The position numbers and the translations under genes were made by a program. The notes under the pieces were generated by a model. It saw only the letters and a list, made by a program, of their open reading frames with translations. It was not told the origin of the DNA and did not search any database. DNA of 64,000 nt from Streptomyces sp. NBC_01451 (GTDB lineage Bacteria; Actinomycetota; Actinomycetes; Streptomycetales; Streptomycetaceae). This document shows, piece after piece, positions 1 to 64,000 of the stretch; within the stretch, counting starts at the first letter, position 1; every line of letters begins with the position of its first letter. Where the stretch lies: positions 620,001 to 684,000 of the forward strand of contig NZ_CP109479.1 in assembly GCF_036227485.1 (NCBI RefSeq), given 5' to 3'.

Positions 1-500
1 GCTGGTTCCTCGTCGACTCGGCCCAGGACAAGGAAGCTGCGGAGGCAGCGGCGAAAGCGGCCCCGATATCGGGTGTGAAGAGCTGGTCCAAGCTCACCCA
101 GAACCACGTCTCCGAGCCCGTCACCTACAAGATGAGCCCGCCCGTGGGCGGCGACCACAACCAGGTGTGGGTGAACTGCGACCGGCAGGTCTACACCAAG
201 GTGGTCCCCAACGAGAACGCGGTGCACGCCCTCGAACACGGTGCCGTCTGGATCACCTACAACGACAAGGCGGCCAAGGCGGACGTCGAGACACTCTCCG
301 AGAAGGTGACCAACACGTCGTACACCTTCATGAGCCCGTACGAGGACCAGTCGTCGCCGATCGTGCTGAGCGCCTGGGAGCACCAGCTCAAGGTGGACAA
401 GGCGTCGGACCCGCGGGTCGCCGAGTTCCTCAACAAGTACGTCCAGGGCGAGCAGACGCCCGAGCCCGGTGCCGCGTGCACCAACGGGATGACGCCGTGA
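1..500 (+). CDS. DUF3105 family membrane-anchored protein (5' end missing)
   Basis: The reading frame is open from base 3, so the gene starts before the window. The first visible residues (WFLVDSAQDKEAAEAAAKAA) look like the end of a membrane anchor followed by an Ala/Lys-rich linker. The rest is a compact domain with the DUF3105 hallmark VHALEHGAVWITY (EHG motif), a PYEDQ segment, a late cysteine (GAACTNG) and a stop at 498-500. DUF3105 proteins are extracytoplasmic and of unknown function. A GTG near base 75 is an internal codon, not the likely start, because the family signature and anchor continue upstream of it. Confidence 0.8.
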   Translation, partial: WFLVDSAQDKEAAEAAAKAAPISGVKSWSKLTQNHVSEPVTYKMSPPVGGDHNQVWVNCDRQVYTKVVPNENAVHALEHGAVWITYNDKAAKADVETLSEKVTNTSYTFMSPYEDQSSPIVLSAWEHQLKVDKASDPRVAEFLNKYVQGEQTPEPGAACTNGMTP

Positions 501-514
501 ACTGAGCGTCGGCG

Positions 515-542
515 GCGGGGCCTTCGCGCCGGACGGCCCCGC
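515..542 (+). terminator. GC-rich hairpin after the DUF3105 gene
   Basis: Perfect 8-bp inverted repeat GCGGGGCC (515-522) and GGCCCCGC (535-542) with a 12-nt loop, 14 nt after the stop codon. There is no T-tract, as usual for actinomycete terminators. Confidence 0.5.
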
Positions 543-613
543 GCCGGCGCCCGCGTTTCCGTTCCGTCGAAAATCGGTGGACCGCGGGCCCGGCGGCGGC
601 TGGGATGGTCGGC

Positions 614-1516
614 ATGTGTGCCCTGAAGATGCATGCGGACGAGGTGGAGATCGATGCCTCCCTGGTCCGGCGCCTGATCGCCCGGCAGTTCCCCGAGTGG
701 GCCGGGCTGCCGGTCGAGCGGCTGGAGTCCGCCGGGACCGAGAACGCCATGTTCCGGCTCGGCGGGGACCTGGTGGTCCGGCTGCCGAGGCATCCCGGAG
801 CGGTGGGCAGCATCGAGCACGAGCAGCGCTGGCTGTCCCTGCTGGGGCCGCGGCTGCCGGTCGCCGTACCCGAGCCGCTCGGCCGGGGCGGCGCCGACGA
901 CGGGTTCCCGTGGCCGTGGTCCGTGTACGGCTGGCTGGACGGCCGGAATCCCGCGGTCGACGCCCTGGAGGCTCCCGGCACACTGGCCGGGGAACTCGCC
1001 GGCTTCGTCCGCGCGCTGCGCCGCGTCGAGGCCGCGAACGGCCCGTCCCACTACCGGGCCGTTCCCCTGTCGGCGCGGGACACGGCCACGCGCGCGGCCC
1101 TCGCCCGGTTGGGAGGGACCGTGGACACCGAGGCGGTGACGGCCCTGTGGGAGGACGCCCTACGGGCTCCCGAGCACACCGGACCGCCGGTCTGGGCACA
1201 CGCGGACCTCTCACCGGGCAACGTACTGGTCGCCGAGGGGCGGCTGAGTGCCGTGATCGACTTCGGCTGTACCGGGGTCGGCGATCCGGCCGTCGATCTG
1301 ATCGTGGCCTGGAACCTGCTGCCCGCCGGCGTCCGTGACATCTTCCGCGAGGCGGTCGGCGCCGACGACGCCGAGTGGGCGCGCGGGCGCGGCTGGGCGC
1401 TGTCGATCTCGCTGATCCAGCTGCCGTACTACCGGGACACGAATCCGGTGCTCGCGGCGAACTCCCGCCACGTGATCAGGGAGCTCCTGGCCGAGCACGG
1501 CGACCGGCGGGCCTGA
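614..1516 (+). CDS. Aminoglycoside phosphotransferase (APH) family kinase-like protein
   Basis: Protein-kinase-like APH fold of about 300 residues. The catalytic loop is WAHADLSPGNVLV (Brenner HxDxxxxN type) and the metal-binding segment is AVIDFGCTGVGDPAVDL. An N-terminal nucleotide region carries ESAGTENAMFRLGGDLVVRLPR. The family phosphorylates small hydroxylated molecules such as aminoglycosides, macrolides or metabolites; the substrate cannot be read from the sequence. In-frame starts exist at 605, 614 and 629. I chose 614, but no strong ribosome binding site decides, so the start is uncertain. The gene stands alone and converges on the VOC gene downstream. Confidence 0.8.
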   Translation: MCALKMHADEVEIDASLVRRLIARQFPEWAGLPVERLESAGTENAMFRLGGDLVVRLPRHPGAVGSIEHEQRWLSLLGPRLPVAVPEPLGRGGADDGFPWPWSVYGWLDGRNPAVDALEAPGTLAGELAGFVRALRRVEAANGPSHYRAVPLSARDTATRAALARLGGTVDTEAVTALWEDALRAPEHTGPPVWAHADLSPGNVLVAEGRLSAVIDFGCTGVGDPAVDLIVAWNLLPAGVRDIFREAVGADDAEWARGRGWALSISLIQLPYYRDTNPVLAANSRHVIRELLAEHGDRRA

Positions 1517-1539
1517 GCCGCCCGGGGCGGGGGCGGCTC
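1515..1539. terminator. Bidirectional hairpin between convergent genes
   Basis: Perfect 9-bp arms GAGCCGCCC (1515-1523) and GGGCGGCTC (1531-1539) with a 7-nt loop. The left arm overlaps the TGA of the APH-like gene. It lies between two convergent genes and could serve both. Confidence 0.55.
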
Positions 1540-1557
1540 GGCACCGGCCGGGTCCGC

Positions 1558-2040
1558 CTACTCCCCCGCGTACGCCTGCTTCAGGGCCGCGATGTCCAGC
1601 TTGCCCATCGCGTACATGGCCTTGGTGGTGCGGACGGCCTTCTCCGGGTCCGGGTCGCTGATCATCTCGATCAGGCCGTCCGGGATGACCTGCCAGGACA
1701 GTCCGTACTTGTCCTTGAGCCATCCGCAGGGGCCGCCCTCGCCGCCACCCTCGGTGAGCTTCGCCCAGTAGTGGTCGACCTCCTGCTGGTCGGCGCAGAA
1801 GATCTGGAAGGAGACGGCCTCGCTGAACTTGAACTGCGGGCCGCCGTTCAGGGCGACGAACTTCTGGCCGTTGGCCACGAAGTCGACGGCCAGGACGCCG
1901 CCGGCGGGCGCGGGGCCGGCCTCGTTGTAGTAGCCGGTCCTGCCGAGGGACGAGTTCTTGAAGACCGAGACGTAGAAGTGGGCGGCTTCCTCGGCCTGGC
2001 CGTCGAACCAGAGACACGTGGTGAATCCGTCGGTGGTCAT
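1558..2040 (-). CDS. VOC superfamily protein (PhnB/3-demethylubiquinone methyltransferase-like)
   Basis: 160-residue protein of the PhnB-like branch of the vicinal-oxygen-chelate superfamily. Signatures are TTCLWFDGQAEEAAHFYVSV near the N-terminus, GGPQFKFSEAVSFQIFC in the middle and WQVIPDGLIEMI toward the end. Members of this branch often lack proven enzyme activity, and some are resistance or stress proteins. The ATG at 2040 follows a strong Shine-Dalgarno sequence (AGGAGGTG). A second, shorter VOC gene lies 840 bp away with a DinB-like gene between, all on the minus strand, suggesting a loose group of small detoxification-type proteins. Confidence 0.82.
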   Translation of the reverse strand: MTTDGFTTCLWFDGQAEEAAHFYVSVFKNSSLGRTGYYNEAGPAPAGGVLAVDFVANGQKFVALNGGPQFKFSEAVSFQIFCADQQEVDHYWAKLTEGGGEGGPCGWLKDKYGLSWQVIPDGLIEMISDPDPEKAVRTTKAMYAMGKLDIAALKQAYAGE

Positions 2041-2194
2041 GGGACACCTCCTGGAGCGGGAACGCTGTCACCTCTTTCGACCGATCCTGGTGCGGAAACT
2101 CATCGGTGGCGCGACGAGTTGTTCCCCTGCCCCCTCTCGGCGGCGACGCCGCGTCTCACCGGCCGGTCGGTGAACCGACGAACCGGTCAGCCGG

Positions 2195-2806
2195 TCACTG
2201 GCCCACCCGGCCGTCGATGCACTCGCGCAGGAGGTCGGCGTGGCCGCAGTGCCGCGCGTACTCGTTGACGTGCGCCGCCAGGACGTCACGGAGCTGCAGC
2301 TGCCCGCCGTGCTCGGCGCCCAGGTCGGAGAAGCCGGCGTTCGTGGTGCCGAGGTCGGCGACGCCCGCGACGAAACGGTCGGTGAGTTCCGTCTCCGTCC
2401 GCCACTGCTTCCAGGCGGCCTCCACGACCGCCGGGTCGGCGACCGCGCCGTTCCAGTCGCCGTCGCGGTCGTCGTCGGTGCGGTACAGCTTGGGGACGTC
2501 CTCATTGGCCATCACCCGGCGAAAGTGCCGTTCGTCCTCGGTGAGGTGGCGAATCAGTCCGAGCAGGGACATCGTGGACGGCGGTACCGAGCGCCGGGCC
2601 ATCTGTTCGGCGTCGAGACCGGCGCACTTCATTTCGACGGTCAGCCGGTAGTGGCGCAGGCCCTCGACCAGCGTGCCGCGTTCGTCGACGATCTCGGTGT
2701 CCGTCTCGCGCGGGTCGTCGTCCGGGTCGACCCACATGTCGTCGTAGACGGTCGCGACCGTCCAGCGGGTCGCCGTTGCTTCGGGGTCGTGCGCGCGCGA
2801 ATCCAT
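2195..2806 (-). CDS. DinB/DUF664 family protein
   Basis: About 203 residues, predicted four-helix DinB fold. Key stretches are PSTMSLLGLIRHLTEDERHF (the first metal-type histidine region) and LRDVLAAHVNEYARHCGHAD (C-terminal HxxxxxRHxGH motif). DinB/YfiT-type proteins bind a divalent metal with three histidines and often act as thiol-dependent S-transferases (mycothiol or bacillithiol). The substrate here is unknown. I chose the ATG at 2806 (MDSRAHDPEA) over an upstream in-frame ATG at 2842, because the sequence between resembles non-coding DNA. Confidence 0.8.
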   Translation of the reverse strand: MDSRAHDPEATATRWTVATVYDDMWVDPDDDPRETDTEIVDERGTLVEGLRHYRLTVEMKCAGLDAEQMARRSVPPSTMSLLGLIRHLTEDERHFRRVMANEDVPKLYRTDDDRDGDWNGAVADPAVVEAAWKQWRTETELTDRFVAGVADLGTTNAGFSDLGAEHGGQLQLRDVLAAHVNEYARHCGHADLLRECIDGRVGQ

Positions 2807-2879
2807 GCGGGCATGGTCGCGCGCGTCGACAGCGCCCGCCACCGATTATCGGGCCCGGTGCTCCCCCGCGGCCCTCTCG

Positions 2880-3275
2880 CTACGCCTGGTCTGCCTGGTG
2901 CACGATCTGGATCAGGTTGCCGCAGGTGTCGTCCAGCACCGCGATGGTGACCGGGCCCATCTCGGTCGGCTCCTGCGTGAATCGCACGCCCAGCCCGCGC
3001 AGCCGGTCGTACTCCGCGTGCACGTCGTCCACGGCGAAGGCGGTGGCCGGAATCCCGTCCTTGGCCAGCGCGTCCCTGTACGGCTTCACCGCGGGATGGC
3101 CGGAGGGTTCCAGCAGCAGCTCGGTTCCGTCGGGGTCCTCGGGCGAGACCACGGTCAGCCACCGGTCCGCGCCCAACGGGACCTCGGTCTTCTTCACGAA
3201 GCCCAGGACGTCCGTGTAGAAGCGCAGGGCCTTGTCCTGGTCGTCGACGAAGACGCTGGTCAGGTGGATTCTCAT
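2880..3275 (-). CDS. VOC family (glyoxalase/bleomycin-resistance-like) protein
   Basis: 131 residues containing two beta-alpha-beta-beta-beta modules. The first is RIHLTSVFVDDQDKALRFYTDVLGF, whose His begins the usual metal-ligand set. An internal TELLLEP Glu and GNLIQIVHQ at the end complete the fold. This is a typical short, probably dimeric VOC protein. No substrate can be assigned. It is separated from the DinB-like gene by 73 bp and from the divergent mutA by 267 bp. Confidence 0.83.
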   Translation of the reverse strand: MRIHLTSVFVDDQDKALRFYTDVLGFVKKTEVPLGADRWLTVVSPEDPDGTELLLEPSGHPAVKPYRDALAKDGIPATAFAVDDVHAEYDRLRGLGVRFTQEPTEMGPVTIAVLDDTCGNLIQIVHQADQA

Positions 3276-3530
3276 GGTGTGCCCTCTGATTCGTACGAGT
3301 CCGACGAGGTCGATTGTGGCCCCGGCGCCCGGCGTCCCGCGGCCTCTCCGCGATGCGGCGCCCCATTGACTCGCCGGGCCGGTACAGGCGACGATCCCGC
3401 CCGGAGAGCGCCACGGAGGCCTCCCCCACCCTCCCCCGCGGGGCCCGCGACCGCCGTGAGGCCGACGTCACAGTTCGGCCGAGGTCAAGGTCACAGCCTG
3501 GCGCTCTGCTGCGGCCGGACCTCTCTGCCC

Positions 3531-3542
3531 TAGCATCCGGGC
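3531..3542 (+). promoter_or_regulatory. Likely leaderless promoter of mutA (-10 TAGCAT)
   Basis: A TAGCAT hexamer (3531-3536) sits 6 nt before the mutA ATG, the spacing seen in leaderless actinomycete transcripts whose first base is the A of ATG. No good -35 is visible and no Shine-Dalgarno sequence is needed. I found no cobalamin riboswitch in the 267 bp upstream. Confidence 0.45.
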
Positions 3543-5350
3543 ATGACAGTCCTGCCCAACGACGGGCTCTCACTGGCCGCCGAGTTCCCCTCCACGACCC
3601 ATGAACAGTGGCAGCGCCTGGTGGAAGGCGTCCTGCGCAAATCGGGCAAGGAGGTCTCCGCCGCGACAGCCGAGGACGCGCTGTCCACCGCGCTGGAGGA
3701 CGGACTCACCGTCCGCCCCCTCTACACGGCGCACGACGAGGCCCCCGAGTCCGGCTTCCCCGGCTTCGCCCCCTTCGTACGCGGCGGGCGCCCCGAGGGG
3801 AACACCGCCGGGGGCTGGGACGTACGGCAGCGGCACGCGACCCTCGTCGGTGACCCGGTGCTCGCGGACCTGGAGAACGGCGTCACCTCGCTCTGGCTGG
3901 CCGTCGGTCCCGACGCGATCCCGGTGTCTTCGCTCGCGCGGGCCCTCGACGGCGTCTATCTCGACCTGGCGCCCGTCGTTCTCGACGCCGGACAGGAAGT
4001 CGAGCCCGCGGCGCGGGAGTTGCTGCGGCTGTACGAGGAGCGGGGTGTCGCCAAGGAGGCGGCGCGCGGCAATCTCGGCGGCGACCCGCTGGGCCACGAG
4101 GCCCGCACCGGTGAGGAGTTGCCCTTCGCGCCGGTCGTCGCCCTCGCGCGGCTGTGCGCCGAGGAGTACCCGGGGCTGCGCGCGCTGACCGTGGACGCAC
4201 TGCCGTACCACGAGGCCGGCGGCTCGGCCGCGCAGGAGCTGGGCGCGTCCCTGGCGACCGGCGTCGCCTGCCTGCGGGAGCTGACCGAGGCCGGGCTGTC
4301 CGTCGAACAGGCCTGTGCACAGCTGGAGTTCCGGTACGCGGCCACCGCCGACCAGTTCCTCACGATCGCCAAGCTGCGCGCTGCCCGGCGGCTGTGGTCC
4401 CGGGTCGCCGAGGTGTCCGGGGCACCGGCGGCCGGAGCGCAGGTGCAGCACGCCGTGACCTCGCCGGTGATGATGTCGCGGCGGGACCCGTGGGTGAACA
4501 TGCTGCGCACGACGGTCGCGACGCTGGCCGCCGGGGTCGGCGGCGCCGACTCGGTCACCGTGCTCCCCTTCGACCACGCGCTGGGCCTGCCGGACGCGTT
4601 CGCACGCCGGATCGCCCGCAACACCTCGACGATCCTGGTCGAGGAGTCGCATCTGGCCCGGGTGATCGACCCGGCGGGCGGCTCCTGGTACGTGGAGCGG
4701 CTCACCGACGAACTCGCCCACGCGGGCTGGGAGTTCTTCCAGTGGATCGAGGGCCTGGGCGGTCCCGGTCCCGCCCTCCGCTCGGGCCGGCTCGGTGAGG
4801 CGCTGGCCGTCACCTGGGCGGCCCGCTCGGCCAAGCTGGCCAAGCGGCGCGAGCCGATCACCGGGGTCAGCGAGTTCCCGAACCTCGCCGAGCGCCTCCC
4901 GGACCGCGAGCCGGCGCCCGTACCGCCGTCCGGCGGACTTCCCCGGGTACGGCGCGACGAGGCGTACGAGGCGCTGCGCGCCCGCTCCGACGCCCACCTC
5001 GCCGCCACCGGATCCCGGCCGCGCGTCTTCCTGGCGGCCATCGGCCCGGCCGCCGCCCACAGCGCGCGGACGGCCTTCGTCTCGAACCTCTTCCAGGCGG
5101 GCGGCATCGAGCCCGTCACGGAGGGCACCTTCGAGGACAGCGGCGCCACCGAGGCCTGCCTCTGCTCCAGTGACACGCTGTACGAGGAGCGGGCGGCGGC
5201 CGTCGCGGCGGAGCTGAAGGCCGCCGGTGCCTCGCACGTGTTCCTCGCCGGCCGTCCCGGGCAGTACACCGATGTCGACGCGTACGTCTTCGCGGGCTGC
5301 GACGCCGTCGCCGTACTCACCGCCACCCTCGACCGCATGGGAGCGTCCTG

Positions 5351-5351
<1 letters not shown>
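3543..5351 (+). CDS. mutA: Methylmalonyl-CoA mutase small (beta) subunit
   Basis: 602 residues. It is the non-catalytic partner of MutB in the heterodimer that interconverts (R)-methylmalonyl-CoA and succinyl-CoA, feeding methylmalonyl-CoA to polyketide synthesis or draining propionyl-CoA to the TCA cycle. Mutase TIM-barrel signatures are present, such as [15 protein letters not shown] and [20 protein letters not shown]. The C-terminal flavodoxin-like domain (about 490-602) reads [15 protein letters not shown] where an active subunit has DxHxxG, so it cannot bind cobalamin as expected for MutA. The stop overlaps the mutB ATG by one base (TGATG), indicating translational coupling. Confidence 0.95.
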
Positions 5352-7521
<2,170 letters not shown>

Positions 7522-7525
<4 letters not shown>

Positions 7526-8499
7526 TCGATCTCGACGCGTACGTCAAGGGCGTGCTCGACGGGAAGCGGGCGATCGTCGCGCGGGCCATCACGCTCGTCG
7601 AGTCGACCCGGCCCCAGCACCGGGCGCTGGCGCAGGAGTTGCTGACCGCGCTGCTCCCGCACAGCGGCCGGGCCCGGCGGATCGGGGTCAGCGGGGTGCC
7701 GGGGGTCGGGAAGTCGACGTTCATCGACGCGTTCGGCACGATGCTGACCGGGCTCGGGCACCGGGTGGCGGTGCTCGCGGTCGATCCGTCGTCCAGCCGT
7801 ACGGGTGGCTCGATCCTGGGCGACAAGACCCGGATGGAGCACCTGGCCGTGGACCCGGCGGCCTTCATCCGGCCCTCCCCCACCGCGGGCACGCTGGGCG
7901 GGGTCGCCAAGGCGACGCGCGAGTCGATCGTGGTGATGGAGGCGGCGGGCTACGACGTGGTGCTGGTGGAGACGGTCGGCGTCGGCCAGTCCGAGACCGC
8001 CGTCGCGAACATGGTCGACTCGTTCCTGCTCCTGACACTGGCCCGCACCGGCGACCAGTTGCAGGGCATCAAGAAGGGCGTCCTGGAGCTCGCGGACGTG
8101 CTCGCCGTCAACAAGGCGGACGGTCCGCACGAGCGTGACGCGCAGGCAGCCGCCCGGGAGTTGGCGGGCGCCCTGCGGCTGATGCACGGCAGGGACGCGG
8201 CCTGGACACCGCCCGTGCTGACGTGCAGTGCCCGCGAGTCGACCGGCCTGGACACCGTCTGGGACCGCCTGGAACAGCACCGCGTCCTGCTCGACTCGAC
8301 CGGCCGCCTCGCCGCCAAACGCCGTGACCAGCAGGTCGACTGGACCTGGACGATGGTCCGCGACGAACTGCTGGGCCGTCTGCACACCGACGAGGCGGTA
8401 CGCGCCGTCGCCCCCGGCCTCGAACAGCAGGTCAGGGAAGGCAAGTTGACGGCCACCCTCGCCGCCGAGCGCATCCTGGAGGCATTCGGCGGCGAGTGA
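7522..8499 (+). CDS. meaB: MeaB-type GTPase chaperone of methylmalonyl-CoA mutase
   Basis: 325 residues. This is a G3E-family P-loop GTPase that gates adenosylcobalamin delivery to, and protects, methylmalonyl-CoA mutase. The Walker A motif is GVPGVGKST (about 58-66). The switch region contains [20 protein letters not shown], the ETVGVGQSE segment is the G3 equivalent, and NKAD supplies guanine specificity. The GTG start overlaps the mutB stop (GTGA). The mutA-mutB-meaB order is common in actinobacteria. Family names ArgK/MeaB reflect an old misassignment as an arginine transport kinase. Confidence 0.95.
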
Positions 8500-8568
8500 C
8501 AACCGGCCCGGGGCCGCCGGGCACGGGTGCGGGCCCGCCCCGCCCCCGTCGCCGGGCCCGCGGCCGGA

Positions 8569-9384
8569 TCAACAGGGATACCCCCAGGCACGGGCCAGGT
8601 CGCGCAACGCCTCCGGGACGTCCTCGGCGTCCGGCAGCGGCCTGGCCCGCTGGATCTTCCCGGACTTGATGTTCTCGCTCCAGTCACCGATGAACGGCAC
8701 GAAGGGGCCGTGATCACCCTTGCGGTAGTCGAGCATCGTCGGCGTCCAGGGCACACCGAGATACCCGCAGATCTCCCGGGTGACCGCCTCGGGCCGCTCC
8801 GTCAGGTCCTCGTAGCGGACCGTGAGGCCGGTCAGCCCGTTCCGGGCCGCCTCGACCGCCTCGACGTACATGCGCACCTCCCGTACGGTCGCGCCGAGGT
8901 CGCGGTCGGGACGGTTGTTGATCAGGGAGGTGACCATCGACGCGGGGTGACGCAGCAGGAAGATGTACCGGGCCTTCGGCCAGCCCTCCGCCAGCCGCTC
9001 CCAGAAGCCCGCGTTGCCGGGTGTCTTGTCCACGATGATCTGCTTGCCGCTGCGCACGAGTTCCCGGTGCATGATGCGGTCCCACAGCAGGAACTCCAAC
9101 TCTTTCCGGTCGAGGTCGAGTTGGGCCATGGCCTTGCCGGTGTACGGCTTGGTGAGGTCGACCGCGAGGGTGCGCAGGTGCATCTCGTGCGGCGCCCGCA
9201 TCTGCGGATGGCTGTTGAGCAGGACCCGCAGGAGCGTGGAGCCGGAGCGCACGGAGGAGATCACGAACACCGGGTCCGGGACGAGCCGGTGGGCCGACTG
9301 CGGCACAGGTGGCTCCGCGAACTGCCGTACCCGCCGCCTCAACCCGCGGGCCACTCGGCGTACTTCCGGACCGACCAGGACCAT
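8569..9384 (-). CDS. Sulfotransferase family protein
   Basis: About 271 residues. The PAPS 5'-phosphosulfate loop is FVISSVRSGSTLLRVLL, and the second PAPS element is YIFLLRHPASMVTS with RYEDLTERPEAV downstream. The catalytic-type histidine region is HPQMRAPHEMHL. Bacterial members sulfate lipids, glycans or natural products; the acceptor is unknown. I placed the start at ATG 9384, which has an AGGAGG ribosome site at 7-nt spacing, rather than the upstream 9456. The gene converges on meaB through a 69-bp GC-rich gap and is divergent from the copper-type pair. Confidence 0.83.
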   Translation of the reverse strand: MVLVGPEVRRVARGLRRRVRQFAEPPVPQSAHRLVPDPVFVISSVRSGSTLLRVLLNSHPQMRAPHEMHLRTLAVDLTKPYTGKAMAQLDLDRKELEFLLWDRIMHRELVRSGKQIIVDKTPGNAGFWERLAEGWPKARYIFLLRHPASMVTSLINNRPDRDLGATVREVRMYVEAVEAARNGLTGLTVRYEDLTERPEAVTREICGYLGVPWTPTMLDYRKGDHGPFVPFIGDWSENIKSGKIQRARPLPDAEDVPEALRDLARAWGYPC

Positions 9385-9542
9385 GACCGTGCCTCCTCGA
9401 CCCCCGGTGTGCGGAACCCCAACCCCCCATTGGGTACTTGACCATCCTGTGACCAACGCCTGGGACCTCCGTGGGAAAGGAATGAGAAATTCCTGAGACC
9501 CGGTCCCTGCCCGGCCACGGCATGGTTGATGATGGGCGGATC

Positions 9543-10196
9543 ATGACCATGCTCCGTACGCCGACGACGCACTCCGCGCCACTGCCCGTGTTCCGGGCCG
9601 CGGTGTTCGCCGTCGTCGGCACGGTGCTCGGGGTCAGCGCGCATCATCTGGTCACCGGGGGACCCGCCCCGTGGCGGTCGAGCGTGGCGGCGGCGGTGCT
9701 GCTGCTCGCCCTGGGGCTGGTCGGCACCCGGCGCCCGCGTTCGCTCGCCGCGGTGGTGGTGACGAGCGCGGCGGCGCAGACCGGACTGCATGTGTGGCTG
9801 TCGGCCGCCCACTCACGCCACCCGGCGATGACGGCCACGGCCATGCCCGGGCATCATGCGATGCCCGCCCACGGGACCTGGCCCGAGGGGTCGCACCACT
9901 CGGCCGCGATGACGGTCCTGCATGCCGTGGCCGCCGTACTCGTCGCCGTGCTGCTGCACCGCGCGGACGCGGCCTGCTGGTCGCTGGCACGCGGCCTGAC
10001 CGGGGCCGTCGAAGCGGTGCTGACGCGGATCGCCACCGTACGGGCTCTGCTCGACGGCCGGCCGGCGCCGACCCGGCGCGGATCGCGGGTGCGCCGCCCA
10101 CCCGGGACGGAGCCACCGCCGCTCAGGGGCGCGCTCCTCACGGACGTGGTGGTACGGCGGGGGCCTCCGCCGGGGTGGCCCGCTCTCGCCAACTGA
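9543..10196 (+). CDS. Hypothetical integral membrane protein with His/Met-rich loop
   Basis: About 217 residues with four predicted membrane helices in the first 150 residues. They are followed by an Arg/Pro-rich cytoplasmic tail. Between helices 3 and 4 is an external loop rich in His and Met (HSRHPAMTATAMPGHH, then MPAHG and SHHSAAM), a composition typical of copper handling. It precedes the YcnI gene by 72 bp in the same direction, so a joint role in extracytoplasmic copper binding or delivery is a reasonable inference. I do not recognise a named family. The start is the ATG at 9543; an upstream in-frame start at 9522 would add seven residues. Confidence 0.65.
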   Translation: MTMLRTPTTHSAPLPVFRAAVFAVVGTVLGVSAHHLVTGGPAPWRSSVAAAVLLLALGLVGTRRPRSLAAVVVTSAAAQTGLHVWLSAAHSRHPAMTATAMPGHHAMPAHGTWPEGSHHSAAMTVLHAVAAVLVAVLLHRADAACWSLARGLTGAVEAVLTRIATVRALLDGRPAPTRRGSRVRRPPGTEPPPLRGALLTDVVVRRGPPPGWPALAN

Positions 10197-10268
10197 CCCT
10201 GCCGGAACGGTCCGACGCAGGTCGGACGCTCCGTGCCACCGCACGCCCGGAAAGACCCGGAGACACAC

Positions 10269-11003
10269 ATGTTCACTGCCCCCACCCAGCACGGCACCGC
10301 GCGGCGTCTGACCCTCGCGGTCGCCGCTGCCGGCACCCTCGTCCTTCTCACCGCCGGGCCCGCCGCCGCCCACGTGGAGGTCGAGTCCGACAAGGCCCAG
10401 GCTCTCGCGGAGAACGTCGAGATCTCCTTCGACGCGGAGGCCGAGTCCGACACCGCGGGGATCGCCGCGGTCCGGGTGATCCTGCCCAAGGGCATCGCGC
10501 CCGGCGACGTGACCTACGGCGAGGGCCCCAAGGGCTGGAAGTTCACGACCGCCGACGACGGCTACACGATCAAGGGCCCGGCGCTGAAGGCCGGTGTGAA
10601 CGCCGAGTACTCCATCGTCGTACGGCAGCTCCCCGACGTGAAGGAACTCGCCTTCAAGTCGTTGCAGACCTACAGCGACGGCAAGATCGACCGCTGGATC
10701 GAACTGGACGAGAACAGTGAGCAGCCCGCGCCGGTGCTCAAGCTGAAGGCCGCGGCGCCGGGTGCGAAGCCGGTCAGCCCGTCGCCGACCGAGACGGCGT
10801 CCGAGTCGCCGTCCGCGTCTCCGTCGGCGTCCGCGTCGGCATCTCCGTCCGTGTCGCCGACACCCACGGCCGAGGCGACGGAGGCGACGAGCGACGACGG
10901 CGGGATGTCCGCGGGTGCCTGGATCGGCATCGGGGCGGCCGTGGTCGTGGCGGCGGGTGCGGTGTTCTATGCCGTACGACGCCGGGGTGGCGCCCAGGAG
11001 TAA
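10269..11003 (+). CDS. YcnI family (DUF1775) copper-binding exported protein
   Basis: About 244 residues. A Sec signal peptide (LTLAVAAAGTLVLLTAGPAAA) ends just before HVEVESDKAQ, so the mature N-terminus would be the histidine that binds Cu(II) in YcnI proteins. The DUF1775 beta-sandwich follows (ILPKGIAPGDVTYGEGP, GWKF, YSIVVRQLPD). A Ser/Pro/Ala low-complexity linker with about ten SPSASP-type units leads to a single C-terminal helix (AGAWIGIGAAVVVAAGAVFY) and an RRR anchor, so the domain is displayed outside the membrane. The ATG at 10269 begins a normal signal peptide; an upstream frame extension to 10233 is unlikely. Confidence 0.88.
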   Translation: MFTAPTQHGTARRLTLAVAAAGTLVLLTAGPAAAHVEVESDKAQALAENVEISFDAEAESDTAGIAAVRVILPKGIAPGDVTYGEGPKGWKFTTADDGYTIKGPALKAGVNAEYSIVVRQLPDVKELAFKSLQTYSDGKIDRWIELDENSEQPAPVLKLKAAAPGAKPVSPSPTETASESPSASPSASASASPSVSPTPTAEATEATSDDGGMSAGAWIGIGAAVVVAAGAVFYAVRRRGGAQE

Positions 11004-11031
11004 CAGGCGACAACGGGCAAGGCCGACACAG

Positions 11032-11114
11032 CCCGGACCCCCGGTGTTTCAGCCCGCCCGGCGGTCGAGGACGAGCGCGTTCAGCGCGAACGGGGGTCCG
11101 GGGGCGGCACCCCC
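11032..11114. repeat. Streptomyces-type dispersed intergenic repeat with long inverted arms
   Basis: Perfect 12-bp arms CCCGGACCCCCG (11032-11043) and CGGGGGTCCGGG (11091-11102) enclose a 47-bp interior containing TTTCAGCCCGCCCGG, GAGGACGAG and GTTCAGCGCGAA. A GGGGG/CCCCC hairpin (11100-11114) follows. The interior closely resembles the abundant 'tttcagcccgtccggc...gaggacgag' element I recall from many Streptomyces intergenic regions. It lies between convergent genes (YcnI and the ArsR-type regulator) and could act as a terminator. Only one copy is seen in this window. Confidence 0.65.
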
Positions 11115-11141
11115 AGGGCCGGGTCAGCGGCGGGGCGACCC

Positions 11142-11501
11142 TCAGTCGTGCGGCGCCTTACCGCTGACCCGGTGGTCGGCGTGGCTCAGCGCCTCCATCA
11201 CCAGGCGCCGCAGATGCCCGTCCCGCAGGCTGTAGTGGACGTGCCGCCCCTCGCGCCGCGTCTCCACCAGGCCCGCCAGGCGCAGCTTCGCCAGATGCTG
11301 GCTGACCGCCGTCCGCGACGCCTCGCACCGCTCCGTCAGCGAGCCGACGTCCGACTCGCCCTGCGCGAGCAGCCACAGCAGATGCAGCCGGGTGGCGTCG
11401 GACAGCAGCGCGAACACCTCGGTCGCCTCCGCGAGACGCGCGCTGTCCGGGGCACGCAGGTGCGTGTCGGCCGCAGTTGGGAGAGTCTCGCGAGCTGGCA
11501 T
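11142..11501 (-). CDS. ArsR/SmtB family metal-sensing repressor (alpha5 site)
   Basis: 119 residues, winged-helix ArsR fold: FALLSDATRLHLLWLLAQGE, recognition helix SRTAVSQHLAKLRLAGLVE, wing RREGRHVHYSL. The last helix carries Asp94, His96, His107 and His110, an exact D-x-H-x10-H-x2-H alpha5 metal site as in CzrA/NmtR sensors. There is no alpha3 CxC site. It is therefore expected to sense Zn, Co or Ni rather than arsenic. It is divergent from the MFS gene with a palindromic region between, so it probably represses that exporter and itself. ATG 11501 starts just before the conserved domain; an upstream frame extension has no support. Confidence 0.88.
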   Translation of the reverse strand: MPARETLPTAADTHLRAPDSARLAEATEVFALLSDATRLHLLWLLAQGESDVGSLTERCEASRTAVSQHLAKLRLAGLVETRREGRHVHYSLRDGHLRRLVMEALSHADHRVSGKAPHD

Positions 11502-11565
11502 GACCTCAGCGTAGAGGCAGGACGGACCCGTCGAGGTTGTCGGCGTACCGATTCCCGCATCGACA

Positions 11566-11584
11566 TGTGCACAGGTGCGCACCT
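11566..11584. promoter_or_regulatory. Candidate ArsR-type operator in the divergent promoter
   Basis: Two overlapping palindromes, TGTGCACA (11566-11573) and AGGTGCGCACCT (11573-11584), lie between the divergent ArsR-type gene and the MFS gene. Position and symmetry fit an SmtB/CzrA-type operator, but the AT-rich classical consensus is not present. Confidence 0.4.
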
Positions 11585-11640
11585 ATGGCTACAGTGGAGC
11601 CGGACCGCGCCCGCTCCCCGACCGGCCAAGGGATCGCCGC

Positions 11641-13023
11641 ATGCTCTCCGTGCTCCGCAACCGCACCTACCGCCGCCTCCTCGGCGCCCAGATCGTCGCC
11701 CTGACCGGCACCGGCCTGGCGACGGTCGCCCTCGCCCTGCTCGCCTACGACCTCGCCGGCACCGACGCCGGATCGGTGCTCGGCACGGCGCTCGCCGTCA
11801 AGATGGTGGCGTACGTGGCGATCGCACCGGCCGTCGCCGCGGTCGCCGACCGGCTGCCGCGACGCGCGCTGCTGGTCGGGGCGGACCTCGCACGGGCCGG
11901 GGCCGCACTGCTGCTGCCGTTCGTGGACCAGGTGTGGCAGGTGTACGTCCTGATCTTCCTGCTCCAGGCCGCGTCGGCCACGTTCACTCCCACCTTCCAG
12001 GCCGTCGTACCGGACGTGCTGCCCGCCGAACGCGACTACACCCGGGCCCTGTCCCTGTCCCGGCTCGCCTACGACCTGGAGAGCCTCTTCAGCCCGGCCC
12101 TCGCCGCCGCGCTGCTGTCGCTGATCACCTACAACTGGCTGTTCCTGGGCACGGTGGCCGGTTTCCTGGCCTCGGCCGCCCTGGTCGCCTCCGCCGTACT
12201 GCCCGGGCCCGCCAGGTCCAGTCCCCTCGCCAGCTCCAGTCCCACCGACTCCACAACCGCCTCCGCCCCACCGACCGGCAGCGTCCGTACGAGGGCGACC
12301 GCGGGCCTCCGTCTCTTCCTCGCCGTCCCGCAGTTGCGCGCCCTGCTCGCCCTGGATCTGGCGGTGGCCGCCGCGAGCGCCATGGTCACCGTCAACACCG
12401 TGGTGTACGTCCGCGACCTGCTCGGCCGGAGCGCCGGCGACCTGCCGCCGGCGCTCGGCGCGTTCGGTGCGGGCTCGATGGTCGTGGCGCTGCTCCTGCC
12501 CCGGGTGCTCGACCGTGTGCCGGACCGTGCGGTGATGCTGCGGGGAGCGCTGCTGCTCACCCCGGTCTTCGTCGTTCTCGGCGCCATCACCGAGGCGGGC
12601 GGCGGCAGTTGGCGCTGGCCCGCGCTGCTGGCCGCCTGGGCGGCGTTCGGTGCCGCCTGCTCGATGGTGCTCACCCCTACCGGGCGGCTGATCCGCCGGG
12701 CAGTGCCCGCGGAGGCGCGCACCTCCGCGTTCGCGGCGCAGTTCTCCCTCTCGCACAGCTGCTGGCTGCTCACGTACCCGCTGGCCGGATGGCTCGGCGC
12801 GACGGCCGGGTTCCGGTCGGCGGTCCTCGCCCTGGGCGCCGTCGCCCTGGCCGCCGCGCTGCTCGCCGTACGCCTGTGGCCGGCCGGGGGGCCGGCGCCG
12901 GTGGAGCACGAGCACGCCGGTCTTCCCGCCTGGCACCCGCATCTGGCCGACGCGCGCCGGGTCGGCGGCGGCTGGCGGCACAGCCACCACCCGCTCCTCG
13001 ACGGCCTGCACGCCCACGGCTGA
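11641..13023 (+). CDS. MFS transporter with His-rich C-terminus, candidate metal exporter
   Basis: 460 residues, about 12 predicted membrane helices. The N-terminus LSVLRNRTYRRLLGAQIVAL and the loop VADRLPRRALLVGADLARA are MFS-like (MFS_3/NreB-like). The last 40 residues hold nine histidines (VEHEHAG, WHPHL, RHSHHPL, LHAHG), a feature of NreB-type nickel efflux proteins. The divergent alpha5-site ArsR sensor supports export of Ni, Co or Zn. The chosen ATG 11641 has an AAGGGA ribosome site; the frame is open from 11575, but that start would overlap the putative operator. An alternative view is a drug-type MFS with an incidental His tail. Confidence 0.78.
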   Translation: MLSVLRNRTYRRLLGAQIVALTGTGLATVALALLAYDLAGTDAGSVLGTALAVKMVAYVAIAPAVAAVADRLPRRALLVGADLARAGAALLLPFVDQVWQVYVLIFLLQAASATFTPTFQAVVPDVLPAERDYTRALSLSRLAYDLESLFSPALAAALLSLITYNWLFLGTVAGFLASAALVASAVLPGPARSSPLASSSPTDSTTASAPPTGSVRTRATAGLRLFLAVPQLRALLALDLAVAAASAMVTVNTVVYVRDLLGRSAGDLPPALGAFGAGSMVVALLLPRVLDRVPDRAVMLRGALLLTPVFVVLGAITEAGGGSWRWPALLAAWAAFGAACSMVLTPTGRLIRRAVPAEARTSAFAAQFSLSHSCWLLTYPLAGWLGATAGFRSAVLALGAVALAAALLAVRLWPAGGPAPVEHEHAGLPAWHPHLADARRVGGGWRHSHHPLLDGLHAHG

Positions 13024-13040
13024 CCGTGCCCCGTCCGGTG

Positions 13041-14186
13041 TCAGCCGGCCGCCAGCCACGGCTGCGGATCGGCGTAGTAGCCGTCGTAGATCACCTCGAA
13101 GTGCAGGTGGGGGCCGGTGGACAGGCCGGTGGAGCCGACCCGGCCGATCGGGGTGCCGCCGGACACGGTCTGTCCGACGGTGACGTCGAACGCGGACAGA
13201 TGGCTGTACGTCGTCTCCAGGCGCTTGCCCTCGATCGTGCCGTGGTCGATGACGATGCGGTTGCCGTAGGCCCTGGTCAGGGCCGCGAAGACCACCCGGC
13301 CCTGGCGGGCGGCGTAGACCTGTGCTCCCTGGGGCGCGCCGAAGTCCACGCCTGTATGGAGTTTGGTCACACCGGTGAGGGGGTGCTGACGTGACCCGTA
13401 GGGGGAGGTGACGACGAGGGTGCCGACGGGGGCGGCCAGGATCGCGTTCGCGGGTCCGCCGCCGGCCGGGGGCTCCCGGTCGAACGCCTCGTAGCGCGGG
13501 AGCAGTTCCCTGATCTCGGCGAGGTAGGTCCGGGCTCCGGCGGGCACGCGTCCGGCTTCGGTGACCTCGCGGATGCCCACGGCGTACGCGGCGAGGGTGA
13601 GGTCGACCAGTTCGCCGTTGACGGTGCCTTCGGTTCTGAGGTCCGTGATCTTCCGGGCGAGGGAGCAGTCCTGTCGGCCGAGCGCCATGATCGCGTCGGC
13701 CTCGTCGCGCGGCGAGGCGGTTCCGTTGCCGTCGTCGTCCCTGCCCCAGGTCCGCCACTGTGCGGCAGTGAATCCGGCGATGCCCTGCTCGCCCGAGAGC
13801 TCGCCGGTGTCGTCGCGCCAGCCGGTGAGCTGGTCGATCTGGGCGGCGAGCACGGACGGTGCGACGACGGTGCAGGCGGCGGCCCTGCGCAGCCACGGTC
13901 CGTAGGTGTCGTTGACGCCGCCCGCCGCGCTCTGCTCCGGATCCGTGTCCGAGGTCCCGTCCCCGGGCAGACCGCCCGTCAGGGCGAGGAAGCCGGCGAC
14001 CACGGAGAGGGTGGCCAGGCACGGGAGCACCATCAGGGTGAAGAACCCCGGACCGCTTCGACGGGGGCGCTCCTCGGGCCGTTCGTGTTGCGGCGGCGGG
14101 GCGGTGGTAGCAGGGACCGTGTCGTCCCGGTCCACGGCGGGCGGCGCCCCGTGCCGTGGTGTCCCGACGGCGTTGTCGTCGCTCAC
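13041..14186 (-). CDS. M23 family metallopeptidase with lytic-transglycosylase-like region
   Basis: 381 residues. A Pro/Arg-rich cytoplasmic N-terminus is followed by one membrane helix (FFTLMVLPCLATLSVVAGFLAL). Next comes an SLT-like region (QIDQLTGWRDDTGELS, FTAAQWRTWGRDDDGNG, SPRDEADAIMALG). The C-terminal peptidase M23/LytM domain has HTGVDF near residue 280 and HLHFEV near 360, giving the HxxxD and HxH zinc ligands. It is predicted to cleave peptidoglycan cross-bridges outside the membrane. GTG start at 14186. The gene converges on the MFS gene with only 17 bp between stops. Confidence 0.9.
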   Translation of the reverse strand: MSDDNAVGTPRHGAPPAVDRDDTVPATTAPPPQHERPEERPRRSGPGFFTLMVLPCLATLSVVAGFLALTGGLPGDGTSDTDPEQSAAGGVNDTYGPWLRRAAACTVVAPSVLAAQIDQLTGWRDDTGELSGEQGIAGFTAAQWRTWGRDDDGNGTASPRDEADAIMALGRQDCSLARKITDLRTEGTVNGELVDLTLAAYAVGIREVTEAGRVPAGARTYLAEIRELLPRYEAFDREPPAGGGPANAILAAPVGTLVVTSPYGSRQHPLTGVTKLHTGVDFGAPQGAQVYAARQGRVVFAALTRAYGNRIVIDHGTIEGKRLETTYSHLSAFDVTVGQTVSGGTPIGRVGSTGLSTGPHLHFEVIYDGYYADPQPWLAAG

Positions 14187-14365
14187 TCAACCGGCCGTTG
14201 CGGGGAGTTCTTCGTTCTCACGTCCGGACGCTAGCGCCGGGTCGATCTGACGTCAGCGGCCCCCGGGGCAGGGTCCGGGGCAGGGGCGGGGCGCCCTCAG
14301 GGGCAGACCCGCCGCGTCGGCGCGTCCAGCCCCCACCGGACCGCACCGCTCGTCCGGCGGAGCGT

Positions 14366-16045
14366 TCAGCAGCAACCGGCGTCCTCGCGGCCGGTGTCGA
14401 CGTCCAGTCGGCAGAAGCACGACGCCCGGACCGGGACGTCCGCCAGGGCGAGCGCGATCTTCAGCTGCTGGGCCACGATCCGCGCCTCCCCTTCCCGGCC
14501 CAGACGGACGAGGCACTCGTGGAACCCGTGCAGGGACCACACGTTGCCCGGATGCTGCACGGCGCGCGGAAGGGTCTCGTCGAGGCCGAGATCGGCACGG
14601 TAGACGGCCTCCGCCTCGGCGACCCGCCCCTGTTCGAGGAGCAGGGCGCCGTAGGCGTGCCGGGTGGGCTGCATCCAGCCCCAGGGCTCGTCGTAGGGGA
14701 GGTTGTCGTCCAGTTCGATCGAGCGCTCCAGCGCGGCGAAGGCGGCCTCGTGGTTGCCCTTGCGGTACTCCAGTTCGCCGTCGAGCATCGCCGACGCGAC
14801 GGCGAGGATGTCGGAGCAGGTGTTGTTGAACAGCATCCGGGTCTCCGGGATCCGGGCGAGCGCCGCACGGAACAGTTCGCGCTCGGCCTCGGCGTCGGCG
14901 ATCCGGCCGGTGGCGGAGAGTGCGACCCCGCGGGCGTACCGGAGCATGGCCGTCGTCACGCAGTACAGCGACGGATCGGCGGGCAGCGGCAGTTCGAGGA
15001 TGTCCGGCCAGCGGCCGAATCGGATCAGCACATGGACGCGCATGGCGAGGAAGCCCTCCAGCCAGTCGGCCATGGGCGGGCTCTGCACCCGCAGGAGTTC
15101 CTCCGGGACGGCGGCCTCCAGTCGCGCGGCGGCTTCGAGCGCGGTCCTGGACTGCCCCAGGAACATCGCGCCGTAGATCCTGAAGTGGTGGTTGTGCGCC
15201 CGGTAGAGGGTGTAGAAGTTCATCGCGCCGGACCGCTCACGGAACTTCTCGTCGGCGACGATCGCCGTGCCGTTGTCCGCCACCACCCGCCGGTAGTCGC
15301 CGCAGAGGACGTCGAGGTGTGTGGGCATGTGCTGCAGGTGGCCGGCGTCCGGGACCAGGCCGCGCAGCCGGTCCGCGGCGGGCAGGGCGGTCTCCGGGGC
15401 GGCGGACATCTCCATCAGGTGGATGTAGAGGTGCAGGAGGCCCGGGTGGCGCGAGCCGGCCTCGGTCGCCATCGCCCGCTCCAGGACGGCCTTCGCGGTG
15501 AGGGTGCGGGCGCCCTCGGCCGGTTCGCCCGTGCGTACGTTCCACAGCTGCCAGGGAGTCAGGTTCATCAGCGCGTCGGCGTACAGCGCGGCGATGTCGA
15601 GGTCGTCGGGGGCGAGTTCGTACGCCGTCCGCATGCCGTCCGCGTAGGGCTCGTTCCACACCGAGCAGTCCTCGACGGCCTCCGCCTGCGGGTAGCGGGC
15701 CCGCAGCGCGCCGATCAGGGCCTGTTCGGCGGGGGTGGCACCGGCCGCCTTCCGCTGCGCGAGTTCGACGGCCGCGTGGGTGCGGGCTACGGTCCGTGCG
15801 AGGTCCTCGCCGTCGAAGAACTCCCAGGGTTTGTTGTAGTTCGGGCCGAGCGCGTACGCGATGCCCCAGTGGGCCATGGCACAGCCGGGGTCCGCCGCGG
15901 CGGCGGCCTCGAAACAGGCGACGGCCTCCTCGTGATGGAAGCCGTACGTCCACACCAGGCCCCGGTCGAACCACCTCTGGGCCTCGGCGGACGAGGTCGT
16001 CACCGGCCGCCCGTGGGTACCGAGGTCGTAGTCGTAGTGATCCAT
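14366..16045 (-). CDS. Tetratricopeptide repeat protein with Cys-rich C-terminus
   Basis: 559 residues. Helical repeats run through most of the protein: AQRWFDRGLVWTYGFHHEEA, then FEAAAAADPGCAMAHWGIAY (a typical TPR), and later AFAALERSIELDD and EQGRVAEAEAVYRADLGLDE. The N-terminal 'FDRGL..YxFxHxEA..F' pattern is found in many actinobacterial and proteobacterial TPR proteins of unknown role. The last 20 residues contain four cysteines (CFC and a terminal CC), which could bind metal. ATG 16045 (MDHYDYDLG) is the chosen start. The gene is divergent from the SAM methyltransferase. Confidence 0.75.
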   Translation of the reverse strand: MDHYDYDLGTHGRPVTTSSAEAQRWFDRGLVWTYGFHHEEAVACFEAAAAADPGCAMAHWGIAYALGPNYNKPWEFFDGEDLARTVARTHAAVELAQRKAAGATPAEQALIGALRARYPQAEAVEDCSVWNEPYADGMRTAYELAPDDLDIAALYADALMNLTPWQLWNVRTGEPAEGARTLTAKAVLERAMATEAGSRHPGLLHLYIHLMEMSAAPETALPAADRLRGLVPDAGHLQHMPTHLDVLCGDYRRVVADNGTAIVADEKFRERSGAMNFYTLYRAHNHHFRIYGAMFLGQSRTALEAAARLEAAVPEELLRVQSPPMADWLEGFLAMRVHVLIRFGRWPDILELPLPADPSLYCVTTAMLRYARGVALSATGRIADAEAERELFRAALARIPETRMLFNNTCSDILAVASAMLDGELEYRKGNHEAAFAALERSIELDDNLPYDEPWGWMQPTRHAYGALLLEQGRVAEAEAVYRADLGLDETLPRAVQHPGNVWSLHGFHECLVRLGREGEARIVAQQLKIALALADVPVRASCFCRLDVDTGREDAGCC

Positions 16046-16184
16046 GTCCGTGTCTCTCGCTCCCTGAGGCCTGTCCCGCGAGACTAGGGGCCGCCGCCGG
16101 CCCGCGTCAGCACCCGGTCCGGCGCCTCCCTCGCCGGCCGCGAAGAGCCCGGCCATAAGATCACCCTCGTAGGCGCGAACGATG

Positions 16185-16207
16185 TTGACGGCTCGTGTGC
16201 CCGTCAA
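16185..16207. promoter_or_regulatory. Inverted repeat TTGACGG / CCGTCAA in a divergent promoter region
   Basis: Arms TTGACGG (16185-16191) and CCGTCAA (16201-16207), 9-bp spacer, lie between the TPR gene and the methyltransferase gene. Each arm contains a -35-like TTGACG in opposite orientation, so it may be a paired -35 or a repressor site. Confidence 0.3.
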
Positions 16208-16247
16208 TGTCCGTGCGGGGCAAGGGAAGTGAACGAGAGGAACCGAC

Positions 16248-17060
16248 GTGAGTGAGCAGGGCAGCACGTCAGAGGGACGCGGCCGGCTGGACACCTCGGT
16301 GGCCCACAACGCGCGGGTGTGGAACTACTGGATCGGCGGCAAGGACAACTACATGGTCGACCAGGGGGTCGGTGACCACATCGACGCCATGTTCCCGCTG
16401 ATCCGCAGCGTGGCCCGCGCCGACCGCGCCTTCCTCGGGCGGGCCGTGAGCTTCCTGGTCGCCGAGCGGGGCGTGCGGCAGTTCCTGGACATCGGGACAG
16501 GGCTGCCGACGGTGGACAACACCCATGAGATCGCCCAGCGCCTCGCGCCCGAGTCACGGATCGTGTACGTCGACAACGACCCGATCGTGCTCGCGCACGC
16601 CCGTACGCTGCTGACCGGCACGCCTGAGGGGGCCACGGACTACATCGACGCGGACATCCACCGCCCCGACTCCATCATCCGGCGCGCCTCGGAGACCCTC
16701 GACTTCGGGCGTCCCGTCGCCGTCATGATGCTCGGCATCCTGAATTTCGTGCTCGACACGGGGCAGGCGCAGGACATCGTGCGCCGGATCATGGCGTCGG
16801 TGCCCTCGGGAAGTTATCTGGTCCTCACTCATCCGACGACCGACTCGGACCTCGACGGCGAGGGGAACATCGAGGCGATGAAGTTCTGGAACGAGAACGC
16901 CACCCCGCCGATCACCGCGCGTCCACGAGCCGAGGTCGCCGCCTTCTTCGACGGCCTGGACCTGCTCGACCCGGGGCTCGTGTCCTGCGCGCAGTGGCGC
17001 CCGGAGAGCGACCCCGCAGCCACTCTTCCGCAATTCGGAGCCGTCGCCGTGAAGCCCTGA
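16248..17060 (+). CDS. SAM-dependent methyltransferase, DUF574 (Methyltransf_19) family
   Basis: 270 residues of a family greatly expanded in Streptomyces. Hallmarks are DTSVAHNARVWNYWIGGKDNY at the N-terminus, then LDIGTGLPTVDNTHEIAQ (the SAM-binding G-loop), RIVYVDNDPIVLAHARTLL (acidic end of beta2), YIDADIHRPDSII, and VAVMMLGILNFV. The acceptor substrate is unknown. Many paralogues lie beside regulatory or natural-product genes. Here it is followed, after 75 bp, by a DUF6479 gene and then the graspetide pair. Whether it modifies the graspetide is untested; it is not the PIMT-type methyltransferase usually linked to that class. Confidence 0.88.
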   Translation: MSEQGSTSEGRGRLDTSVAHNARVWNYWIGGKDNYMVDQGVGDHIDAMFPLIRSVARADRAFLGRAVSFLVAERGVRQFLDIGTGLPTVDNTHEIAQRLAPESRIVYVDNDPIVLAHARTLLTGTPEGATDYIDADIHRPDSIIRRASETLDFGRPVAVMMLGILNFVLDTGQAQDIVRRIMASVPSGSYLVLTHPTTDSDLDGEGNIEAMKFWNENATPPITARPRAEVAAFFDGLDLLDPGLVSCAQWRPESDPAATLPQFGAVAVKP

Positions 17061-17135
17061 CCGACAAAAAAGGGACAGGGATTCCACAGACTCTTTTCGG
17101 ACGCGCATTCATATGCTGTCGGCGATAATCGGCGT

Positions 17136-17507
17136 ATGAGTACGACAACGTCTGAACTACTGGCCGCGTCGAGCGATCTACTCAACGTAACGGCCGCATT
17201 TGTCGCGGGCCTGTTCATCGCTGGTGCACTGATCTGGGCCTTCTGGTTCGGCATGCGGGTCCGGGACCGGGAATCCGCCCGGCCCCGCCCCGACGAACAA
17301 CCCAAGCTCCCGCCTTACGGTCCCGTGCACGAGATCCGCGAAATGAGAGAGCCCGACGAGATGCCGCGCGCGGCTCAGGAGCGGGAGCGGCTCATGCCGC
17401 ACGACCTCCATCACGCGTCGACGAAGCGGCGGGAGGACCAGCAGCGGGGACGCTGGGATCCCGGTTCCAGCGGTTCCTTCGGCAGCGGCGGCCTGGGACG
17501 CCACTGA
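17136..17507 (+). CDS. Small single-pass membrane protein, DUF6479-like
   Basis: 123 residues. One membrane helix (AAFVAGLFIAGALIWAFWFG, about 21-40) is followed by a basic stop-transfer segment (MRVRDRESARPRP) and a charged cytoplasmic tail ending in a Gly/Ser-rich stretch. The architecture matches Streptomyces DUF6479 proteins, whose function is unknown. A GATAAT hexamer (17124-17129) lies 6 nt before the ATG, suggesting a leaderless transcript. It is upstream of the graspetide pair but separated from it by a hairpin, so it may be an independent unit. Confidence 0.7.
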   Translation: MSTTTSELLAASSDLLNVTAAFVAGLFIAGALIWAFWFGMRVRDRESARPRPDEQPKLPPYGPVHEIREMREPDEMPRAAQERERLMPHDLHHASTKRREDQQRGRWDPGSSGSFGSGGLGRH

Positions 17508-17528
17508 CCCGCCCCCGGACCTGCTCCC

Positions 17529-17566
17529 CGCGAGCCGCAACCCGCGCGTGCGGCTCACGGCTCGCG
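17529..17566 (+). terminator. Alternative overlapping hairpins before the graspetide genes
   Basis: CGCGAGCCG (17529-17537) pairs with CGGCTCGCG (17558-17566). The nested arms GAGCCGCA (17532-17539) and TGCGGCTC (17549-17556) form a competing stem. It lies 22 nt after the DUF6479-like stop and is best read as a terminator; mutually exclusive folding is possible. Confidence 0.45.
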
Positions 17567-17723
17567 AAATGCTGCCCGGACGCAGTTGCCGACAACGTGA
17601 GGCAACCATTCACTCGTTCGATTCGTATAACTCCTTGGAGGCGGGGCAAGCGAGACGGGACAGTTGTATTACCGGAGCTCCACCATCCACTTGACCGACG
17701 TCGTCGCCGATCGAGGAGAAGCG

Positions 17724-17915
17724 ATGCAGCTGTTCGTCCTGAACTACGCGCGCCCAGCTGAGCAGTTGGAGGTGAGCACTCCGTACAGCTACGACTGCGG
17801 ACTGCAGTTGAATGTGTTGCCGGGCGGGCGGATTGCCGCTCACGACCATGCGGTGATGCGCGAATTCGGGTCCACCACGTCAACTGCCGGTTCCAAGACA
17901 CACTTCGACGACTGA
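17724..17915 (+). CDS. tgmA: Graspetide precursor peptide (ATP-grasp-modified RiPP)
   Basis: 63 residues, start ATG 17724 preceded by AGGAGAA at 3-9 nt. The leader (residues 1-49) is MQLFVLNYARPAEQLEVSTP and onward, with an 'LN/RYARP' region typical of the ATP-grasp-targeted RiPP family. The C-terminal core (50-63) is STTSTAGSKTHFDD: six Ser/Thr hydroxyl donors, one Lys, and two terminal Asp carboxylates. ATP-grasp ligases of this class form side-chain esters (or a Lys amide) between such residues, giving a macrocycle. An upstream frame extension to 17664 is open but lacks a ribosome site. The ligase gene begins 15 bp downstream. Topology and bioactivity are unknown. Confidence 0.82.
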   Translation: MQLFVLNYARPAEQLEVSTPYSYDCGLQLNVLPGGRIAAHDHAVMREFGSTTSTAGSKTHFDD

Positions 17916-17930
17916 CGTGGACCTGACGCG

Positions 17931-18932
17931 ATGACGGTCCTGGTTCTGACGTCCGAGGAGGATGTGACGGCGGATCTCGTGGTGGCCCGGCTGAACGGCG
18001 CCGGCATTCCCGTGGTCCGGCTCGATCCCGCCGATCTGCCCGGCGAGGTCGCCCTGTCCGGCGAGTACGTGAACGGCGCTTTCCGCGGGCACCTCTCCGC
18101 CGGTGGCAGGGTGGTGAGCATGGAGGGGCTGCGGTCCGTCTGGGTGCGCAGGCCCGGTGTTCCCGGGGCGCGGGCCGCCGCGCCGTCCGGCTGGCTCACC
18201 GAGGAGGCCTCACAGGCCCTCTACGGCATGCTCCGGGGGGCCGGTGTGCGCTGGATGAACCATCCCGACGCGGCCGTCCGGGCCCGCCACAAGCCCTGGC
18301 AGCTGCATCTCGCGCAGCGCAGCCGACTGCACGTACCGGCCACGCTGATCACCACGTTCCCGCAGGCCGCCCGGGACTTCGCGCGGCGTTTTCCCGACCT
18401 GGTCGTCAAGCCCGTCTCCGGATCGCATCCGCAGGAGCCGCCCAGAGTGGTGCCGACGAGCCGGGTGGCACCCGATGTCGACTTCACGCCCGTCGCCTTC
18501 GGGCCCACCCTGCTTCAACACCGGATCGACAAGCGGGCGGACATCCGCCTGACGGCGGTCGGCGACCGCATCCTCGCCGCCCGCAAGACCGTCTCGCCCG
18601 ACGCGCATCCCGACGACATCGATGTCCGCTTCGCGCCCTCGGACGAGCCGTGGCGGCCCGTCGACGTGCCGCCCGCCGTCACCGAAGCCGTGCACCGGTA
18701 TCTGCGGGGGGCCGAACTCGCCTATGGGGCCTTCGACTTCGCGGAGGATCTCGACGGCGTCTGGTGGTTCCTCGAATGCAACCAGTCGGGCCAGTTCGGC
18801 TTCGTGGAGATGGACACCGGGCAGCCGATAGCCCAGTGCGTCGCCGACTGGCTGGCCGGGGAAGGGCCACAGACTCCGCCGCATCCCCAGGGCCCCCGCG
18901 ACTCGCACGGCTCCATGCGCACGGCTCCCTGA
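17931..18932 (+). CDS. tgmB: ATP-grasp graspetide ligase (MvdD/TgmB-like RiPP maturase)
   Basis: 333 residues, ATP-grasp fold of the microviridin-ligase/TgmB type. The N-terminal domain ([27 protein letters not shown], about 1-100) is the leader-binding-like half. The central region [21 protein letters not shown] and [10 protein letters not shown] carries nucleotide-binding lysines, and [18 protein letters not shown] follows. The metal-binding end has YGAFDF and [11 protein letters not shown] (Asp, Glu, Asn near 268-283). It is predicted to phosphorylate Asp/Glu side chains of the adjacent precursor and close omega-esters. No PIMT-type methyltransferase, protease or exporter follows; the next gene is rpmF. 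Confidence 0.88.
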
Positions 18933-18960
18933 GAGGCCGGCCGGGCCGACCGCACTCAAC

Positions 18961-18989
18961 TGTTAATGGGATCCATTTTCATGTAGCGT
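18961..18989 (+). promoter_or_regulatory. Promoter of rpmF with Zur-like box
   Basis: Between possible -35 TGTTAA (18961-18966) and -10 TAGCGT (18984-18989), spacer 17, lies TTAATGGGATCCATTTTCA. It has symmetric AATGG/CCATT arms, and its reverse strand reads TGAAAATGG, like the left half of the actinobacterial Zur consensus TGAAAATGATTTTCA. It precedes a zinc-independent L32 gene, a classic Zur target. Confidence 0.55.
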
Positions 18990-19021
18990 CCTGTCTCGCT
19001 TGCCAACCGAGGAGGACTCCC

Positions 19022-19186
19022 ATGGCCGTTCCCAAGCGGAAGATGTCCCGCAGCAACACCCGTCACCGCCGCGCCCAGTGGAAGGCGACCACGACCCAGC
19101 TGGTGCCGGTCGCCGTCGACGGGGTCGAGCACATGGTCCCGCAGCGGCTGGTCAAGGCGTACGAACGCGGCCTGATCCAGCCCTGA
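19022..19186 (+). CDS. rpmF: 50S ribosomal protein L32, cysteine-free (zinc-independent) paralogue
   Basis: 54 residues, [20 protein letters not shown] then a short L32 body ending ERGLIQP. The two CxxC zinc-knuckle pairs of ordinary L32 are absent, so this is the C-minus form made when zinc is scarce, freeing zinc by replacing the C-plus version in ribosomes. ATG 19022 is preceded by GAGGAGG. The upstream region has a Zur-like box, in keeping with zinc-regulated expression. It converges on the TIGR03943 gene, 22 bp away. Confidence 0.92.
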
Positions 19187-19208
19187 CCGCGCCCTCCCGG
19201 CCCCGGCC

Positions 19209-19970
19209 TCAGCTGTTCCAGCTCTCGTCGTACGGGTCGCGCGGGGTCGGGACCGGCCTGGCCTCGGCGATGTCGAAGAACGGGATGCGTCCCTTGTTCA
19301 CCGGGTCCTTGGTCTGCCGATCGGTGTAGGTGCCGGTGAGTTCGAGCCAGGTGTCCGGCTGCAGCACCGGGGGGACGTGGCCGGTCAGCCCGACCTTGAC
19401 CGGCTGGGCGTCCGCAGCGCAGCAGTTGAGGGCCATCCGCACGAGGTACGGGGTGCCCTTGCCGTCCAGTGCGACGAACCCGGTGATCGCGATCCGCCGG
19501 TTCCCCAGCGAGCGTCCGTGGTCGTAGGCCGCGCGTCCCGCGTAGTCGACCAGACTGAGGCGGACGGGATCGCCGGAGGGCAGGGGCGGATAGGCCAGCG
19601 GCGCCTGGAGGGCCGTACCCGTGCGCAGGGCGCTGTAGGAGCCCAGGGCGGGCGGGGCCACCAGGATCAGCGCGAACAGGGGAAGCACCAGAAGCCAGGA
19701 GACGCGCGGTTCACGGTGGACGTGACCTTCCTGGTCGTCCGCGTGCGTCTCCTCACCGTGTCCGTGGACTGCGCTCCCGGAGCCGGCTGTTGAGCTCTTC
19801 CGCTCGTACCAGACCGTCGCCAGCGCGGCCACCATCAGCACGACTCCCGCGCCGACGACCATCGGCTGGAGCCCTGCCTTGACGTAGCGCAGGTAGAGGT
19901 CGGTGGTACCGGCGTGCACCATCGCTCCGCCGACCAGGAACAGGACGACCGCCTGTGCCTGCCGGTTCAC
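19209..19970 (-). CDS. TIGR03943/DUF1980 family membrane protein (YcgQ-like)
   Basis: 253 residues. Two N-terminal membrane helices (AVVLFLVGGAMVHAG, PMVVGAGVVLMVAALATVWY) precede a His/acid-rich loop (HGHGEETHADDQEGHVH) that could bind zinc. A third helix (SWLLVLPLFALILVAPPAL) leads to an external C-terminal domain with a conserved Cys pair (MALNCCAADAQPVKV) and WLELTGTY. The family always travels with a DUF318 permease, here directly upstream with a 4-nt GTGA overlap. The pair is implicated in metal (zinc) handling by gene neighbourhoods in other bacteria; the exact role is unsettled. It sits next to Zur-like-boxed rpmF. Confidence 0.85.
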   Translation of the reverse strand: MNRQAQAVVLFLVGGAMVHAGTTDLYLRYVKAGLQPMVVGAGVVLMVAALATVWYERKSSTAGSGSAVHGHGEETHADDQEGHVHREPRVSWLLVLPLFALILVAPPALGSYSALRTGTALQAPLAYPPLPSGDPVRLSLVDYAGRAAYDHGRSLGNRRIAITGFVALDGKGTPYLVRMALNCCAADAQPVKVGLTGHVPPVLQPDTWLELTGTYTDRQTKDPVNKGRIPFFDIAEARPVPTPRDPYDESWNS

Positions 19971-21025
19971 AGGAGCACCGCCCCGACGAGGACGGCCGAC
20001 GCCACGGCCATGACGAAGGTGGCCGGTGCGAAGCGCAGCGCGAACCCGCGGCCGAAGGTCGCCGTCTGCATGGCGAAGAGCTTCAGGTCGATCATCGGGC
20101 CGACCACCAGGAACGCCAGCCTGGCCGTGAGCGAGAACTGGGTCAGGGACGCGGCGACGAACGCGTCCGCCTCCGAGCAGATCGACAGCAGCACCGCGAG
20201 GACGGCGAGCGCGAGCACCGACACCACCGGGTTGTCCGCGGCGAGACCGAGCCAGCTCGCCGGCACCACGGCCTTCAGGGTGGCGGCGGCCATCGCGCCG
20301 ACGACCAGGAAGCCGCCCGCGTGCATCACGTCGTGCCGTACGGAGCTCCAGAACGCGGCGCCCCTGCCGAGGCCGCCGTCCGACGGGTGGGCAGGCGGGC
20401 GCAGCCAGTCGGTGCGGCCGAGCCGCTGCCAGAGCCAGCCCATCGCGCACGCCACGAGCAGGCTCGCGACGAACCGGGCGACGACCATCTCCGGCCTGCC
20501 GGGGAACGCGATGGCGGTCGCGGTCAGCACGATCGGGTTGATCGCCGGGGCGGAGAGCAGGAACGCGAGCGCCGCCGCGGGGGCGACACCCCGCCGCACC
20601 AGCGCGCCGGCCACCGGCACCGACGCGCACTCGCAGCCGGGCAGGATCGCTCCGGCCATCCCCGCGACCGGCACCGCGAGGGCGGGCCTGCCGGGCAGGG
20701 CACGGACGAAGAACGACGGCGGCACGAACACCGCGAGCATCGCCGACAGCAGCACACCGAGGACGAGGAAGGGCAGGGCCTGTACCACGACGGCGACGAA
20801 CACCGTCATCCAGCTCTGCATCACGGGCGCGGACACCCCCCGGCGGATCGGCCCCTGGAGGGCGACCACCAGGATCAGCAGCATGGTCAGGACGAGCGGC
20901 GAGCTGAACTGCCAGCCCTGCTGCTCGCCGGTCGCACCGTCCTTCGCGCCGCCCTTCGCCTCGTCGGGCGGCGCCTCCGTGTCGCGGTGGCCGGCCCCGG
21001 GCGGGGCCGCTTTGGTGATGCTCAC
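19967..21025 (-). CDS. DUF318/ArsP_1-type permease (YcgR-like)
   Basis: 352 residues with about eight to ten membrane helices. Two inverted halves each carry the family signature: ILPGCECASVPVAGALVRRG in the first, and SICSEADAFVAASLTQFSL with LVVGPMIDLKL in the second. A Lys/Asp/Glu-rich cytoplasmic N-terminus (residues 1-35) is variable. Family members include arsenical (ArsP) and metal-linked permeases. Coupling to the TIGR03943 protein points to the metal-linked branch. No arsenic genes are nearby. ATG 21025. The promoter region towards the divergent TOBE regulator has no obvious Zur box. Confidence 0.85.
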   Translation of the reverse strand: MSITKAAPPGAGHRDTEAPPDEAKGGAKDGATGEQQGWQFSSPLVLTMLLILVVALQGPIRRGVSAPVMQSWMTVFVAVVVQALPFLVLGVLLSAMLAVFVPPSFFVRALPGRPALAVPVAGMAGAILPGCECASVPVAGALVRRGVAPAAALAFLLSAPAINPIVLTATAIAFPGRPEMVVARFVASLLVACAMGWLWQRLGRTDWLRPPAHPSDGGLGRGAAFWSSVRHDVMHAGGFLVVGAMAAATLKAVVPASWLGLAADNPVVSVLALAVLAVLLSICSEADAFVAASLTQFSLTARLAFLVVGPMIDLKLFAMQTATFGRGFALRFAPATFVMAVASAVLVGAVLL

Positions 21026-21144
21026 GGGTGAGGTACCTCCGGGCGTGGCTGTGCAGCGTGCGTGCGTTCCCTACCACTTCAGTACGCCTGGACGGGCACG
21101 GTTGCTCATTTTGCGAGATCGGGGAACGAGCTAGGTTGGCGCGT

Positions 21145-21552
21145 ATGCAGTCCTACACCATTGGTCAGGCCGCCCGTCTGCTGGGCGTGAGCCCCGACAC
21201 CGCGAGGCGGTGGGCGGATGCGGGCCGGGTGAAGACCCACCGCGACGAGGGTGGGCGGCGGCTGATCGACGGACGGGATCTGGCCGCCTTCTCGATCGAG
21301 CTGGCCAACTCCGGTCCGGGCACCGGCTCCGGCGAGGAGGAGCCGTCGTACACCTCCGCCCGCAACGCCTTCTCCGGCATCGTCACCGCCGTGAAGCTGG
21401 GCGACGTCGCCGCACAGGTCGAGATCCAGGCGGGTCCGCACCGGCTGGTGTCGCTGCTGACCCGGGAGGCGGTGGAGGAGCTGGGCCTTGAGGTCGGTGT
21501 GGAGGCGACGGCCCGGGTGAAGTCGACGAGCGTGCACATCGACCGGACCTGA
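21145..21552 (+). CDS. HTH/TOBE molybdate-binding-type regulator
   Basis: 135 residues: an excisionase/MerR-like helix-turn-helix (YTIGQAARLLGVSPDTARRW, ending in a wing GRRLIDGRDLAAF) fused to one Mop/TOBE domain (SARNAFSGIVTAVKLGDVAA to KSTSVHIDRT, about 68-135). TOBE domains of this kind bind molybdate or tungstate. Such one-TOBE proteins in actinobacteria usually lie beside modABC transport genes, but none is present here, so its targets are elsewhere or it acts as a Mo-storage protein. A TAGGTT hexamer lies 7 nt before the ATG, suggesting a leaderless transcript. The frame is open further upstream, but the ATG at 21145 begins the conserved domain. Confidence 0.85.
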   Translation: MQSYTIGQAARLLGVSPDTARRWADAGRVKTHRDEGGRRLIDGRDLAAFSIELANSGPGTGSGEEEPSYTSARNAFSGIVTAVKLGDVAAQVEIQAGPHRLVSLLTREAVEELGLEVGVEATARVKSTSVHIDRT

Positions 21553-21641
21553 GCCGGGCGCGGTTCCCCGCGCGCACGGGACGCGCGGAGGGCCGGAAAT
21601 AATCGGTGGCCCTGCCGACGACGCCTGGCTACGGTCGCGGC

Positions 21642-22760
21642 ATGGTGGAGACCTCCGGCACGTGTACCGACCGGTTCGCCCCCGTACGGGAGGCGTTGGC
21701 TGCCTCGCTCGACGACAAGGACGTGGGCGCGTCCGTGGCGGTGTTCCTCGACGGCGAACCGGTGGCCGACCTGTGGGGCGGCCACACCGACGAGGCCCAT
21801 ACCGTGCCGTGGGAGCGCGACACGCTCACCAACACGTGGTCCACGACGAAGACGATGACGGCGCTGTGCGCCCTGGTCCTCGCCGACCGGGGCGAACTCG
21901 ACCTGGACGCGCCGGTCGCCCGCTACTGGCCCGAGTTCGCCGCGAACGGCAAGGACGACGTCCTCGTACGGCACCTGCTGGGCCACACGGCGGGCCTGCC
22001 CACCTGGGACGAGCCGATGACCGTCGAGGACCTCTACGACTGGCCGACCGCCACCGCCCGTCTCGCCGCCCAGGCCCCGGCCTGGAAGCCCGGCACCGAG
22101 GGCGGTTACCACGCCGTCACCTACGGCTATCTCGTCGGCGAGGTGGTCCGCCGGGTCACCGGCCGCACGCTCGGTACCTTCTTCGCCGAGGAGATCGCCG
22201 GGCCGCTGGGCGCCGACTTCCACATCGGGCTGCCCGCCGAGCACGACCACCGCGTCGCGCCCGTGATCACCCCGCCCGAGCGGGTGCTCGACCCGGACGC
22301 GGCCCTGCCTCGCGACCGCCCCGGCAACCCGTACGTCCCGTCCACCACCGCCAACACCGAGGCCTGGCGGCGCGCCGAGATCCCCGCCGCGAACGGCCAC
22401 GGCAACGCCCGCTCGGTCGCCGCCGTCCAGTCGGTGCTGTCCTGCGGCGGCACCGCACGAGGCGTACGGCTGCTGTCGGAGGCGGGCTGTGAACGCGTCA
22501 TGGAGGAACAGTTCGCCGGAACGGACTCGATCCTGGGCGTGCCCATGCGCTGGGGCCTGGGGTACGGCCTGAACAACGGCCGGCTCCCCAACCCCCGCAC
22601 GTGTTTCTGGGGTGGCTGGGGCGGTTCGATGGTCCTGGTCGACCTGGACGCGCGCCTGACGGTGGCGTACGTCATGAACCGCATGATCGACGCGGACGGC
22701 CTCGGCGACGACCGGGCCTTCCTGATGCTGGCGGCGGCCTACGAAGGACTGTCCGGGTGA
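21642..22760 (+). CDS. Serine hydrolase, beta-lactamase class C/EstB-like
   Basis: 372 residues of the penicillin-binding-protein-like hydrolase family. The nucleophile motif is WSTTKTMTALCALVLADRGE (Ser67-x-x-Lys70), the family motif LLGHTAGLPTW follows, and GYHAVTYGYLVGEVVRRVTG supplies the catalytic Tyr. Late FWGGWGGSMVLVDLDARL replaces the KTG-type triad. Such proteins are mainly cytoplasmic esterases. No signal peptide is seen. TACGGT lies 6 nt before ATG 21642, suggesting a leaderless mRNA. The following kinase gene starts 13 bp after the stop, so the two are probably co-transcribed. Confidence 0.85.
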   Translation: MVETSGTCTDRFAPVREALAASLDDKDVGASVAVFLDGEPVADLWGGHTDEAHTVPWERDTLTNTWSTTKTMTALCALVLADRGELDLDAPVARYWPEFAANGKDDVLVRHLLGHTAGLPTWDEPMTVEDLYDWPTATARLAAQAPAWKPGTEGGYHAVTYGYLVGEVVRRVTGRTLGTFFAEEIAGPLGADFHIGLPAEHDHRVAPVITPPERVLDPDAALPRDRPGNPYVPSTTANTEAWRRAEIPAANGHGNARSVAAVQSVLSCGGTARGVRLLSEAGCERVMEEQFAGTDSILGVPMRWGLGYGLNNGRLPNPRTCFWGGWGGSMVLVDLDARLTVAYVMNRMIDADGLGDDRAFLMLAAAYEGLSG

Positions 22761-22773
22761 GAGACTCGGCCGC

Positions 22774-23463
22774 GTGGAACGCCCCCTCTCCTCCCCCGCG
22801 CCCGCTTTCGACGAACTCCTCGGCCGGGCCCGGGCGCTGGTCCGGGACGACCGGCGCGCGGTGCTCGGTATCGCCGGGAGTCCCGGCGCGGGCAAGACGA
22901 CGCTCGCGGAACGGCTCGTCGGCGCGCTGAACGGCGACGGCGATCCCTGGGTCGCCCATGTGCCGATGGACGGGTTCCATCTCGCCGACGTCGAGCTGGT
23001 ACGGCTGGGCCTGCGGGACCGCAAGGGCGCGCCGGAGACGTTCGACGCGGCGGGGTACGCGGCACTCCTGCGGCGGCTTCGTGAGGACAACAAGGGGGCG
23101 GGCGGCGGAGAGACCGTCTACGCGCCGGGGTTCGAACGGGTGCTGGAGCAGCCGATCGCCGGTGCGATCCCGGTGTTTCCGTCCGCGCGTCTTGTCGTCA
23201 CCGAGGGCAACTACCTTCTCCTGGCGGAGGGTTCGTGGGCACGGGTGCGGTCCCAGCTCGACGAGGTGTGGTTCTGCGAGCTGGACGAGGGTGAGCGCGT
23301 CCGCAGGCTCGTCGCCCGGCACGAGGAGTTCGGCAAGGACCACGACACGGCCGTCGCGTGGGTGCGGGGCACGGACCAGCGCAACGCCGACCTGGTCGCC
23401 GCGACCCGGGACCGGGCGGACCTGGTGGTACCGGGGGCGATGCGCTACCGGGTTGCCCGGTGA
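22774..23463 (+). CDS. Nucleoside/nucleotide kinase-like P-loop protein
   Basis: 229 residues, uridine-kinase/phosphoribulokinase-like fold. Walker A is GIAGSPGAGKTTLAERL, the substrate Asp region is VPMDGFHLADVELVRLG, and GAPETFDAAGY with TVYAPGFER follows. LVVTEGNYLLL is the Walker B region. Members of this group are annotated as nucleoside/nucleotide kinase or fructose-like kinase (FrcK). The substrate is not known. GTG start at 22774, 13 bp after the serine hydrolase stop. The gene is followed by a strong hairpin. Confidence 0.83.
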   Translation: MERPLSSPAPAFDELLGRARALVRDDRRAVLGIAGSPGAGKTTLAERLVGALNGDGDPWVAHVPMDGFHLADVELVRLGLRDRKGAPETFDAAGYAALLRRLREDNKGAGGGETVYAPGFERVLEQPIAGAIPVFPSARLVVTEGNYLLLAEGSWARVRSQLDEVWFCELDEGERVRRLVARHEEFGKDHDTAVAWVRGTDQRNADLVAATRDRADLVVPGAMRYRVAR

Positions 23464-23467
23464 CACG

Positions 23468-23507
23468 ACGAGGCCGAGCAGCGCGCGGGTGAGCCGCTCG
23501 GCCTCGT
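23468..23507. terminator. 12-bp perfect hairpin between convergent kinase gene and pseudogene
   Basis: Arms ACGAGGCCGAGC (23468-23479) and GCTCGGCCTCGT (23496-23507), 16-nt loop, begin 5 nt after the kinase stop. Confidence 0.6.
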
Positions 23508-23526
23508 ACGTCCTGCGCGGTCCTGC

Positions 23527-24427
23527 TCAGCCTGCCCGGCCGACGAGTGTCGGCTCCGGTTCACCGTGGGCCTCGCCCGCCACTTCGTCGATCACGGCGG
23601 TGAACGCCTCGGTGCGCACCCGCGGGCCTTTCGGCGTGACCTCGATGGACGGCTCGAACCCGGCACCGCCGTCACCGCCGTACCGTACGGCGAAGACGCT
23701 CAGCCCCTCCGGTGCGCCGGGCGCCGGGTCGGCCTCCAGTGCCGTGGAGCCGACCGGGTGGCGCCGGCCCTCGTCGGGGTTGCCGTAGCCGCGCGGGTCG
23801 GCGGTGAGAGCGAAGGCCGCCTGCTCCTCGGTCGTCTCCGCGCGGGCGTCGAAGCGGTCCGCGCCCCCGGGCCGAAGAAGGTCGCCTCAATCCGTCGGCG
23901 CCCGTAGCCGCGCGCCAACTCGACCCGTTCCACGCGCTGTTCGTCGGCGACGAGCCCCTCGGCCGCGTCCAGGACGTTCACCGCCCGGAGCAGCGCCCAC
24001 ACCGTGCTCGGCCAGTCGCCGATGGGGTGGGCGCCGGACTCCAGCACGTAACGGGCTTACGGGAGACCGGAGTCGCGGGTCCGCAGATTCGGGTAGCCGG
24101 GGTTGTCCTCGGTGCGGACCCGCTCGCGGAGGGGGAAGGCGAGGCTGCGGGCCACCGCCTCCGGCAGGCGCGGGTCCTTGTCGCGCTGCCGGGCCAGGGC
24201 CGGCAGCGAGGTGACGCCGAGGTAGGTGTCGTCGACGCAGTCGGGGTGTTCGGGGTTGCCGTCGCGGGTGAGGCGAGTGAGCGCCTCACCCGCGACGGCG
24301 GTCAGGACGGCGTCGTGGTCCGCCGGAGTCGCCGGCAGATCGTGCAACGCCCTTCGTCGGTGCGGGAGATGCAAGGCCCTGAGCCCATCGTGCCCGGGGT
24401 GGCCATGGCGTGGTCCTTCGGAGTCAT
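23527..24427 (-). pseudogene. Decayed gene downstream of the heparinase-like lyase (nonsense plus two frameshifts)
   Basis: A former protein of about 300 residues can be pieced together on the minus strand. It starts at ATG 24427, overlapping the lyase stop (ATGA). Lesion 1 is a frame change near 24330-24360, between MTPKDHAMATPG and LHDLPATPADHD. Lesion 2 is an in-frame TAA at 24057-24059 (DSGLP, stop, ARYVLESGAHPIGDW), a one-base change from TAC. Lesion 3 is a frame change near 23868 in a C/G run, after which GADRFDARAETTEEQ continues to GEPEPTLVGRAG and a stop at 23527. Codon bias is coding-like throughout. I do not recognise the family; the operon position suggests a sugar-acid or glycan enzyme. 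Confidence 0.75.
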
Positions 24428-26142
24428 CCGACAGGTGCGGGCCTGCGGGCGCGCAGCGCGACGGTCAGTGTGTGCGGACCGAGTCCCCCGATGTAGACGC
24501 GGTTCCCGGTCGTCGCGTCGGTGCCGCCCGCCACGGTGTAGTCCTGGCCCGGGTCGTAGCGCAGTACGTCGCTCCGGTCCGGTCCGGCGAGCGGTTCGCC
24601 CGCCTCGATGCCGGCCTCGACCCGGATCTCGTCGTCGCCGACCCGGTAGGTCATCGGGCCGCTCGTCAGGGACCAGCGTCCGTCGCCGATCGGTTCGGCG
24701 CCCTCCAGCACTCCGCCCGGGCGGAAGGTCAGTTCGAGGGCCCAGGGCACCCGTGGTCCGCTGATGTCGATCCGCAGGTCGGCACCGTCCTCCCGCAGGT
24801 CCGCCTCGATGCGGGTCGTGTGCGAGACCTCGTCCCGAGGCCGGTCCGGGAAGGCCATCGAGGCCGAGAAGCGCCCGTCGTCCACCAGCCGGTAGACGCC
24901 GTCGTCCCGCCTCTCGTCCTTCGGGAGCGGCTGGTAGTAGGCGGCGTTGAGCGTCTGGGTGAGCCGGTAGCTGTTGTCGGCGGGCTGTTCCATGCCGGCG
25001 GCGCGGAACGGGCCCAGATCGAAGAACCCCCGCGAGAGACGGACCGCGTCGAGGACGGCGTCCCCGGCGAACAGGCGCAGGAAGGTGGGGTTGCAGGCGA
25101 GGCCCGATCGGATGCGCCGGTGCTCGGGCACGTCGGAGCCGCCGTACACCACCGTGTGCGCGGTGGCCGAGGCGCGTGCGGCGAGGCGTGCGGTGGTGAG
25201 GTGGCTGTCGCGCGGGAGGGTCTCCGGGGCCGGGGCCGGCAGGGGGCGGCACAGGTCCGGGGTGAGGAGGGTCTCGGCGAGCAGGTCGGGGTCGTCGATC
25301 CCGTCTGCTTCCGCCAGCCGCGCCGCGCGGGCGAAGTCGCCCCGGCCGGTGCGGATCGCGAGCAGCCGGTAGTGCGGCAGGTAGGGCGCCAGCGGGAACC
25401 GGTCCTTCTGGTCCTGCCGTCGCGAGTGGACGGTCTCCACCGTGCCGTCGGGCCTGATGAGGTCCAGGGTGGTGGCCAGGTTGTGTTCGACGGCGTCCAG
25501 CAGGTCGGTGCGGCCGAGGACCTCGGCCAGCAGGAGCAGCGACGGATTGGAGACGTGGGCCGCGTAGTTGGCACTGCGTTCCGAGTACAGGCCGTCCGCG
25601 TCGATGTCGACGCCCTCGGCGAGCCACTCCTCGACGCGGTCGAGGAGCCGGTCGTCCGGGAACGACCGGTGCAGCCGGGCCAGCGCCGCGCTCAGCTCCC
25701 AGCGGTGGTTCGGGGTGTGGACCCCGCCGGTGAGGAGGCTGCCGGTGGCGGCACCGGCGATCTCGGCGAGGGCGGCCGTGACGTCGCGCAGTTCCGGCCC
25801 GGCGCCCGCGGCGAGGACGTGCGCGTCGCACACGTCGTTGACGGTGAAGCCGGAGTCCGGGGGTGACTGCACGTTGTCGCCGCCGGCGAAGAGACCGGTG
25901 CCGGTCTGTGTGGCCCGCAGGGCGCGGAGGTGGGTCGTCGCGGCGGCGACAGCCTCCTCGCTGCCGTGCAGTGCCGAGTCCGGCGAACGGTAGGCCGCGA
26001 TCAGGGTCTTCACCCGCCGCGCCAGACCACGGTGCGGCACACCGGCGGGTTCCTCGTCGGGACGGGCCGCCAGGGGGGCGGCCTGCCGGTCGGCGGCGCG
26101 GGCCACCGACCGGACGAACTCGTGGTCGAGCGGGGTGGGCAA
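24424..26142 (-). CDS. Heparinase II/III-like polysaccharide lyase
   Basis: About 572 residues. The N-terminal alpha/alpha toroid includes GFTVNDVCDAHVLAA, NHRWELSAALARLHRSF and GLYSERSANYAAHVSN, where Asn-His and Tyr/His placements fit the lyase active cleft. The C-terminal half is a heparinase II/III beta-sandwich (about 330-572) with HTVVYGGSDVPEH, FDLGPFRAAGMEQP and IDISGPRVPW. Such enzymes eliminate at uronic-acid linkages of glycosaminoglycan-like polymers. No signal peptide is seen, so an imported oligosaccharide is the likely substrate. The likely start is TTG 26142 with AAGGA upstream, 2 bp after the permease stop; the frame upstream overlaps the permease and is not real. Confidence 0.78.
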   Translation of the reverse strand: MPTPLDHEFVRSVARAADRQAAPLAARPDEEPAGVPHRGLARRVKTLIAAYRSPDSALHGSEEAVAAATTHLRALRATQTGTGLFAGGDNVQSPPDSGFTVNDVCDAHVLAAGAGPELRDVTAALAEIAGAATGSLLTGGVHTPNHRWELSAALARLHRSFPDDRLLDRVEEWLAEGVDIDADGLYSERSANYAAHVSNPSLLLLAEVLGRTDLLDAVEHNLATTLDLIRPDGTVETVHSRRQDQKDRFPLAPYLPHYRLLAIRTGRGDFARAARLAEADGIDDPDLLAETLLTPDLCRPLPAPAPETLPRDSHLTTARLAARASATAHTVVYGGSDVPEHRRIRSGLACNPTFLRLFAGDAVLDAVRLSRGFFDLGPFRAAGMEQPADNSYRLTQTLNAAYYQPLPKDERRDDGVYRLVDDGRFSASMAFPDRPRDEVSHTTRIEADLREDGADLRIDISGPRVPWALELTFRPGGVLEGAEPIGDGRWSLTSGPMTYRVGDDEIRVEAGIEAGEPLAGPDRSDVLRYDPGQDYTVAGGTDATTGNRVYIGGLGPHTLTVALRARRPAPVG

Positions 26143-26144
26143 GG

Positions 26145-27047
26145 TCAGTCCTTCAGTCCGGCGTTGATGTCGGCGCCCATGACGTAGCGCTGGAAGACAA
26201 GGAAGACGAGGATCAGCGGGATCATGGAGATGACCGAGGCGCCGAGCAGTACCGACCAGTTGATGTTCTGCGCGCCGACGATGCTCTGGATGCCGATCTG
26301 CACGGTGAACTTGTTGGGGTCGTTGAGCATCAGCAGCGGCCAGATGTAGTCGTTCCAGCGCCACTGGAAGGACAGGATGGCGAGGGTCAGCATGATGGGC
26401 CGGGAGATCGGCACCATGATCCGCGCGAAGATCGCCAGCTCACGTGCGCCGTCGATGCGCGCGGCTTCCACGAGTTCGTCGGGAACCGTCAGGAAGAACT
26501 GGCGGAACATGAAGCAGCCGGTCGCGGTGAGCACGGCCGGGAGGATGATGCCGGCGAACGAGTTGTAGAGGCCGAGATTGCGGACCACCAGGAACTCGGG
26601 GGCGAGCATGACCTCGCCCGGCAGCATCGTGGTGGCCAGGATGCAGATGAAGAACGCCTTGAGCCATCGGTTGTCGTACTTGGCCAGCGCGTACCCGGTG
26701 CAGCAGCTGACGCCCACCGTGAGGATCGTCGTGATCACGCACACGATGGCCGTGTTGATGAAGTACTGGGAGAAGTTGGCGCTGTCCCACGCCGCCTTGA
26801 AGCCCGACAGGGTGGGGTCGCGCGGAACCAGCGTCAGCGGATAGGAGAACAGGTCGCTGGACGGCTTGAAGGAGCTGAGGATGAACCACAGCACCGGAAA
26901 CCCGTACAGGCACGCCATGATCCACAGCAGTGTCGTCGGGGCGATCGCCCGTCGGAGGCCGCCGCCGGCCGCCCCGCGGGGCCGCTTCTTGACGGTGGGC
27001 CGTTTGGCGTCGGCGTCGAGCGGGCGCGGCATGTCTGTGGTTGTCAT
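26145..27047 (-). CDS. Carbohydrate ABC transporter permease (MalG-type)
   Basis: 300 residues. A charged cytoplasmic N-terminus (35-40 residues) precedes six membrane helices. The EAA loop ELVEAARIDGARELAIFARIMVP (G at the conserved spot) contacts the ATPase. The C-terminus FVFQRYVMGADINAGLKD-like ending (VFQRYVMGADINAGLKD) is typical of MalG/UgpE-type sugar permeases. It overlaps the upstream permease stop by 4 nt. No ATPase gene is in the operon; in Streptomyces a shared MsiK-type ATPase usually serves such systems, which I infer here. Confidence 0.93.
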   Translation of the reverse strand: MTTTDMPRPLDADAKRPTVKKRPRGAAGGGLRRAIAPTTLLWIMACLYGFPVLWFILSSFKPSSDLFSYPLTLVPRDPTLSGFKAAWDSANFSQYFINTAIVCVITTILTVGVSCCTGYALAKYDNRWLKAFFICILATTMLPGEVMLAPEFLVVRNLGLYNSFAGIILPAVLTATGCFMFRQFFLTVPDELVEAARIDGARELAIFARIMVPISRPIMLTLAILSFQWRWNDYIWPLLMLNDPNKFTVQIGIQSIVGAQNINWSVLLGASVISMIPLILVFLVFQRYVMGADINAGLKD

Positions 27048-27964
27048 CGGTTCTCCACCCGCCGGTTGACGATCAGCTGGACGATCGCGACGGCCATCAG
27101 GATGAGCATGAGCACGAACGACGCGGCGCTCGCGTAGCCGATCTGGCCCCGTTTGAAGCCAGTCTCGTAGATGTACTGGACGAGCAGGTTGTTCGAAGTG
27201 CCGGGGCCGCCGTTGTTGAGGGCGACGAACACCGGGTACTCCTTCATCGCGTTGATCGTGTTGAGCAGGATCACGATGAACGAGGTGGGCGCGATGCTCG
27301 GCAGCGTGATGCTGAAGAACTGACGCCAGGGGCCGGCGCCGTCGAGCGAGGCGGCCTCGTAGTAGGACACCGGTACGTTCTTGATCGCCGCGATGAACAG
27401 CAGCATCGAGAAGCCCGTCCAGGCCCAGGACGCCGCGAACACCACGACCAGCAGCGACAGGTCCGCGTCCGACTGCCACGGAACGGCGCCGCCGCCGAAC
27501 TTCTCGATGACGTAGTTGACCAGTCCGAAGTTCTCACCGAACATCCACCGCCACAGGACACCCACGACGATGGGCGACAGCAGCCACGGGATGAAGAAGA
27601 TGACGCGCGCGACCGACCCGCCCTTGGCGTTCTTGCTCACCACCAGGTTGGCGGCGAGCAGCGAGACCACGAAGTTCAGCGGTACGAAGAGCACGGCGTA
27701 CAGCAGCGTCCGGCTCAGCGCGTCGTAGAACGTGGAGTCCCCGAACAGGTTGTGGTAGTTGTCCAGTCCGATGTACTGGAACGCCCCCACTCCCGTGTAG
27801 TTCGTGAACGAGTAGACGAGCCCGATCACCGCCGGCCAGACGAAGAACAGCGAGAAGAGCACGACATTGGCCGCGATGAGGACGAGCGGCGCAAGCGTGT
27901 ACTTACTGCGTCTCCTGGACGGGCTCGGCCGGCTCGCGGACACGTCCGGGGCGCGTTTTGTCAT
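27044..27964 (-). CDS. Sugar ABC transporter permease (MalF/UgpA-type)
   Basis: About 306 residues, six membrane helices. The EAA loop VPVSYYEAASLDGAGPWRQF is in the last third, and the N-terminal helix is PLVLIAANVVLFSLFFVWPA. Start ATG 27964 (MTKRAPDVSAS) has GGAG eight bases upstream; an upstream in-frame ATG at 28006 is less likely. It pairs with the MalG-type permease downstream and the binding protein upstream to form one importer. Confidence 0.92.
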   Translation of the reverse strand: MTKRAPDVSASRPSPSRRRSKYTLAPLVLIAANVVLFSLFFVWPAVIGLVYSFTNYTGVGAFQYIGLDNYHNLFGDSTFYDALSRTLLYAVLFVPLNFVVSLLAANLVVSKNAKGGSVARVIFFIPWLLSPIVVGVLWRWMFGENFGLVNYVIEKFGGGAVPWQSDADLSLLVVVFAASWAWTGFSMLLFIAAIKNVPVSYYEAASLDGAGPWRQFFSITLPSIAPTSFIVILLNTINAMKEYPVFVALNNGGPGTSNNLLVQYIYETGFKRGQIGYASAASFVLMLILMAVAIVQLIVNRRVENR

Positions 27965-28036
27965 CTTCCTGACTCCGTGCTGGTGGAATGGATTCCGGTG
28001 GCTCACACCATGAGCCCGGCATTGCGCGGGCGCCCG

Positions 28037-28072
28037 GGGCGGGCGGCGGCGTCTCGACCCCGCCGCCCGCCC
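28037..28072 (-). other. Intercistronic hairpin between binding-protein and permease genes
   Basis: Perfect 13-bp GC arms GGGCGGGCGGCGG (28037-28049) and CCGCCGCCCGCCC (28060-28072) with a 10-nt loop begin 12 nt after the binding-protein stop. In ABC operons such stems usually raise binding-protein mRNA relative to the permeases by stabilising its 3' end or by partial termination. Confidence 0.6.
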
Positions 28073-28084
28073 TCCGGCCTGCGA

Positions 28085-29407
28085 TCAGCCGCCGACCTGC
28101 TGGTTGTAGCCGGCCACGATGTTCTCCAGGGCCTTGTCGGCCGACTGCTGGCCGTTGATCGCCTTGCCGAGTTCCGTCTTGGTCGGGTCCTCGGTGAGGC
28201 TCTTGCCCTTCAGCACCCAGTTCGTCTGCGCGCCGCTGAAGTAGCCGGAGATCGGGGCGTAGAGCGGGATCGACTCGTTGTACAGCTTGAACGCCGCCTG
28301 CGCCGCCTCGGACTTGAAGGGGTACGTCGGGTTCAGACCGCTCTCGACCGGCAGGAACCCGGAAGCCTCGCACAGCGCCTGGTAGTGGGCGGGCTCGTAC
28401 AGCCACGACAGGAACTTCGTCGCGGCGGTGGCCGCGTCGGCGTTGTTGTTGAAGCCCACCGTCAGGCCGCCGCTGTTGACGTCACTGGCCTGCACCGGCT
28501 GGGCGGGGGTCGGGACGCTCGCCCACTCGAACTTCTTGATGCTCTCGGCGAAGGCGGGCACCTGCCACACACCGGACCAGTAGGCGACGACGTCACCGCT
28601 CTGGAACATGGCGGACGGGTCGGCGCCGCTGGTCCACACCGACTTCGGCATGGTCTTGTCGTCGTTCCATCCGACGAAGGTGTTCACGGCCTTCTTGGTC
28701 GCCGCGTCCACCGAGAACTTGCCGGAGTCGTCCGCGTGGACGTACTGGCCGCCCATCTCGTAGACCATGGCACGGAGCCGGGACGGCGACTGGTCGAACG
28801 TCAGGGAGTACTTGGCCTTGGTCTTCTCGCGGACCTCGTCCGCCGCCTTGATGAAGTCGTCCCAGGTCCAGGTCTTCGCGGGCGAGGTCGGGAAGGAGAC
28901 GCCGGCCTTCTCGAAGAGCGTCTTGTTGATGAACATGCCGGACGCGGTGACGTCCGAGGGGATGGCCAGCACCTTCCCGGACGAGTCCTTCGCCAGGAAG
29001 TTGGCGTTGATCTTGTTGGTCGCGTTGTTGGCGATCGCCTTGAGGTCGATCAGCTTGCTCGACCAGATCGGGTCCAGCGCCGGCACGGCCGCCACGTCGG
29101 GCAGGGAGTTCGCCTGCGCGGCGTTGTGCAGCTTCGTCGTGTAGCCGTCGTAGGGGATGTTGACGAGCTTGACGTTGACGCCGGCTTCCTTCTTGTACTG
29201 CGCCACCATCTTCTTCCAGCCCGCGTCCTGCCCCGGAACCGTGGAGATCCAGAACGTCAGCGACTTGGACGTACCGCCCGAGTCGGACCCCCCGCCGCAG
29301 GCGGAGAGCAGCAGGGCACCTGCCGTGGCAACGGCAGCGAGGGGAGCCAGGCGGCGCATACCGCCGCGGCCGAGTCGGCGGGAGCGCCGCACACCCACAG
29401 TGGTCAT
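28085..29407 (-). CDS. Extracellular sugar-binding lipoprotein (ABC importer)
   Basis: 440 residues. A lipoprotein signal peptide (RRSRRLGRGGMRRLAPLAAVATAG) ends in lipobox LLSACGGG. The mature protein is a cluster B/MalE-type solute-binding protein: SLTFWISTVPGQDAGWKK start, VAAVPALDPIWSSKLIDL, AYWSGVWQVPAFAESI, FLSWLYEPAHYQALCEASGFLP. It captures an oligosaccharide and feeds the two permeases downstream. ATG 29407 has AGGGA seven bases upstream. Context with a heparinase-like lyase and an amino-sugar-type kinase suggests a uronic-acid/hexosamine disaccharide as ligand. Confidence 0.92.
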   Translation of the reverse strand: MTTVGVRRSRRLGRGGMRRLAPLAAVATAGALLLSACGGGSDSGGTSKSLTFWISTVPGQDAGWKKMVAQYKKEAGVNVKLVNIPYDGYTTKLHNAAQANSLPDVAAVPALDPIWSSKLIDLKAIANNATNKINANFLAKDSSGKVLAIPSDVTASGMFINKTLFEKAGVSFPTSPAKTWTWDDFIKAADEVREKTKAKYSLTFDQSPSRLRAMVYEMGGQYVHADDSGKFSVDAATKKAVNTFVGWNDDKTMPKSVWTSGADPSAMFQSGDVVAYWSGVWQVPAFAESIKKFEWASVPTPAQPVQASDVNSGGLTVGFNNNADAATAATKFLSWLYEPAHYQALCEASGFLPVESGLNPTYPFKSEAAQAAFKLYNESIPLYAPISGYFSGAQTNWVLKGKSLTEDPTKTELGKAINGQQSADKALENIVAGYNQQVGG

Positions 29408-29643
29408 CTTCGATCCCTTTTTTTCGGTAGGGGACAGAGCACGGCGCCGATCAAGGCGGCACGGGTGCAGTTTGCAGGAAAGGTTGCCTTCCGGGGGCGC
29501 AGCCTCGCCCGGCCGCGTCGTCCACGCGGGGCGGGATCCCCGGCCGTTCTGGCCGTCACCGCACGGGCACGCCCTCGTGCGGTTGCCGTACGTCGAGTAC
29601 GGGCGGGAGGCTCGCCCCAAGCCGGCGTCCCGGCCGACTTAGA

Positions 29644-29660
29644 AAGCGCTTGTCCGGACA
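29644..29660. promoter_or_regulatory. Adjacent palindromes upstream of the sugar-binding-protein gene
   Basis: AAGCGCTT (29644-29651) abuts TGTCCGGACA (29651-29660), about 240 bp upstream of the binding-protein start and 24 bp from the ROK regulator stop. AAGCGCTT resembles LacI/GntR-family half-site pairs. This is a candidate operator for the lyase/transport operon, differing from the ROK site described at 30982. Confidence 0.35.
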
Positions 29661-29683
29661 TTGGCAGACCGAGTCCGAAACCG

Positions 29684-30826
29684 TCAATCCTTCTTCCCCG
29701 CCGCCTCGGTCACGGTTTGGACTCCTCTCGCGACGGCGAGCCGCGCCGCGCCCACCACGGTGCCGAGATCACCCACCTGGCTGCTGACCACTTCGGTGGG
29801 CCAGCTCAGCCGCTCCAGCTCCGCCCGGACACCGGGCAGGAGCTGCGGAAACGCGCCGGTGCTGCCGCCCAGGACGAGCAGCCCGGGGTCCAGTACGGCG
29901 GTCACCGCGGCGGCCAGCCGGCCCACGTCCACCGCGTGCCGGTCGACGATCGCGCGGGCCGCGGCGGCGCCCTGTCCCGCCAGCAGGAACAGCCGTTCGG
30001 CGGTACGGGGGCACGAACCGTCGGATTCCGGCCACGCCTCGGCGGCCCGGCGCAGCAGGGAGCGGGCGCCGATGTACTCCTCCAGGGCCTCCTGCCGGGG
30101 CTCCACGTGGTCGTCCCAGGGGTAGGGCAGCCGGGCGAGCTCTCCGGCGGCCCCGTTGGCCCCGGGCAGCACCTGGCCCCCCACCACGATGCCGAGACCG
30201 ATACCGACACCGATCCGCAGATAGCCGAAGGTGTGCCGGCCGCGCGCCGCGCCCTCGTGCAGCTCGGCGAGCGCGGCGCAGTTGACGTTGTTCTCCAGGT
30301 GGACGGGCACCCCGGGCGGCAGCGCCACGGCCACCGCGTCGAAGACGGGTCCCGCCTTGGCGGTCGCCGGACGCGCGGTGCCCTCCTCGGCGCGCGCGGT
30401 GACGTCACCGACGGCCACGACGATGGTGCGCAGCGGAGCGTCGGGAGGGAGCGCGGACAGCGCTTCGCGCACCACGTCGGCGGGCTCCTCGCGGGAGCCG
30501 GTGGCCTCGGCGAGCAGGGTGCCGTCCAGGGCGCAGCCGCGCACCCGGGTCAGGGCGGGGCCGAGGTCGACGGCGAGTACCGAGCCGGCGGCGGGGCCGA
30601 GTCCGTATACGGCGGCGGAACGGCCGGTACCGCCGGAGGCGACGCCCGAGTGGGCGGCGAGCCCGGCGCTCTCCAGCTCCACCACGGCGGAGGACACGGT
30701 CGGCTTCGACAGGCCGGCCAGACTCGCGAGCTGCGGCCGGGTGGCCGTGCCCGCCCCGGCCAGCACGGCGAACACCGCGCTCGCGCTCTCGGTCAGGCGG
30801 GGGGCCTTCGCCACGTCGTGTTCCAC
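29684..30826 (-). CDS. ROK family transcriptional regulator
   Basis: About 380 residues. An N-terminal winged helix (ATRPQLASLAGLSKPTVSSAVVELESAGL) is joined to a ROK sugar-kinase-like domain with VLAVDLGPALTRVRG (phosphate 1-like), PVHLENNVNCAALAELHEGA and GVGIGLGIVVGGQVLPGANGAAGELAR. The zinc-binding CxCGxxGC motif is degenerate, as in some regulatory ROKs. It is probably a repressor relieved by a sugar. It is divergent from the kinase gene, with a perfect inverted repeat in the shared promoter region. GTG 30826 is the best start but its GGGGAG site is very close; other in-frame starts exist. Confidence 0.85.
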   Translation of the reverse strand: MEHDVAKAPRLTESASAVFAVLAGAGTATRPQLASLAGLSKPTVSSAVVELESAGLAAHSGVASGGTGRSAAVYGLGPAAGSVLAVDLGPALTRVRGCALDGTLLAEATGSREEPADVVREALSALPPDAPLRTIVVAVGDVTARAEEGTARPATAKAGPVFDAVAVALPPGVPVHLENNVNCAALAELHEGAARGRHTFGYLRIGVGIGLGIVVGGQVLPGANGAAGELARLPYPWDDHVEPRQEALEEYIGARSLLRRAAEAWPESDGSCPRTAERLFLLAGQGAAAARAIVDRHAVDVGRLAAAVTAVLDPGLLVLGGSTGAFPQLLPGVRAELERLSWPTEVVSSQVGDLGTVVGAARLAVARGVQTVTEAAGKKD

Positions 30827-30965
30827 AGTCTCCCCAAGGTCGAAGGCCGCGCTCCCCCGTCGGCTCGATGTCGTGGGATGCGGCGATGGGACGCCCTGGT
30901 ATGGCGGTTTCCCGCCGCGTTCCGGCCCGGTCGGGCCACCGCCGCGGTCGAGTCCGCGATACCTC

Positions 30966-31005
30966 TTGACACGCACTGTACTTCGTTAGTTAACTTCCTA
31001 ACGAA
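30966..31005 (+). promoter_or_regulatory. Promoter and ROK-type operator before the sugar kinase gene
   Basis: The -35 TTGACA (30966-30971) is perfect. The -10 region, about 18 bp on (TTAACT, 30990-30995), lies inside an inverted repeat: TTCGTTAG (30982-30989), 8-bp spacer, CTAACGAA (30998-31005). ROK operators often read as TTAG/CTAA palindromes, so binding here would block RNA polymerase. The 317-bp divergent region (30827-31143) holds no gene; I see nothing else in it. Confidence 0.7.
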
Positions 31006-31143
31006 TGTCACGGTACTCGCCTGCCGTGCCCGCTCAGAGGCCCGTCCCGGGGCTTCCCTAGCTCTTCTGTACATCAGGTTTTCCCTGTTCCAGGCACGGT
31101 TCGCCCACCGTCGCAGCCACAGCGCAACGACGAAAGAGGATCC

Positions 31144-32052
31144 GTGCAGGACTCCCCCTTCCCGCGCCCGCTCGTCGTGGGCATCGACGTGGGCGGCACC
31201 AAGACGCACCTGCGCGCCTGCGCCGGGGACGATCCGGTCGCCGACCACGTGCGTTCGAGCAGCGGCTGGCGGCCACACGACCCGGTGGCCGCCGCCGACC
31301 GGCTGTGCGCCCTGATCGACGAGGCGCTGCCCTCGGGCGACCGTCCCTCCTCGGTGGCCGTCGGCGCCCACGCCTGTGAGACGCCCCGGCAGTGCGAGGA
31401 GATCCGCTCCCTCCTTCAGGCACGTCTCGGTGTGCCGTGTCTGGTCGTCGGCGACGCCGAACTGCTGGTCCCCGCGGCCGGACTGGACAAGGGTGTCGGG
31501 CTGGTCGCCGGCACCGGCTCGGTGGCCGTGGGACGGCGCGCCGACGGCACTCTCGTACAGGTCGGCGGCTGGGGCGCGGTGCTCGGTGACGAAGGAGGGG
31601 CCGCCGGTCTCGTGCGCGAGGCGGCGCGGGCCGTCTGGGCCGCCCATGACCGGGGCGAGGCGCCCGACCGGCTCGCCGAGGGGCTCATCTCCGCGTTCGG
31701 GGTGAGTGAAGTCCCCGCGCTGGGCGCGGCGTTGGAGAGCGCCACGGATGTCTCAGCGGAGTGGGGACGACACGCTCCCGTGGTGTTCGAGGCCGCCGCG
31801 AGCGGTTCCCTGATCGCCGGTGAGGTGATCGCCGAGGGAGGCCGTTCGCTCGCCTCGCTCGTGGTGCGGCTCGCCGGACGCGGGGTCCCCGTTGACGACG
31901 TGGTGGTCTCCGGCGGTACGGTGCTCGCCCAACCCGCCCTGCACGACGCGCTGTTGGCGTCACTTGCCATACTCGTCCCCGGCGCCCGGCTGTGGCCGTT
32001 GCGGGTGCCGCCGGTCGAAGGGGCCGTGGCACTGGCTCGTTCACTCGCATGA
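31144..32052 (+). CDS. BadF/BadG-type ATPase, N-acetylglucosamine-kinase-like
   Basis: 302 residues, ASKHA-fold kinase: VVGIDVGGTKTHLRAC (phosphate 1), LVVGDAELLVPAAGLDKGVG, VAGTGSVAVGRRADGTLVQVGGWGAVLGDEGGA (phosphate 2 plus the 'GWG..LGDEGS' signature), DDVVVSGGTVLAQPAL (adenosine). The family phosphorylates N-acetylglucosamine and related hexosamines. GTG 31144 follows AGAGGA. Expression from the ROK-operator promoter and the nearby lyase/ABC operon make it the likely intracellular kinase for the released amino sugar. Confidence 0.85.
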   Translation: MQDSPFPRPLVVGIDVGGTKTHLRACAGDDPVADHVRSSSGWRPHDPVAAADRLCALIDEALPSGDRPSSVAVGAHACETPRQCEEIRSLLQARLGVPCLVVGDAELLVPAAGLDKGVGLVAGTGSVAVGRRADGTLVQVGGWGAVLGDEGGAAGLVREAARAVWAAHDRGEAPDRLAEGLISAFGVSEVPALGAALESATDVSAEWGRHAPVVFEAAASGSLIAGEVIAEGGRSLASLVVRLAGRGVPVDDVVVSGGTVLAQPALHDALLASLAILVPGARLWPLRVPPVEGAVALARSLA

Positions 32053-32268
32053 CAGTTCGTGGCCGTCTCACGGTCGCCGGATCATGGGCATCGATACATG
32101 CTCCGGCCGTAGATCTTCGCTCGTACTCCTCGTACTGTGCACTTCCCCCTCCAGAAACACACAACACGCAGGCCTCATAAACCTCATGTGCCCCATGCGC
32201 ATCTGAGGCACCGCTGTCCGCACGTCGTCACCCGGCCGCAGGGCCGAAGAACTCAAGAGAGGCATCGC

Positions 32269-34245
32269 ATGCCGTCAGCAGCCGGGCACCACGCCACCCC
32301 GTCGGCCCGTGGCCGTGAACTCGCGGTCGACAGACGCGGGTTCCTCCGTACCTCCCTCGGCGCGTCGGCCGGTATCCTCGCCGCGCCGACCGCGGTCAGC
32401 TGGCTGACCGCGGCCGACGCGAAGGCCGCCACCACGCCTCTCGCGGTGACGGCCGAGACAAACACCGCCGCCACTCCTCTGCCGTTCGTCGACGACTACA
32501 GCACGAACATCGTCGCCAACTCGACGCCCGAGACCAACGCGGTCGTCCGCGCCCTGGAGGGCTTCGCGAAGGTGTGGAAGACCGGCGACGCCTGGAACAC
32601 GGGCACGCCGCTGCAGCCCGCGGTCCTGCGCGCCAACGTGCGGTACAGCATCCAGCTCACGGGGCTGCGCACGGAGGCCCAGGCGCGGGAGGCGTTCGTC
32701 TACGACCGGCAGCACCAGAGCTACGCCATGATCAACGGCCTCGGCCCGCTGGCGGAGTTGTACCGTTCTGGCGCCAAGGCGGTCACCTCGATCACCTCGG
32801 CCCCGCACAGCATCCCGGCGGCGAAGATCAGCGACGCCGTCCCGGCCGACGCGCCCGCGGGCTCCGCCCTGGGCGCCGGCTCGTACGACTCGGACCTCGG
32901 CCTGGTGGCCAAGCTCGTCGACACCGTGCGCGGCGACTTCACCTCCAGCAACCCCGCCAAGTTCAGCTACCAGTACCCGCGGCCGTGGCGGATGAACGAG
33001 GACAGCCAGGTCGTCGACACCGGACAGGTCGACGGACTCGGCTACCCGGTCTACGACTCCGACGTCGTCGTCGTGACGCAGCTGCTGCGGCAGCGCAGCG
33101 ACGCCCCGGCCGAGGACGGCGGTTTCCCCAGCGGCCACACCAACGCCTTCCACCTGGCGGCCCTGGCGTACGCGTACGCGGTCCCGGAGCGCTTCCAGGA
33201 GATCGTGACCCGCGCCTTCGAGCTGAGCCACACCCGGATCATGTCCGGCATGCACTCCACGGTCGACGTCATCGGCGGCCGGATCATGGCCACCGCGCTG
33301 GCCGCCGCCGTGCTGTACAAGCCGGAGAACACCGCGCTCAAGGCCGCCGCTCGCAAGCAGGCCGCCGAGTACTTCCAGGCCAAGACGGGCACGACCGCCG
33401 ACACGCTGTTCGCGTACGCGCACTCCGACGCAGGCGACAAGTACGCCGACCGGGCCGCGAACCTCGCCCTGGTCACGCCCAAACTGACGTACGTCCTGAA
33501 CCGGCAGGGCCGCTCGACGCCGCTGACCGTGCCGAAGGGCGCCGAGGTGCTGCTGGAGACGCGGCTTCCCTACCTGACGGCCGACCAGCGCCGGGCGGTG
33601 CTGCGCTCGACCGCGCTGCCCTCCGGGTACGTCCTGCTCGACGGGTTCGAGCAGTGGGGGCGCCTCAACCTGTTCGCCGCGGCGGACGGTTACGGCTCCT
33701 TCGAGTCCGACGTGACCGTCACGCTCGACGCGGCTGCCCACGGCCTCGGTGCGGCCGACGCCTGGCGCAACGACATCGACGGCCGGGGCCGGCTGACGAA
33801 GACCGGCACCGGCAAGCTCACGCTGACCGGCCGGAACACCTACACCGGCGGGACGGTCCTCAAGGCCGGCACGCTGGTCTCGGCCTCGCCCCAGGCGCTG
33901 GGCCGCGGCGACGTCCGTGTGCAGGCCGGGACCCTGCGGGTGACCGAGCAGGTGCAGCTGCACGGCGCGTACGTCCAGGACGCGGGAACGCTGGCGGTCA
34001 CGCTGAGCAAGGACCGTCACAAGGCGGCCGTGACGGTCGCCCGACAGGTGCAACTGGGGAAGAACGGCGTCCTGTCGCTGACCCTCGACGCCAAGAACCC
34101 GCCGGCCGTGGGCAGCGTCGTCCCCGTCATAGGCGCTTCGGCGTTCCATGGCCGCTTCGCCCGTGTCGTGGTGAACTCGGACAAGATCCGCGCCGTAACC
34201 GTCTACACGGCAAAGGGCTTGTCGGTACGACTCCTGAAGCGGTAA
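32269..34245 (+). CDS. Tat-exported PAP2-family phosphatase with autotransporter-type repeat
   Basis: 658 residues. The twin-arginine signal DRRGFLRTSLGASAGILAAP ends at AKA. The phosphatase part (about 60-370) is of vanadium-haloperoxidase/PAP2 type with GFPSGHTNAFH (Pro287-Ser-Gly-His-Thr) and ELSHTRIMSGMHSTVDV (about 318-333), the catalytic His motifs; the first motif (YPRPWRM) is recognisable. Near 514-545 is a passenger-associated-transport-type repeat (TKTGTGKLTLTGRNTYTGGT, then VLKAGTL), and a beta-helix-like C-terminus follows. Secreted acid phosphatase of this layout occurs in several Streptomyces. ATG 32269 with AAGAGAGG upstream. The 216-bp region before it contains no recognised site. 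Confidence 0.85.
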   Translation: MPSAAGHHATPSARGRELAVDRRGFLRTSLGASAGILAAPTAVSWLTAADAKAATTPLAVTAETNTAATPLPFVDDYSTNIVANSTPETNAVVRALEGFAKVWKTGDAWNTGTPLQPAVLRANVRYSIQLTGLRTEAQAREAFVYDRQHQSYAMINGLGPLAELYRSGAKAVTSITSAPHSIPAAKISDAVPADAPAGSALGAGSYDSDLGLVAKLVDTVRGDFTSSNPAKFSYQYPRPWRMNEDSQVVDTGQVDGLGYPVYDSDVVVVTQLLRQRSDAPAEDGGFPSGHTNAFHLAALAYAYAVPERFQEIVTRAFELSHTRIMSGMHSTVDVIGGRIMATALAAAVLYKPENTALKAAARKQAAEYFQAKTGTTADTLFAYAHSDAGDKYADRAANLALVTPKLTYVLNRQGRSTPLTVPKGAEVLLETRLPYLTADQRRAVLRSTALPSGYVLLDGFEQWGRLNLFAAADGYGSFESDVTVTLDAAAHGLGAADAWRNDIDGRGRLTKTGTGKLTLTGRNTYTGGTVLKAGTLVSASPQALGRGDVRVQAGTLRVTEQVQLHGAYVQDAGTLAVTLSKDRHKAAVTVARQVQLGKNGVLSLTLDAKNPPAVGSVVPVIGASAFHGRFARVVVNSDKIRAVTVYTAKGLSVRLLKR

Positions 34246-34343
34246 CGCACGCCGCGGGGCGGGAGCTGATGCGAGAGTAGGGCCATGGCCCGGCTCCGGA
34301 TCACTCCCGCCACCGCGCGGTCGGCGTCGTCGCGGGGCGGACG

Positions 34344-36110
34344 ATGACGCGCGATCGGTACACGCTTCTCGACCCCAGGACTCCCCCGCACGCGGGGAGC
34401 CCGCCCGGCTCCGAGGCTCCGGGGGAGGTGCTCCCCGGTGCCGCTCCCGCCGCACCGGCGACCCCGGCCGGACGCGCGCGCCCGCTCGCCCGTCTCGGAC
34501 GCCATCGCCGTCTGCTGGTCCCGCTCGCCGTGGCCGTCCTGCTCCTCCAGATGGCCGTGGTGATGGTCACGACAGCGGTGGAACAGACGCCCACCATCGA
34601 CGAGCCCGTGTACGTCGGCACGGCGGCCGTCTATCTCCACGAGCACAGCCTGCGTCTCAACCCCGAGCATCCGCCGCTGGGCAAGCTGCTCATCGCGGCC
34701 GGTGTGGCGGCGGCCGACCCGCACTTCGACCGGGGCTACTCCGGCGACCAGAGTCACGTGGGCCGTCATCTTCTCTACGAGTCCGGCAACGACCCCTGGC
34801 GGCTGATGCTGTGGGCCCGTCTGCCGGTGATCGCGCTGACGCTGCTCTTCGGGCTGGTGGTGTTCGCCTTCGGCCGTGAACTCTGCGGCACGGTGGGCGG
34901 GTTGGGGGCACTCACCCTGTACGCGTTCTCGCCGGACGTCATCGCGCACGGCTCGCTGGCAACCCTCGACGTACCGGCGGCCGGGTTCGTGCTGACGTCT
35001 GTGTGGCTGCTGTGGCGGGCGAGGTGGCGGCCCCGGCTGTATCTGCCGCTCGCCGGGGCGGCGCTCGGGGCGGCCGTGGCCACCAAGATGAACACCCTCG
35101 CCGCCGTCCCCGTACTGCTCCTGCTGGCCGGTCTGTCGGTGTGGAGCGCCCGGCGCACGACGGTTCCGGGAGCGCGGCTGAAGGTTCTCGTACGCGCCGT
35201 CGCAGGCGCGGCCCTGGTGGCTCTGGTCGCGGTGGCCGTCGTATGGGCGGCGTACCTGGCCGTCGATCCCCGGCTGCGCTGGACGCCGTCCGCCGGCGAG
35301 GTACCGGTCGTGCACGGACTTCGGGGGCGACTCACCGGTCTGCTGCCCTTCCCGGAGGCCTACCGCGACGGAACGCGGATGCAGTTCGGCCTGGAGAACG
35401 CGCACTGGGAGGGCTTCCTCTTCGGGCGGCACTACGCGGGTTCCCTCTGGTACTACCTGCCGGCCGCACTCCTGGTGAAGACACCGCTCGGCATGCTGGC
35501 ACTGTGGGCGGCGGGCACGGTCACGGTCTTGACGGCACGTCAGCTCCGGCCCGTCGCACCCTACTTGCTGCTTCCGGCGGCGGTACTGCTGGCCGCGGCC
35601 ATGGACGGGCAGCGGGACTTCGGGGTGCGGTACGCCATCTTCGTGCCGATGTTCGGAGCGGTGGCGGCTGCCGGCGTGCTCGCGCTGCGGCGGCGCTGGG
35701 TGCCGGTCGTGGCGGCGGGGCTGCTGGCGTTCGTGGCGGTCAGTTCGCTGCGGACGTTCCCGTTCTATCTGCCGTACTCCAACGAGGCGTTCGGCTCGAC
35801 GGCGAAGACGCACGAACGGCTGCACGACTCCAACGTCGACTGGGGCCAGGACCTGGGGCGGCTCGCGGACCGGCTGCGGGACCGGTACACGGGTCAGCGG
35901 GTCTGGCTGGTCTACAAGGGCAGCGGTGTGCCGTCGTACTACGGCATCCACGCGTCCGATCCGCGCCGACAGCCCGAACGGAAGGTGCGCGGAGTGCTGG
36001 TGGTGTCGGACTCGTCGGTCGCCAAGGCACGGGGACCGCTCGCGCGGCTGATCCACAGCAGCCACGAGGTCGACGAGGTCGGCCACTCGATCACGATCTT
36101 CCGCCGGTGA
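34344..36110 (+). CDS. Membrane glycosyltransferase, GT39/PMT-like (ArnT/PMT_2 fold)
   Basis: 588 residues, about 11 predicted membrane helices after a Pro/Ala-rich cytoplasmic N-terminus of 55 residues. The first external loop has TPTIDEPVYVGTAAVYL and LRLNPEHPPLGKLL; the DE and 'NPEHPP' motifs are the metal/lipid-phosphate-sugar signature of GT39-like enzymes. LATLDVPAAGFVLTSVWLLW and DSNVDWGQDLGRLADRL near the C-terminus are also typical. These enzymes transfer sugars from polyprenyl-phosphate donors outside the membrane. The acceptor is unknown. ATG 34344. Confidence 0.85.
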   Translation: MTRDRYTLLDPRTPPHAGSPPGSEAPGEVLPGAAPAAPATPAGRARPLARLGRHRRLLVPLAVAVLLLQMAVVMVTTAVEQTPTIDEPVYVGTAAVYLHEHSLRLNPEHPPLGKLLIAAGVAAADPHFDRGYSGDQSHVGRHLLYESGNDPWRLMLWARLPVIALTLLFGLVVFAFGRELCGTVGGLGALTLYAFSPDVIAHGSLATLDVPAAGFVLTSVWLLWRARWRPRLYLPLAGAALGAAVATKMNTLAAVPVLLLLAGLSVWSARRTTVPGARLKVLVRAVAGAALVALVAVAVVWAAYLAVDPRLRWTPSAGEVPVVHGLRGRLTGLLPFPEAYRDGTRMQFGLENAHWEGFLFGRHYAGSLWYYLPAALLVKTPLGMLALWAAGTVTVLTARQLRPVAPYLLLPAAVLLAAAMDGQRDFGVRYAIFVPMFGAVAAAGVLALRRRWVPVVAAGLLAFVAVSSLRTFPFYLPYSNEAFGSTAKTHERLHDSNVDWGQDLGRLADRLRDRYTGQRVWLVYKGSGVPSYYGIHASDPRRQPERKVRGVLVVSDSSVAKARGPLARLIHSSHEVDEVGHSITIFRR

Positions 36111-36133
36111 ACGGTGAGCTATGTTGAGTCGCT

Positions 36134-37081
36134 GTGGGAGACGAACGAGGCACATCGGTGCCATCGCCGCAGCAGGCTCGCGCCCAGGCGTCCGCGATCA
36201 CCTCGGGGAAGACGGCCCCGGAGGTGGAGGCGGCGCCGGCCTCCCGGCTGCGGGAGCTGTTCGACGGGCCGCGGCTCTCCCCCGGACAGCGGCGCATCGC
36301 GCAGTACCTGATCGAGCACATCACCGAGGCCGCGTTCCTGTCGATCACGGACCTCGCGGACCGGGTGGGCGTGAGCCAGCCGTCGGTGACCCGGTTCGCG
36401 GCGGCCGTCGGCTTCAGCGGCTACCCCGCGCTGCGCGAGAGGCTCCAGGCCATCGCGCTCAGCACCCTCGCGAGCGCGCCGGGCACGGCGGAGGAGAACC
36501 GGAGCAACGAACTCCAGGCGGCCGTGGACGCCGAGATCGCGAACCTGGAGAACCTGCGGCGGGACTTCGCCGACCCCGACCGGGTGATCGAGGTCGGCCG
36601 GAGCCTGTCGCGCTCGACCCCGCTGACCGTGCTCGGCCTGCGCATCTCCGGGTCGCTGGCCGAGTACTTCGCCTACGCCGCCCGCCGTATCCATCCCGAC
36701 GTACGGCTGGTGACCCGGGGCGGCAGCGTCGCCTACGACGCGCTTCTGCAGTCGCGGGAGGCCGGGGGCACCTGGGTACTGGCCTTCTCGATGCCCCGGC
36801 ACGCCCAGGAGACGCTCACCGCGGTGCGGGTGGCCCGGCGGGCCGGACTGCGGGTGGCCCTGATCACCGACCTGGCCCTCGGCCCGCTGGCCGACGAGGC
36901 CGACATCACCTTCGCCACCGGCACGGGTTCCCGGCTGGTGTTCGACTCGTACGCCGGGCCCGTGGTGCTCTCGGCGGCACTGCTCCAGGCCATGACGGAC
37001 GCCGACCCGGAGCGGACCCAGGGGCGCCTGGAGGAGTACGAGCAGAGCGCCGACCTGCACCAGTTCTTTCTCCGGGACTGA
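36134..37081 (+). CDS. MurR/RpiR family transcriptional regulator
   Basis: 315 residues. The N-terminal RpiR helix-turn-helix is LFDGPRLSPGQRRIAQYLIE with DLADRVGVSQPSVTRFAAAV (about 30-105). The C-terminal SIS domain (about 145-285) has TVLGLRISGSLAEYFAY and WVLAFSMPRHAQETLTAV, the phosphosugar site. Members sense sugar phosphates. GTG start at 36134; TATGTT at 36119-36124 may be its -10. No sugar operon is directly attached, so the target is probably remote or lies across the AT-rich promoter downstream. Confidence 0.9.
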   Translation: MGDERGTSVPSPQQARAQASAITSGKTAPEVEAAPASRLRELFDGPRLSPGQRRIAQYLIEHITEAAFLSITDLADRVGVSQPSVTRFAAAVGFSGYPALRERLQAIALSTLASAPGTAEENRSNELQAAVDAEIANLENLRRDFADPDRVIEVGRSLSRSTPLTVLGLRISGSLAEYFAYAARRIHPDVRLVTRGGSVAYDALLQSREAGGTWVLAFSMPRHAQETLTAVRVARRAGLRVALITDLALGPLADEADITFATGTGSRLVFDSYAGPVVLSAALLQAMTDADPERTQGRLEEYEQSADLHQFFLRD

Positions 37082-37163
37082 ATCCGTCGCCTGCGCCACC
37101 AACGCCTCCTGCGTGCACGTATGGGCGTTCATCCCGTTTTGTGCATGAATTTTTTTATACTTC

Positions 37164-37190
37164 TTGCAAACCGGACGGCATATATAAATA
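37164..37190 (+). promoter_or_regulatory. AT-rich promoter-like island upstream of a conserved hypothetical gene
   Basis: The 37,129-37,195 stretch is unusually AT-rich for this genome. It has TTGCAA (37164-37169), then TAAATA (37185-37190) after 15 bp, and an upstream T-tract with GTTCAT/ATGAAT imperfect symmetry. It is the most promoter-like part of the 314-bp gap 37082-37395, otherwise empty. Confidence 0.4.
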
Positions 37191-37395
37191 CTGCTCACGG
37201 ATCGCGTCCCGACGGGACTCCGGGACACGTTCCACGCCTGTGCACCCGCTGCCGCCGTCTCCTACCCGCGTCGGCGCCGTGGGTGTCCGGACGGGTGTCG
37301 CCTGCGCGAACGCCCGTTGCGGCCCCGGCCATCCCCTGGGCCGGGGCCGCTGAATCCCGTCGCATCACCCTGTCGACGCCGCACTCCCGGAAGCG

Positions 37396-37785
37396 ATGAC
37401 CATGCCCCTGATGACCACGATGTCCACGCGGACCAGCCCGGACTGGCCCTGTCAGGTCAAGATCCCCGGCAGCTACGACTGGGAGCGCTCGGCGGTCAAG
37501 TGGCTTCGCGAGCTGGTGCCGACGCGCTACGCGGGCTACCCCACGCTGATCCGCCACCCCGTCCTGCTGGCCCGCCACGCGCACATCCAGGTCCAGCACG
37601 AGATCCGTGTCGCCCGCACCGCCCTCCAGACGGCCCGCGCGGATCTGCCCGGCCTCGGTCTGAGCGAGTCGGTCATCGAGCACACGATCAAGATGTACGC
37701 CGCCGAGGTGCTCCAGCTCCAGCACATCGCCCGCAGCATCCGCGCGGTCACCCAGGCCCTGGTCGACACCCACGCCGCCCGCTGA
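37396..37785 (+). CDS. Conserved hypothetical protein
   Basis: 129 residues, no recognised domain. The body is mainly helical with a conserved-looking Trp/Tyr segment (SYDWERSAVKWLRELVPTRY) followed by two long helices (HAHIQVQHEIRVARTALQTA and IKMYAAEVLQLQHIARSIRA). Coding bias is normal. Several closely spaced Met codons make the start uncertain (37396 or up to 10 codons later). It has its own AT-rich promoter region and stands between regulators, converging on a peptidoglycan-binding-type gene. Confidence 0.6.
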   Translation: MTMPLMTTMSTRTSPDWPCQVKIPGSYDWERSAVKWLRELVPTRYAGYPTLIRHPVLLARHAHIQVQHEIRVARTALQTARADLPGLGLSESVIEHTIKMYAAEVLQLQHIARSIRAVTQALVDTHAAR

Positions 37786-37835
37786 GGCCCGCCCGACTGC
37801 CAGGTCGGCCGTCCTTCCCTCCGTCACCGGTGTGT

Positions 37836-38537
37836 TCAGGACCCCGTGCGGGATTCCAGGTCCTTGCGCGTGTCGTCGCCGTAGACGCCCGACTCGTCGC
37901 CGCGGATGCCGTACCAGAGCTGGAAGCGGGCCACGGCCTCGGTGAGGGCCGTGTCGTAATTGCCGCTCGTGGCGCCGTGGGTGTAGACGTCCGGGATGCG
38001 CAGCAGACGTTCCTGCAGGTCGGTCACCTCCGGGCCGCTGGCCCCCTCGCGCAGGGTGCCCGGGCCGTCCGGGTCCGCCGCGACGGGCGCCGACGGAGCG
38101 GGGGCGGTGGTCGGGGGGACCGAGGGCGTCGGCCGGACCTCATCGCCCTCGGCGCTGCCCGGAAGCAGCAGCGCCGATCCGAAGCCGACCAGGGCCGCCG
38201 CGCCGACGGCGACCACGACAGCGGCCCGGCGCAGGTTCGGGCCGAATCCGAAGCCCCTGTCGTCGCGTTCCCGCCGGGCGGCCCGCCGCCGACGGGAGAC
38301 GGGGGGCAACTCCTGCGTCGTGTCCTCGGCGCCGGGCGTCGGCCGGGGCGCGGGCCTGGGCCTGGGTGCGGGCCGGGGCAGGGGTACGGATTCGTAGCCC
38401 TCCGGCATTCCGGACATCGCTTCCTCGTGCTCCCGCATGAGCTGCGCCAGTGCCTCGGTGCGGCGACGGCGCACCACGCGGGTCGGCTCCAGGGGGCGGC
38501 GGCCTTCCGGCCGGCCCGGTGCGGGCGGTGTAGACAC
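37836..38537 (-). CDS. Membrane-anchored peptidoglycan-binding-type protein
   Basis: 233 residues. A basic cytoplasmic N-terminus contains LEPTRVVRRRRTEALAQLMR and a Pro/Arg-rich tract. It precedes one membrane helix (AAVVVAVGAAALVGFGSALLL, about 125-146). A Pro/Thr linker then leads to a C-terminal PG_binding_1-like domain (TLREGASGPEVTDLQERLLR to YGDDTRKDLESR, about 170-230). It probably holds the cell wall from the membrane. GTG 38537 follows GGGAAGGGAAG. The order of domains is common in Streptomyces proteins of unknown role. Confidence 0.8.
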   Translation of the reverse strand: MSTPPAPGRPEGRRPLEPTRVVRRRRTEALAQLMREHEEAMSGMPEGYESVPLPRPAPRPRPAPRPTPGAEDTTQELPPVSRRRRAARRERDDRGFGFGPNLRRAAVVVAVGAAALVGFGSALLLPGSAEGDEVRPTPSVPPTTAPAPSAPVAADPDGPGTLREGASGPEVTDLQERLLRIPDVYTHGATSGNYDTALTEAVARFQLWYGIRGDESGVYGDDTRKDLESRTGS

Positions 38538-38642
38538 TCGGCTTCCCTTCCCAGCGTTCTCCTGCGTACGGACTTCGCACGGGGCCGTGCACGGCGATGC
38601 CACCGGCTCCGTGAAGTGATACGCGTTCAGATGCCACCGGGT

Positions 38643-39725
38643 TCAGTGCGACGGGCGGAGGTTGCCGGACGCCCGGCGTCCGGTACCGCCGTCGCCCAGG
38701 CCGGACCGCTCGACGAAGTGGTCCAGGTGGTCCGGGGCCGGGCGCAGCAGGCCGTCGCGGACGGCGAGGGCGGTGGCCTCTGCGCGGGAGGCGGCGCCGG
38801 TCTTGCGGAGCAGATGTTCGATGTGGCTGTGCACGGTCCGCGGGGACAGGAACAGGGCCTGCGCGATGGCCTGGTTGGTCTGCCCGGTGGCGGCCCGCGT
38901 GAGCACTTCCAGCTCGCGCGGGCTGAGCCCGTACGGCAGTTCTGTCGGCGTCTCGTGGACCAGTACCGCCTCCGCCGGACCGGTCAGCCCCGGGGCAGTG
39001 GTGTGCCGGTGCAGGGAGACGCGGTACCAGGTGCCGTCGAGTTGCCACAGCAGCCGCAGCCGTCGGCCGCCCGTCCCGGCGAAGGCGCGCAGCAGGGGAC
39101 GGAACTCGTCGTCCGCCGCGACGCGGGCGTGCCCCCACCCCGGCAGGCCGACGCTGCCGCCCTCGGCGACAAGGCTCGCCGCGCCCTCGGCAGGCAGTCC
39201 GTGCAGGTCGCCGGTGTGTGCCGTCGGGTCGACCAGCGCTCCGAGCGCGGGGATGACGGAGGCGAGGAGGCGGCGGGCCTCGGTGTCGTAGGCGTCCGCG
39301 TCGCGGGTCGAGAGGTTGATCAGGCCGACGAGGCGTCCGTCGTGCCGGAGTGCCCCGGTCATCGCGTCGCGCAGGCCGGCCGGGCGGACCCGCTCGGCGT
39401 AGAACCAGCCGTGCCGGAAGCGCTGGCAGGGGTCGTCGGCGTCCTCGGAGATGGAGGGCGGCACATCCTGGCGGACGACGTTGCGGTACCAGGGGGTGTC
39501 GACGAACTCCGCGGCCATCGCCTGCGAGTTCTCGGCGGTGTAGCCGATGCCGGCGACCTGGACGTGCTCGCCGGTCAGCGGGTCGATGGACAGCAGCGTC
39601 GCCACGTCGAGGGGCAGGGCACGGCGGAGTTCCTCCAGCGCCTGGGAGCACGCCGAGACGGTGTCGCGCTCGCGCGTGAGCATGCCGATGCGGGTGGCCG
39701 CCGCGATCTGGTGGTGGCTGAGCAT
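38643..39725 (-). CDS. LuxR-type regulator with N-terminal GAF-like sensor
   Basis: About 360 residues. The N-terminal half resembles a GAF domain (LDVATLLSIDPLTGEHVQVA, GLRDAMTGALRHDGRLVGLI), and the C-terminal LuxR helix-turn-helix is LSPRELEVLTRAATGQTNQAIAQALFLSPRTVHSHIEHLLRK-like (LSPRELEVLTRAATGQ, then SPRTVHSHIEHLLRKTG). No receiver domain is seen, so it senses a ligand rather than a kinase signal. ATG 39725 has GGAGG six bases upstream, preferred over 39755. It is divergent from the ABC transporter operon at 40060, which it may control. Confidence 0.85.
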   Translation of the reverse strand: MLSHHQIAAATRIGMLTRERDTVSACSQALEELRRALPLDVATLLSIDPLTGEHVQVAGIGYTAENSQAMAAEFVDTPWYRNVVRQDVPPSISEDADDPCQRFRHGWFYAERVRPAGLRDAMTGALRHDGRLVGLINLSTRDADAYDTEARRLLASVIPALGALVDPTAHTGDLHGLPAEGAASLVAEGGSVGLPGWGHARVAADDEFRPLLRAFAGTGGRRLRLLWQLDGTWYRVSLHRHTTAPGLTGPAEAVLVHETPTELPYGLSPRELEVLTRAATGQTNQAIAQALFLSPRTVHSHIEHLLRKTGAASRAEATALAVRDGLLRPAPDHLDHFVERSGLGDGGTGRRASGNLRPSH

Positions 39726-39768
39726 GCGCGCCTCCGGGAGCTGCCCGGGAGTCATCCAGCAGCAAAGT

Positions 39769-39784
39769 CGTTTGGCCCCTAACG
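39769..39784. promoter_or_regulatory. Weak copy of the CGTTTGGC...AAAC motif in the divergent LuxR/ABC promoter
   Basis: CGTTTGGCCCCTAACG matches 13 of 16 positions of the site before the amine permease (CGTTTGGCCTGAAACG). It lies in the 334-bp region 39726-40059 between the LuxR-type gene and the ABC operon. That region has no gene; I see no other clear site except a GTATTT-like -10 near 39916. Confidence 0.35.
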
Positions 39785-40059
39785 CTAGGGCCGCGCCCCG
39801 TGCCGGGCAAGACGTTCGCCCCGACGTGACCGTATCGCTGCCGACCGGACCGCCGGTTCGGATCACGGTCGGAAGGTGGTCGGGAGGCGGTCAGGACGGG
39901 GCCTGGACGGAGTCGGTATTTGTACGGATGGTGCGACGGGACGCGGGGGTCTTTTCTGTTCGGCACGGCCGGTCCTCCCGACCGGCAGCCTCACGAACCT
40001 CTTGCCGCACCCCTCGCAGCCCGCCCCCCGACGGGCCCGTCCCCTGGGAGAGCACCGCC

Positions 40060-41094
40060 ATGACCACAACCCCGTCCGCCGGTTCCGCGACCTCGCGCAG
40101 ACAGTTCCTCGCCTGGTCCGGCACGGCCCTCGCCCTCGCCGCCGCCGGCTGTTCGGCACCCGGCAGCGACACGGCGTCGTCGGGGCAGAAGGCCGCCGCC
40201 GCCAAGGCGTCCGGTGAGCCCCTGACGAAGATCGGCCTGGACTACCCGTTCACCCAACTCCCGCTCTACGCCACGCTGGTGAAGCTCTCCACGGCCGCCG
40301 CGAAGAAGCACGGGGTCTCCCTGCTGACGACCAGCGACGGCAGCAGCCCCGACACCCAGGCGACCAACCTCAACACCTGGGTCGCCCGCAAGACGCCCGC
40401 GATCGTCTCGTTCCCCATGGTGTTCGAGGCCACCGAAACCATCGCCAAGGCCGCGCTGGACGCCGGCCTGATCTGGGTGACGTACGGCGGCACGCTGGAG
40501 AACCAGAGTGCCGACATCCGGTTCAGCTTCCGGGAGGGCGGCGCCCTGCTCGGCGAGGCGGCGGCCAAGTGGGCGCTGGAGAACCTCGGCGGCAAGGGCA
40601 AGATCGCCTTCCTGACCGACAGCACGATCGAACTGGGCCGCGAGCGCACCAAGGGCATGGTCGACGCCTTCACCAAACTCGCGCCGGGCGTCGACGTCGT
40701 CGCCCAGGAACAGGCCATCGACCCGGACACGGGCCTGACCAGGACCAAGGCCATCCTGGCCAAGCACCCCGACCTCAATCTGGTCCTCGGTGTCACGGAC
40801 GCGTCCGCGTACGGCGGGTACAAGGCGCTGGAGCAGACGGGTCGGGCGAAGGACGACGCGAAGACGTTCGTCGGCGGGCAGGACGGGGCGGCGCCCTCGC
40901 TCATCGCGATCAAGCAGGGCACCTTCTACCGCGCCTCGGCCGCGCTCGCCCCGCAGGACATCGCGAACGCCATCGTGGACGTGCCGCTCGCGGTCGCCGC
41001 GGGCAAGGCCGACCCCGGCGTGGAGGTACCGATCACGCTCGTCGGCCCCCGGGACACGGCGAAGATCGACGCGCTGCTCGCCCAGAACGGCTAG
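40060..41094 (+). CDS. Tat-type lipoprotein, ribose-like ABC substrate-binding protein
   Basis: 344 residues. The signal peptide has twin arginines (SRRQFLAWSGTALALAAAGC) with a lipobox Cys, so a Tat-exported lipoprotein is likely. The mature part is a type 1 periplasmic-binding (RbsB-like) fold: TKIGLDYPFTQLPLYATLVK start, KIAFLTDSTIELGRERTKGM, LVLGVTDASAYGGYKALEQT, TFVGGQDGAAPSLIAIKQGT. ATG 40060. It begins a four-gene unit with the ATPase, permease and amidohydrolase; the ligand is not known and need not be a sugar. Confidence 0.9.
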   Translation: MTTTPSAGSATSRRQFLAWSGTALALAAAGCSAPGSDTASSGQKAAAAKASGEPLTKIGLDYPFTQLPLYATLVKLSTAAAKKHGVSLLTTSDGSSPDTQATNLNTWVARKTPAIVSFPMVFEATETIAKAALDAGLIWVTYGGTLENQSADIRFSFREGGALLGEAAAKWALENLGGKGKIAFLTDSTIELGRERTKGMVDAFTKLAPGVDVVAQEQAIDPDTGLTRTKAILAKHPDLNLVLGVTDASAYGGYKALEQTGRAKDDAKTFVGGQDGAAPSLIAIKQGTFYRASAALAPQDIANAIVDVPLAVAAGKADPGVEVPITLVGPRDTAKIDALLAQNG

Positions 41095-41103
41095 GGGGCC
41101 GTC

Positions 41104-42819
41104 ATGACGGAGGTGAGTCTCCGGATCCGCGGACTGACCAAGTCCTTCGGCGGGGTCCGGGCCCTGGACGGCGTGGACCTGACCGTGCCGATGGGACAGG
41201 TCCACGCCCTGCTCGGGCACAACGGCGCCGGCAAGTCCACGCTCATCAAGTGCCTGGGCGGGGCCTACCCGCCGGACGCGGGCACGATCGAGGTCGGCGG
41301 GCGGGCGTACGAGCGGCTGAGCCCGCGCGAGTCGATCGCGGCGGGTGTGGCGATCATCTTCCAGACGCTGAGCGTGGTCGACGCGCTCACCGTCTCCGAG
41401 AACATCTTCCTCGGCCAGGAGTGGACGCGGTACGGCCGGATCGACCGCCGCGCCCAGGAAGAGGTCGCCGCCGGACTCCTGGAACGCGTGGCGGCGACCT
41501 GCTCACCACGCGACCGGGTGGGCGAACTCCCCATGGGGCAGCGCCAGTTGGTCGAGATCGCCAAGGCGCTCAGCCGCAGCGCCTCCGTCCTGGTCCTCGA
41601 CGAGCCGACCGCCGCCCTGTCCACCGCCGAGAGCGACGCCCTGGCCGAACGGGTCGAGGATTTGCGCACCCAGGGACTGGCCATCGTCTACGTCACCCAC
41701 CTGCTGGCGGAGGTCGAGCGCCTCGCCGACGCGGTGACCGTCCTGCGGGACGGCCTGGTCGCCCATCACGCGGTGGGGGCGGGACAGCGCCGACGGGACC
41801 TGGTCGCCGCCATCGCCGGACGACCGGCCGAGCCTCCCGCCCGGACTGGTGACGGGACCCACGCCGAGACCCGTGTCGAGACGAGACCGATCGGCGCCGG
41901 GTCCCCCAGTCACCGTCCCCGCACCGACACCGACACCACACCCCGCGTCGCGGCCTCCCCCGCCGGTTCAGCGGCGCGGGGTGTGGGCTCCTCCTCCGGC
42001 GGCCTGGTCCTGGAGGGCCTGCGCGGCCCCGGTTTCGGACCCGTCACCCTCACCGTGGGCAGCGGTGAACGCGTCGGGCTGTACGGCCTCATCGGTTCCG
42101 GCCGTACGCGCGTCCTGGAGACCCTGTACGGCAGGCGCCGCGCATCCGGCGGCACCGTGCGGGTCGGTGACCGAACCGTCGCCGCCGCCCGGCCCGGCGA
42201 CGCGCTGGCCGCCGGGATCGCCCTCGTTCCGGCGGACCGGCGCAGACAGGGGCTGTTCCCGACGCTGGGTGCCCGGGACAACGCGCTGCTTCCGGCGGTG
42301 CGCCCGCTGTCCCGGTACGGCGTACGGGCTCTCGGCGCCGAACGGCGGGTGTTCGACGCGCTGGCCAGTGAGGTGGGTCTGCGACCGGCGCGGCCCCGGC
42401 TGCCGGCGTCCTCGTTCTCCGGCGGCAACCAGCAGAAGCTGGTCCTCGGCCGGTGGATCAACGACACCCGGGACATCCGCGTGCTGCTCCTCGACGAGCC
42501 GACCCAGGGCGTCGACGTGGGCGCCCGGCAGGAGATCTACCGGGTCGTGCGCTCCCTCGCCGACGACCGGGGCACGGCCGTGCTGTTCGCGTCCAGCGAC
42601 CCGGAGGAGATCGTCGCCCTCGCCGACCGCTGTCTGGTCGTCGCCGGGGGCCGGGTCGTCGGCGAACTGTCCGGAGCCGGGCTCACGGAGGAGGCCCTGC
42701 TGTCGGCCGTGCACGACGCCTCCGGCCCCTTCTCCCCCTCCGAAGAATCCGATGGATCCGACATCCCGGACGGCGCGTCCGCACGTCAGCGGTCCGTCCC
42801 CGCCGAAGGAGCAGTATGA
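41104..42819 (+). CDS. ABC transporter ATPase, duplicated RbsA/MglA type
   Basis: 571 residues, two ATPase halves. Half 1 has Walker A HNGAGKSTL, signature LPMGQRQLVEIAKAL and Walker B VLVLDEPTAAL. Half 2 has a degenerate P-loop GLIGSGRTRVLE but signature FSGGNQQKLVLGRWI and Walker B VLLLDEPTQGVDVGA, the usual asymmetry of RbsA. A disordered linker (about 245-300) rich in Thr/Arg/Ser separates them and is longer than usual. The stop overlaps the permease start (ATGA). Confidence 0.94.
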   Translation: MTEVSLRIRGLTKSFGGVRALDGVDLTVPMGQVHALLGHNGAGKSTLIKCLGGAYPPDAGTIEVGGRAYERLSPRESIAAGVAIIFQTLSVVDALTVSENIFLGQEWTRYGRIDRRAQEEVAAGLLERVAATCSPRDRVGELPMGQRQLVEIAKALSRSASVLVLDEPTAALSTAESDALAERVEDLRTQGLAIVYVTHLLAEVERLADAVTVLRDGLVAHHAVGAGQRRRDLVAAIAGRPAEPPARTGDGTHAETRVETRPIGAGSPSHRPRTDTDTTPRVAASPAGSAARGVGSSSGGLVLEGLRGPGFGPVTLTVGSGERVGLYGLIGSGRTRVLETLYGRRRASGGTVRVGDRTVAAARPGDALAAGIALVPADRRRQGLFPTLGARDNALLPAVRPLSRYGVRALGAERRVFDALASEVGLRPARPRLPASSFSGGNQQKLVLGRWINDTRDIRVLLLDEPTQGVDVGARQEIYRVVRSLADDRGTAVLFASSDPEEIVALADRCLVVAGGRVVGELSGAGLTEEALLSAVHDASGPFSPSEESDGSDIPDGASARQRSVPAEGAV

Positions 42820-43808
42820 CCACCGCCGACTCCGTCCTCGTGCGCCCGCGCGCCCTCGCCGCGGGCGGTCTCGGTACCGTGCGACGGCATCCGCTGATCC
42901 TGGTCCTGGCCGTGATGGTGCTGGTGTTCCAGGTGTCGACGGGGAGTTTCCTCGACCCGGCCAATCTGCGCGGCATCGCCACCGACGCGGCCACCCTCGC
43001 CATCGTCGCCGTTCCCCTTGCCCTGTTGGTGATCAGCGGGTATCTCGATCTGTCCGTCGGTTCGACGCTCGCCCTGGGCGGACTGGTCGCGGGCCGACTG
43101 GCCGGGCAGGGGCAGTCTCCGGTCGTCGCCGTGCTGGGCGGGCTGGCCGCCGGGGCGGTGGTCGGGGCGGTGAACGGCGTGCTGTGCTGCTACTTCGGGC
43201 TGTCGGCGTTCATCGTGACGCTGGGCATGCTGACCGCCGTACGCGGGTTCGCGCAGCAGCTCTTCCCGCTGCCGCTCAGCGGGTTCGGCGCCGGGTTCGC
43301 GTGGCTCGGCGGGTCGCGGATCGCGGGGATCGCGGCGCCGGTCGTCATCGCCGCGTTCGTGCTGGTCGCGGGCGCCCTGTTCCTGGCGTTCACGCCGGCC
43401 GGGCGGCATGTCTTCGCGATCGGCGTCAACCGGGAGGCCGCGTATCTGTCCGGTATCAGCATCCGGCGTACGCCCTTCGCGCTCTTCGTCGTCACCGGGG
43501 TGGCCGCCGCGCTGGCCGGGGCGATCAAGGCGTCGGTGCTGGACAGCGCGGTCGCCGGTACTTCGGGGGCCGGGTTCGAACTGACGGTGCTGACGGCCGT
43601 ACTGCTGGGCGGGGTCGCGCTGACCGGCGGTTCGGGATCGGTTCTCGGGGTGCTGCTCGGCGTGCTGTTCCTCGGCAGCCTGCAGAACGGGCTGACACTG
43701 CTCGACGTGCCCACCTTCTGGCAGCAGATGGCCCAGGGGACCGCGCTGGTGGCGGGCGCCGCGCTCGCCCACTTCGCGCCCCGGTCGGCCGGGTCGTCGG
43801 CCCGGTGA
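42816..43808 (+). CDS. ABC transporter permease, ribose/simple-sugar type (RbsC-like)
   Basis: 330 residues, about ten membrane helices: PLILVLAVMVLVFQVSTGSF start, GYLDLSVGSTLALGGLVAGR (family motif), GLSAFIVTLGMLTAVRG, and a C-terminal GVALTGGSGSVLGVLLGVLF with LLDVPTFWQQMAQGTALVAG. It forms a homodimeric channel with the RbsA-type ATPase. The ATG overlaps the ATPase stop by 4 nt. Confidence 0.93.
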   Translation: MTTADSVLVRPRALAAGGLGTVRRHPLILVLAVMVLVFQVSTGSFLDPANLRGIATDAATLAIVAVPLALLVISGYLDLSVGSTLALGGLVAGRLAGQGQSPVVAVLGGLAAGAVVGAVNGVLCCYFGLSAFIVTLGMLTAVRGFAQQLFPLPLSGFGAGFAWLGGSRIAGIAAPVVIAAFVLVAGALFLAFTPAGRHVFAIGVNREAAYLSGISIRRTPFALFVVTGVAAALAGAIKASVLDSAVAGTSGAGFELTVLTAVLLGGVALTGGSGSVLGVLLGVLFLGSLQNGLTLLDVPTFWQQMAQGTALVAGAALAHFAPRSAGSSAR

Positions 43809-43831
43809 ACCCTTCCGCCGACCAGTCGACC

Positions 43832-43930
43832 GTGAACACGGTCAACACCAGCCGGGCCGCCAACACCATCAACACCGTGAACCCTGTGAACCCTGCGAAC
43901 TCCGTGAACTCCGTGAACTCCGTGAAAGAG
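43832..43930 (+). repeat. Degenerate 9-bp tandem repeat (GTGAACTCC-like), about 11 units
   Basis: Units run without interruption in a 9-base register: GTGAACACG, GTCAACACC, one divergent unit, GCCAACACC, ATCAACACC, GTGAACCCT twice, GCGAACTCC, GTGAACTCC twice, then GTGAAAGAG. The 131-bp gap (43809-43938) between the permease and the amidohydrolase is almost entirely this repeat. It is not coding in the permease frame, although one other frame reads it as (V/I/A)N(T/P/S) units. Confidence 0.75.
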
Positions 43931-43938
43931 GTTTCCGC

Positions 43939-45639
43939 GTGAGCGACAACGCTCCCACCCTGATCCTGACCGGCGGTCAGGTCCTCACCGTCGACGGGGA
44001 CTTCACCGTGGCGGAAGGCGTCGCCGTGCGCGGTCGGGACATCGTCGCCGTCGGGACCGACGCCGAGATGCGCGCCCTCGCCGGCCCGGACACCCGCGTC
44101 GTCGAACTGGGCGGGCGTACGGTTCTGCCCGGCATCAACGACTCGCATCTGCACGGGGCCGCGTACGGGATGACGAAGCCGCCCTTCGCCCTCGACGTCG
44201 GCCATCCCACGGTCGGGTCGATCGCCGACATCGTCGGTGTCGTCGAGCGGGCGGTGCGGGAGGCGCGGGACGGCGAGTGGGTGGTCGGGCTCGGCTGGGA
44301 CCCCGGGTATCTGGCGGAGTGTCTCGCCGATCCGCGGCGGCTTCCGCACCGCGCGGACCTGGACGCTGTCGCACCGGACCACCCCGTGTGTCTGACCGAC
44401 TTCTCCTCGCACATGGCGTGGCTCAACAGTGCGGCGCTGCGTGCGTGCGGGATCGACGCGGACAGCGCGGCGCCGGGCGGCGGCGTGATCGACCTCGGCC
44501 TCGACGGGCAGCCCACCGGCATCCTGCGCGAGGCCGCCCAGGGGCTCGTGCAGGCCGGCCTCCCCTCCCCCACCGTCGCCGAGCGGCGCCGGGCCATCCA
44601 GGCGGTGGTCCGTGAGCTGCACTCGCGCGGGATCACCAGTTACACCGAGCCGGGGCTCGGGCCGGGCGGCGCCGGGACCTTCTTCGGCGGGCTGAGCACC
44701 GACAACTGGACGGCGTACGCCGAGCTCGCCGAGGAAGGTGCACTGGAGGCGCGCGTCAGCGTGCTGCTGCTGCCCGCGCCCATGGGCGGTTCCGCCGACG
44801 ACGTGCGCAAGGGGCTGGCGGAGCTGCGCCGGCCGGAGTCGGCCGATCCCCGGCTGCTCAACGCCATCGGCGTCAAGATCTTCGCCGACGGGGTGCCGCC
44901 GAACCGTACGGCCTGGATGAACGAGCCGTATCCCGAGGGCGGCCACGGCGCGCTGTGCGTGCACGGGGCCACGCCCGCGCTCCAGGTGGACGAGCTGCGC
45001 GAGATGATCCGGGTCGCGCACGAGGCCGGTTTCCAGCTCGGTGTGCACGTCACGGGGGACCGGGCGATCGACACCGTCGTCGACGCGTTCGTCGACGCCG
45101 AGACCGCCGCGCCCCGCGCCGACGCCCGCCACTACGTCATCCACGGCGACTTCATCGGCCCGGACAGCCTGGCGAAACTGGCGGCGCACGGGTACGGGGT
45201 CAACATGAACCCCGCCATCAAGTGGACCATCTCCGACCTGATGGACGAGGTCGTGGGACCCGTGCGGTCGGCGTACCAGTGGCCGGTGCGGTCGGCGGTC
45301 GAGGCCGGGGTGCGGGTGTGCGCGAGTTCCGACGCGCCGATCACCAGGCCGGACTGGCGGCAGGGAGTGGCCGCGATGCTGCTGCGCGAGTCGAAGGCCA
45401 GCGGCCGGCCCAGCGGTCCGGAGCAGTGCGTCACGCTCGCCGAGGCGCTGCGCGCCTACACGGCCACCCCGGCCTGGCAGGACTTCGCCGACGGCTGGAA
45501 GGGCACGATCGAGCCGGGCAGGGTCGCGGACCTGTGCGTGCTGGACCGGCCGCTGCTGGACATCGACCCGCACGACATCACCGAGGTCGAGGTGGATCTC
45601 ACGGTGTTCGACGGACGGGTGGTCTTCGAGCGGGGCTGA
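43939..45639 (+). CDS. Amidohydrolase family protein (YtcJ/N-substituted formamide deformylase-like)
   Basis: 566 residues. The N-terminal beta domain (LILTGGQVLTVDGDFTVAEG) is followed by the TIM-barrel metal site VLPGINDSHLHGA (HxH), later GVHVTGDRAIDTVVDA and HYVIHGDFIGPDSL, with CASSDAPITRPDWRQGVAAM as the final Asp region. The C-terminal QDFADGWKGTIEPGRVADLCVLD closes the beta domain. This is the YtcJ-like branch, which cleaves N-acyl, carbamate or formamide groups. It is cytoplasmic. Position behind the ABC importer suggests it acts on the imported compound. GTG 43939 follows AGAGG. A strong hairpin follows the gene. Confidence 0.88.
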   Translation: MSDNAPTLILTGGQVLTVDGDFTVAEGVAVRGRDIVAVGTDAEMRALAGPDTRVVELGGRTVLPGINDSHLHGAAYGMTKPPFALDVGHPTVGSIADIVGVVERAVREARDGEWVVGLGWDPGYLAECLADPRRLPHRADLDAVAPDHPVCLTDFSSHMAWLNSAALRACGIDADSAAPGGGVIDLGLDGQPTGILREAAQGLVQAGLPSPTVAERRRAIQAVVRELHSRGITSYTEPGLGPGGAGTFFGGLSTDNWTAYAELAEEGALEARVSVLLLPAPMGGSADDVRKGLAELRRPESADPRLLNAIGVKIFADGVPPNRTAWMNEPYPEGGHGALCVHGATPALQVDELREMIRVAHEAGFQLGVHVTGDRAIDTVVDAFVDAETAAPRADARHYVIHGDFIGPDSLAKLAAHGYGVNMNPAIKWTISDLMDEVVGPVRSAYQWPVRSAVEAGVRVCASSDAPITRPDWRQGVAAMLLRESKASGRPSGPEQCVTLAEALRAYTATPAWQDFADGWKGTIEPGRVADLCVLDRPLLDIDPHDITEVEVDLTVFDGRVVFERG

Positions 45640-45708
45640 GCACTCCGCGGGCCGGACGGTTCCCTGCCCGCCGGCCGGTGAGGGTCTGTCGCGCCCACTC
45701 GGCGGAGC

Positions 45709-45764
45709 AGCACATCGATGGAGCCCCGCGCCCTGAAAGGGGCGCGGGGCTCCATCGATGTGCT
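45709..45764. terminator. 25-bp perfect hairpin between convergent genes
   Basis: Left arm 45709-45733 and right arm 45740-45764 are exact reverse complements over 25 bases; the loop is TGAAAG (6 nt). The arms contain ATCGAT and GGGGCGCGGGG-type GC blocks. It sits 70 bp after the amidohydrolase stop and 17 bp before the end of the convergent PuuD-like gene, so it probably terminates both transcripts. Confidence 0.8.
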
Positions 45765-45780
45765 CGCGTCCGAAGGCCGG

Positions 45781-46503
45781 CTACCGGGCCGCTTCCACCA
45801 ACGCGTCGAACAGGGCCTGCTGGGCCGGGTCCTCGTGCGCGGTGTCCTCGGGGTGCCACTGAACGGCAGCGAACCAGCCCCGGGTGTAAGGGAGTTCGAG
45901 CGCCTCGACCGTGCCGTCCGCCGCTGTCGCGGTGACCTCCAGGCCGGTGCCCGGGCGGTCGACGCGCTGGTGGTGGTAGCAGGACACCTCCGCCTTCTCG
46001 GCACCGATCACCCGTGCCAGCAGGGAGTCCTGACGGATCGTCACCGGCTGGACGACGTGCCGGTGTTCGCGGTCCGGTCCGCCCATGTCCTGGTGCAGGG
46101 TGCCACCCAGAGCGACGTTGACCACCTGGAGGCCGCGGCAGATCACGAGCAGCGGGACGCCCGACTCCAGTGTGCTGCGGGCGACCTGGAGGTCGAAGGT
46201 GTCCTGGAGGTCGTCGACGTCGTAGACCGTGTCGTGGGTGTCGGCGGCGCCGTAGCGGTGCGGGGCGAGGTCGCCGCCGCCGGGGAGCAGGACACCGTCG
46301 AAGCGGGCGAGGCGGGCGGCGACCTCGGTGTCGGCGCAGTCCGCGGGGTGGATCGTCGCCGGTTCACCGCCCGCCCGCCAGACGGCCTCGATCAGGGCGC
46401 GGGCGTTGACCTCGGCGGCGTGGCGCAGCGCGGACGTGGAGGCGGCGAAGCGGGCCGGGATCGCGATGAGCGGCCTCGATAGCCTCGTCGCCCGCGTCGT
46501 CAC
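45781..46503 (-). CDS. Gamma-glutamyl-gamma-aminobutyrate hydrolase-like (PuuD, class I GATase)
   Basis: 240 residues. Peptidase C26/PuuD family: PLIAIPARFAASTSALRHAA start, VLLPGGGDLAPHRYG, VPLLVICRGLQVVNVALGGTLHQD (nucleophile Cys in ICRG), and late AVQWHPEDTAHEDP (His-Glu of the triad). PuuD hydrolyses the gamma-glutamyl amide after oxidation of the amine side, releasing glutamate. GTG 46503 overlaps the stop of the aldehyde dehydrogenase (GTGA); upstream frame extension overlaps that gene and is not real. It is the last gene of a permease-dehydrogenase-hydrolase operon. Confidence 0.9.
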   Translation of the reverse strand: MTTRATRLSRPLIAIPARFAASTSALRHAAEVNARALIEAVWRAGGEPATIHPADCADTEVAARLARFDGVLLPGGGDLAPHRYGAADTHDTVYDVDDLQDTFDLQVARSTLESGVPLLVICRGLQVVNVALGGTLHQDMGGPDREHRHVVQPVTIRQDSLLARVIGAEKAEVSCYHHQRVDRPGTGLEVTATAADGTVEALELPYTRGWFAAVQWHPEDTAHEDPAQQALFDALVEAAR

Positions 46504-47990
46504 AGCTGGATCCAGGTGGTCTTGAGCTCGGTGTACTTCTCCAGGGCGTGCGCGGACTTGTCGCGGCCGTTGCCGGACTGCTTCATGCCGCCGAAGGGGA
46601 CGGTCAGGTCGCCCTCCTCGTAGCAGTTGACCCAGACCGTGCCTGCCTTCAGGGCCCGCGAGACCTGGTGGGCGGTGGTCAGGTCCGAGGTCCACAGACC
46701 GGCGGCGAGGCCGTACTCGGTGGCGTTGGCCAGCCGTACCGCCTCGTCCACGTCGTCGAAGGTGAGGACGGACAGGACGGGGCCGAAGATCTCCTCGCGG
46801 GCCAGGCGGCTGCCGGGCCCGACCCGGTCGAAGACGGTCGGTTCCAGATAGGTGCCGCCCGTGGTCTCCAGGACGCGGGTACCGCCCGTACGCAGCCGGG
46901 CGCCCTCCTCCCCGCCCGTGGCGATGTGGTCGAGTACGCGGCCCAGGTGGGCCTCCCCGACCAGTGCGCCCATCTCCGTGGCGGGGTCGAGGGGGTCACC
47001 GACGCGCAGTTCGCGTGCCCGGCGGACGATGGCCTCGGTGACCTGCTCGGCGACGGAGGAGTGGACCAGGAGCCGGGAGGGTGCGGTGCACATCTCGCCC
47101 TGGTTGAAGAAGATGCCCCAGGCGGCGGTGGCGGCGGCCTTCTCCAGGTCGGGGGCGTCGGGAAGGACGATGTTGGGCGACTTGCCGCCCAGCTCCAGCC
47201 AGACGCGCTTGAGGTTGGAGTCGGCCGCGTAGTGCAGGAAGTGGCGTCCGACGGCGGTGGAGCCGGTGAACGCCAGTACGTCGACGTCGGGGTGGAGTCC
47301 GAGTGCTCGTCCGGCACCCGGGCCGTCACCGGCGACGACGTTGAGGACGCCCGGCGGCAGCCCGGCCTCGGTGCCGAGCCTGCCGAGGTGGAGGGCGGAC
47401 AGCGGGGAGTTCTCCGAGGGCTTGAGGACGACCGTGCAACCGGCGGCGAGCGCCGGGGCGACCTTCCAACCGGCGAGCGTGAGCGGGAAGTTCCAGGGGA
47501 CGACCGCGCCGACGACGCCGGCCGGCTCGCGGGTGACGAGGGCGAGTGCGTCGGGCGCGGTGTGCGGGGACTCGTCGGTGAGTTTGTCGGCCAGCTGCCC
47601 GTACCAGCGGAAGGTGGTGATGGCGGCACGCAGTTCGATGTCGTGCGCGTCCGTGATCGGCTTGCCCATCTCCAGGGTCACCGTCAGGGCGAGCGACTCG
47701 CGCTGCTCTTCGAGGAGTTCGGCGAGCCGCAGCAGCACCCGGCCCCGTTCGGCGGGCGCGAGGCGCGGCCAGGGGCCGGTGTCGAAGGCCCGGCGGGCGG
47801 CGGCGACGGCGGCGTCCACCTCGGCGGGGCCGCCGTCGGCGACCTCGGTCAGCACCTGGCCGTCGCGCGGCGAGACGACGGCGAAGGTGGCACCGCCGCC
47901 GGGTTCGTCCCGGCCGTCGATGTGGTGTGCGCCGGGCACCACCGGCGCCTTGGCTCGGCGGAGCCACTCGTCGTGGGTGACAGGCGGCAT
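46500..47990 (-). CDS. Aldehyde dehydrogenase, PuuC-like
   Basis: 496 residues, full-length NAD(P)-dependent aldehyde dehydrogenase. Cofactor-site stretches are VVPWNFPLTLAGWKVAPALA and FTGSTAVGRHFL. The Glu region is LELGGKSPNIVLPDA, and the catalytic Cys is in FNQGEMCTAPSRLLV. FGPVLSVLTFDDVDEAVRLA is also standard. Between an amine permease and a PuuD-like hydrolase, its likely substrate is a gamma-glutamylamino aldehyde or related aldehyde. ATG 47990 with GGAGG at 5-nt spacing. Confidence 0.9.
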   Translation of the reverse strand: MPPVTHDEWLRRAKAPVVPGAHHIDGRDEPGGGATFAVVSPRDGQVLTEVADGGPAEVDAAVAAARRAFDTGPWPRLAPAERGRVLLRLAELLEEQRESLALTVTLEMGKPITDAHDIELRAAITTFRWYGQLADKLTDESPHTAPDALALVTREPAGVVGAVVPWNFPLTLAGWKVAPALAAGCTVVLKPSENSPLSALHLGRLGTEAGLPPGVLNVVAGDGPGAGRALGLHPDVDVLAFTGSTAVGRHFLHYAADSNLKRVWLELGGKSPNIVLPDAPDLEKAAATAAWGIFFNQGEMCTAPSRLLVHSSVAEQVTEAIVRRARELRVGDPLDPATEMGALVGEAHLGRVLDHIATGGEEGARLRTGGTRVLETTGGTYLEPTVFDRVGPGSRLAREEIFGPVLSVLTFDDVDEAVRLANATEYGLAAGLWTSDLTTAHQVSRALKAGTVWVNCYEEGDLTVPFGGMKQSGNGRDKSAHALEKYTELKTTWIQL

Positions 47991-48092
47991 GCGGGCCTCC
48001 AGAGACAGATGGATGTGCGGGGAATGGGCGAGGACACGGGTGAAGGCCCCCGGAGCGGCGGGTGCCGCTCCGGAGGCGGGCGCGCGGCCGGG

Positions 48093-49553
48093 TCAGGCGT
48101 CGCCGGCCGTCGCGCGGGGGCGGGTCAGCCGGGCGGTGACGAGACCGAGGGCCATGACGGCCGGGACGGTCAGCTCCAGCCACAGGGCGGTGTCGCTGTC
48201 GCCGCCGATGAGGGTGGTGAAGTTGTCGAGGATCAGCCAGACGGCGCCCGCGACGGCGACCGTGGCCAGGGCGGGCGCGATCAGCGTGTTCCAGAGCCGT
48301 GTGTCGAGGCGCTCGCGGCGGAAGAAGACGACCACGGACACCGAGGTCAGCAGGTACAGGAGCATCATCCCGAGGACGGCGACACCGCTGAACCAGGAGA
48401 AGAGCGTCAGCACGGGGTCCTTGCCGGTGAAGGCGAACGGCACCACCAGGACCACCGCGACGGCCGTCTGCACACACCCCGCCACCCAGGGCGAACGGCG
48501 GCTGTTGAGCGTGCAGAGGCGGCCGGGGAGCAGTCCGTCGCGGCCCAGTGAGAAGAGATAGCGGTTGGCCGAGTTGTGGAAGGTGAGGAGGCCGGCGAAG
48601 AGGGAGGTGGCCAGCAGGACCGGCAGGACGTCGTTGACCCAGTTGCCGAACTCGGCGGCGATCGGGGCGAAGACGAACGCCGTCGAGTCACCGCTCTCCA
48701 GCGCCTGGCCCGCCGCCGCGACGGCCTTCGAGGCGCCGTGTGCGGAGACCAGCATCCAGGACGTCAGGGCGAAGAAGCCGACGACCACGACGATCGCCAG
48801 ATAGGTGGCCCGCGGGACGGTCTTCTTCGGTTCGCGCGCCTCCTCGCCGTAGATCGCGGTGGCCTCGAAGCCGAACATGGACGCGAGGGCGAACATCACG
48901 GCCACGCCCGGCGCGCCCTGGGTCACCGCGCTCGGTGAGAAGGTCTCGGAGATCCCCAGACCTTCCGGGCCGCCGCCCTTGAAGAGCGTGACCAGGCTGA
49001 AGACCAGCAGGATGCTGAACTCCGCGAGGACGAAGACCGCGAGCAGTCTGGCGCCCATGTCGATGCCGGTGGCGCCGAGCAGTTGCACGAGGGCCATCGT
49101 GGCCAGCGACCACACCCACCACGGGAGGTCGAGTCCCGTGTGCGCGCTGACCAGTCCGTTGACGATGGCGCCGTACAGCCCGTACATGGCGGCCTGGATG
49201 GCGCAGTACGCGAAGAGCGCCACGCCCGCGCTGCCGGCGCCGGCGGTCCGCCCGAGGCCCTTGCCGATGTACGTGTAGAAGGCGCCCGCGTCGACGACGT
49301 GCCGGCCCATGGTGACGAAGCCGACGGCGAAGAGCAGGGTCACCACCCCGACGAGGACGTACGCGCCGGCCGTGCCGGGACCGTTGCCGATCGCCACGGA
49401 GATGGGGACCGACCCGGCGATGCCGGTGAGCGGCGCCTGGGCGGACAGGACGAGGAAGAGGATGCCCAGTACGCCGAGCGCGTTGGGCTTGAGCTTGCCT
49501 GCGGTGGATGCGTCCCGCGCGGTCTGCTCTGGGGAGACCGTCTGACTGTCCAC
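48093..49553 (-). CDS. APC superfamily amino acid/amine permease
   Basis: 486 residues, 12 predicted membrane helices. The first helix region LGVLGILFLVLSAQAPLTGI has the helix-break typical of APC proteins. LASMFGFEATAIYGEEAREPKKTVPRAT carries the 'GFE..A..GEE...P' signature, and FHNSANRYLFSLGRDGLLPG follows. Many relatives carry amino acids or amines. GTG 49553 has AGGTGA upstream at good spacing; GTG 49562 would sit on that site. It heads a three-gene operon with PuuC-like and PuuD-like enzymes; a palindromic operator lies 31 bp upstream. Confidence 0.9.
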   Translation of the reverse strand: MDSQTVSPEQTARDASTAGKLKPNALGVLGILFLVLSAQAPLTGIAGSVPISVAIGNGPGTAGAYVLVGVVTLLFAVGFVTMGRHVVDAGAFYTYIGKGLGRTAGAGSAGVALFAYCAIQAAMYGLYGAIVNGLVSAHTGLDLPWWVWSLATMALVQLLGATGIDMGARLLAVFVLAEFSILLVFSLVTLFKGGGPEGLGISETFSPSAVTQGAPGVAVMFALASMFGFEATAIYGEEAREPKKTVPRATYLAIVVVVGFFALTSWMLVSAHGASKAVAAAGQALESGDSTAFVFAPIAAEFGNWVNDVLPVLLATSLFAGLLTFHNSANRYLFSLGRDGLLPGRLCTLNSRRSPWVAGCVQTAVAVVLVVPFAFTGKDPVLTLFSWFSGVAVLGMMLLYLLTSVSVVVFFRRERLDTRLWNTLIAPALATVAVAGAVWLILDNFTTLIGGDSDTALWLELTVPAVMALGLVTARLTRPRATAGDA

Positions 49554-49583
49554 TCGGATCACCTGCCAGGGAAAGAGGGGTAA

Positions 49584-49601
49584 TCGTTTCAGGCCAAACG
49601 A
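49584..49601 (-). promoter_or_regulatory. Palindromic operator (TCGTTTGGCCTGAAACGA) before the permease operon
   Basis: Perfect 6-bp arms TCGTTT and AAACGA around a 6-bp centre, 31 bp upstream of the permease start and downstream of a TTGCCA/CACCAT promoter-like pair on the minus strand. The same motif recurs at 56198 and 56306. A half copy (CGTTTGGC) lies at 49629-49636. Confidence 0.65.
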
Positions 49602-49686
49602 GTTGCCTCATGGTGGGGTGGAACTATCCGTTTGGCAAGGGGTTCGGCGCGGAGATTCGGGCACCGACGGGATTTATTGCACGACC

Positions 49687-49743
49687 GTGATGCACGAAGG
49701 TGATGCGCGAAGGTGATCCATGACCGTGATCCACGGCCGTGAT
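49687..49743. repeat. 13-bp tandem repeat beginning GTGATSC, 4.4 copies
   Basis: Units are GTGATGCACGAAG, GTGATGCGCGAAG, GTGATCCATGACC, GTGATCCACGGCC and a partial GTGAT, in exact 13-bp register. It lies between the end of the TetR gene and the amine-permease promoter region. The palindrome CCGTGATCACGG at 50399-50410, before the same TetR gene, carries the same GTGATC core. Confidence 0.7.
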
Positions 49744-49757
49744 CGGCCCGAGACGGC

Positions 49758-50366
49758 TCAGGCCTCGCGGGAGCGGTCGGCGGCCAGGATACGAAGGACG
49801 TCGCGCAGCTCGTCGAGCGCGTCCTCGATGATCTCGCGCTCGCCGAACACGAGCTGGTGGAGGACCAGCCCCTCCAGCGTGGCGAAGACCATGCGGGACA
49901 GGCCCTCGCCGACCGGCCCCGGCAGCAGCTGGGAGAGCTCGCGCCGGGTGGCCTCGAAGTACTCGCCTTCGTACAGGGCCCGCAGGTGGGTGAGCAGCTC
50001 GGGCCTGCGGCGGGACTCCAGCAGCAGTTCGTACTGGAAGGCCTGGAGGTCGGGGCCGCTCTCCACCATCTCCGTCAGACCGGCCGAGAAGTCGGCCGCC
50101 CTGCCCGTACCGGTTTCGAGGTCGCTGCTGGTCAGGGAGGAGCGGATGGCGTGGGTGAGGGCTTCCTCGATCAGCGCGTCGCGCGAGCCGAAGTGGTGCA
50201 CGACGAGCCCGTGGGTGACCCCCGCCTCCTCGGCGACAGCCCGGTACGTGAGCTTGCGGAGCCCGCCGCGGGCCACCACACGTACGGCGGCGTTCAGCAG
50301 GGCCTCGCGGCCGGCTCCGTAGGTCACGCGCTTGCGGCGGCGGCGCGGGGCGGCGGGCTCGGTCAT
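49758..50366 (-). CDS. TetR/AcrR family transcriptional regulator
   Basis: 202 residues. N-terminal TetR helix-turn-helix (GREALLNAAVRVVARGGLRK, then YRAVAEEAGVTHGLVVHHFG, about 12-62) follows an Arg/Lys tail. The ligand domain has EMVESGPDLQAFQYELLLES. It is the last gene of the ring-cleavage operon (FAH-like, LigB-like, aldehyde dehydrogenase) and lies beside the divergent-in-function amine permease operon on the same strand, so it is a good candidate for binding CGTTTGGCYTSAAAC. ATG 50366. Confidence 0.87.
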   Translation of the reverse strand: MTEPAAPRRRRKRVTYGAGREALLNAAVRVVARGGLRKLTYRAVAEEAGVTHGLVVHHFGSRDALIEEALTHAIRSSLTSSDLETGTGRAADFSAGLTEMVESGPDLQAFQYELLLESRRRPELLTHLRALYEGEYFEATRRELSQLLPGPVGEGLSRMVFATLEGLVLHQLVFGEREIIEDALDELRDVLRILAADRSREA

Positions 50367-50410
50367 GCCCGCGACCCTACCCGTGGCCGTGACCCTGCCC
50401 GTGATCACGG

Positions 50411-51256
50411 TCAACGCCGTGGCGCCCGGATGCCGCGGAACTCCCAGTCGCCGCCGAGCGCGGTGGACAGGACCTCCTCGGACTCGGTGGGCTGCGCGCC
50501 GACGTCGGTGCGGATCGGGGCCGGTCCGGTGACGATGTGGTTGGTGAGCCGACCGAGCCCCTCGACCTCGACCTCGACGACGTCGCCGGGCCGGACGGGC
50601 CGGGAGTTGGCGGGCGTACCGGAGAGCAGTACGTCGCCCGGGTAGAGGGTGATGGTGCGGGCGATGTCGGCGACGAGGTAGTGCATGTCCCACTCCATCT
50701 CGTCCGTCGAACCGTCCTGCGCGATCTCCCCGTTGACGTACGTCCGCAGGTACTTGCCGTGGAAGTCCCAGTCGGTGACCAGGCCGGGGCCGAGCGGGCA
50801 GAGCGTGTCGGAGCCCTTGACGCGGAGCATCGAGCCGGCGTCGGTGTCACGGAAGTCGTGCAGTCCGTAGTCGTTGGCGACGGTGTACCCGGCGATGTAC
50901 TCCCCCGCCTCGGCCTGCGAGATGTTCCGCGCGGTCCTGCCGATGACGATGGCGACCTCACCCTCGTAGTTGAGCCACTTGCAGCCCTCCGGGCGGACGA
51001 CGGCGCCCCGGTGGGAGTTGAGGGAGGAGGTCGGCTTGTGGAAGTAGGTGGGCGTGGGGGTGAGCCGGATCTGGAACTCGTCGACGCGGCTGCGGTGGTT
51101 GAGGTGCACGGCGACGACCTTGGAAGGCACGACGGGAGGCAGGTGCCGTGCCTCCTCGGTCTTGACCCGGCGGCCGTCCCCGGCGACGAGTTCGTCACCG
51201 TCGACGGTGACCTGGACGGTGGCGCCGTCGAGGAGGATGCGGCGGTATTCGGGCAT
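50411..51256 (-). CDS. Fumarylacetoacetate hydrolase family protein (HpaG-like)
   Basis: 281 residues. FAH-fold signatures are LNSHRGAVVRPEGCKWLNYE-type start (RPEGCKWLNYEGEVAIVIGR with the metal Glu), GEYIAGYTVANDYGLHDFRD, and DVLLSGTPANSRPVRPGDVVEVEVEGLG. This branch includes the isomerase/decarboxylase (HpaG/HpcE) acting on 5-oxopent-3-ene-tricarboxylate or hydroxyheptadienedioate in homoprotocatechuate breakdown, and other meta-pathway hydratases/decarboxylases. The ATG is 1 nt after the upstream gene's stop. The reaction is inferred from the neighbours. Confidence 0.85.
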   Translation of the reverse strand: MPEYRRILLDGATVQVTVDGDELVAGDGRRVKTEEARHLPPVVPSKVVAVHLNHRSRVDEFQIRLTPTPTYFHKPTSSLNSHRGAVVRPEGCKWLNYEGEVAIVIGRTARNISQAEAGEYIAGYTVANDYGLHDFRDTDAGSMLRVKGSDTLCPLGPGLVTDWDFHGKYLRTYVNGEIAQDGSTDEMEWDMHYLVADIARTITLYPGDVLLSGTPANSRPVRPGDVVEVEVEGLGRLTNHIVTGPAPIRTDVGAQPTESEEVLSTALGGDWEFRGIRAPRR

Positions 51257-51257
51257 G

Positions 51258-52178
51258 TCAGCGCTCCTGTACGGGGGTTCGGGGGGCGGTCCAGCCGGCG
51301 GCGGGGCGGTCGAACCACAGGTGGACCTGGCCGGTGCCGACGGAGTTCTCGTACTCGCCGTACTGGCGGGCGGGTGCGGTGCAGGCCTGCTCGCCGAGGG
51401 CGCCGGCCAGCATCAGGTAGTGGAAGAACTTCGCCTCGGGTTTGTACTTCCAGAACTCCGGCATGGTGTCGAGGACCTTGTCGTGGCGGCCCTCCTTGAA
51501 CCAGGCGATGCGCTCCTCGTCGGCGGCGCGGGCCTCCGGCGTGAAGATGTGCGACGGGTCGCTGGCCTCGTGGTCGCGGATCTGGCGCAGCGGCCAGAAG
51601 GTGTGCGAGAGGGCACCGGAAGCGATGACGAGCACCCGGCGTCCCGGAGTGGCGGCGATACCGTCGGCGAGCGCCCGCCCCAGCCGCAGATGGTCCTCCA
51701 TGTCACCGGTCTGGCAGACCCCGATGGTCACCCACCGCTTGTCCGGCAGGCCCTCGCCGAGGAACTTCCACAGATTGATCGTGGCGTAGTACACCGGCAG
51801 GTGGTCGTCGTCGATCGGCGTGATCCAGGTGCCGTGCTTGTCGGCGAACTGGGCGATGTTGTGGGCGAGTTCCGGGTCCCCCGGATAGTCGTACGGCATC
51901 CGGCACATACCGCGCGGCAGTTCCTCGGAGGTGAAGAGGCCGGCCCTGCGGTGCTGGGCACCGACGACGAACTCCACGGTGGTCGCCCAGTGCGAGTCGA
52001 GGACGACGACCGTGTCGTACTCGCCCGCGGCGTCGTTGTCGAAGACGTCCTCGCGGAGCTGGTGCAGGCCGGTGACGAGGGTGATCTCCCTGCCCTCGTT
52101 CAGTTCCAGCCGGTCCGCCTCGGGCAGGACGATGGTGGGCACGTGGGCGAGCAGGCCCGCCCCGACGATCTCACCCAT
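51258..52178 (-). CDS. Class III extradiol ring-cleavage dioxygenase (HpaD/LigB-like)
   Basis: 306 residues. LigB-family Fe(II) enzyme: GLLAHVPTIVLPE carries the first metal His, VLDSHWATTVEFVVGA the second, and VIASGALSHTFWPLR the acid/base His region; a metal Glu lies in the SHIFTPEARAADEE area. Similarity is to 3,4-dihydroxyphenylacetate 2,3-dioxygenase-type enzymes that open catechols beside the hydroxyls. The start overlaps the aldehyde dehydrogenase stop by 8 nt. It supplies a semialdehyde for that dehydrogenase. Confidence 0.87.
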   Translation of the reverse strand: MGEIVGAGLLAHVPTIVLPEADRLELNEGREITLVTGLHQLREDVFDNDAAGEYDTVVVLDSHWATTVEFVVGAQHRRAGLFTSEELPRGMCRMPYDYPGDPELAHNIAQFADKHGTWITPIDDDHLPVYYATINLWKFLGEGLPDKRWVTIGVCQTGDMEDHLRLGRALADGIAATPGRRVLVIASGALSHTFWPLRQIRDHEASDPSHIFTPEARAADEERIAWFKEGRHDKVLDTMPEFWKYKPEAKFFHYLMLAGALGEQACTAPARQYGEYENSVGTGQVHLWFDRPAAGWTAPRTPVQER

Positions 52179-53637
52179 GGTTGTTCCATCCGTTCGGCGC
52201 GGTGACGGTGTTCTTGACGTCGCAGTAGAAGTCGAAGCTCCAGGTCCCGCCCTCGCGGCCGACCCCGGAGAGACGGGAGCCGCCGAAGGGCGCCTGGAGG
52301 TCGCGTACGAAGAAGCAGTTGACCCAGATCGTGCCCGCGACGAGCCGTGCGGTGACGCGTTCGGCGCGCTCGGGGTCGCCGGTGGCGAGGGTGGCCGCGA
52401 GCCCGAACCGGGTGTCGTTGGCCAGCCGGACGGCTTCGTCCTCGTCGGCGAAGGTCTGGAGGGTCAGGACCGGCCCGAAGACCTCTTCCTGGACGATCTC
52501 CGAGTCCTGGGCGACATCGGTGAGCAGGGTGGGCGCGTAGTACTGGCCGTCTCCGTCCGTGCGGTGCCCGCCGATCACCGCCCGTGCCCCGGCGGCGAGG
52601 GCCCGTTGCACGAACCCGTCGATCTTCTCCAGCTGACGGGGATGGATGTTCGGGCCCAGGTCGGTGGCTTCGTCGCGTGGGTCACCCTGCGTCAACCGCG
52701 TTGCTCTGTCGGTGAATCGCCGGATGAACTCGTCGGCGATCGACTCCTCGACGAGGATGCGGGTCGCGGCCAGACATACCTGCCCGGCGTTGTCGTACTG
52801 CTCCACGGCCAGGTCGACGGCCAGTTCGAGGTCGGCGTCGGCGAAGACCAACAGCGGTGATTTCCCGCCGAGTTCGAGGCTGAGCGGGGTGAGGTTCGCG
52901 GCGGCCGAGGCGGCGATGTGCCTGGCGGTGGGCACGGACCCGGTGAAGCTGATCCGCCGTACGTCCGGGTGCGAGGTGAGCGCGTCGCCGATCTCGGAGC
53001 CGTATCCCTGGACGACGTTCAGGACGCCGGCGGGCAGTCCCGCCTCGGCGGCGATGTCGGCCAGCAGGGAGGCGGTGAGCGGCGACCACTCGGCGGGCTT
53101 GAGGATCACCGTGTTGCCGGCGGCGAGCGCCGGGGCGACCTTCCAGGTGGCCAGCATCAGCGGCGCGTTCCACGGGGTGATCAGGACGCTCGGGCCCGCC
53201 GGGTCCCACGAGACGTGGTTCGTGTGGCCCCGGGTCTCGAAGTCCTCGTGGTCCAGCTTCAGCAACCAGTCGGCGAAGAAACGGAAGTTGTGCGCGACCC
53301 GGGGCATCACACCCCGGCGGTGCGAGCGGAGGAGGGCGCCGTTGTCGTTGGTCTCGACGATCGCCAGCTCCTCGATCCGCTTCTCGACACCGTCGGCGAT
53401 GGCGTGCAGGACGCGGGCCCGTCCGGTGCGCGAGGTCGCGGCCCAGGCGGGGAAGGCGGCCTTGGCGGCGGCGACGGCAGCGGCGGCCTCCGCGGGACCG
53501 CCGCGGGCGATCTCACCGAGGGCACGGCCGTCGATGGGCGAGGTGTCGGTGAAGGTGGTGGCGGACGCGACGCGTTCACCACCGATCCAGTGCCGGGTGT
53601 CGACACCGACTCCGGCGACAACAATCTTGTCAGGCAT
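52171..53637 (-). CDS. Aldehyde dehydrogenase, HpaE-like (hydroxymuconic semialdehyde type)
   Basis: 488 residues. LITPWNAPLMLATWKVAPAL and FTGSVPTARHIAASA (cofactor), LSLELGGKSPLLVFADADLE (Glu base), and DNAGQVCLAATRILVEE (catalytic Cys) are all intact. It resembles 5-carboxymethyl-2-hydroxymuconate semialdehyde dehydrogenase and sits directly before the LigB-like dioxygenase and FAH-like gene, the usual hpaE-hpaD-hpaG set. ATG 53637 with GGAG at 8-nt spacing. It differs clearly from the PuuC-like dehydrogenase at 46500. Confidence 0.88.
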   Translation of the reverse strand: MPDKIVVAGVGVDTRHWIGGERVASATTFTDTSPIDGRALGEIARGGPAEAAAAVAAAKAAFPAWAATSRTGRARVLHAIADGVEKRIEELAIVETNDNGALLRSHRRGVMPRVAHNFRFFADWLLKLDHEDFETRGHTNHVSWDPAGPSVLITPWNAPLMLATWKVAPALAAGNTVILKPAEWSPLTASLLADIAAEAGLPAGVLNVVQGYGSEIGDALTSHPDVRRISFTGSVPTARHIAASAAANLTPLSLELGGKSPLLVFADADLELAVDLAVEQYDNAGQVCLAATRILVEESIADEFIRRFTDRATRLTQGDPRDEATDLGPNIHPRQLEKIDGFVQRALAAGARAVIGGHRTDGDGQYYAPTLLTDVAQDSEIVQEEVFGPVLTLQTFADEDEAVRLANDTRFGLAATLATGDPERAERVTARLVAGTIWVNCFFVRDLQAPFGGSRLSGVGREGGTWSFDFYCDVKNTVTAPNGWNNHG

Positions 53638-53688
53638 AAGAACGGCTCCAATGAAGGGAAGTTGGGGTGATCAGCCTGCTTTGAGGGG

Positions 53689-53717
53689 GGCGGGGCTGCG
53701 ACATTCGCGGCTCCGCC
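53689..53717. other. GC-rich imperfect inverted repeat in the 126-bp gap before the hpaE-like gene
   Basis: GGCGGGGCTGCG (53689-53700) and CGCGGCTCCGCC (53706-53717) pair with two mismatched positions and a 5-nt loop. It could mark a weak terminator dividing the minus-strand run of genes into two operons. Confidence 0.3.
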
Positions 53718-53763
53718 GCGTGGGCGCGAACAACCACGGCGCACCCCGCACCCGCCCACTGCC

Positions 53764-54576
53764 TCACCCGGCAGACGCTCCGGACGTCCCCGACTCCAAC
53801 AACCGCCCGCCGTCCCAGACCACGCCGACCTGGCGGTAGTACGCGGCGATCGGCTCCCGGATCTCCAGCCGGGCCAACTCCTCCGTGGGCGCCGGGAACA
53901 ACTCCAGGTCCGCGTCCCCGACCCACGCCTGCCCGCCCTCGAACGAGGCGGCCCCGGACTCGATCAACTCGTCGAGAGCCAAGCCCTTTCCGCTCTCGAT
54001 GGACGGCAGCCACCGGTGATGGGCCATCGGGTGGCCGTTCACGAACCCGTTGGTGTCGGAAGGCTCCCGCAACGTCACCACCGCCTGAGCCAACCGCCGG
54101 TCGGCGGCGGCCAGCGTCGCGCCGAAGCGCGCCCCCGCCGCGATCCGGGGAGCGGGCCCGTACGGATGCGGACGCGTCTGATGAATCGACCCGAACTTCT
54201 TCGGATACCCCTGGTGCAGCCCGCGAGCGATCGCGAAGTCCTTGTCGACCCAGATGTAGACGCACCGCGAGTACGTCTCGCCCCGGTACTTGCAGCGGAC
54301 GACGGCGAACGCCTCCTTGTACTGCCCGCGCACGGGATCCAGCAGTTCGTCCCCCGACTCCGAGCACGACTGCCAGTCGGCCCAGATCAGGGCGACCGCA
54401 CCCGGCTCCTCGTCGGCCAACTCCAGTGGCTCGGGGAGCAGTTCACGCACCCGCGAGGGGTCCGTGCGGTACTCGACGGTCAGCAGGTCGCCCGAGTAGC
54501 GCCAGGGCGGCGAGGGGATGAGCGACGAGGCACCGCTCACCGTCTTGGGGTGGAAGAACCCACGGGGACCGGTCAC
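53764..54576 (-). CDS. Acetoacetate decarboxylase family protein
   Basis: 270 residues. LIPSPPWRYSGDLLTVEYRT start, LEPLELADEEPGAVALIWADW-like middle (LADEEPGAVALIWADWQSCS), and IARGLHQGYPKKFGSIHQTR, which carries the KK pair of the Schiff-base Lys region of acetoacetate decarboxylases. Relatives with altered pockets act as decarboxylases, aldolases or dehydratases on other beta-keto or pyruvyl acids. A meta-cleavage product is a plausible substrate here. GTG 54576 follows AAGGAG and overlaps the reductase stop (GTGA). Confidence 0.85.
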   Translation of the reverse strand: MTGPRGFFHPKTVSGASSLIPSPPWRYSGDLLTVEYRTDPSRVRELLPEPLELADEEPGAVALIWADWQSCSESGDELLDPVRGQYKEAFAVVRCKYRGETYSRCVYIWVDKDFAIARGLHQGYPKKFGSIHQTRPHPYGPAPRIAAGARFGATLAAADRRLAQAVVTLREPSDTNGFVNGHPMAHHRWLPSIESGKGLALDELIESGAASFEGGQAWVGDADLELFPAPTEELARLEIREPIAAYYRQVGVVWDGGRLLESGTSGASAG

Positions 54577-55889
54577 TTGGAGGCTCCTTGCACAGTGAGA
54601 GCGGACGGCACGGCGGAGGTGGAGGTGGAGGTGGAGGTGGACGGCACGGCGGGGGTGGGCTGCTTGAGCAGGTCGGTCCGGTAGCGGGCGGCCTTCGCGG
54701 CGGCGGTATGCCCCCCGAGGGCGACGACACCGACGAGACGCTCGCCGATGTGGTAGCCGACGACGACCTCTCCGTCCGGGTCGCCGTCCAGGACCCGTAC
54801 GTCGTCGATGCCCAGCACCGGCGCGCCGAAGGACTGGAGCCGGAAGTCGTGCTGGTCGCTCCAGAAGGTGGGCAGCGGGGCGAAGGGCGCCGACTCCCTT
54901 TCCCTGCCCGCCAGATGAGCGGCCAGGGACTTCGCCGCGTGCTTCGCGGTGTCCGTCGGGATGGACCAGTGCTCGACGCGGCGGGGTACGCCGTCGTAGC
55001 GGGCGTTGGGGAAGCGGGCCACGTCGCCGACCGCGACGACCTCCGGGCGTCCGCCCACCCTGAGCCACTCGTCGGTGAGCACGCCGTCGCCGAGATCGAC
55101 CCCGTTGCCGTCCAGCCACTCGACGTTGGCGACGGATCCGACCGACTCCACGACGACGTCGGCCGGCAGGACCGTACCGTCGCCGAGCACGACACCGGTG
55201 ACCCGGTCGTCGCCCTCGAACCCGGCGACTCCCGTGCCGAGCGCGAAGCGCACCCCGCGTTCCTCGTGCCGCCGGAGCAGCGCGCGGGCGAGGAGTTCGC
55301 CGAGGGGGCCCACCATGGGCAGGGGCAGCGGATCGACGACGGTGACCTCGGTGACGCCGAGTCCGACGGCCGTGGCGGCGACCTCGCAGCCGATGAACCC
55401 CGCGCCGACCACGACGACCCTGACACCGGGCCGGGTCAGCTCGTCACGCAGGCCCCGGGCGTCGGCGAGGGTGCGTACGGTGTGGCGGCCGGTCCGCGGG
55501 CCGGAGCAGCGCAGGCGCCGGGGACGCATCCCCGTGGCGATGACGAGACCGTCGTAGGCGAGGGTCGAGCCGTCGTCGAGGTCGACGGCACGCTCGTCGA
55601 GACGGGCCGCGACGGCCCTCGTGCCGAGGCGCCACTCGACGTCCGCCGTCGACGCCTTCGGGGTGAGGGCGAGGGAGTCGAAGGACGCCTTGCCGGCCAG
55701 CACCTCCTTGGACAGCGGAGGGCGGTTGTAGGGCATGTGCGGTTCGTCGCCGACGACCGTGACGGCCCCGGTCCAGCCGGCCGCACGCAGCTGCTCGGCG
55801 GCGCGCAGCCCGGCCATGGAGGCCCCGACGACGACCACACGCCCCGAAGACATGTCCGTCCCGCTGGTCCCGTCCGTTCTGCCGGGCAC
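54573..55889 (-). CDS. Ferredoxin reductase (FAD/NAD(P)H-dependent, P450 partner type)
   Basis: 438 residues. FAD site VVVVGASMAGLRAAEQLRAA, family motif PYNRPPLSKEVLAGKASFDSL-like (YNRPPLSKEVLAG), NAD(P)H site VVVVGAGFIGCEVAATAVGL, and a second FAD site VVAVGDVARFPNARYDG. The C-terminal reductase domain (about 325-410) is present. The end is a low-complexity STSTSTSTSA tail from a hexanucleotide repeat. GTG 55889 follows GAGGA, 1 nt after the ferredoxin stop. It should pass electrons from NAD(P)H to the adjacent ferredoxin. Confidence 0.9.
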   Translation of the reverse strand: MPGRTDGTSGTDMSSGRVVVVGASMAGLRAAEQLRAAGWTGAVTVVGDEPHMPYNRPPLSKEVLAGKASFDSLALTPKASTADVEWRLGTRAVAARLDERAVDLDDGSTLAYDGLVIATGMRPRRLRCSGPRTGRHTVRTLADARGLRDELTRPGVRVVVVGAGFIGCEVAATAVGLGVTEVTVVDPLPLPMVGPLGELLARALLRRHEERGVRFALGTGVAGFEGDDRVTGVVLGDGTVLPADVVVESVGSVANVEWLDGNGVDLGDGVLTDEWLRVGGRPEVVAVGDVARFPNARYDGVPRRVEHWSIPTDTAKHAAKSLAAHLAGRERESAPFAPLPTFWSDQHDFRLQSFGAPVLGIDDVRVLDGDPDGEVVVGYHIGERLVGVVALGGHTAAAKAARYRTDLLKQPTPAVPSTSTSTSTSAVPSALTVQGASK

Positions 55890-55890
55890 G

Positions 55891-56079
55891 TCAGTCCTCG
55901 ATCCGGATGGCCTGGAGCGGGCAGACGTCCGCGGCCTCCTCGGCCTCGTCGCGCAGCGCGTCGTCGGGGTCGGAGACGTACAGCAGGTGACCGCCGTCGT
56001 CCATCGAGAAGACGTCGGGTGCCGCGAAGACGCACTGGCCGTGGTCCTGGCACTTGTTCATGTCGACGACGACCTTCAT
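55891..56079 (-). CDS. Small ferredoxin, [3Fe-4S]/[4Fe-4S] P450-partner type
   Basis: 62 residues: MKVVVDMNKCQDHGQCVFAA, acidic middle, then EAADVCPLQAIRIED. The cluster motif is C-x2-H-x2-C with a remote CP, typical of actinobacterial ferredoxins that serve P450s and often hold [3Fe-4S]. ATG 56079; an upstream frame extension to 56211 is not supported. It is the first gene of the minus-strand operon and is divergent from the ligase/P450 genes through a 352-bp control region. Confidence 0.92.
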   Translation of the reverse strand: MKVVVDMNKCQDHGQCVFAAPDVFSMDDGGHLLYVSDPDDALRDEAEEAADVCPLQAIRIED

Positions 56080-56197
56080 GGCCGGTCCTCCTGGTGGTGA
56101 GGGCGTCGGTACGGGGGTGAGGTGGAGAGGCTGGGGAGGGGCCCGACCCCTGTCGGAGCGGGCCCCGGCCAAAGGGGACGGTGAACCGACCCCTGAC

Positions 56198-56215
56198 TCG
56201 TTTGGCTTCAAACAA
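56198..56215. promoter_or_regulatory. Palindromic operator copy 1 in the ferredoxin/ligase divergent region
   Basis: TCGTTTGGCTTCAAACAA, with GTTTG/CAAAC arms. It lies 119 bp upstream of the ferredoxin start. The 352-bp region (56080-56431) has no gene. Besides this site and the copy at 56306, it contains a notably AT-rich centre (56225-56270) with TAGCTAT and GATAAAT -10-like hexamers. Confidence 0.65.
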
Positions 56216-56305
56216 GATAGGAAGCAGTCGGAGTCTGGTCAATAGCTATCCGGATGGATAAATTCTTTCCCCGACCCTCTTGCGGGACGGGCCACTCCTC
56301 CATAC

Positions 56306-56321
56306 CGTTTGGCCTCAAACA
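56306..56321. promoter_or_regulatory. Palindromic operator copy 2 in the ferredoxin/ligase divergent region
   Basis: CGTTTGGCCTCAAACA: arms GTTTG and CAAAC with a 4-bp centre, 107-108 bp from copy 1 and 110 bp before the ligase GTG. The two sites flank the AT-rich centre, a layout fitting dual control of two divergent promoters. Confidence 0.65.
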
Positions 56322-56431
56322 ACGAGCCCGGGATGTCCGCCCGCACCGCGCGCCCCGGCCGCACTCCCCACGCCACCCGCCTCCCGGACCCCCGTTCCGG
56401 AGGTGCCCGACGTCCGCCCGAGGAGACAACG

Positions 56432-57802
56432 GTGAGCGCAATCGACCTTCCAGAAGTCCGCCGGCACATCGAGCGGCTCACCGCCGAGGGGATCGACGTG
56501 GTCCGGGTGGTCTATCCCGACCTCATCGGCACCGACCGCGCCCGAGACGTACTCGTCGACGGGCTGTCGCGCGCCTGTGAGCACGGGCTCGCCTTCTGCC
56601 GGGCCGTCTACCACACCAGCCCCCAGGGCGATGTGGTGCCGGTCAGCGGCGGCCTGGACGCGGGGCTGCCCGACATCTGCGTCCGGCCCGACCTGTCCAC
56701 CCTCGTAGCCCTGCCCTGGGAGCCCGGCGTCGCGGCCTGCCTCGGGGACGTCGTCGACCCGGCGACCGGCTCACCCGCGCCCGAGTCGCCCCGCGACCTG
56801 CTCCGCGCCGTACTCGACCGGTGCGCCGAGCACGGCCTGCGGCCCGTCGTCGGGCCCGAGCTGGAGTACTACCTGTGCGATCCCGCACCGGAGGGCGCGA
56901 GCGGCTGGCAGCGGTACAACCGGGACCCGGGCGTCGTCTACACGGCCGGTCTGCGCGCCGACCCCGACAACCACCTGCTGCGGACCCTGCGCCACGTACG
57001 CGATCTGAACATCGGCGTGCTCAGCGGAAACCACGAGTTCGACGGCGGGCAGTTCGAGATCAACCTGCTGCACTCGGAGGCCATGTCGGCGGCCGACCGG
57101 GCCTTCCGGTTCAAGGCCGCGGTCAAGGAGCTTGCACGCAGGGAGGGCCGGCTCGCCACCTTCATGGCGAAGCCCTTCAACGACGCGGGCGGCTCCGGCT
57201 TCCACCTCCATCTCTCCTGCGACTCGGACCCCGACGGGGACGGCGGCGCGCGCAACCTCTTCGACGATCCCTCGGGGCCGTACGGACTGTCCGCGACGGC
57301 ACGGCACGCGGCGGCCGGTCTCCTCGCCCACGCGCCCGCCCTCGCCGCGCTGCTCAACCCGACCGTCAACTCGTACAAGCGCTTCGGTCCGGACACCCTC
57401 GCGCCCTGGCTGATCGACTGGGGGCTCGACAACCGCAGCGCCATGGTCCGGATCCCGCCGGAGCGCGGGTCCGGGGCCCGGCTCGAACTGCGGCTCGGCG
57501 ACGCCAGCTCCAATCCGTACCTCGCGATCGCCGGTGCCGTGGCCGCCGCGCTGCTCGGAGTGCTGGCCGGTGAAGAGCCGTCGGCCCCGCTGGAGGGCTA
57601 CGGCTACGACACCGACAGGTCCGCCGTGCTGCCGATGAGTCTGCCGGCCGCCCTCGACGCCCTGGAGGCGGACACCGCGCTGACCGAGGTGCTCGGCAAG
57701 GACTTCGTCGCCTCCTTCCTCGCCTACAAGCGCAACGAGGTCGAACGCTTCCAACGGCACGTCACCGACTGGGAGTTCACCGAGTACGCGTACCACCTCT
57801 GA
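56432..57802 (+). CDS. Glutamine-synthetase-like gamma-glutamyl amine ligase (GlnA/PuuA family)
   Basis: 456 residues. The GS catalytic barrel is intact: VVGPELEYYL (ExE metal pair), GNHEFDGGQFEINLLHSEAM (metal Glu), GGSGFHLHLSCDSD (metal His), LNPTVNSYKRFGPD, NRSAMVRIPP and ARLELRLGDASSNPYLAIAG. The N-terminal segment VVYPDLIGTDRARDVLVDG takes the place of the ammonium-binding Asp loop, and there is no adenylylation Tyr loop, as in PuuA/GlnA3/GlnA4-type ligases that join glutamate to amines. GTG 56432 with GAGGAG upstream. Its amine is unknown; linked P450 and ring-cleavage genes favour an aromatic amine. Confidence 0.88.
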   Translation: MSAIDLPEVRRHIERLTAEGIDVVRVVYPDLIGTDRARDVLVDGLSRACEHGLAFCRAVYHTSPQGDVVPVSGGLDAGLPDICVRPDLSTLVALPWEPGVAACLGDVVDPATGSPAPESPRDLLRAVLDRCAEHGLRPVVGPELEYYLCDPAPEGASGWQRYNRDPGVVYTAGLRADPDNHLLRTLRHVRDLNIGVLSGNHEFDGGQFEINLLHSEAMSAADRAFRFKAAVKELARREGRLATFMAKPFNDAGGSGFHLHLSCDSDPDGDGGARNLFDDPSGPYGLSATARHAAAGLLAHAPALAALLNPTVNSYKRFGPDTLAPWLIDWGLDNRSAMVRIPPERGSGARLELRLGDASSNPYLAIAGAVAAALLGVLAGEEPSAPLEGYGYDTDRSAVLPMSLPAALDALEADTALTEVLGKDFVASFLAYKRNEVERFQRHVTDWEFTEYAYHL

Positions 57803-57878
57803 TACTCCCCGACCACTCTGATCCCCCCGATACCTCCGATCGCCCTGATCGCCTCTGTACGACCTGCTGGAGCCTTCG

Positions 57879-59186
57879 ATGACCGAGACCGCCTCCTCCG
57901 CCGCCGTCACCGCGGACCCCGCCGCCGCTCTTGAGCCGCTCCCCCTCGACGCCGTCGACCTCGCCGACCTCGACAACTTCACCGACGGGGTGACCCCCTG
58001 GCGGATGTTCCACACACTGCGCCACGAGGACCCGGTGCACTGGCAGCCCGAGGAGGCGCCCAACTCCGGTTTCTGGGCGGTGACCCGGCACGCGGACATC
58101 GCGCGCGTCGACCGCGACGCGGAGACCTTCACCTCCACGAAGTTCGTCAACCTCGAAGAGGTCGACGAGGACCAGATCAGGAAACGCGCCTCCATCCTGG
58201 AGCTGGACGGGGTGCGGCACCGGGCCCTGCGCAGCGTGATCCAGCGGCAGTTCGGCGCGGGCGTCATCAACAGCTACACCGACTTCCTGCGCGGGCTCAC
58301 CGCGCAGACCCTGGACGCGGCGCTGGCCAAGGGGAGCTTCGACTTCGTCAAGGAGGTCTCCGCCGACTTCCCCATCAACGTCCTGGCCCGCCTCCTCGAC
58401 GTACCGCCGGAGGACAACCAGCGGCTCATCGACTGGGGCAACCGGATCATCGGCAACACCGACCCCGACTACGCCGACGTGCTGCTGCACAGCGCGGAGA
58501 GCGAGAAGTACCGCGACCTGCCCTTCCGCTCCCCCGCCTCGCTCGAAGTCTTCGAGTACGGACGGGAGCTGGCCCGGCAGCGGCGCGGCGGCGAGGGTAC
58601 CGACCTGGTCTCCAGGCTCGTCAACACCACCCCGCGCGACGGAGTGCCGCTGTCCGCGCAGGACTTCGACAACTACTTCCTGCTCCTCGTGGTGGCCGGG
58701 AACGAGACCACCCGGCACACCATCAGCCACTCCATGCTGGCCCTCCTCCAGCACCCCGAGCAGCTCGCCCGTCTCAAGGCCGACCCGTCCCTGATCCCGG
58801 GCGCGGTCGAGGAGTTCCTGCGCTGGGCCTCCCCCGTCTACCACTTCCGGCGCACCGCGACCCGCGACGTGGAGCTGGGCGGCAAGCAGATCAGGGAGGG
58901 CGACAAGGTCGTCATGTGGTACGCCTCCGGGAACCGTGACGAGGCGGTCTTCGGCGATCCGTACGCCTTCGACGTCGCCCGCGCGGACAACGACCACGTC
59001 ACCTTCGGCAAGGGCAGCCCGCACCTGTGCCTGGGGAACCTGCTGGCCCGCACCGAGATCCGGATCATGTTCGAGGAGCTGATCCCGCGCCTCGCGGACA
59101 TCCGGCTGACCGGGGATGTTCCCCGGGTGCGCTCGAACTTCGTCAACGGGATCAAGAAGCTGCCGGTGGAGGTCACCCTCGCGTGA
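57879..59186 (+). CDS. Cytochrome P450 monooxygenase
   Basis: 435 residues. I-helix VVAGNETTRHTISHSMLALL, K-helix VEEFLRWASPVYHFRRTATR (ExxR), heme loop TFGKGSPHLCLGNLLARTEI with thiolate Cys384. The C-terminus FEELIPRLADIRLTGD and RSNFVNGIKKLPV resembles the CYP124/125/142 clade. It is a soluble class I P450 that would use the ferredoxin and reductase encoded across the divergent promoter. It follows the ligase by 76 bp in the same direction, so it may hydroxylate or dealkylate the gamma-glutamylated substrate. Confidence 0.92.
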   Translation: MTETASSAAVTADPAAALEPLPLDAVDLADLDNFTDGVTPWRMFHTLRHEDPVHWQPEEAPNSGFWAVTRHADIARVDRDAETFTSTKFVNLEEVDEDQIRKRASILELDGVRHRALRSVIQRQFGAGVINSYTDFLRGLTAQTLDAALAKGSFDFVKEVSADFPINVLARLLDVPPEDNQRLIDWGNRIIGNTDPDYADVLLHSAESEKYRDLPFRSPASLEVFEYGRELARQRRGGEGTDLVSRLVNTTPRDGVPLSAQDFDNYFLLLVVAGNETTRHTISHSMLALLQHPEQLARLKADPSLIPGAVEEFLRWASPVYHFRRTATRDVELGGKQIREGDKVVMWYASGNRDEAVFGDPYAFDVARADNDHVTFGKGSPHLCLGNLLARTEIRIMFEELIPRLADIRLTGDVPRVRSNFVNGIKKLPVEVTLA

Positions 59187-59207
59187 GCCATCGGCGGGAC
59201 CGGGAGT

Positions 59208-59241
59208 GCACTCAGTTCCCCGGACACAGCGCACTGAGTGC
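59208..59241. promoter_or_regulatory. Paired ACTGAGTGC sites before the TetR gene
   Basis: GCACTCAGT (59208-59216, reverse orientation) and GCACTGAGTGC (59231-59241, an 11-bp palindrome) lie just upstream of a TAGTTT -10 (59262-59267), 7 nt before the TetR ATG. The same motif recurs at 60016. Likely autoregulatory operator with a leaderless start. Confidence 0.55.
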
Positions 59242-59274
59242 CATCGGCCCCGGTCTGATGCTAGTTTCCCGACC

Positions 59275-59991
59275 ATGACCAAACCGCCCATGCGGGACGC
59301 CCTGGTCGCGGCGGCCTTCCAGCTGTTCCTGGAACGGGGCTACGAGCAGACCACCGTGGACGACATCGTGGCGCTGGCCGGGGTGGGGCGCCGGTCGTTC
59401 TTCCGCTACTTCCCCTCCAAGGAGGACGTGGTCTTCCCCGACCACGAGCGGTGCCTCGCCGACATGACCGCTTACCTGGCCGAAAGCGCCGAGGACGCCG
59501 AACCGGTCGGACGGGTGTGCGACGCCGCTCGCATGGTCCTGCTCATGTACGCCGAGAACCCGGCCTTCTCCGTCCAGCGCTACCGCCTCACCAAGAAGGT
59601 CCCCGGGCTGCGCGCGTCCGAGCTGTCGGTGGTCTGGCGGTACGAGCGCGCCCTGGCCGCGTATCTGCGCGGGCGTTTCGCCGGCCGGCCCGACGGGACG
59701 CTCCAGGCCGACGTGATCGCGGCGGCCGTCGTCGCGGCCCACAACAACGCCCTGCGCTCCTGGCTGCGCTCGGACGGCCACGGCGACTCGACCACGGCCG
59801 TCGACCACGCCCTGGACTATGTGAAGGCCGCGTTCGGCACTCCGCCCCCGGCTCCCGGCCGGGACGGGCCCGGAACCGGGCCGGAGTCCGGGTCCGAGGA
59901 CGTGGTGGTCGTCGTCTCGCGTCGCGGGGCGCCCATGTGGCGGGTCGTCCAGGAGATCGAGTCCGCGCTCACCACACAGCGCGAGAATTGA
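59275..59991 (+). CDS. TetR family transcriptional regulator
   Basis: 238 residues. The HTH is MRDALVAAAFQLFLERGYEQ with TTVDDIVALAGVGRRSFFRYF and FPSKEDVVF (about 5-60), of the type found in many Streptomyces oxidation-linked regulators. The C-terminal domain has RYRLTKKVPGLRASELSVVW. A Pro/Gly-rich stretch then precedes a final basic helix (VVVVVSRRGAPMWRVVQEIE), an unusual 40-residue extension. It is between the P450 and the DUF35-like gene; shared ACTGAGTGC sites suggest it controls itself and the latter. Confidence 0.88.
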   Translation: MTKPPMRDALVAAAFQLFLERGYEQTTVDDIVALAGVGRRSFFRYFPSKEDVVFPDHERCLADMTAYLAESAEDAEPVGRVCDAARMVLLMYAENPAFSVQRYRLTKKVPGLRASELSVVWRYERALAAYLRGRFAGRPDGTLQADVIAAAVVAAHNNALRSWLRSDGHGDSTTAVDHALDYVKAAFGTPPPAPGRDGPGTGPESGSEDVVVVVSRRGAPMWRVVQEIESALTTQREN

Positions 59992-60015
59992 GGGTACGCA
60001 GTGCCTTTACGCGTG

Positions 60016-60027
60016 ACACTGAGTGCC
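60016..60027 (+). promoter_or_regulatory. ACTGAGTGC-type site before the DUF35 gene
   Basis: ACACTGAGTGCC lies 76 bp upstream of the DUF35 GTG and repeats the site at 59231 (CACTGAGTGCCAT is identical at both). It probably binds the same TetR protein. Confidence 0.5.
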
Positions 60028-60102
60028 ATACCCTGAGGCCGTGCACGGTGGCACGGCGAACCGCGCACTTCGGATTCAGGCCGAGCGCAGGGAGATGACA
60101 CC

Positions 60103-60510
60103 GTGTACCACTCACTAGGCGCCACGCGTCCGACGACCGGTTCCGCCACGGGCCTGCTGGAGGCTCCGGCCGACACGAACACCCTCGTCTTCCAGCGCTG
60201 CGGCTGGTGCTCCAGCGCCATGTACCACCGGCTGCTCTGCCCGGTCTGCGCGGGCAGCGACCTGCGTACGGAACGCAGCGAGGGCACGGGCACGGTCCGG
60301 CACGCCACCGTGGTCAACCGGAACACGCCGGCCGCGCGCAATGTGTCGCTGGTCGAGATGGCCGAGGGCTTCGTGGTACGCGGCCGGGTGATGGGTCCGG
60401 CCGCCGGCATCCACAGCGGAGACCGGGTCCGCCTCGCCACGGCGAAGGACCCGGTGCGCGGCGAGCCGGTGTTCCAGCTGCTCGACGAGCCGTACCGCGC
60501 CTGGATCTGA
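60103..60510 (+). CDS. Zinc-ribbon/OB-fold protein (DUF35)
   Basis: 135 residues. The zinc ribbon is CGWCSSAMYHRLLCPVC (CxxC...CxxC), followed by an OB-fold (GTVRHATVVNRNTPAARNVS, RGRVMGPAAGIHSGDRVRLA). Members are acyl-CoA-binding partners of thiolases, MaoC hydratases or aldolases, for example ChsH2-type. No thiolase or MaoC gene is in this window, which is unusual. GTG 60103 follows AGGGAG. Control by the adjacent TetR is inferred from shared sites. Confidence 0.86.
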   Translation: MYHSLGATRPTTGSATGLLEAPADTNTLVFQRCGWCSSAMYHRLLCPVCAGSDLRTERSEGTGTVRHATVVNRNTPAARNVSLVEMAEGFVVRGRVMGPAAGIHSGDRVRLATAKDPVRGEPVFQLLDEPYRAWI

Positions 60511-60692
60511 CACTTCGTCAACTTGCCCTGCCCTGATGGCATGTCCGTTCGCCGCCTCCCCAACCGCCGCGCGGCGCACCTCCATTGTTCCTCCTCCACA
60601 GGCAACCCACAGGTCCTTGATTCCGTCCTCCGGGGCGAGAGGGGCCGTCGGGAATCCGGGGCTCCTGAGCAAGGGCCAGGAGGAGGAGACCG

Positions 60693-63482
60693 TTGCTACG
60701 TGCGCGGCGAATATGGGTCACCGCTGCGGCGGTGCTCGCGGTGGTGGGGGGATCGCCGGGTTGGGCGCAGGCGCAGCAGCCGGCCCGGTCGCAGGTGGCG
60801 GCCGAACAGCTGCCCACGGGCTGGACGTTCACCGGTGACGGTACGGACCGGCAGCTCGTCTGGCGCTCCGGCAGACCGGTGCCGATGGGTGACGCGCGCG
60901 TCGAGTTCTACGCGGGCGACCGGCTGCTGGGCCGGCCTCTGGCCACGAAGGACGGCCGGACGTTCCGGCTTCCACTGGAAGAGGCACTGAAGGTCAGCGG
61001 ACTCAAGGGTGCCAAGGCGTTCACGGACCTCCAAGTGCACGCCGGTGGACGCCGGTTGGACGCCGCGGCACGCGCGGAGGTCCCGGACGGGCGCCGCGCG
61101 CCGGTCGCTCCGCCCGCCCTGGGGCCGGCCAATCCCGTAGACCCCGGCAAGCCGGGCTCGTACCGTACGGTCTCGGGCGAGTACACGCTCGACCCGGTGA
61201 AACTGCCCGGGATGCCCGTGCCGGTGGAGATGAAGGCCGTGGTGGTCGCCCCGACCGGGACCACCGGCCGCAGGCCGCTCGCGCTGTTCCTGCACGGACG
61301 CCACTCCACCTGCTACAAGCCCGGCACCAGCGACGTCAGCGGCGACTGGCCCTGCCCGGCCGGCGAGAAGCAGATTCCGAGTTACCGGGGCTATCTGCGC
61401 GACCAGAAACTCCTTGCGTCCCAGGGCTATGTGACGGTGTCGATCTCCGCCAACGGCATCAACGCCCAGGACTCGCCGATCGAGGACGCCGGGGCGCAGG
61501 CCCGCTCCTCCCTCGTCCGGCAGCATCTCGCCCACTGGGCCGACTGGGCGGCGAACCGGCCCTCGGCACCGGCGATCGTACGGACCGCGCCACCCGCCGA
61601 CCTCGCACGGGTCTTGCTGGTCGGCCACTCGCGGGGCGGCGAGGGCGTCAACCGCGCCGCGATGGACAGCCTGTACCGGCCGCCGGCCGACCAGGACGGG
61701 TACGGCGGCCCGGTGCGCTGGAACATCCGGGGCACCGTCCTCGTCGGCCCGACGATCTTCGGACAGAACCCGGTCGCCGATGTGCCCTCGGTGACGATTC
61801 TGCCCGGCTGCGACGGCGATGTGTCCGATCTCCAGGGCGAGTTGGCCGTGGACGGCACCCGCGGGATCAGCCGCGGCGCCGCCCTGCACAGCGCGGTCTA
61901 CGTGATCGGCGCCAACCACAACTACTTCAACACCGAGTGGACGCCGGGGCAGGCCGAGGCACCGGCCGACGACGACTTCTGGTCGGACCCGGAGGAGAAG
62001 GACCCGGTGTGCGACATGGGCACCCGGACCCGGCTGACCGCCGACCAGCAGCACCGGGCGGGCGCCTCCTACATCGCGGCGGCGGCCCGGCTGTTCGTCG
62101 CGGGCGACGACCGGGTACGTCCGCTGCTCGACGGCTCCGGCCGACGGGCGCCGTCCGCCGACCCGGCGCGCGTCCTCACGCACGCGGTGGGCGGGAACCG
62201 TTCGGCCGGCATCCTGCCGGACGGCGCGGTGACCGTGCAGGGCGGCGGCGGGCGCCTGTGCTCCGCGGTGGACGACCGTCCTTCGGTCAGGTGCCTGGCC
62301 GCGGACGCCGGCCAGTCCCCGCACTTCGCGGGCTGGATGACGGAGCGGGAGGTCGGCCGTCGTGCGGTCGCGCTCAAGTGGTCGCAGCCCGGGACCGCGG
62401 TGCGGGTGAGCCCCGGGCGGCCGGTGTCCCTCGGTGGCGCCAAGGCACTCGCGCTGCGCGTCATCGTGCCGCCCGCAACGACCGGAACCCAGCTGGACGT
62501 GTCCGTCACCGACACCGCCGGCAAGCGCGCCACGCTCGGCCGGGTCCGCGTGGACGGGCTGCCCGGAAGCGCGCGGACGGCCTCGTACTGGGCGCGGGAG
62601 GTCCGGGTGCCGCTGTCCGCCGCCGCCCGGGCCGGGGTCGACCTGCGCAAGGTGCGGAGCGTGGACCTGACTCCGCGCAGCCGGGCGGGGCAGGCCTGGC
62701 TGATCGACACCTGGGGCTGGCGCCCCGGCACACCCGCGGTGCGCCCGGCCGCGCTGCCGCGCGTCGACCTCGGACGGCTGACCGTCAAGGAGGGCGACTC
62801 CGGAACCCGTACCTACCGGATGCCGGTCCGGATCGCCGGGCAGGGTGGCGGCACGGTCCGGCTCTACGTCCAGGATCCCGGGACGAACACGATGACGAGC
62901 CGACTGGTCACGGTGCGACAGGGCGAGCAGAGCATCGACGTACCGGTGACGGTGAAGGGTGACACGCTGTACGACTACGACGTCTGGCGCAGTGTGTTCG
63001 TGAAGGCGGTGCGCGGCGCGGTCATCGGCTCGTACAGCGGTGGGGTGACCATCGAGAACGACGATCCCCGGCCCACGGTCACCGTCACCCCGGTCGCGGA
63101 CCGGGTCACCGAGGGACAGCGGCTGACCTGGCGCGCGACACTGTCGGCGCCCGCCGGAACCGACATGTACTCCATGTTGGAGGTGCTGCCGGTCACCGGC
63201 GGCACCGAACTGTCCACCTTGGATGTCGACCCGGCGTGGCTGGCGGACACCACCGGTCAGTCGCCGCTGCCGGAACGCCCGTTGTCCCAGGTCGACGGGC
63301 TCCAGTTGTACGTGCCCATCCCGCCGGGCGAGTTGACGGCGACCTTCGGCATGCCGACGGTCGCGGACACGGTGACGGAGCCGGAGGAGTCGGTGCGGCT
63401 GCGGGTGACCGACTTCGACGACGAGACCGGGGAGCCGATTCCCGGGCCCGAGTTCACGGGCACCGTGCTCGACGCGTCGTAG
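60693..63482 (+). CDS. Secreted alpha/beta-hydrolase with C-terminal Calx-beta-like domains
   Basis: 929 residues. Signal peptide IWVTAAAVLAVVGGSPGWAQ. The N-terminal half (about 150-480) is an alpha/beta hydrolase: LALFLHGRHSTCYKP, YLRDQKLLASQGYVTVSISA, and the nucleophile elbow VLLVGHSRGGEGVN. The late ANHNYFNTEWTP region offers the catalytic His. Residues about 490-690 form a beta-rich domain. Two Calx-beta-like modules end the protein (LTVKEGDSGTRTYRMPVRIA to VTIENDDP, then TPVADRVTEGQRLTWRATLS). Full enzyme function is unknown; lipase/esterase or chlorophyllase-like activity is plausible. TTG 60693 has an AGGAGGAGG site. The 182-bp gap before it holds nothing else seen. Confidence 0.82.
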   Translation: MLRARRIWVTAAAVLAVVGGSPGWAQAQQPARSQVAAEQLPTGWTFTGDGTDRQLVWRSGRPVPMGDARVEFYAGDRLLGRPLATKDGRTFRLPLEEALKVSGLKGAKAFTDLQVHAGGRRLDAAARAEVPDGRRAPVAPPALGPANPVDPGKPGSYRTVSGEYTLDPVKLPGMPVPVEMKAVVVAPTGTTGRRPLALFLHGRHSTCYKPGTSDVSGDWPCPAGEKQIPSYRGYLRDQKLLASQGYVTVSISANGINAQDSPIEDAGAQARSSLVRQHLAHWADWAANRPSAPAIVRTAPPADLARVLLVGHSRGGEGVNRAAMDSLYRPPADQDGYGGPVRWNIRGTVLVGPTIFGQNPVADVPSVTILPGCDGDVSDLQGELAVDGTRGISRGAALHSAVYVIGANHNYFNTEWTPGQAEAPADDDFWSDPEEKDPVCDMGTRTRLTADQQHRAGASYIAAAARLFVAGDDRVRPLLDGSGRRAPSADPARVLTHAVGGNRSAGILPDGAVTVQGGGGRLCSAVDDRPSVRCLAADAGQSPHFAGWMTEREVGRRAVALKWSQPGTAVRVSPGRPVSLGGAKALALRVIVPPATTGTQLDVSVTDTAGKRATLGRVRVDGLPGSARTASYWAREVRVPLSAAARAGVDLRKVRSVDLTPRSRAGQAWLIDTWGWRPGTPAVRPAALPRVDLGRLTVKEGDSGTRTYRMPVRIAGQGGGTVRLYVQDPGTNTMTSRLVTVRQGEQSIDVPVTVKGDTLYDYDVWRSVFVKAVRGAVIGSYSGGVTIENDDPRPTVTVTPVADRVTEGQRLTWRATLSAPAGTDMYSMLEVLPVTGGTELSTLDVDPAWLADTTGQSPLPERPLSQVDGLQLYVPIPPGELTATFGMPTVADTVTEPEESVRLRVTDFDDETGEPIPGPEFTGTVLDAS

Positions 63483-63505
63483 AGGTGCGCCCGTAGCCAG
63501 TGACC

Positions 63506-63548
63506 GAAGGCGGGACCGCTGCCCCTGCGGGGGTGCGGTCCCGCCTTC
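63506..63548. terminator. 14-bp perfect hairpin between convergent genes
   Basis: Arms GAAGGCGGGACCGC (63506-63519) and GCGGTCCCGCCTTC (63535-63548) with an inner CCCC/GGGG mini-stem. The right arm overlaps the stop of the minus-strand PPOX gene, so it can end both transcripts. Confidence 0.65.
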
Positions 63549-63939
63549 AGCTGTTCACGAGGGTGATCCGGATTCCGACCGTGCCCGTCCTGCCGCGCCG
63601 CAGCCTGCTGCCCAACAGGGTGAGGCGGCCCAGCACTCCGTACTTGCGGGCGAGCAGCTGCCGGTAGACGTCGGTCGCGGGCTGGTCGAGGATCTCGGCG
63701 GTGCCGGGCACCGGCTCTCCGGTCGGGTTGCCGCGGACGTCGCAGGGGCCGACGAGGACGTCGGCCCGGTTGCGGATCCGCTTCACCTTCCAGGCGTCCG
63801 CCGCCGACCAGGCGCCGAGCGCGTCCCCGTCCCGCACCACCCAGACCGGGGTGGCGACGGACGTGCCGTTCTTGCGGTAGCTGGTGATCAACAGGTATTT
63901 GCCCGCGCCGAGCCGGTCCAGGGTGCTGGTGTCGTCCAT
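63547..63939 (-). CDS. PPOX-class F420-dependent-type oxidoreductase
   Basis: 130 residues, split-barrel flavin/deazaflavin fold: GAGKYLLITSYRKNGTSVATPVWVVRD, ADAWKVKRIRNRADVLVGPC, RGNPTGEPVPGTAEIL, ending GTVGIRITLVNS. The 'SYRKNG..V.TPVW' start and 'K..RIRN' motif are typical of actinobacterial F420-binding PPOX proteins that reduce small molecules such as biliverdin or unsaturated lactones. Substrate unknown. ATG 63939. Confidence 0.85.
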   Translation of the reverse strand: MDDTSTLDRLGAGKYLLITSYRKNGTSVATPVWVVRDGDALGAWSAADAWKVKRIRNRADVLVGPCDVRGNPTGEPVPGTAEILDQPATDVYRQLLARKYGVLGRLTLLGSRLRRGRTGTVGIRITLVNS

Positions 63940-64000
63940 GGGCGGGAGTCTAGGCGCCGGGACTCCGCCTGACGCCCGGACCCCCGGCGCTCTCTCCTCC

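Follow-up and report, generated by a model that had tools for sequence, protein, structure and literature searches.

Amines can enter catabolism carrying a glutamyl tag, as in the Puu pathway, and aromatic rings can be opened next to the hydroxyl groups of a catechol, as in the homoprotocatechuate (Hpa) pathway, and the chemistry of both is established. The homoprotocatechuate route yields pyruvate and an aldehyde of the form OHC-CH2-(side chain), and the 4-hydroxyphenylacetate pathway uses the flavin hydroxylase HpaBC, whose place would be taken by a P450 in the cluster described here. A P450, ferredoxin, reductase and glutamine synthetase (GS)-like gene also occur together in the mycobacterial morpholine/piperidine clusters, which are not known to contain extradiol ring-cleavage enzymes. 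The individual steps of the homoprotocatechuate route are given in PMC12718150. Glutamylation followed by oxidation has a precedent in aniline and 1-naphthylamine (PMC11335346).

Here we analyse a 64,000-nucleotide stretch of the Streptomyces sp. NBC_01451 genome (the window), in which genes of both kinds stand together. From comparison of the predicted proteins, we lean slightly towards reading this cluster as a pathway of arylethylamine catabolism, with tyramine, dopamine or one of their methoxy derivatives as the likeliest substrate, in which glutamate would be added first and kept to the end.

Gene content and conservation

The cluster extends from about 45781 to 59186. Thirty of the 94 open reading frames of at least 90 amino acids located between 40 and 64 kb of the window were scanned for Pfam families, which recovered every enzyme named in the initial annotation: a C26 peptidase, two aldehyde dehydrogenases, an amino-acid permease, FAH, LigB, a ferredoxin reductase, a ferredoxin, a GS catalytic domain, a P450 and an acetoacetate-decarboxylase (ADC) domain. 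That annotation had overlooked a TetR-family regulator located between the permease and FAH genes, and had given the span as 45781-60510, which holds for the enzymes but not for the 3' end, where the TetR and DUF35 genes are found in just 5/66 full-length related loci. The ADC domain was detected in an open reading frame at 53764-55119, the actual gene being about 53764-54576.

45781-46503, minus strand: PuuD-like gamma-glutamyl hydrolase (peptidase C26; PF07722, 175 bits; GTG start at 46503 from the translation)
46500-47990, minus strand: PuuC-like aldehyde dehydrogenase, predicted substrate 4-(gamma-glutamylamino)butanal, from its resemblance to E. coli PuuC
48093-49562, minus strand: APC-family amine/amino-acid permease (PF00324 and PF13520)
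49584-49601, no strand: operator-like palindrome 5' of the permease operon (GTTTCAGGCCAAAC at 49586-49599)
49758-50366, minus strand: TetR-family regulator within the cluster (Pfam TetR_N and TetR_C_31)
50411-51256, minus strand: FAH-family enzyme, candidate decarboxylase of the HpaG C-terminal type, from its likeness to HpaG
51258-52178, minus strand: LigB-family extradiol dioxygenase, HpaD-like (PF02900, 87.2 bits)
52171-53637, minus strand: HpaE-like ring-cleavage semialdehyde dehydrogenase (TIGR02299, 537.7 bits, below the 638.35 cut-off)
53764-54576, minus strand: ADC-superfamily enzyme of the MppR/4zbo type, candidate hydratase and retro-aldolase (PF06314, 193.9 bits; GTG start at 54576 from the translation)
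54573-55889, minus strand: ferredoxin reductase of the P450 system (PF07992, 206.5 bits)
55891-56079, minus strand: single-cluster ferredoxin (PF13370, 51.3 bits)
56198-56215, no strand: operator-like palindrome, ferredoxin side (GTTTGGCTTCAAAC at 56200-56213)
56305-56322, no strand: operator-like palindrome, ligase side (GTTTGGCCTCAAAC at 56307-56320)
56432-57802, plus strand: predicted glutamine-synthetase-like gamma-glutamyl-amide ligase (PF00120, 313.9 bits)
57879-59186, plus strand: cytochrome P450, CYP124/125 group (PF00067, 69.9 bits)
about 59260-59991: TetR gene, a neighbour and not a member
60103-60510: DUF35 gene, a neighbour and not a member

Of 222 confirmed similar stretches the 80 best were kept, 77 of them titled Streptomyces. 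In the comparison of gene content, a gene was counted as present in the 66 full-length related loci from 45% identity upwards and at any identity in 21 distant loci (the decarboxylase of L094, for instance, at 34%). The grouping of the gene set is far above chance expectation, because all eight core genes stand together in 63/66 full-length related loci, the exceptions being L016, L063 and L084. The P450 gene is likewise found in 63/66 and the TetR gene at 49758-50366 in 60/66, and the core is accompanied by the permease, PuuC-like and PuuD-like genes in 55/66, whereas eight of the 63 loci with a full core have at least one of these three missing from their surroundings. Lack of co-occurrence in other genomes, which would have told against the initial proposal, was not observed: among 392 sampled genomes of the genus the LigB gene is present in 83, about a fifth of the sampled species, the P450 in 76 and both in 73 (seven genomes with 57-59% identical LigB matches were dropped from this count, and G519, with split decarboxylase hits, was omitted). 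We found no description of the conserved 12-gene set in the open-licence literature.

Two unrelated modules lying side by side are an unlikely explanation, as the GS, P450, HpaE-like, LigB and FAH genes travel together in other genera in reshuffled order. Outside the genus few loci have a PuuC-like gene (3/21 distant loci, 32-41% identity), which weighs against the arylethylamine reading.

Enzyme families and the predicted route

Ten cluster proteins were compared with NCBIfam models and not one reached a curated cut-off, a point against the reading. Residues at putative active sites are conserved in at least 98% of copies (84-111 copies per family, in which some genomes may enter twice): the Cys, His and Glu that align with those of PuuD (84 PuuD-like copies), E98-x-E100 of FAH (110), H12, H63, H192 and E248 of LigB (111; identical in HpaD), and Lys123 and Lys124 of the ADC-superfamily enzyme (102), which also belongs to the MppR/ADC-like fold family. 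We take the conserved His, His and Glu of LigB/HpaD to be metal ligands, and the conserved lysine of the ADC-superfamily enzyme is presumably the one that forms a Schiff base.

On the Puu side, the PuuD-like protein is 28% identical to E. coli PuuD (NF008471, 73.7 bits, cut-off 266) and the permease is 23% identical to PuuP over 328 amino acids. By sequence, the two aldehyde dehydrogenases differ in kinship: one is nearer to PuuC (51% identity, 455 bits, vs 41% and 343 bits to HpaE; 561 bits on NF007352, below the 850 cut-off) and the other nearer to HpaE (43% vs 40% to PuuC). The ligase, 31% identical to PuuA, misses the PuuA equivalog level (NF045547, 249.5 bits, cut-off 650), is 34-39% identical to four paralogues of its own genome and reads DVVP at the DGSS motif of the genome's paralogue L123, taken as GlnA. 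It may be an amine-type GS-like (GoaS) enzyme, which would couple glutamate to an organic amine.

On the ring-cleavage side, the LigB protein is 29.5% identical to E. coli HpaD (TIGR02298, 123.8 bits, below the 315.95 cut-off). A role as 2-aminophenol dioxygenase was rejected, the PDB match being 26.8 bits, less than the 74 bits to 3,4-dihydroxyphenylacetate dioxygenase. The FAH protein is closer to the C-terminal (38% identity, 126 bits) than to the N-terminal half (31%, 98 bits) of E. coli HpaG, and blastp against HpaH of E. coli gave no match at E <= 1e-3. It is the only FAH protein of the cluster, which has no linked HpaF; a CHMI-family (HpaF isomerase) match lies 6.5 Mb away (34.9 bits, cut-off 26.5). 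In Acinetobacter, by contrast, CHMI, OPETD and HHDDI are jointly required for efficient decarboxylation (PMC12718150), which counts against the proposed route.

The initial annotation had assigned an unusual late step to the acetoacetate-decarboxylase-like enzyme. This step is best read as hydration followed by retro-aldol cleavage, because the nearest solved relatives are MppR (161.9 bits) and 4zbo/6eej (4zbo, 159.6 bits), because the genome gave no match to the HpaI model TIGR02311 at E <= 0.001 (a model that found 4/14 controls, none above its cut-off), and because an aldolase role has been suggested for relatives of ADC in the breakdown of phenol by Saccharolobus (PMC7820114). On TIGR04460 the enzyme scores 179.8 bits, below the 380 cut-off.

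These assignments suggest a route whose reactions, order and substrate are predictions. The amine would be imported by the permease (step 1) and converted to its gamma-glutamyl amide by the GS-like ligase (step 2), after which the P450 with its ferredoxin and reductase would generate a catechol ring, via hydroxylation or O-demethylation (step 3). LigB would then open the ring by 2,3-extradiol cleavage, the HpaE-like enzyme would oxidise the semialdehyde and FAH would take off CO2 (step 4), and the MppR-like enzyme would hydrate the product and release pyruvate, leaving 4-(gamma-glutamylamino)butanal (step 5). PuuC-like oxidation to gamma-glutamyl-GABA (step 6) and PuuD-like hydrolysis to GABA and glutamate (step 7) would complete the pathway. 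By atom mapping, we infer that a gamma-glutamyl-aminoethyl side chain would make the ring-cleavage aldehyde identical to PuuC's substrate. This would explain the PuuC- and PuuD-like genes without PuuB, which would not be needed because ring cleavage of the glutamylated arylethylamine would itself yield that aldehyde. More tentatively, we suggest that the gamma-glutamyl tag persists through ring opening, that the homoprotocatechuate and Puu routes join at 4-(gamma-glutamylamino)butanal, and that dopamine or tyramine is thereby converted to GABA and pyruvate with the ADC-superfamily enzyme as hydratase-aldolase; this full combination is possible but could well be wrong in part.

It is unlikely that the tag is transient, being removed before ring cleavage as for aniline, with free dopamine or homoprotocatechuate as the cleaved compound and the PuuC-like enzyme acting on another aldehyde. 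A second, class-I glutamine amidotransferase gene, present in 15/21 distant loci and also elsewhere in this genome (L170), would suit such removal, and in aniline degradation an amidotransferase-type enzyme reverses glutamylation (PMC11335346). Against this, no amine oxidase or transaminase family was seen among the 30 window reading frames scanned, and free dopamine would give 4-aminobutanal, making a PuuD-like hydrolase superfluous.

The P450, related loci and the origin of the amine

The P450 is closest to CYP125MRCA (412 bits; 52.9% identity across 395 aligned residues), CYP124, CYP125 and CYP268 among solved structures, which we take to be lipid and steroid hydroxylases acting on aliphatic chains. 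Such an activity would suit a P450 system that replaces PuuB by converting a gamma-glutamylated aliphatic amine or alcohol to the aldehyde that PuuC uses, the ring-cleavage genes being dedicated to a different, aromatic substrate but controlled by the shared regulator. The cluster does contain GS-like, PuuC-like and PuuD-like genes, and the absence of a PuuB-like FAD oxidase claimed earlier held in that no such family appeared among the 30 reading frames scanned. We nevertheless consider this replacement very improbable, as ring-cleavage genes accompany GS in 17/21 distant loci and PuuC-like genes in three, and as L063 and L153 have GS-like, PuuC-like and PuuD-like genes with a decarboxylase instead of a linked P450. 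These two loci and L016 retain the LigB, HpaE-like, FAH, ADC, PuuC-like and PuuD-like genes while lacking a linked P450. Of the two roles first offered for the P450 triad, replacement of PuuB is the one that these three loci disfavour, and ring hydroxylation of a glutamyl-protected aromatic amine that then undergoes extradiol cleavage agrees with most of the findings.

Loci that lack a linked P450 and carry a decarboxylase gene, placed between FAH and ADC or adjoining FAH, occur in three places of a tree, and the best NCBIfam models for these decarboxylases are tyrosine decarboxylases, with scores under the cut-offs. The 87 LigB copies in the 83 genomes of the genus, counted irrespective of kinship, comprise 71 with a P450 within 16 kb, 10 with a tyrosine-decarboxylase relative within 6 kb, none with both and six with neither. 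Another decarboxylase is found in 9/21 loci from other genera, and since 8 of these 9 also have a P450, the mutual exclusion applies only to the window's genus. The single decarboxylase searched against PDB, that of L098, has a DOPA decarboxylase as its best chain (223.6 bits); the substrate of the L098 and L104 enzymes is uncertain, because the L-2,4-diaminobutyrate decarboxylase model (219.4 and 191.3 bits; cut-off 900) outscores the tyrosine decarboxylase models.

Against the arylethylamine reading, 46 of the 56 genomes scored as having the tyrosine-decarboxylase relative carry it unlinked to LigB, and no other cluster genes were seen near eight such unlinked loci (L155-L162). The window's genome has no such relative at E <= 1e-60; it has three other proteins of the decarboxylase superfamily, and two of these share 37% and 32% identity with the decarboxylase of L098. 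No GS gene was found in the examined stretches of L151, L152 and L163. L150 and L151, two LigB loci in which P450 and decarboxylase are both missing, were examined for another hydroxylase, and none of five reading frames scanned by Pfam qualified.

The same logic could apply to another arylalkylamine (3-methoxytyramine, octopamine, a benzylamine or a methoxylated phenethylamine), with the P450 as O-demethylase. VanA/VanB-type genes, found in 4/21 distant loci, fit methoxylated rings, and a formyl-transferase-domain gene, also in 4/21, might be expected if a methoxy carbon were freed. The tyrosine-decarboxylase scores of the P450-less loci point instead to tyramine or dopamine, and we regard the other arylalkylamines as a minor possibility.

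The initial annotation had also described the cluster as fused by regulation, and a shared palindrome supports this. The 64 kb contain three copies of GTTTN6AAAC against 0.08 expected, a number reached in 0/100 shuffles. In 63/77 loci, a set in which at least three genomes are counted twice, a copy is found no more than 400 bases upstream of the permease; none was seen in L016, L063 or L153. Two of the three palindromes sit between the ferredoxin and ligase genes. The whole genome has 35 sites; 24 are exactly GTTTCACGTGAAAC and lie between 4.49 and 4.87 Mb. A site at 6,177,216, similar to the two ligase-side palindromes, adjoins a TPR protein and was discarded, having no visible connection to the cluster. 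The cluster's TetR protein is a putative reader of the palindrome, but was set aside as its certain owner: the sites also occur in the TetR-less loci L040, L095, L154 and L164, and at another place in this genome (L170) lies a MarR relative, 73% identical, of the cluster regulator.

Comparison with known systems

If correct, the arylethylamine pathway would account for 12 genes conserved together in a major soil genus, connect catecholamine breakdown to GABA, assign a catabolic role to the ADC-like superfamily and provide enzymes for the chemistry of glutamate-protected amines. Roughly one in five Streptomyces species (83/392 sampled genomes), and members of other actinobacterial genera, would then have a tag-retaining pathway.

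With the aniline/1-naphthylamine systems (AtdA1/NpaA1 plus a Rieske oxygenase; PMC11335346) the cluster shares a GS-like ligase, an amidotransferase and an oxygenase that would act on a gamma-glutamylated aromatic amine. The full gamma-glutamylanilide-type set, in which a GS-like ligase is joined by a GAT and a two-component Rieske dioxygenase, was not found: no Rieske family appeared among the 30 window reading frames scanned, and the P450 system stands instead. Furthermore, the glutamyl-amine is lost there at catechol formation, whereas in the cluster it would be kept through ring opening. The ethanolamine (GlnA4) and polyamine (GlnA2/GlnA3) pathways of Streptomyces coelicolor (PMC6529630, PMC8998196, PMC5403932) likewise use gamma-glutamylation for amine utilisation in the same genus, but without ring chemistry.

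The homoprotocatechuate/4-hydroxyphenylacetate meta pathway (HpaD, HpaE, HpaG, HpaF, HpaH, HpaI) is matched by HpaD-, HpaE- and HpaG-C-like enzymes within one operon and, in many related loci, by a MarR relative of HpaR (23% identity, 46.6 bits). It differs in that the cluster operon has an ADC-superfamily enzyme, in a genome without an HpaI-model match, and in that the side chain would be an amine rather than a carboxylate. Finally, the E. coli Puu pathway (PuuA, PuuB, PuuC, PuuD), which proceeds through gamma-glutamyl-putrescine, resembles the cluster in its GS-like ligase, which tags with glutamate, and in its PuuC- and PuuD-type final steps, and the two would have 4-(gamma-glutamylamino)butanal as a common intermediate. 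No PuuB was seen in the cluster, where this aldehyde would instead arise from an aromatic substrate by ring cleavage and retro-aldol reaction.

Gene layout and conservation of the cluster

We somewhat favour the reading that this cluster would convert a glutamate-tagged arylethylamine, likely tyramine or dopamine, to a catechol, open the ring and release GABA. The window (G000:C1:620001-684000) is contained in a 10.27 Mb chromosome, and the genes are arranged as follows.

Genes of the cluster
From 56079 downward, minus strand, in order: ferredoxin, ferredoxin reductase, acetoacetate-decarboxylase (ADC) superfamily protein, HpaE-like aldehyde dehydrogenase, LigB dioxygenase, FAH protein
After FAH, in a run ending at 45781, minus strand: TetR regulator (TetR1, 49758-50366), APC permease, PuuC-like aldehyde dehydrogenase, PuuD-like hydrolase
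From 56432, plus strand: glutamine-synthetase-like (GS) ligase, then P450

Judging from translation, the likely starts of the ADC and PuuD-like genes are 54576 and 46503, each overlapping the end of the preceding gene. An ORF of 929 aa with coding-like third-position GC, without a Pfam match, is found at 60693-63482 (plus strand).

LigB relatives were sought in one genome of each species, and 222 stretches encoding one were confirmed; of the best 80, which were kept, 77 are from Streptomyces and 66 have full 10 kb flanks, the latter serving as full-length loci for gene counts. The eight core genes (P450, GS, ferredoxin, reductase, ADC, HpaE-like, LigB and FAH) are all present in 63 of these 66, and 55 of the 63 additionally carry the permease, PuuC-like and PuuD-like genes. 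The initial annotation had also placed a second TetR gene (~59260-59991) and a DUF35 gene (60103-60510) in the cluster, a membership not borne out, as they are found in only 5/66 full-length loci; an upstream amidohydrolase gene occurs in 7/66. In the sequence retrieved for L151, L152 and L163, no GS gene was found.

LigB relatives were found in 30/394 genomes and 12/137 genera of a class-wide sample (E <= 1e-30). Among 21 distant loci from other genera (L091-L111), several of whose stretches are cut by contig ends, the HpaE-like, LigB and FAH genes are present in all 21, GS and P450 each in 17, ADC in 16, ferredoxin and reductase each in 15, PuuD-like genes in 11 and PuuC-like genes in 3, at 32-41% identity. 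That most loci of other genera lack PuuC-like genes is a weak point of the proposed scheme.

Three genomes (G603, G605, G723) carry the LigB gene twice, with a P450 of its own within 16 kb of each copy. A second LigB group, 57-59% identical, comprises L112:9920-10984 (in G356) and copies in G410, G437, G449, G451, G598, G618 and G635; an in-frame stop interrupts four of seven LigB matches of this group, and the L112 locus (57% identical, same genus) has no other cluster gene near it.

A shared palindrome and its candidate regulators

The palindrome GTTTN6AAAC occurs three times in the 64 kb, against 0.08 expected. Among 77 loci whose GS and ferredoxin genes are near neighbours (spacers of 5-7 accepted; at least three genomes counted twice), 72 have it in the gap between these two genes, 63 have it in the 400 bases ahead of the permease gene and 59 have it at both positions. 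No site of this type was seen in L016, L063 and L153, which are loci without a linked P450. The whole genome holds 35 GTTTN6AAAC sites, 24 of which, at G000:C1 4.49-4.87 Mb, are GTTTCACGTGAAAC, which we take to be probably the ParB site, located near the origin.

TetR1 lies in the cluster, yet loci which lack it retain the palindromes, and several of those have a MarR relative, whose nearest copy in the window's genome is ~6.2 Mb from the cluster. Both proteins are candidate binders of the palindrome. Far from the cluster, at G000:C1 ~6.83 Mb (L170:8141-10855), a MarR regulator gene forms a unit with genes for a luciferase-like oxidoreductase of the F420 type and a class-I glutamine amidotransferase; many other loci have relatives of these three genes within the cluster or next to it.

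Decarboxylases and other variable neighbours

Two of the 66 full-length loci (L016, L063) are without P450, ferredoxin and reductase, and a pyridoxal-phosphate decarboxylase gene sits between FAH and ADC. Its best NCBIfam models are tyrosine decarboxylases (115-125 bits, below cut-offs), and the best solved chain for this type is 5hsi, labelled just 'putative decarboxylase', presumably a tyrosine decarboxylase. The GS-like gene of L016 looks broken (7192-7605 and adjoining bases), the matching ORF being 137 aa.

A census of 392 genomes within the genus gave 87 LigB copies at >=76% identity, from 83 genomes. A P450 lies within 16 kb of 71 copies and a decarboxylase of this type within 6 kb of 10, none having both; of the six with neither, four have the P450 farther off or on another contig, and G531 and G542 have none. 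A tree built from concatenated LigB, HpaE-like and FAH proteins puts the decarboxylase-type loci in three places. Of the 56 genomes counted as having the decarboxylase, 46 have it away from LigB; no cluster gene was found near eight such unlinked loci, and a close tyrosine-decarboxylase relative is absent from the window's genome.

Another decarboxylase of the superfamily is present in 9/21 distant loci, alongside a P450 in eight of the nine. For that of L098 the nearest solved chain is a DOPA decarboxylase, and for those of L098 and L104 the best NCBIfam model is diaminobutyrate decarboxylase, far below cut-off; the specificity of the linked decarboxylases is uncertain. In four distant loci (L091, at 16702-18717; L095; L106; L107), genes for a Rieske O-demethylase pair of the VanA/VanB type lie close to the gene for the P450, the ligase or the ADC protein, which suggests that some genera use substrates with a methoxylated ring. 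Taken together, the decarboxylases and VanA/VanB pairs lead us to infer that the substrate may be an arylethylamine whose ring must be converted to a catechol.

A formyl-transferase-domain gene (L097:10148-11002; also L098, L099, L102) occurs in clusters with a P450 and without the VanA/VanB pair, and its product might handle one-carbon units released by demethylation. Six of the 21 distant loci (L099:12644-14194, L098, L101, L102, L104, L107) encode, next to the reductase or the decarboxylase, a protein of ~515 aa with no Pfam or NCBIfam match and no hydrophobic stretches.

Enzyme resemblances and proposed chemistry

Against E. coli references, the PuuC-like dehydrogenase is 51% identical to PuuC, the HpaE-like dehydrogenase 43% to HpaE, the ligase 31% to PuuA, LigB 29.5% to HpaD and the PuuD-like protein 28% to PuuD. 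The FAH protein is 38% identical to the C-terminal half of HpaG (split at residue 206), the half which holds the decarboxylase part. None of the ten cluster proteins scanned reached a curated NCBIfam cut-off. LigB residues H12, H63, H192 and E248, which we take to be the metal ligands and catalytic base, are shared with HpaD and conserved in >=98% of 111 copies. The nearest relatives of the P450 are CYP125MRCA (52.9%) and then CYP124; its solved kin are lipid hydroxylases, and this kinship gives no hint that the substrate is aromatic. MppR and 4zbo/6eej are the closest relatives of the ADC protein, and the HpaI model matched nowhere in the window's genome.

With the steps of the homoprotocatechuate route as given in PMC12718150, and an atom mapping of our own, a ring with side chain R would yield pyruvate and OHC-CH2-R. 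For R = CH2CH2-NH-gamma-glutamyl the aldehyde would be 4-(gamma-glutamylamino)butanal, to be oxidised by a PuuC-type enzyme, the product then being hydrolysed by a PuuD-type enzyme (E. coli product names). Because the aldolase step would yield PuuC's aldehyde, the P450 need not stand in for PuuB, of whose family no member was seen among the 30 window ORFs scanned. An aldolase role has been suggested for ADC-superfamily proteins when Saccharolobus degrades phenol, two genes of this kind being up 77- and 82-fold (PMC7820114); we infer that the cluster's ADC protein may also act as hydratase. Efficient decarboxylation in Acinetobacter came from three proteins together (PMC12718150), whereas the single FAH protein of the cluster would have to do so alone or with help from genes elsewhere. 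The whole case, with the tag kept through ring opening, tyramine or dopamine converted to GABA and pyruvate, and the ADC enzyme acting as hydratase-aldolase, is possible and put forward tentatively.

Our searches of open-licence literature (glutamyl-tyramine, glutamyl-dopamine, Streptomyces extradiol/glutamine-synthetase) found no account of the proposed pathway, and one may exist elsewhere. GlnA4 of S. coelicolor glutamylates ethanolamine (PMC6529630). As judged from sequence, the new element would be the joining of gamma-glutamylated amine catabolism with homoprotocatechuate-type meta cleavage. Glutamylation also precedes ring oxidation of aniline and 1-naphthylamine, and there, as described in PMC11335346, the glutamyl tag departs as the catechol forms, unlike in the pathway proposed here.
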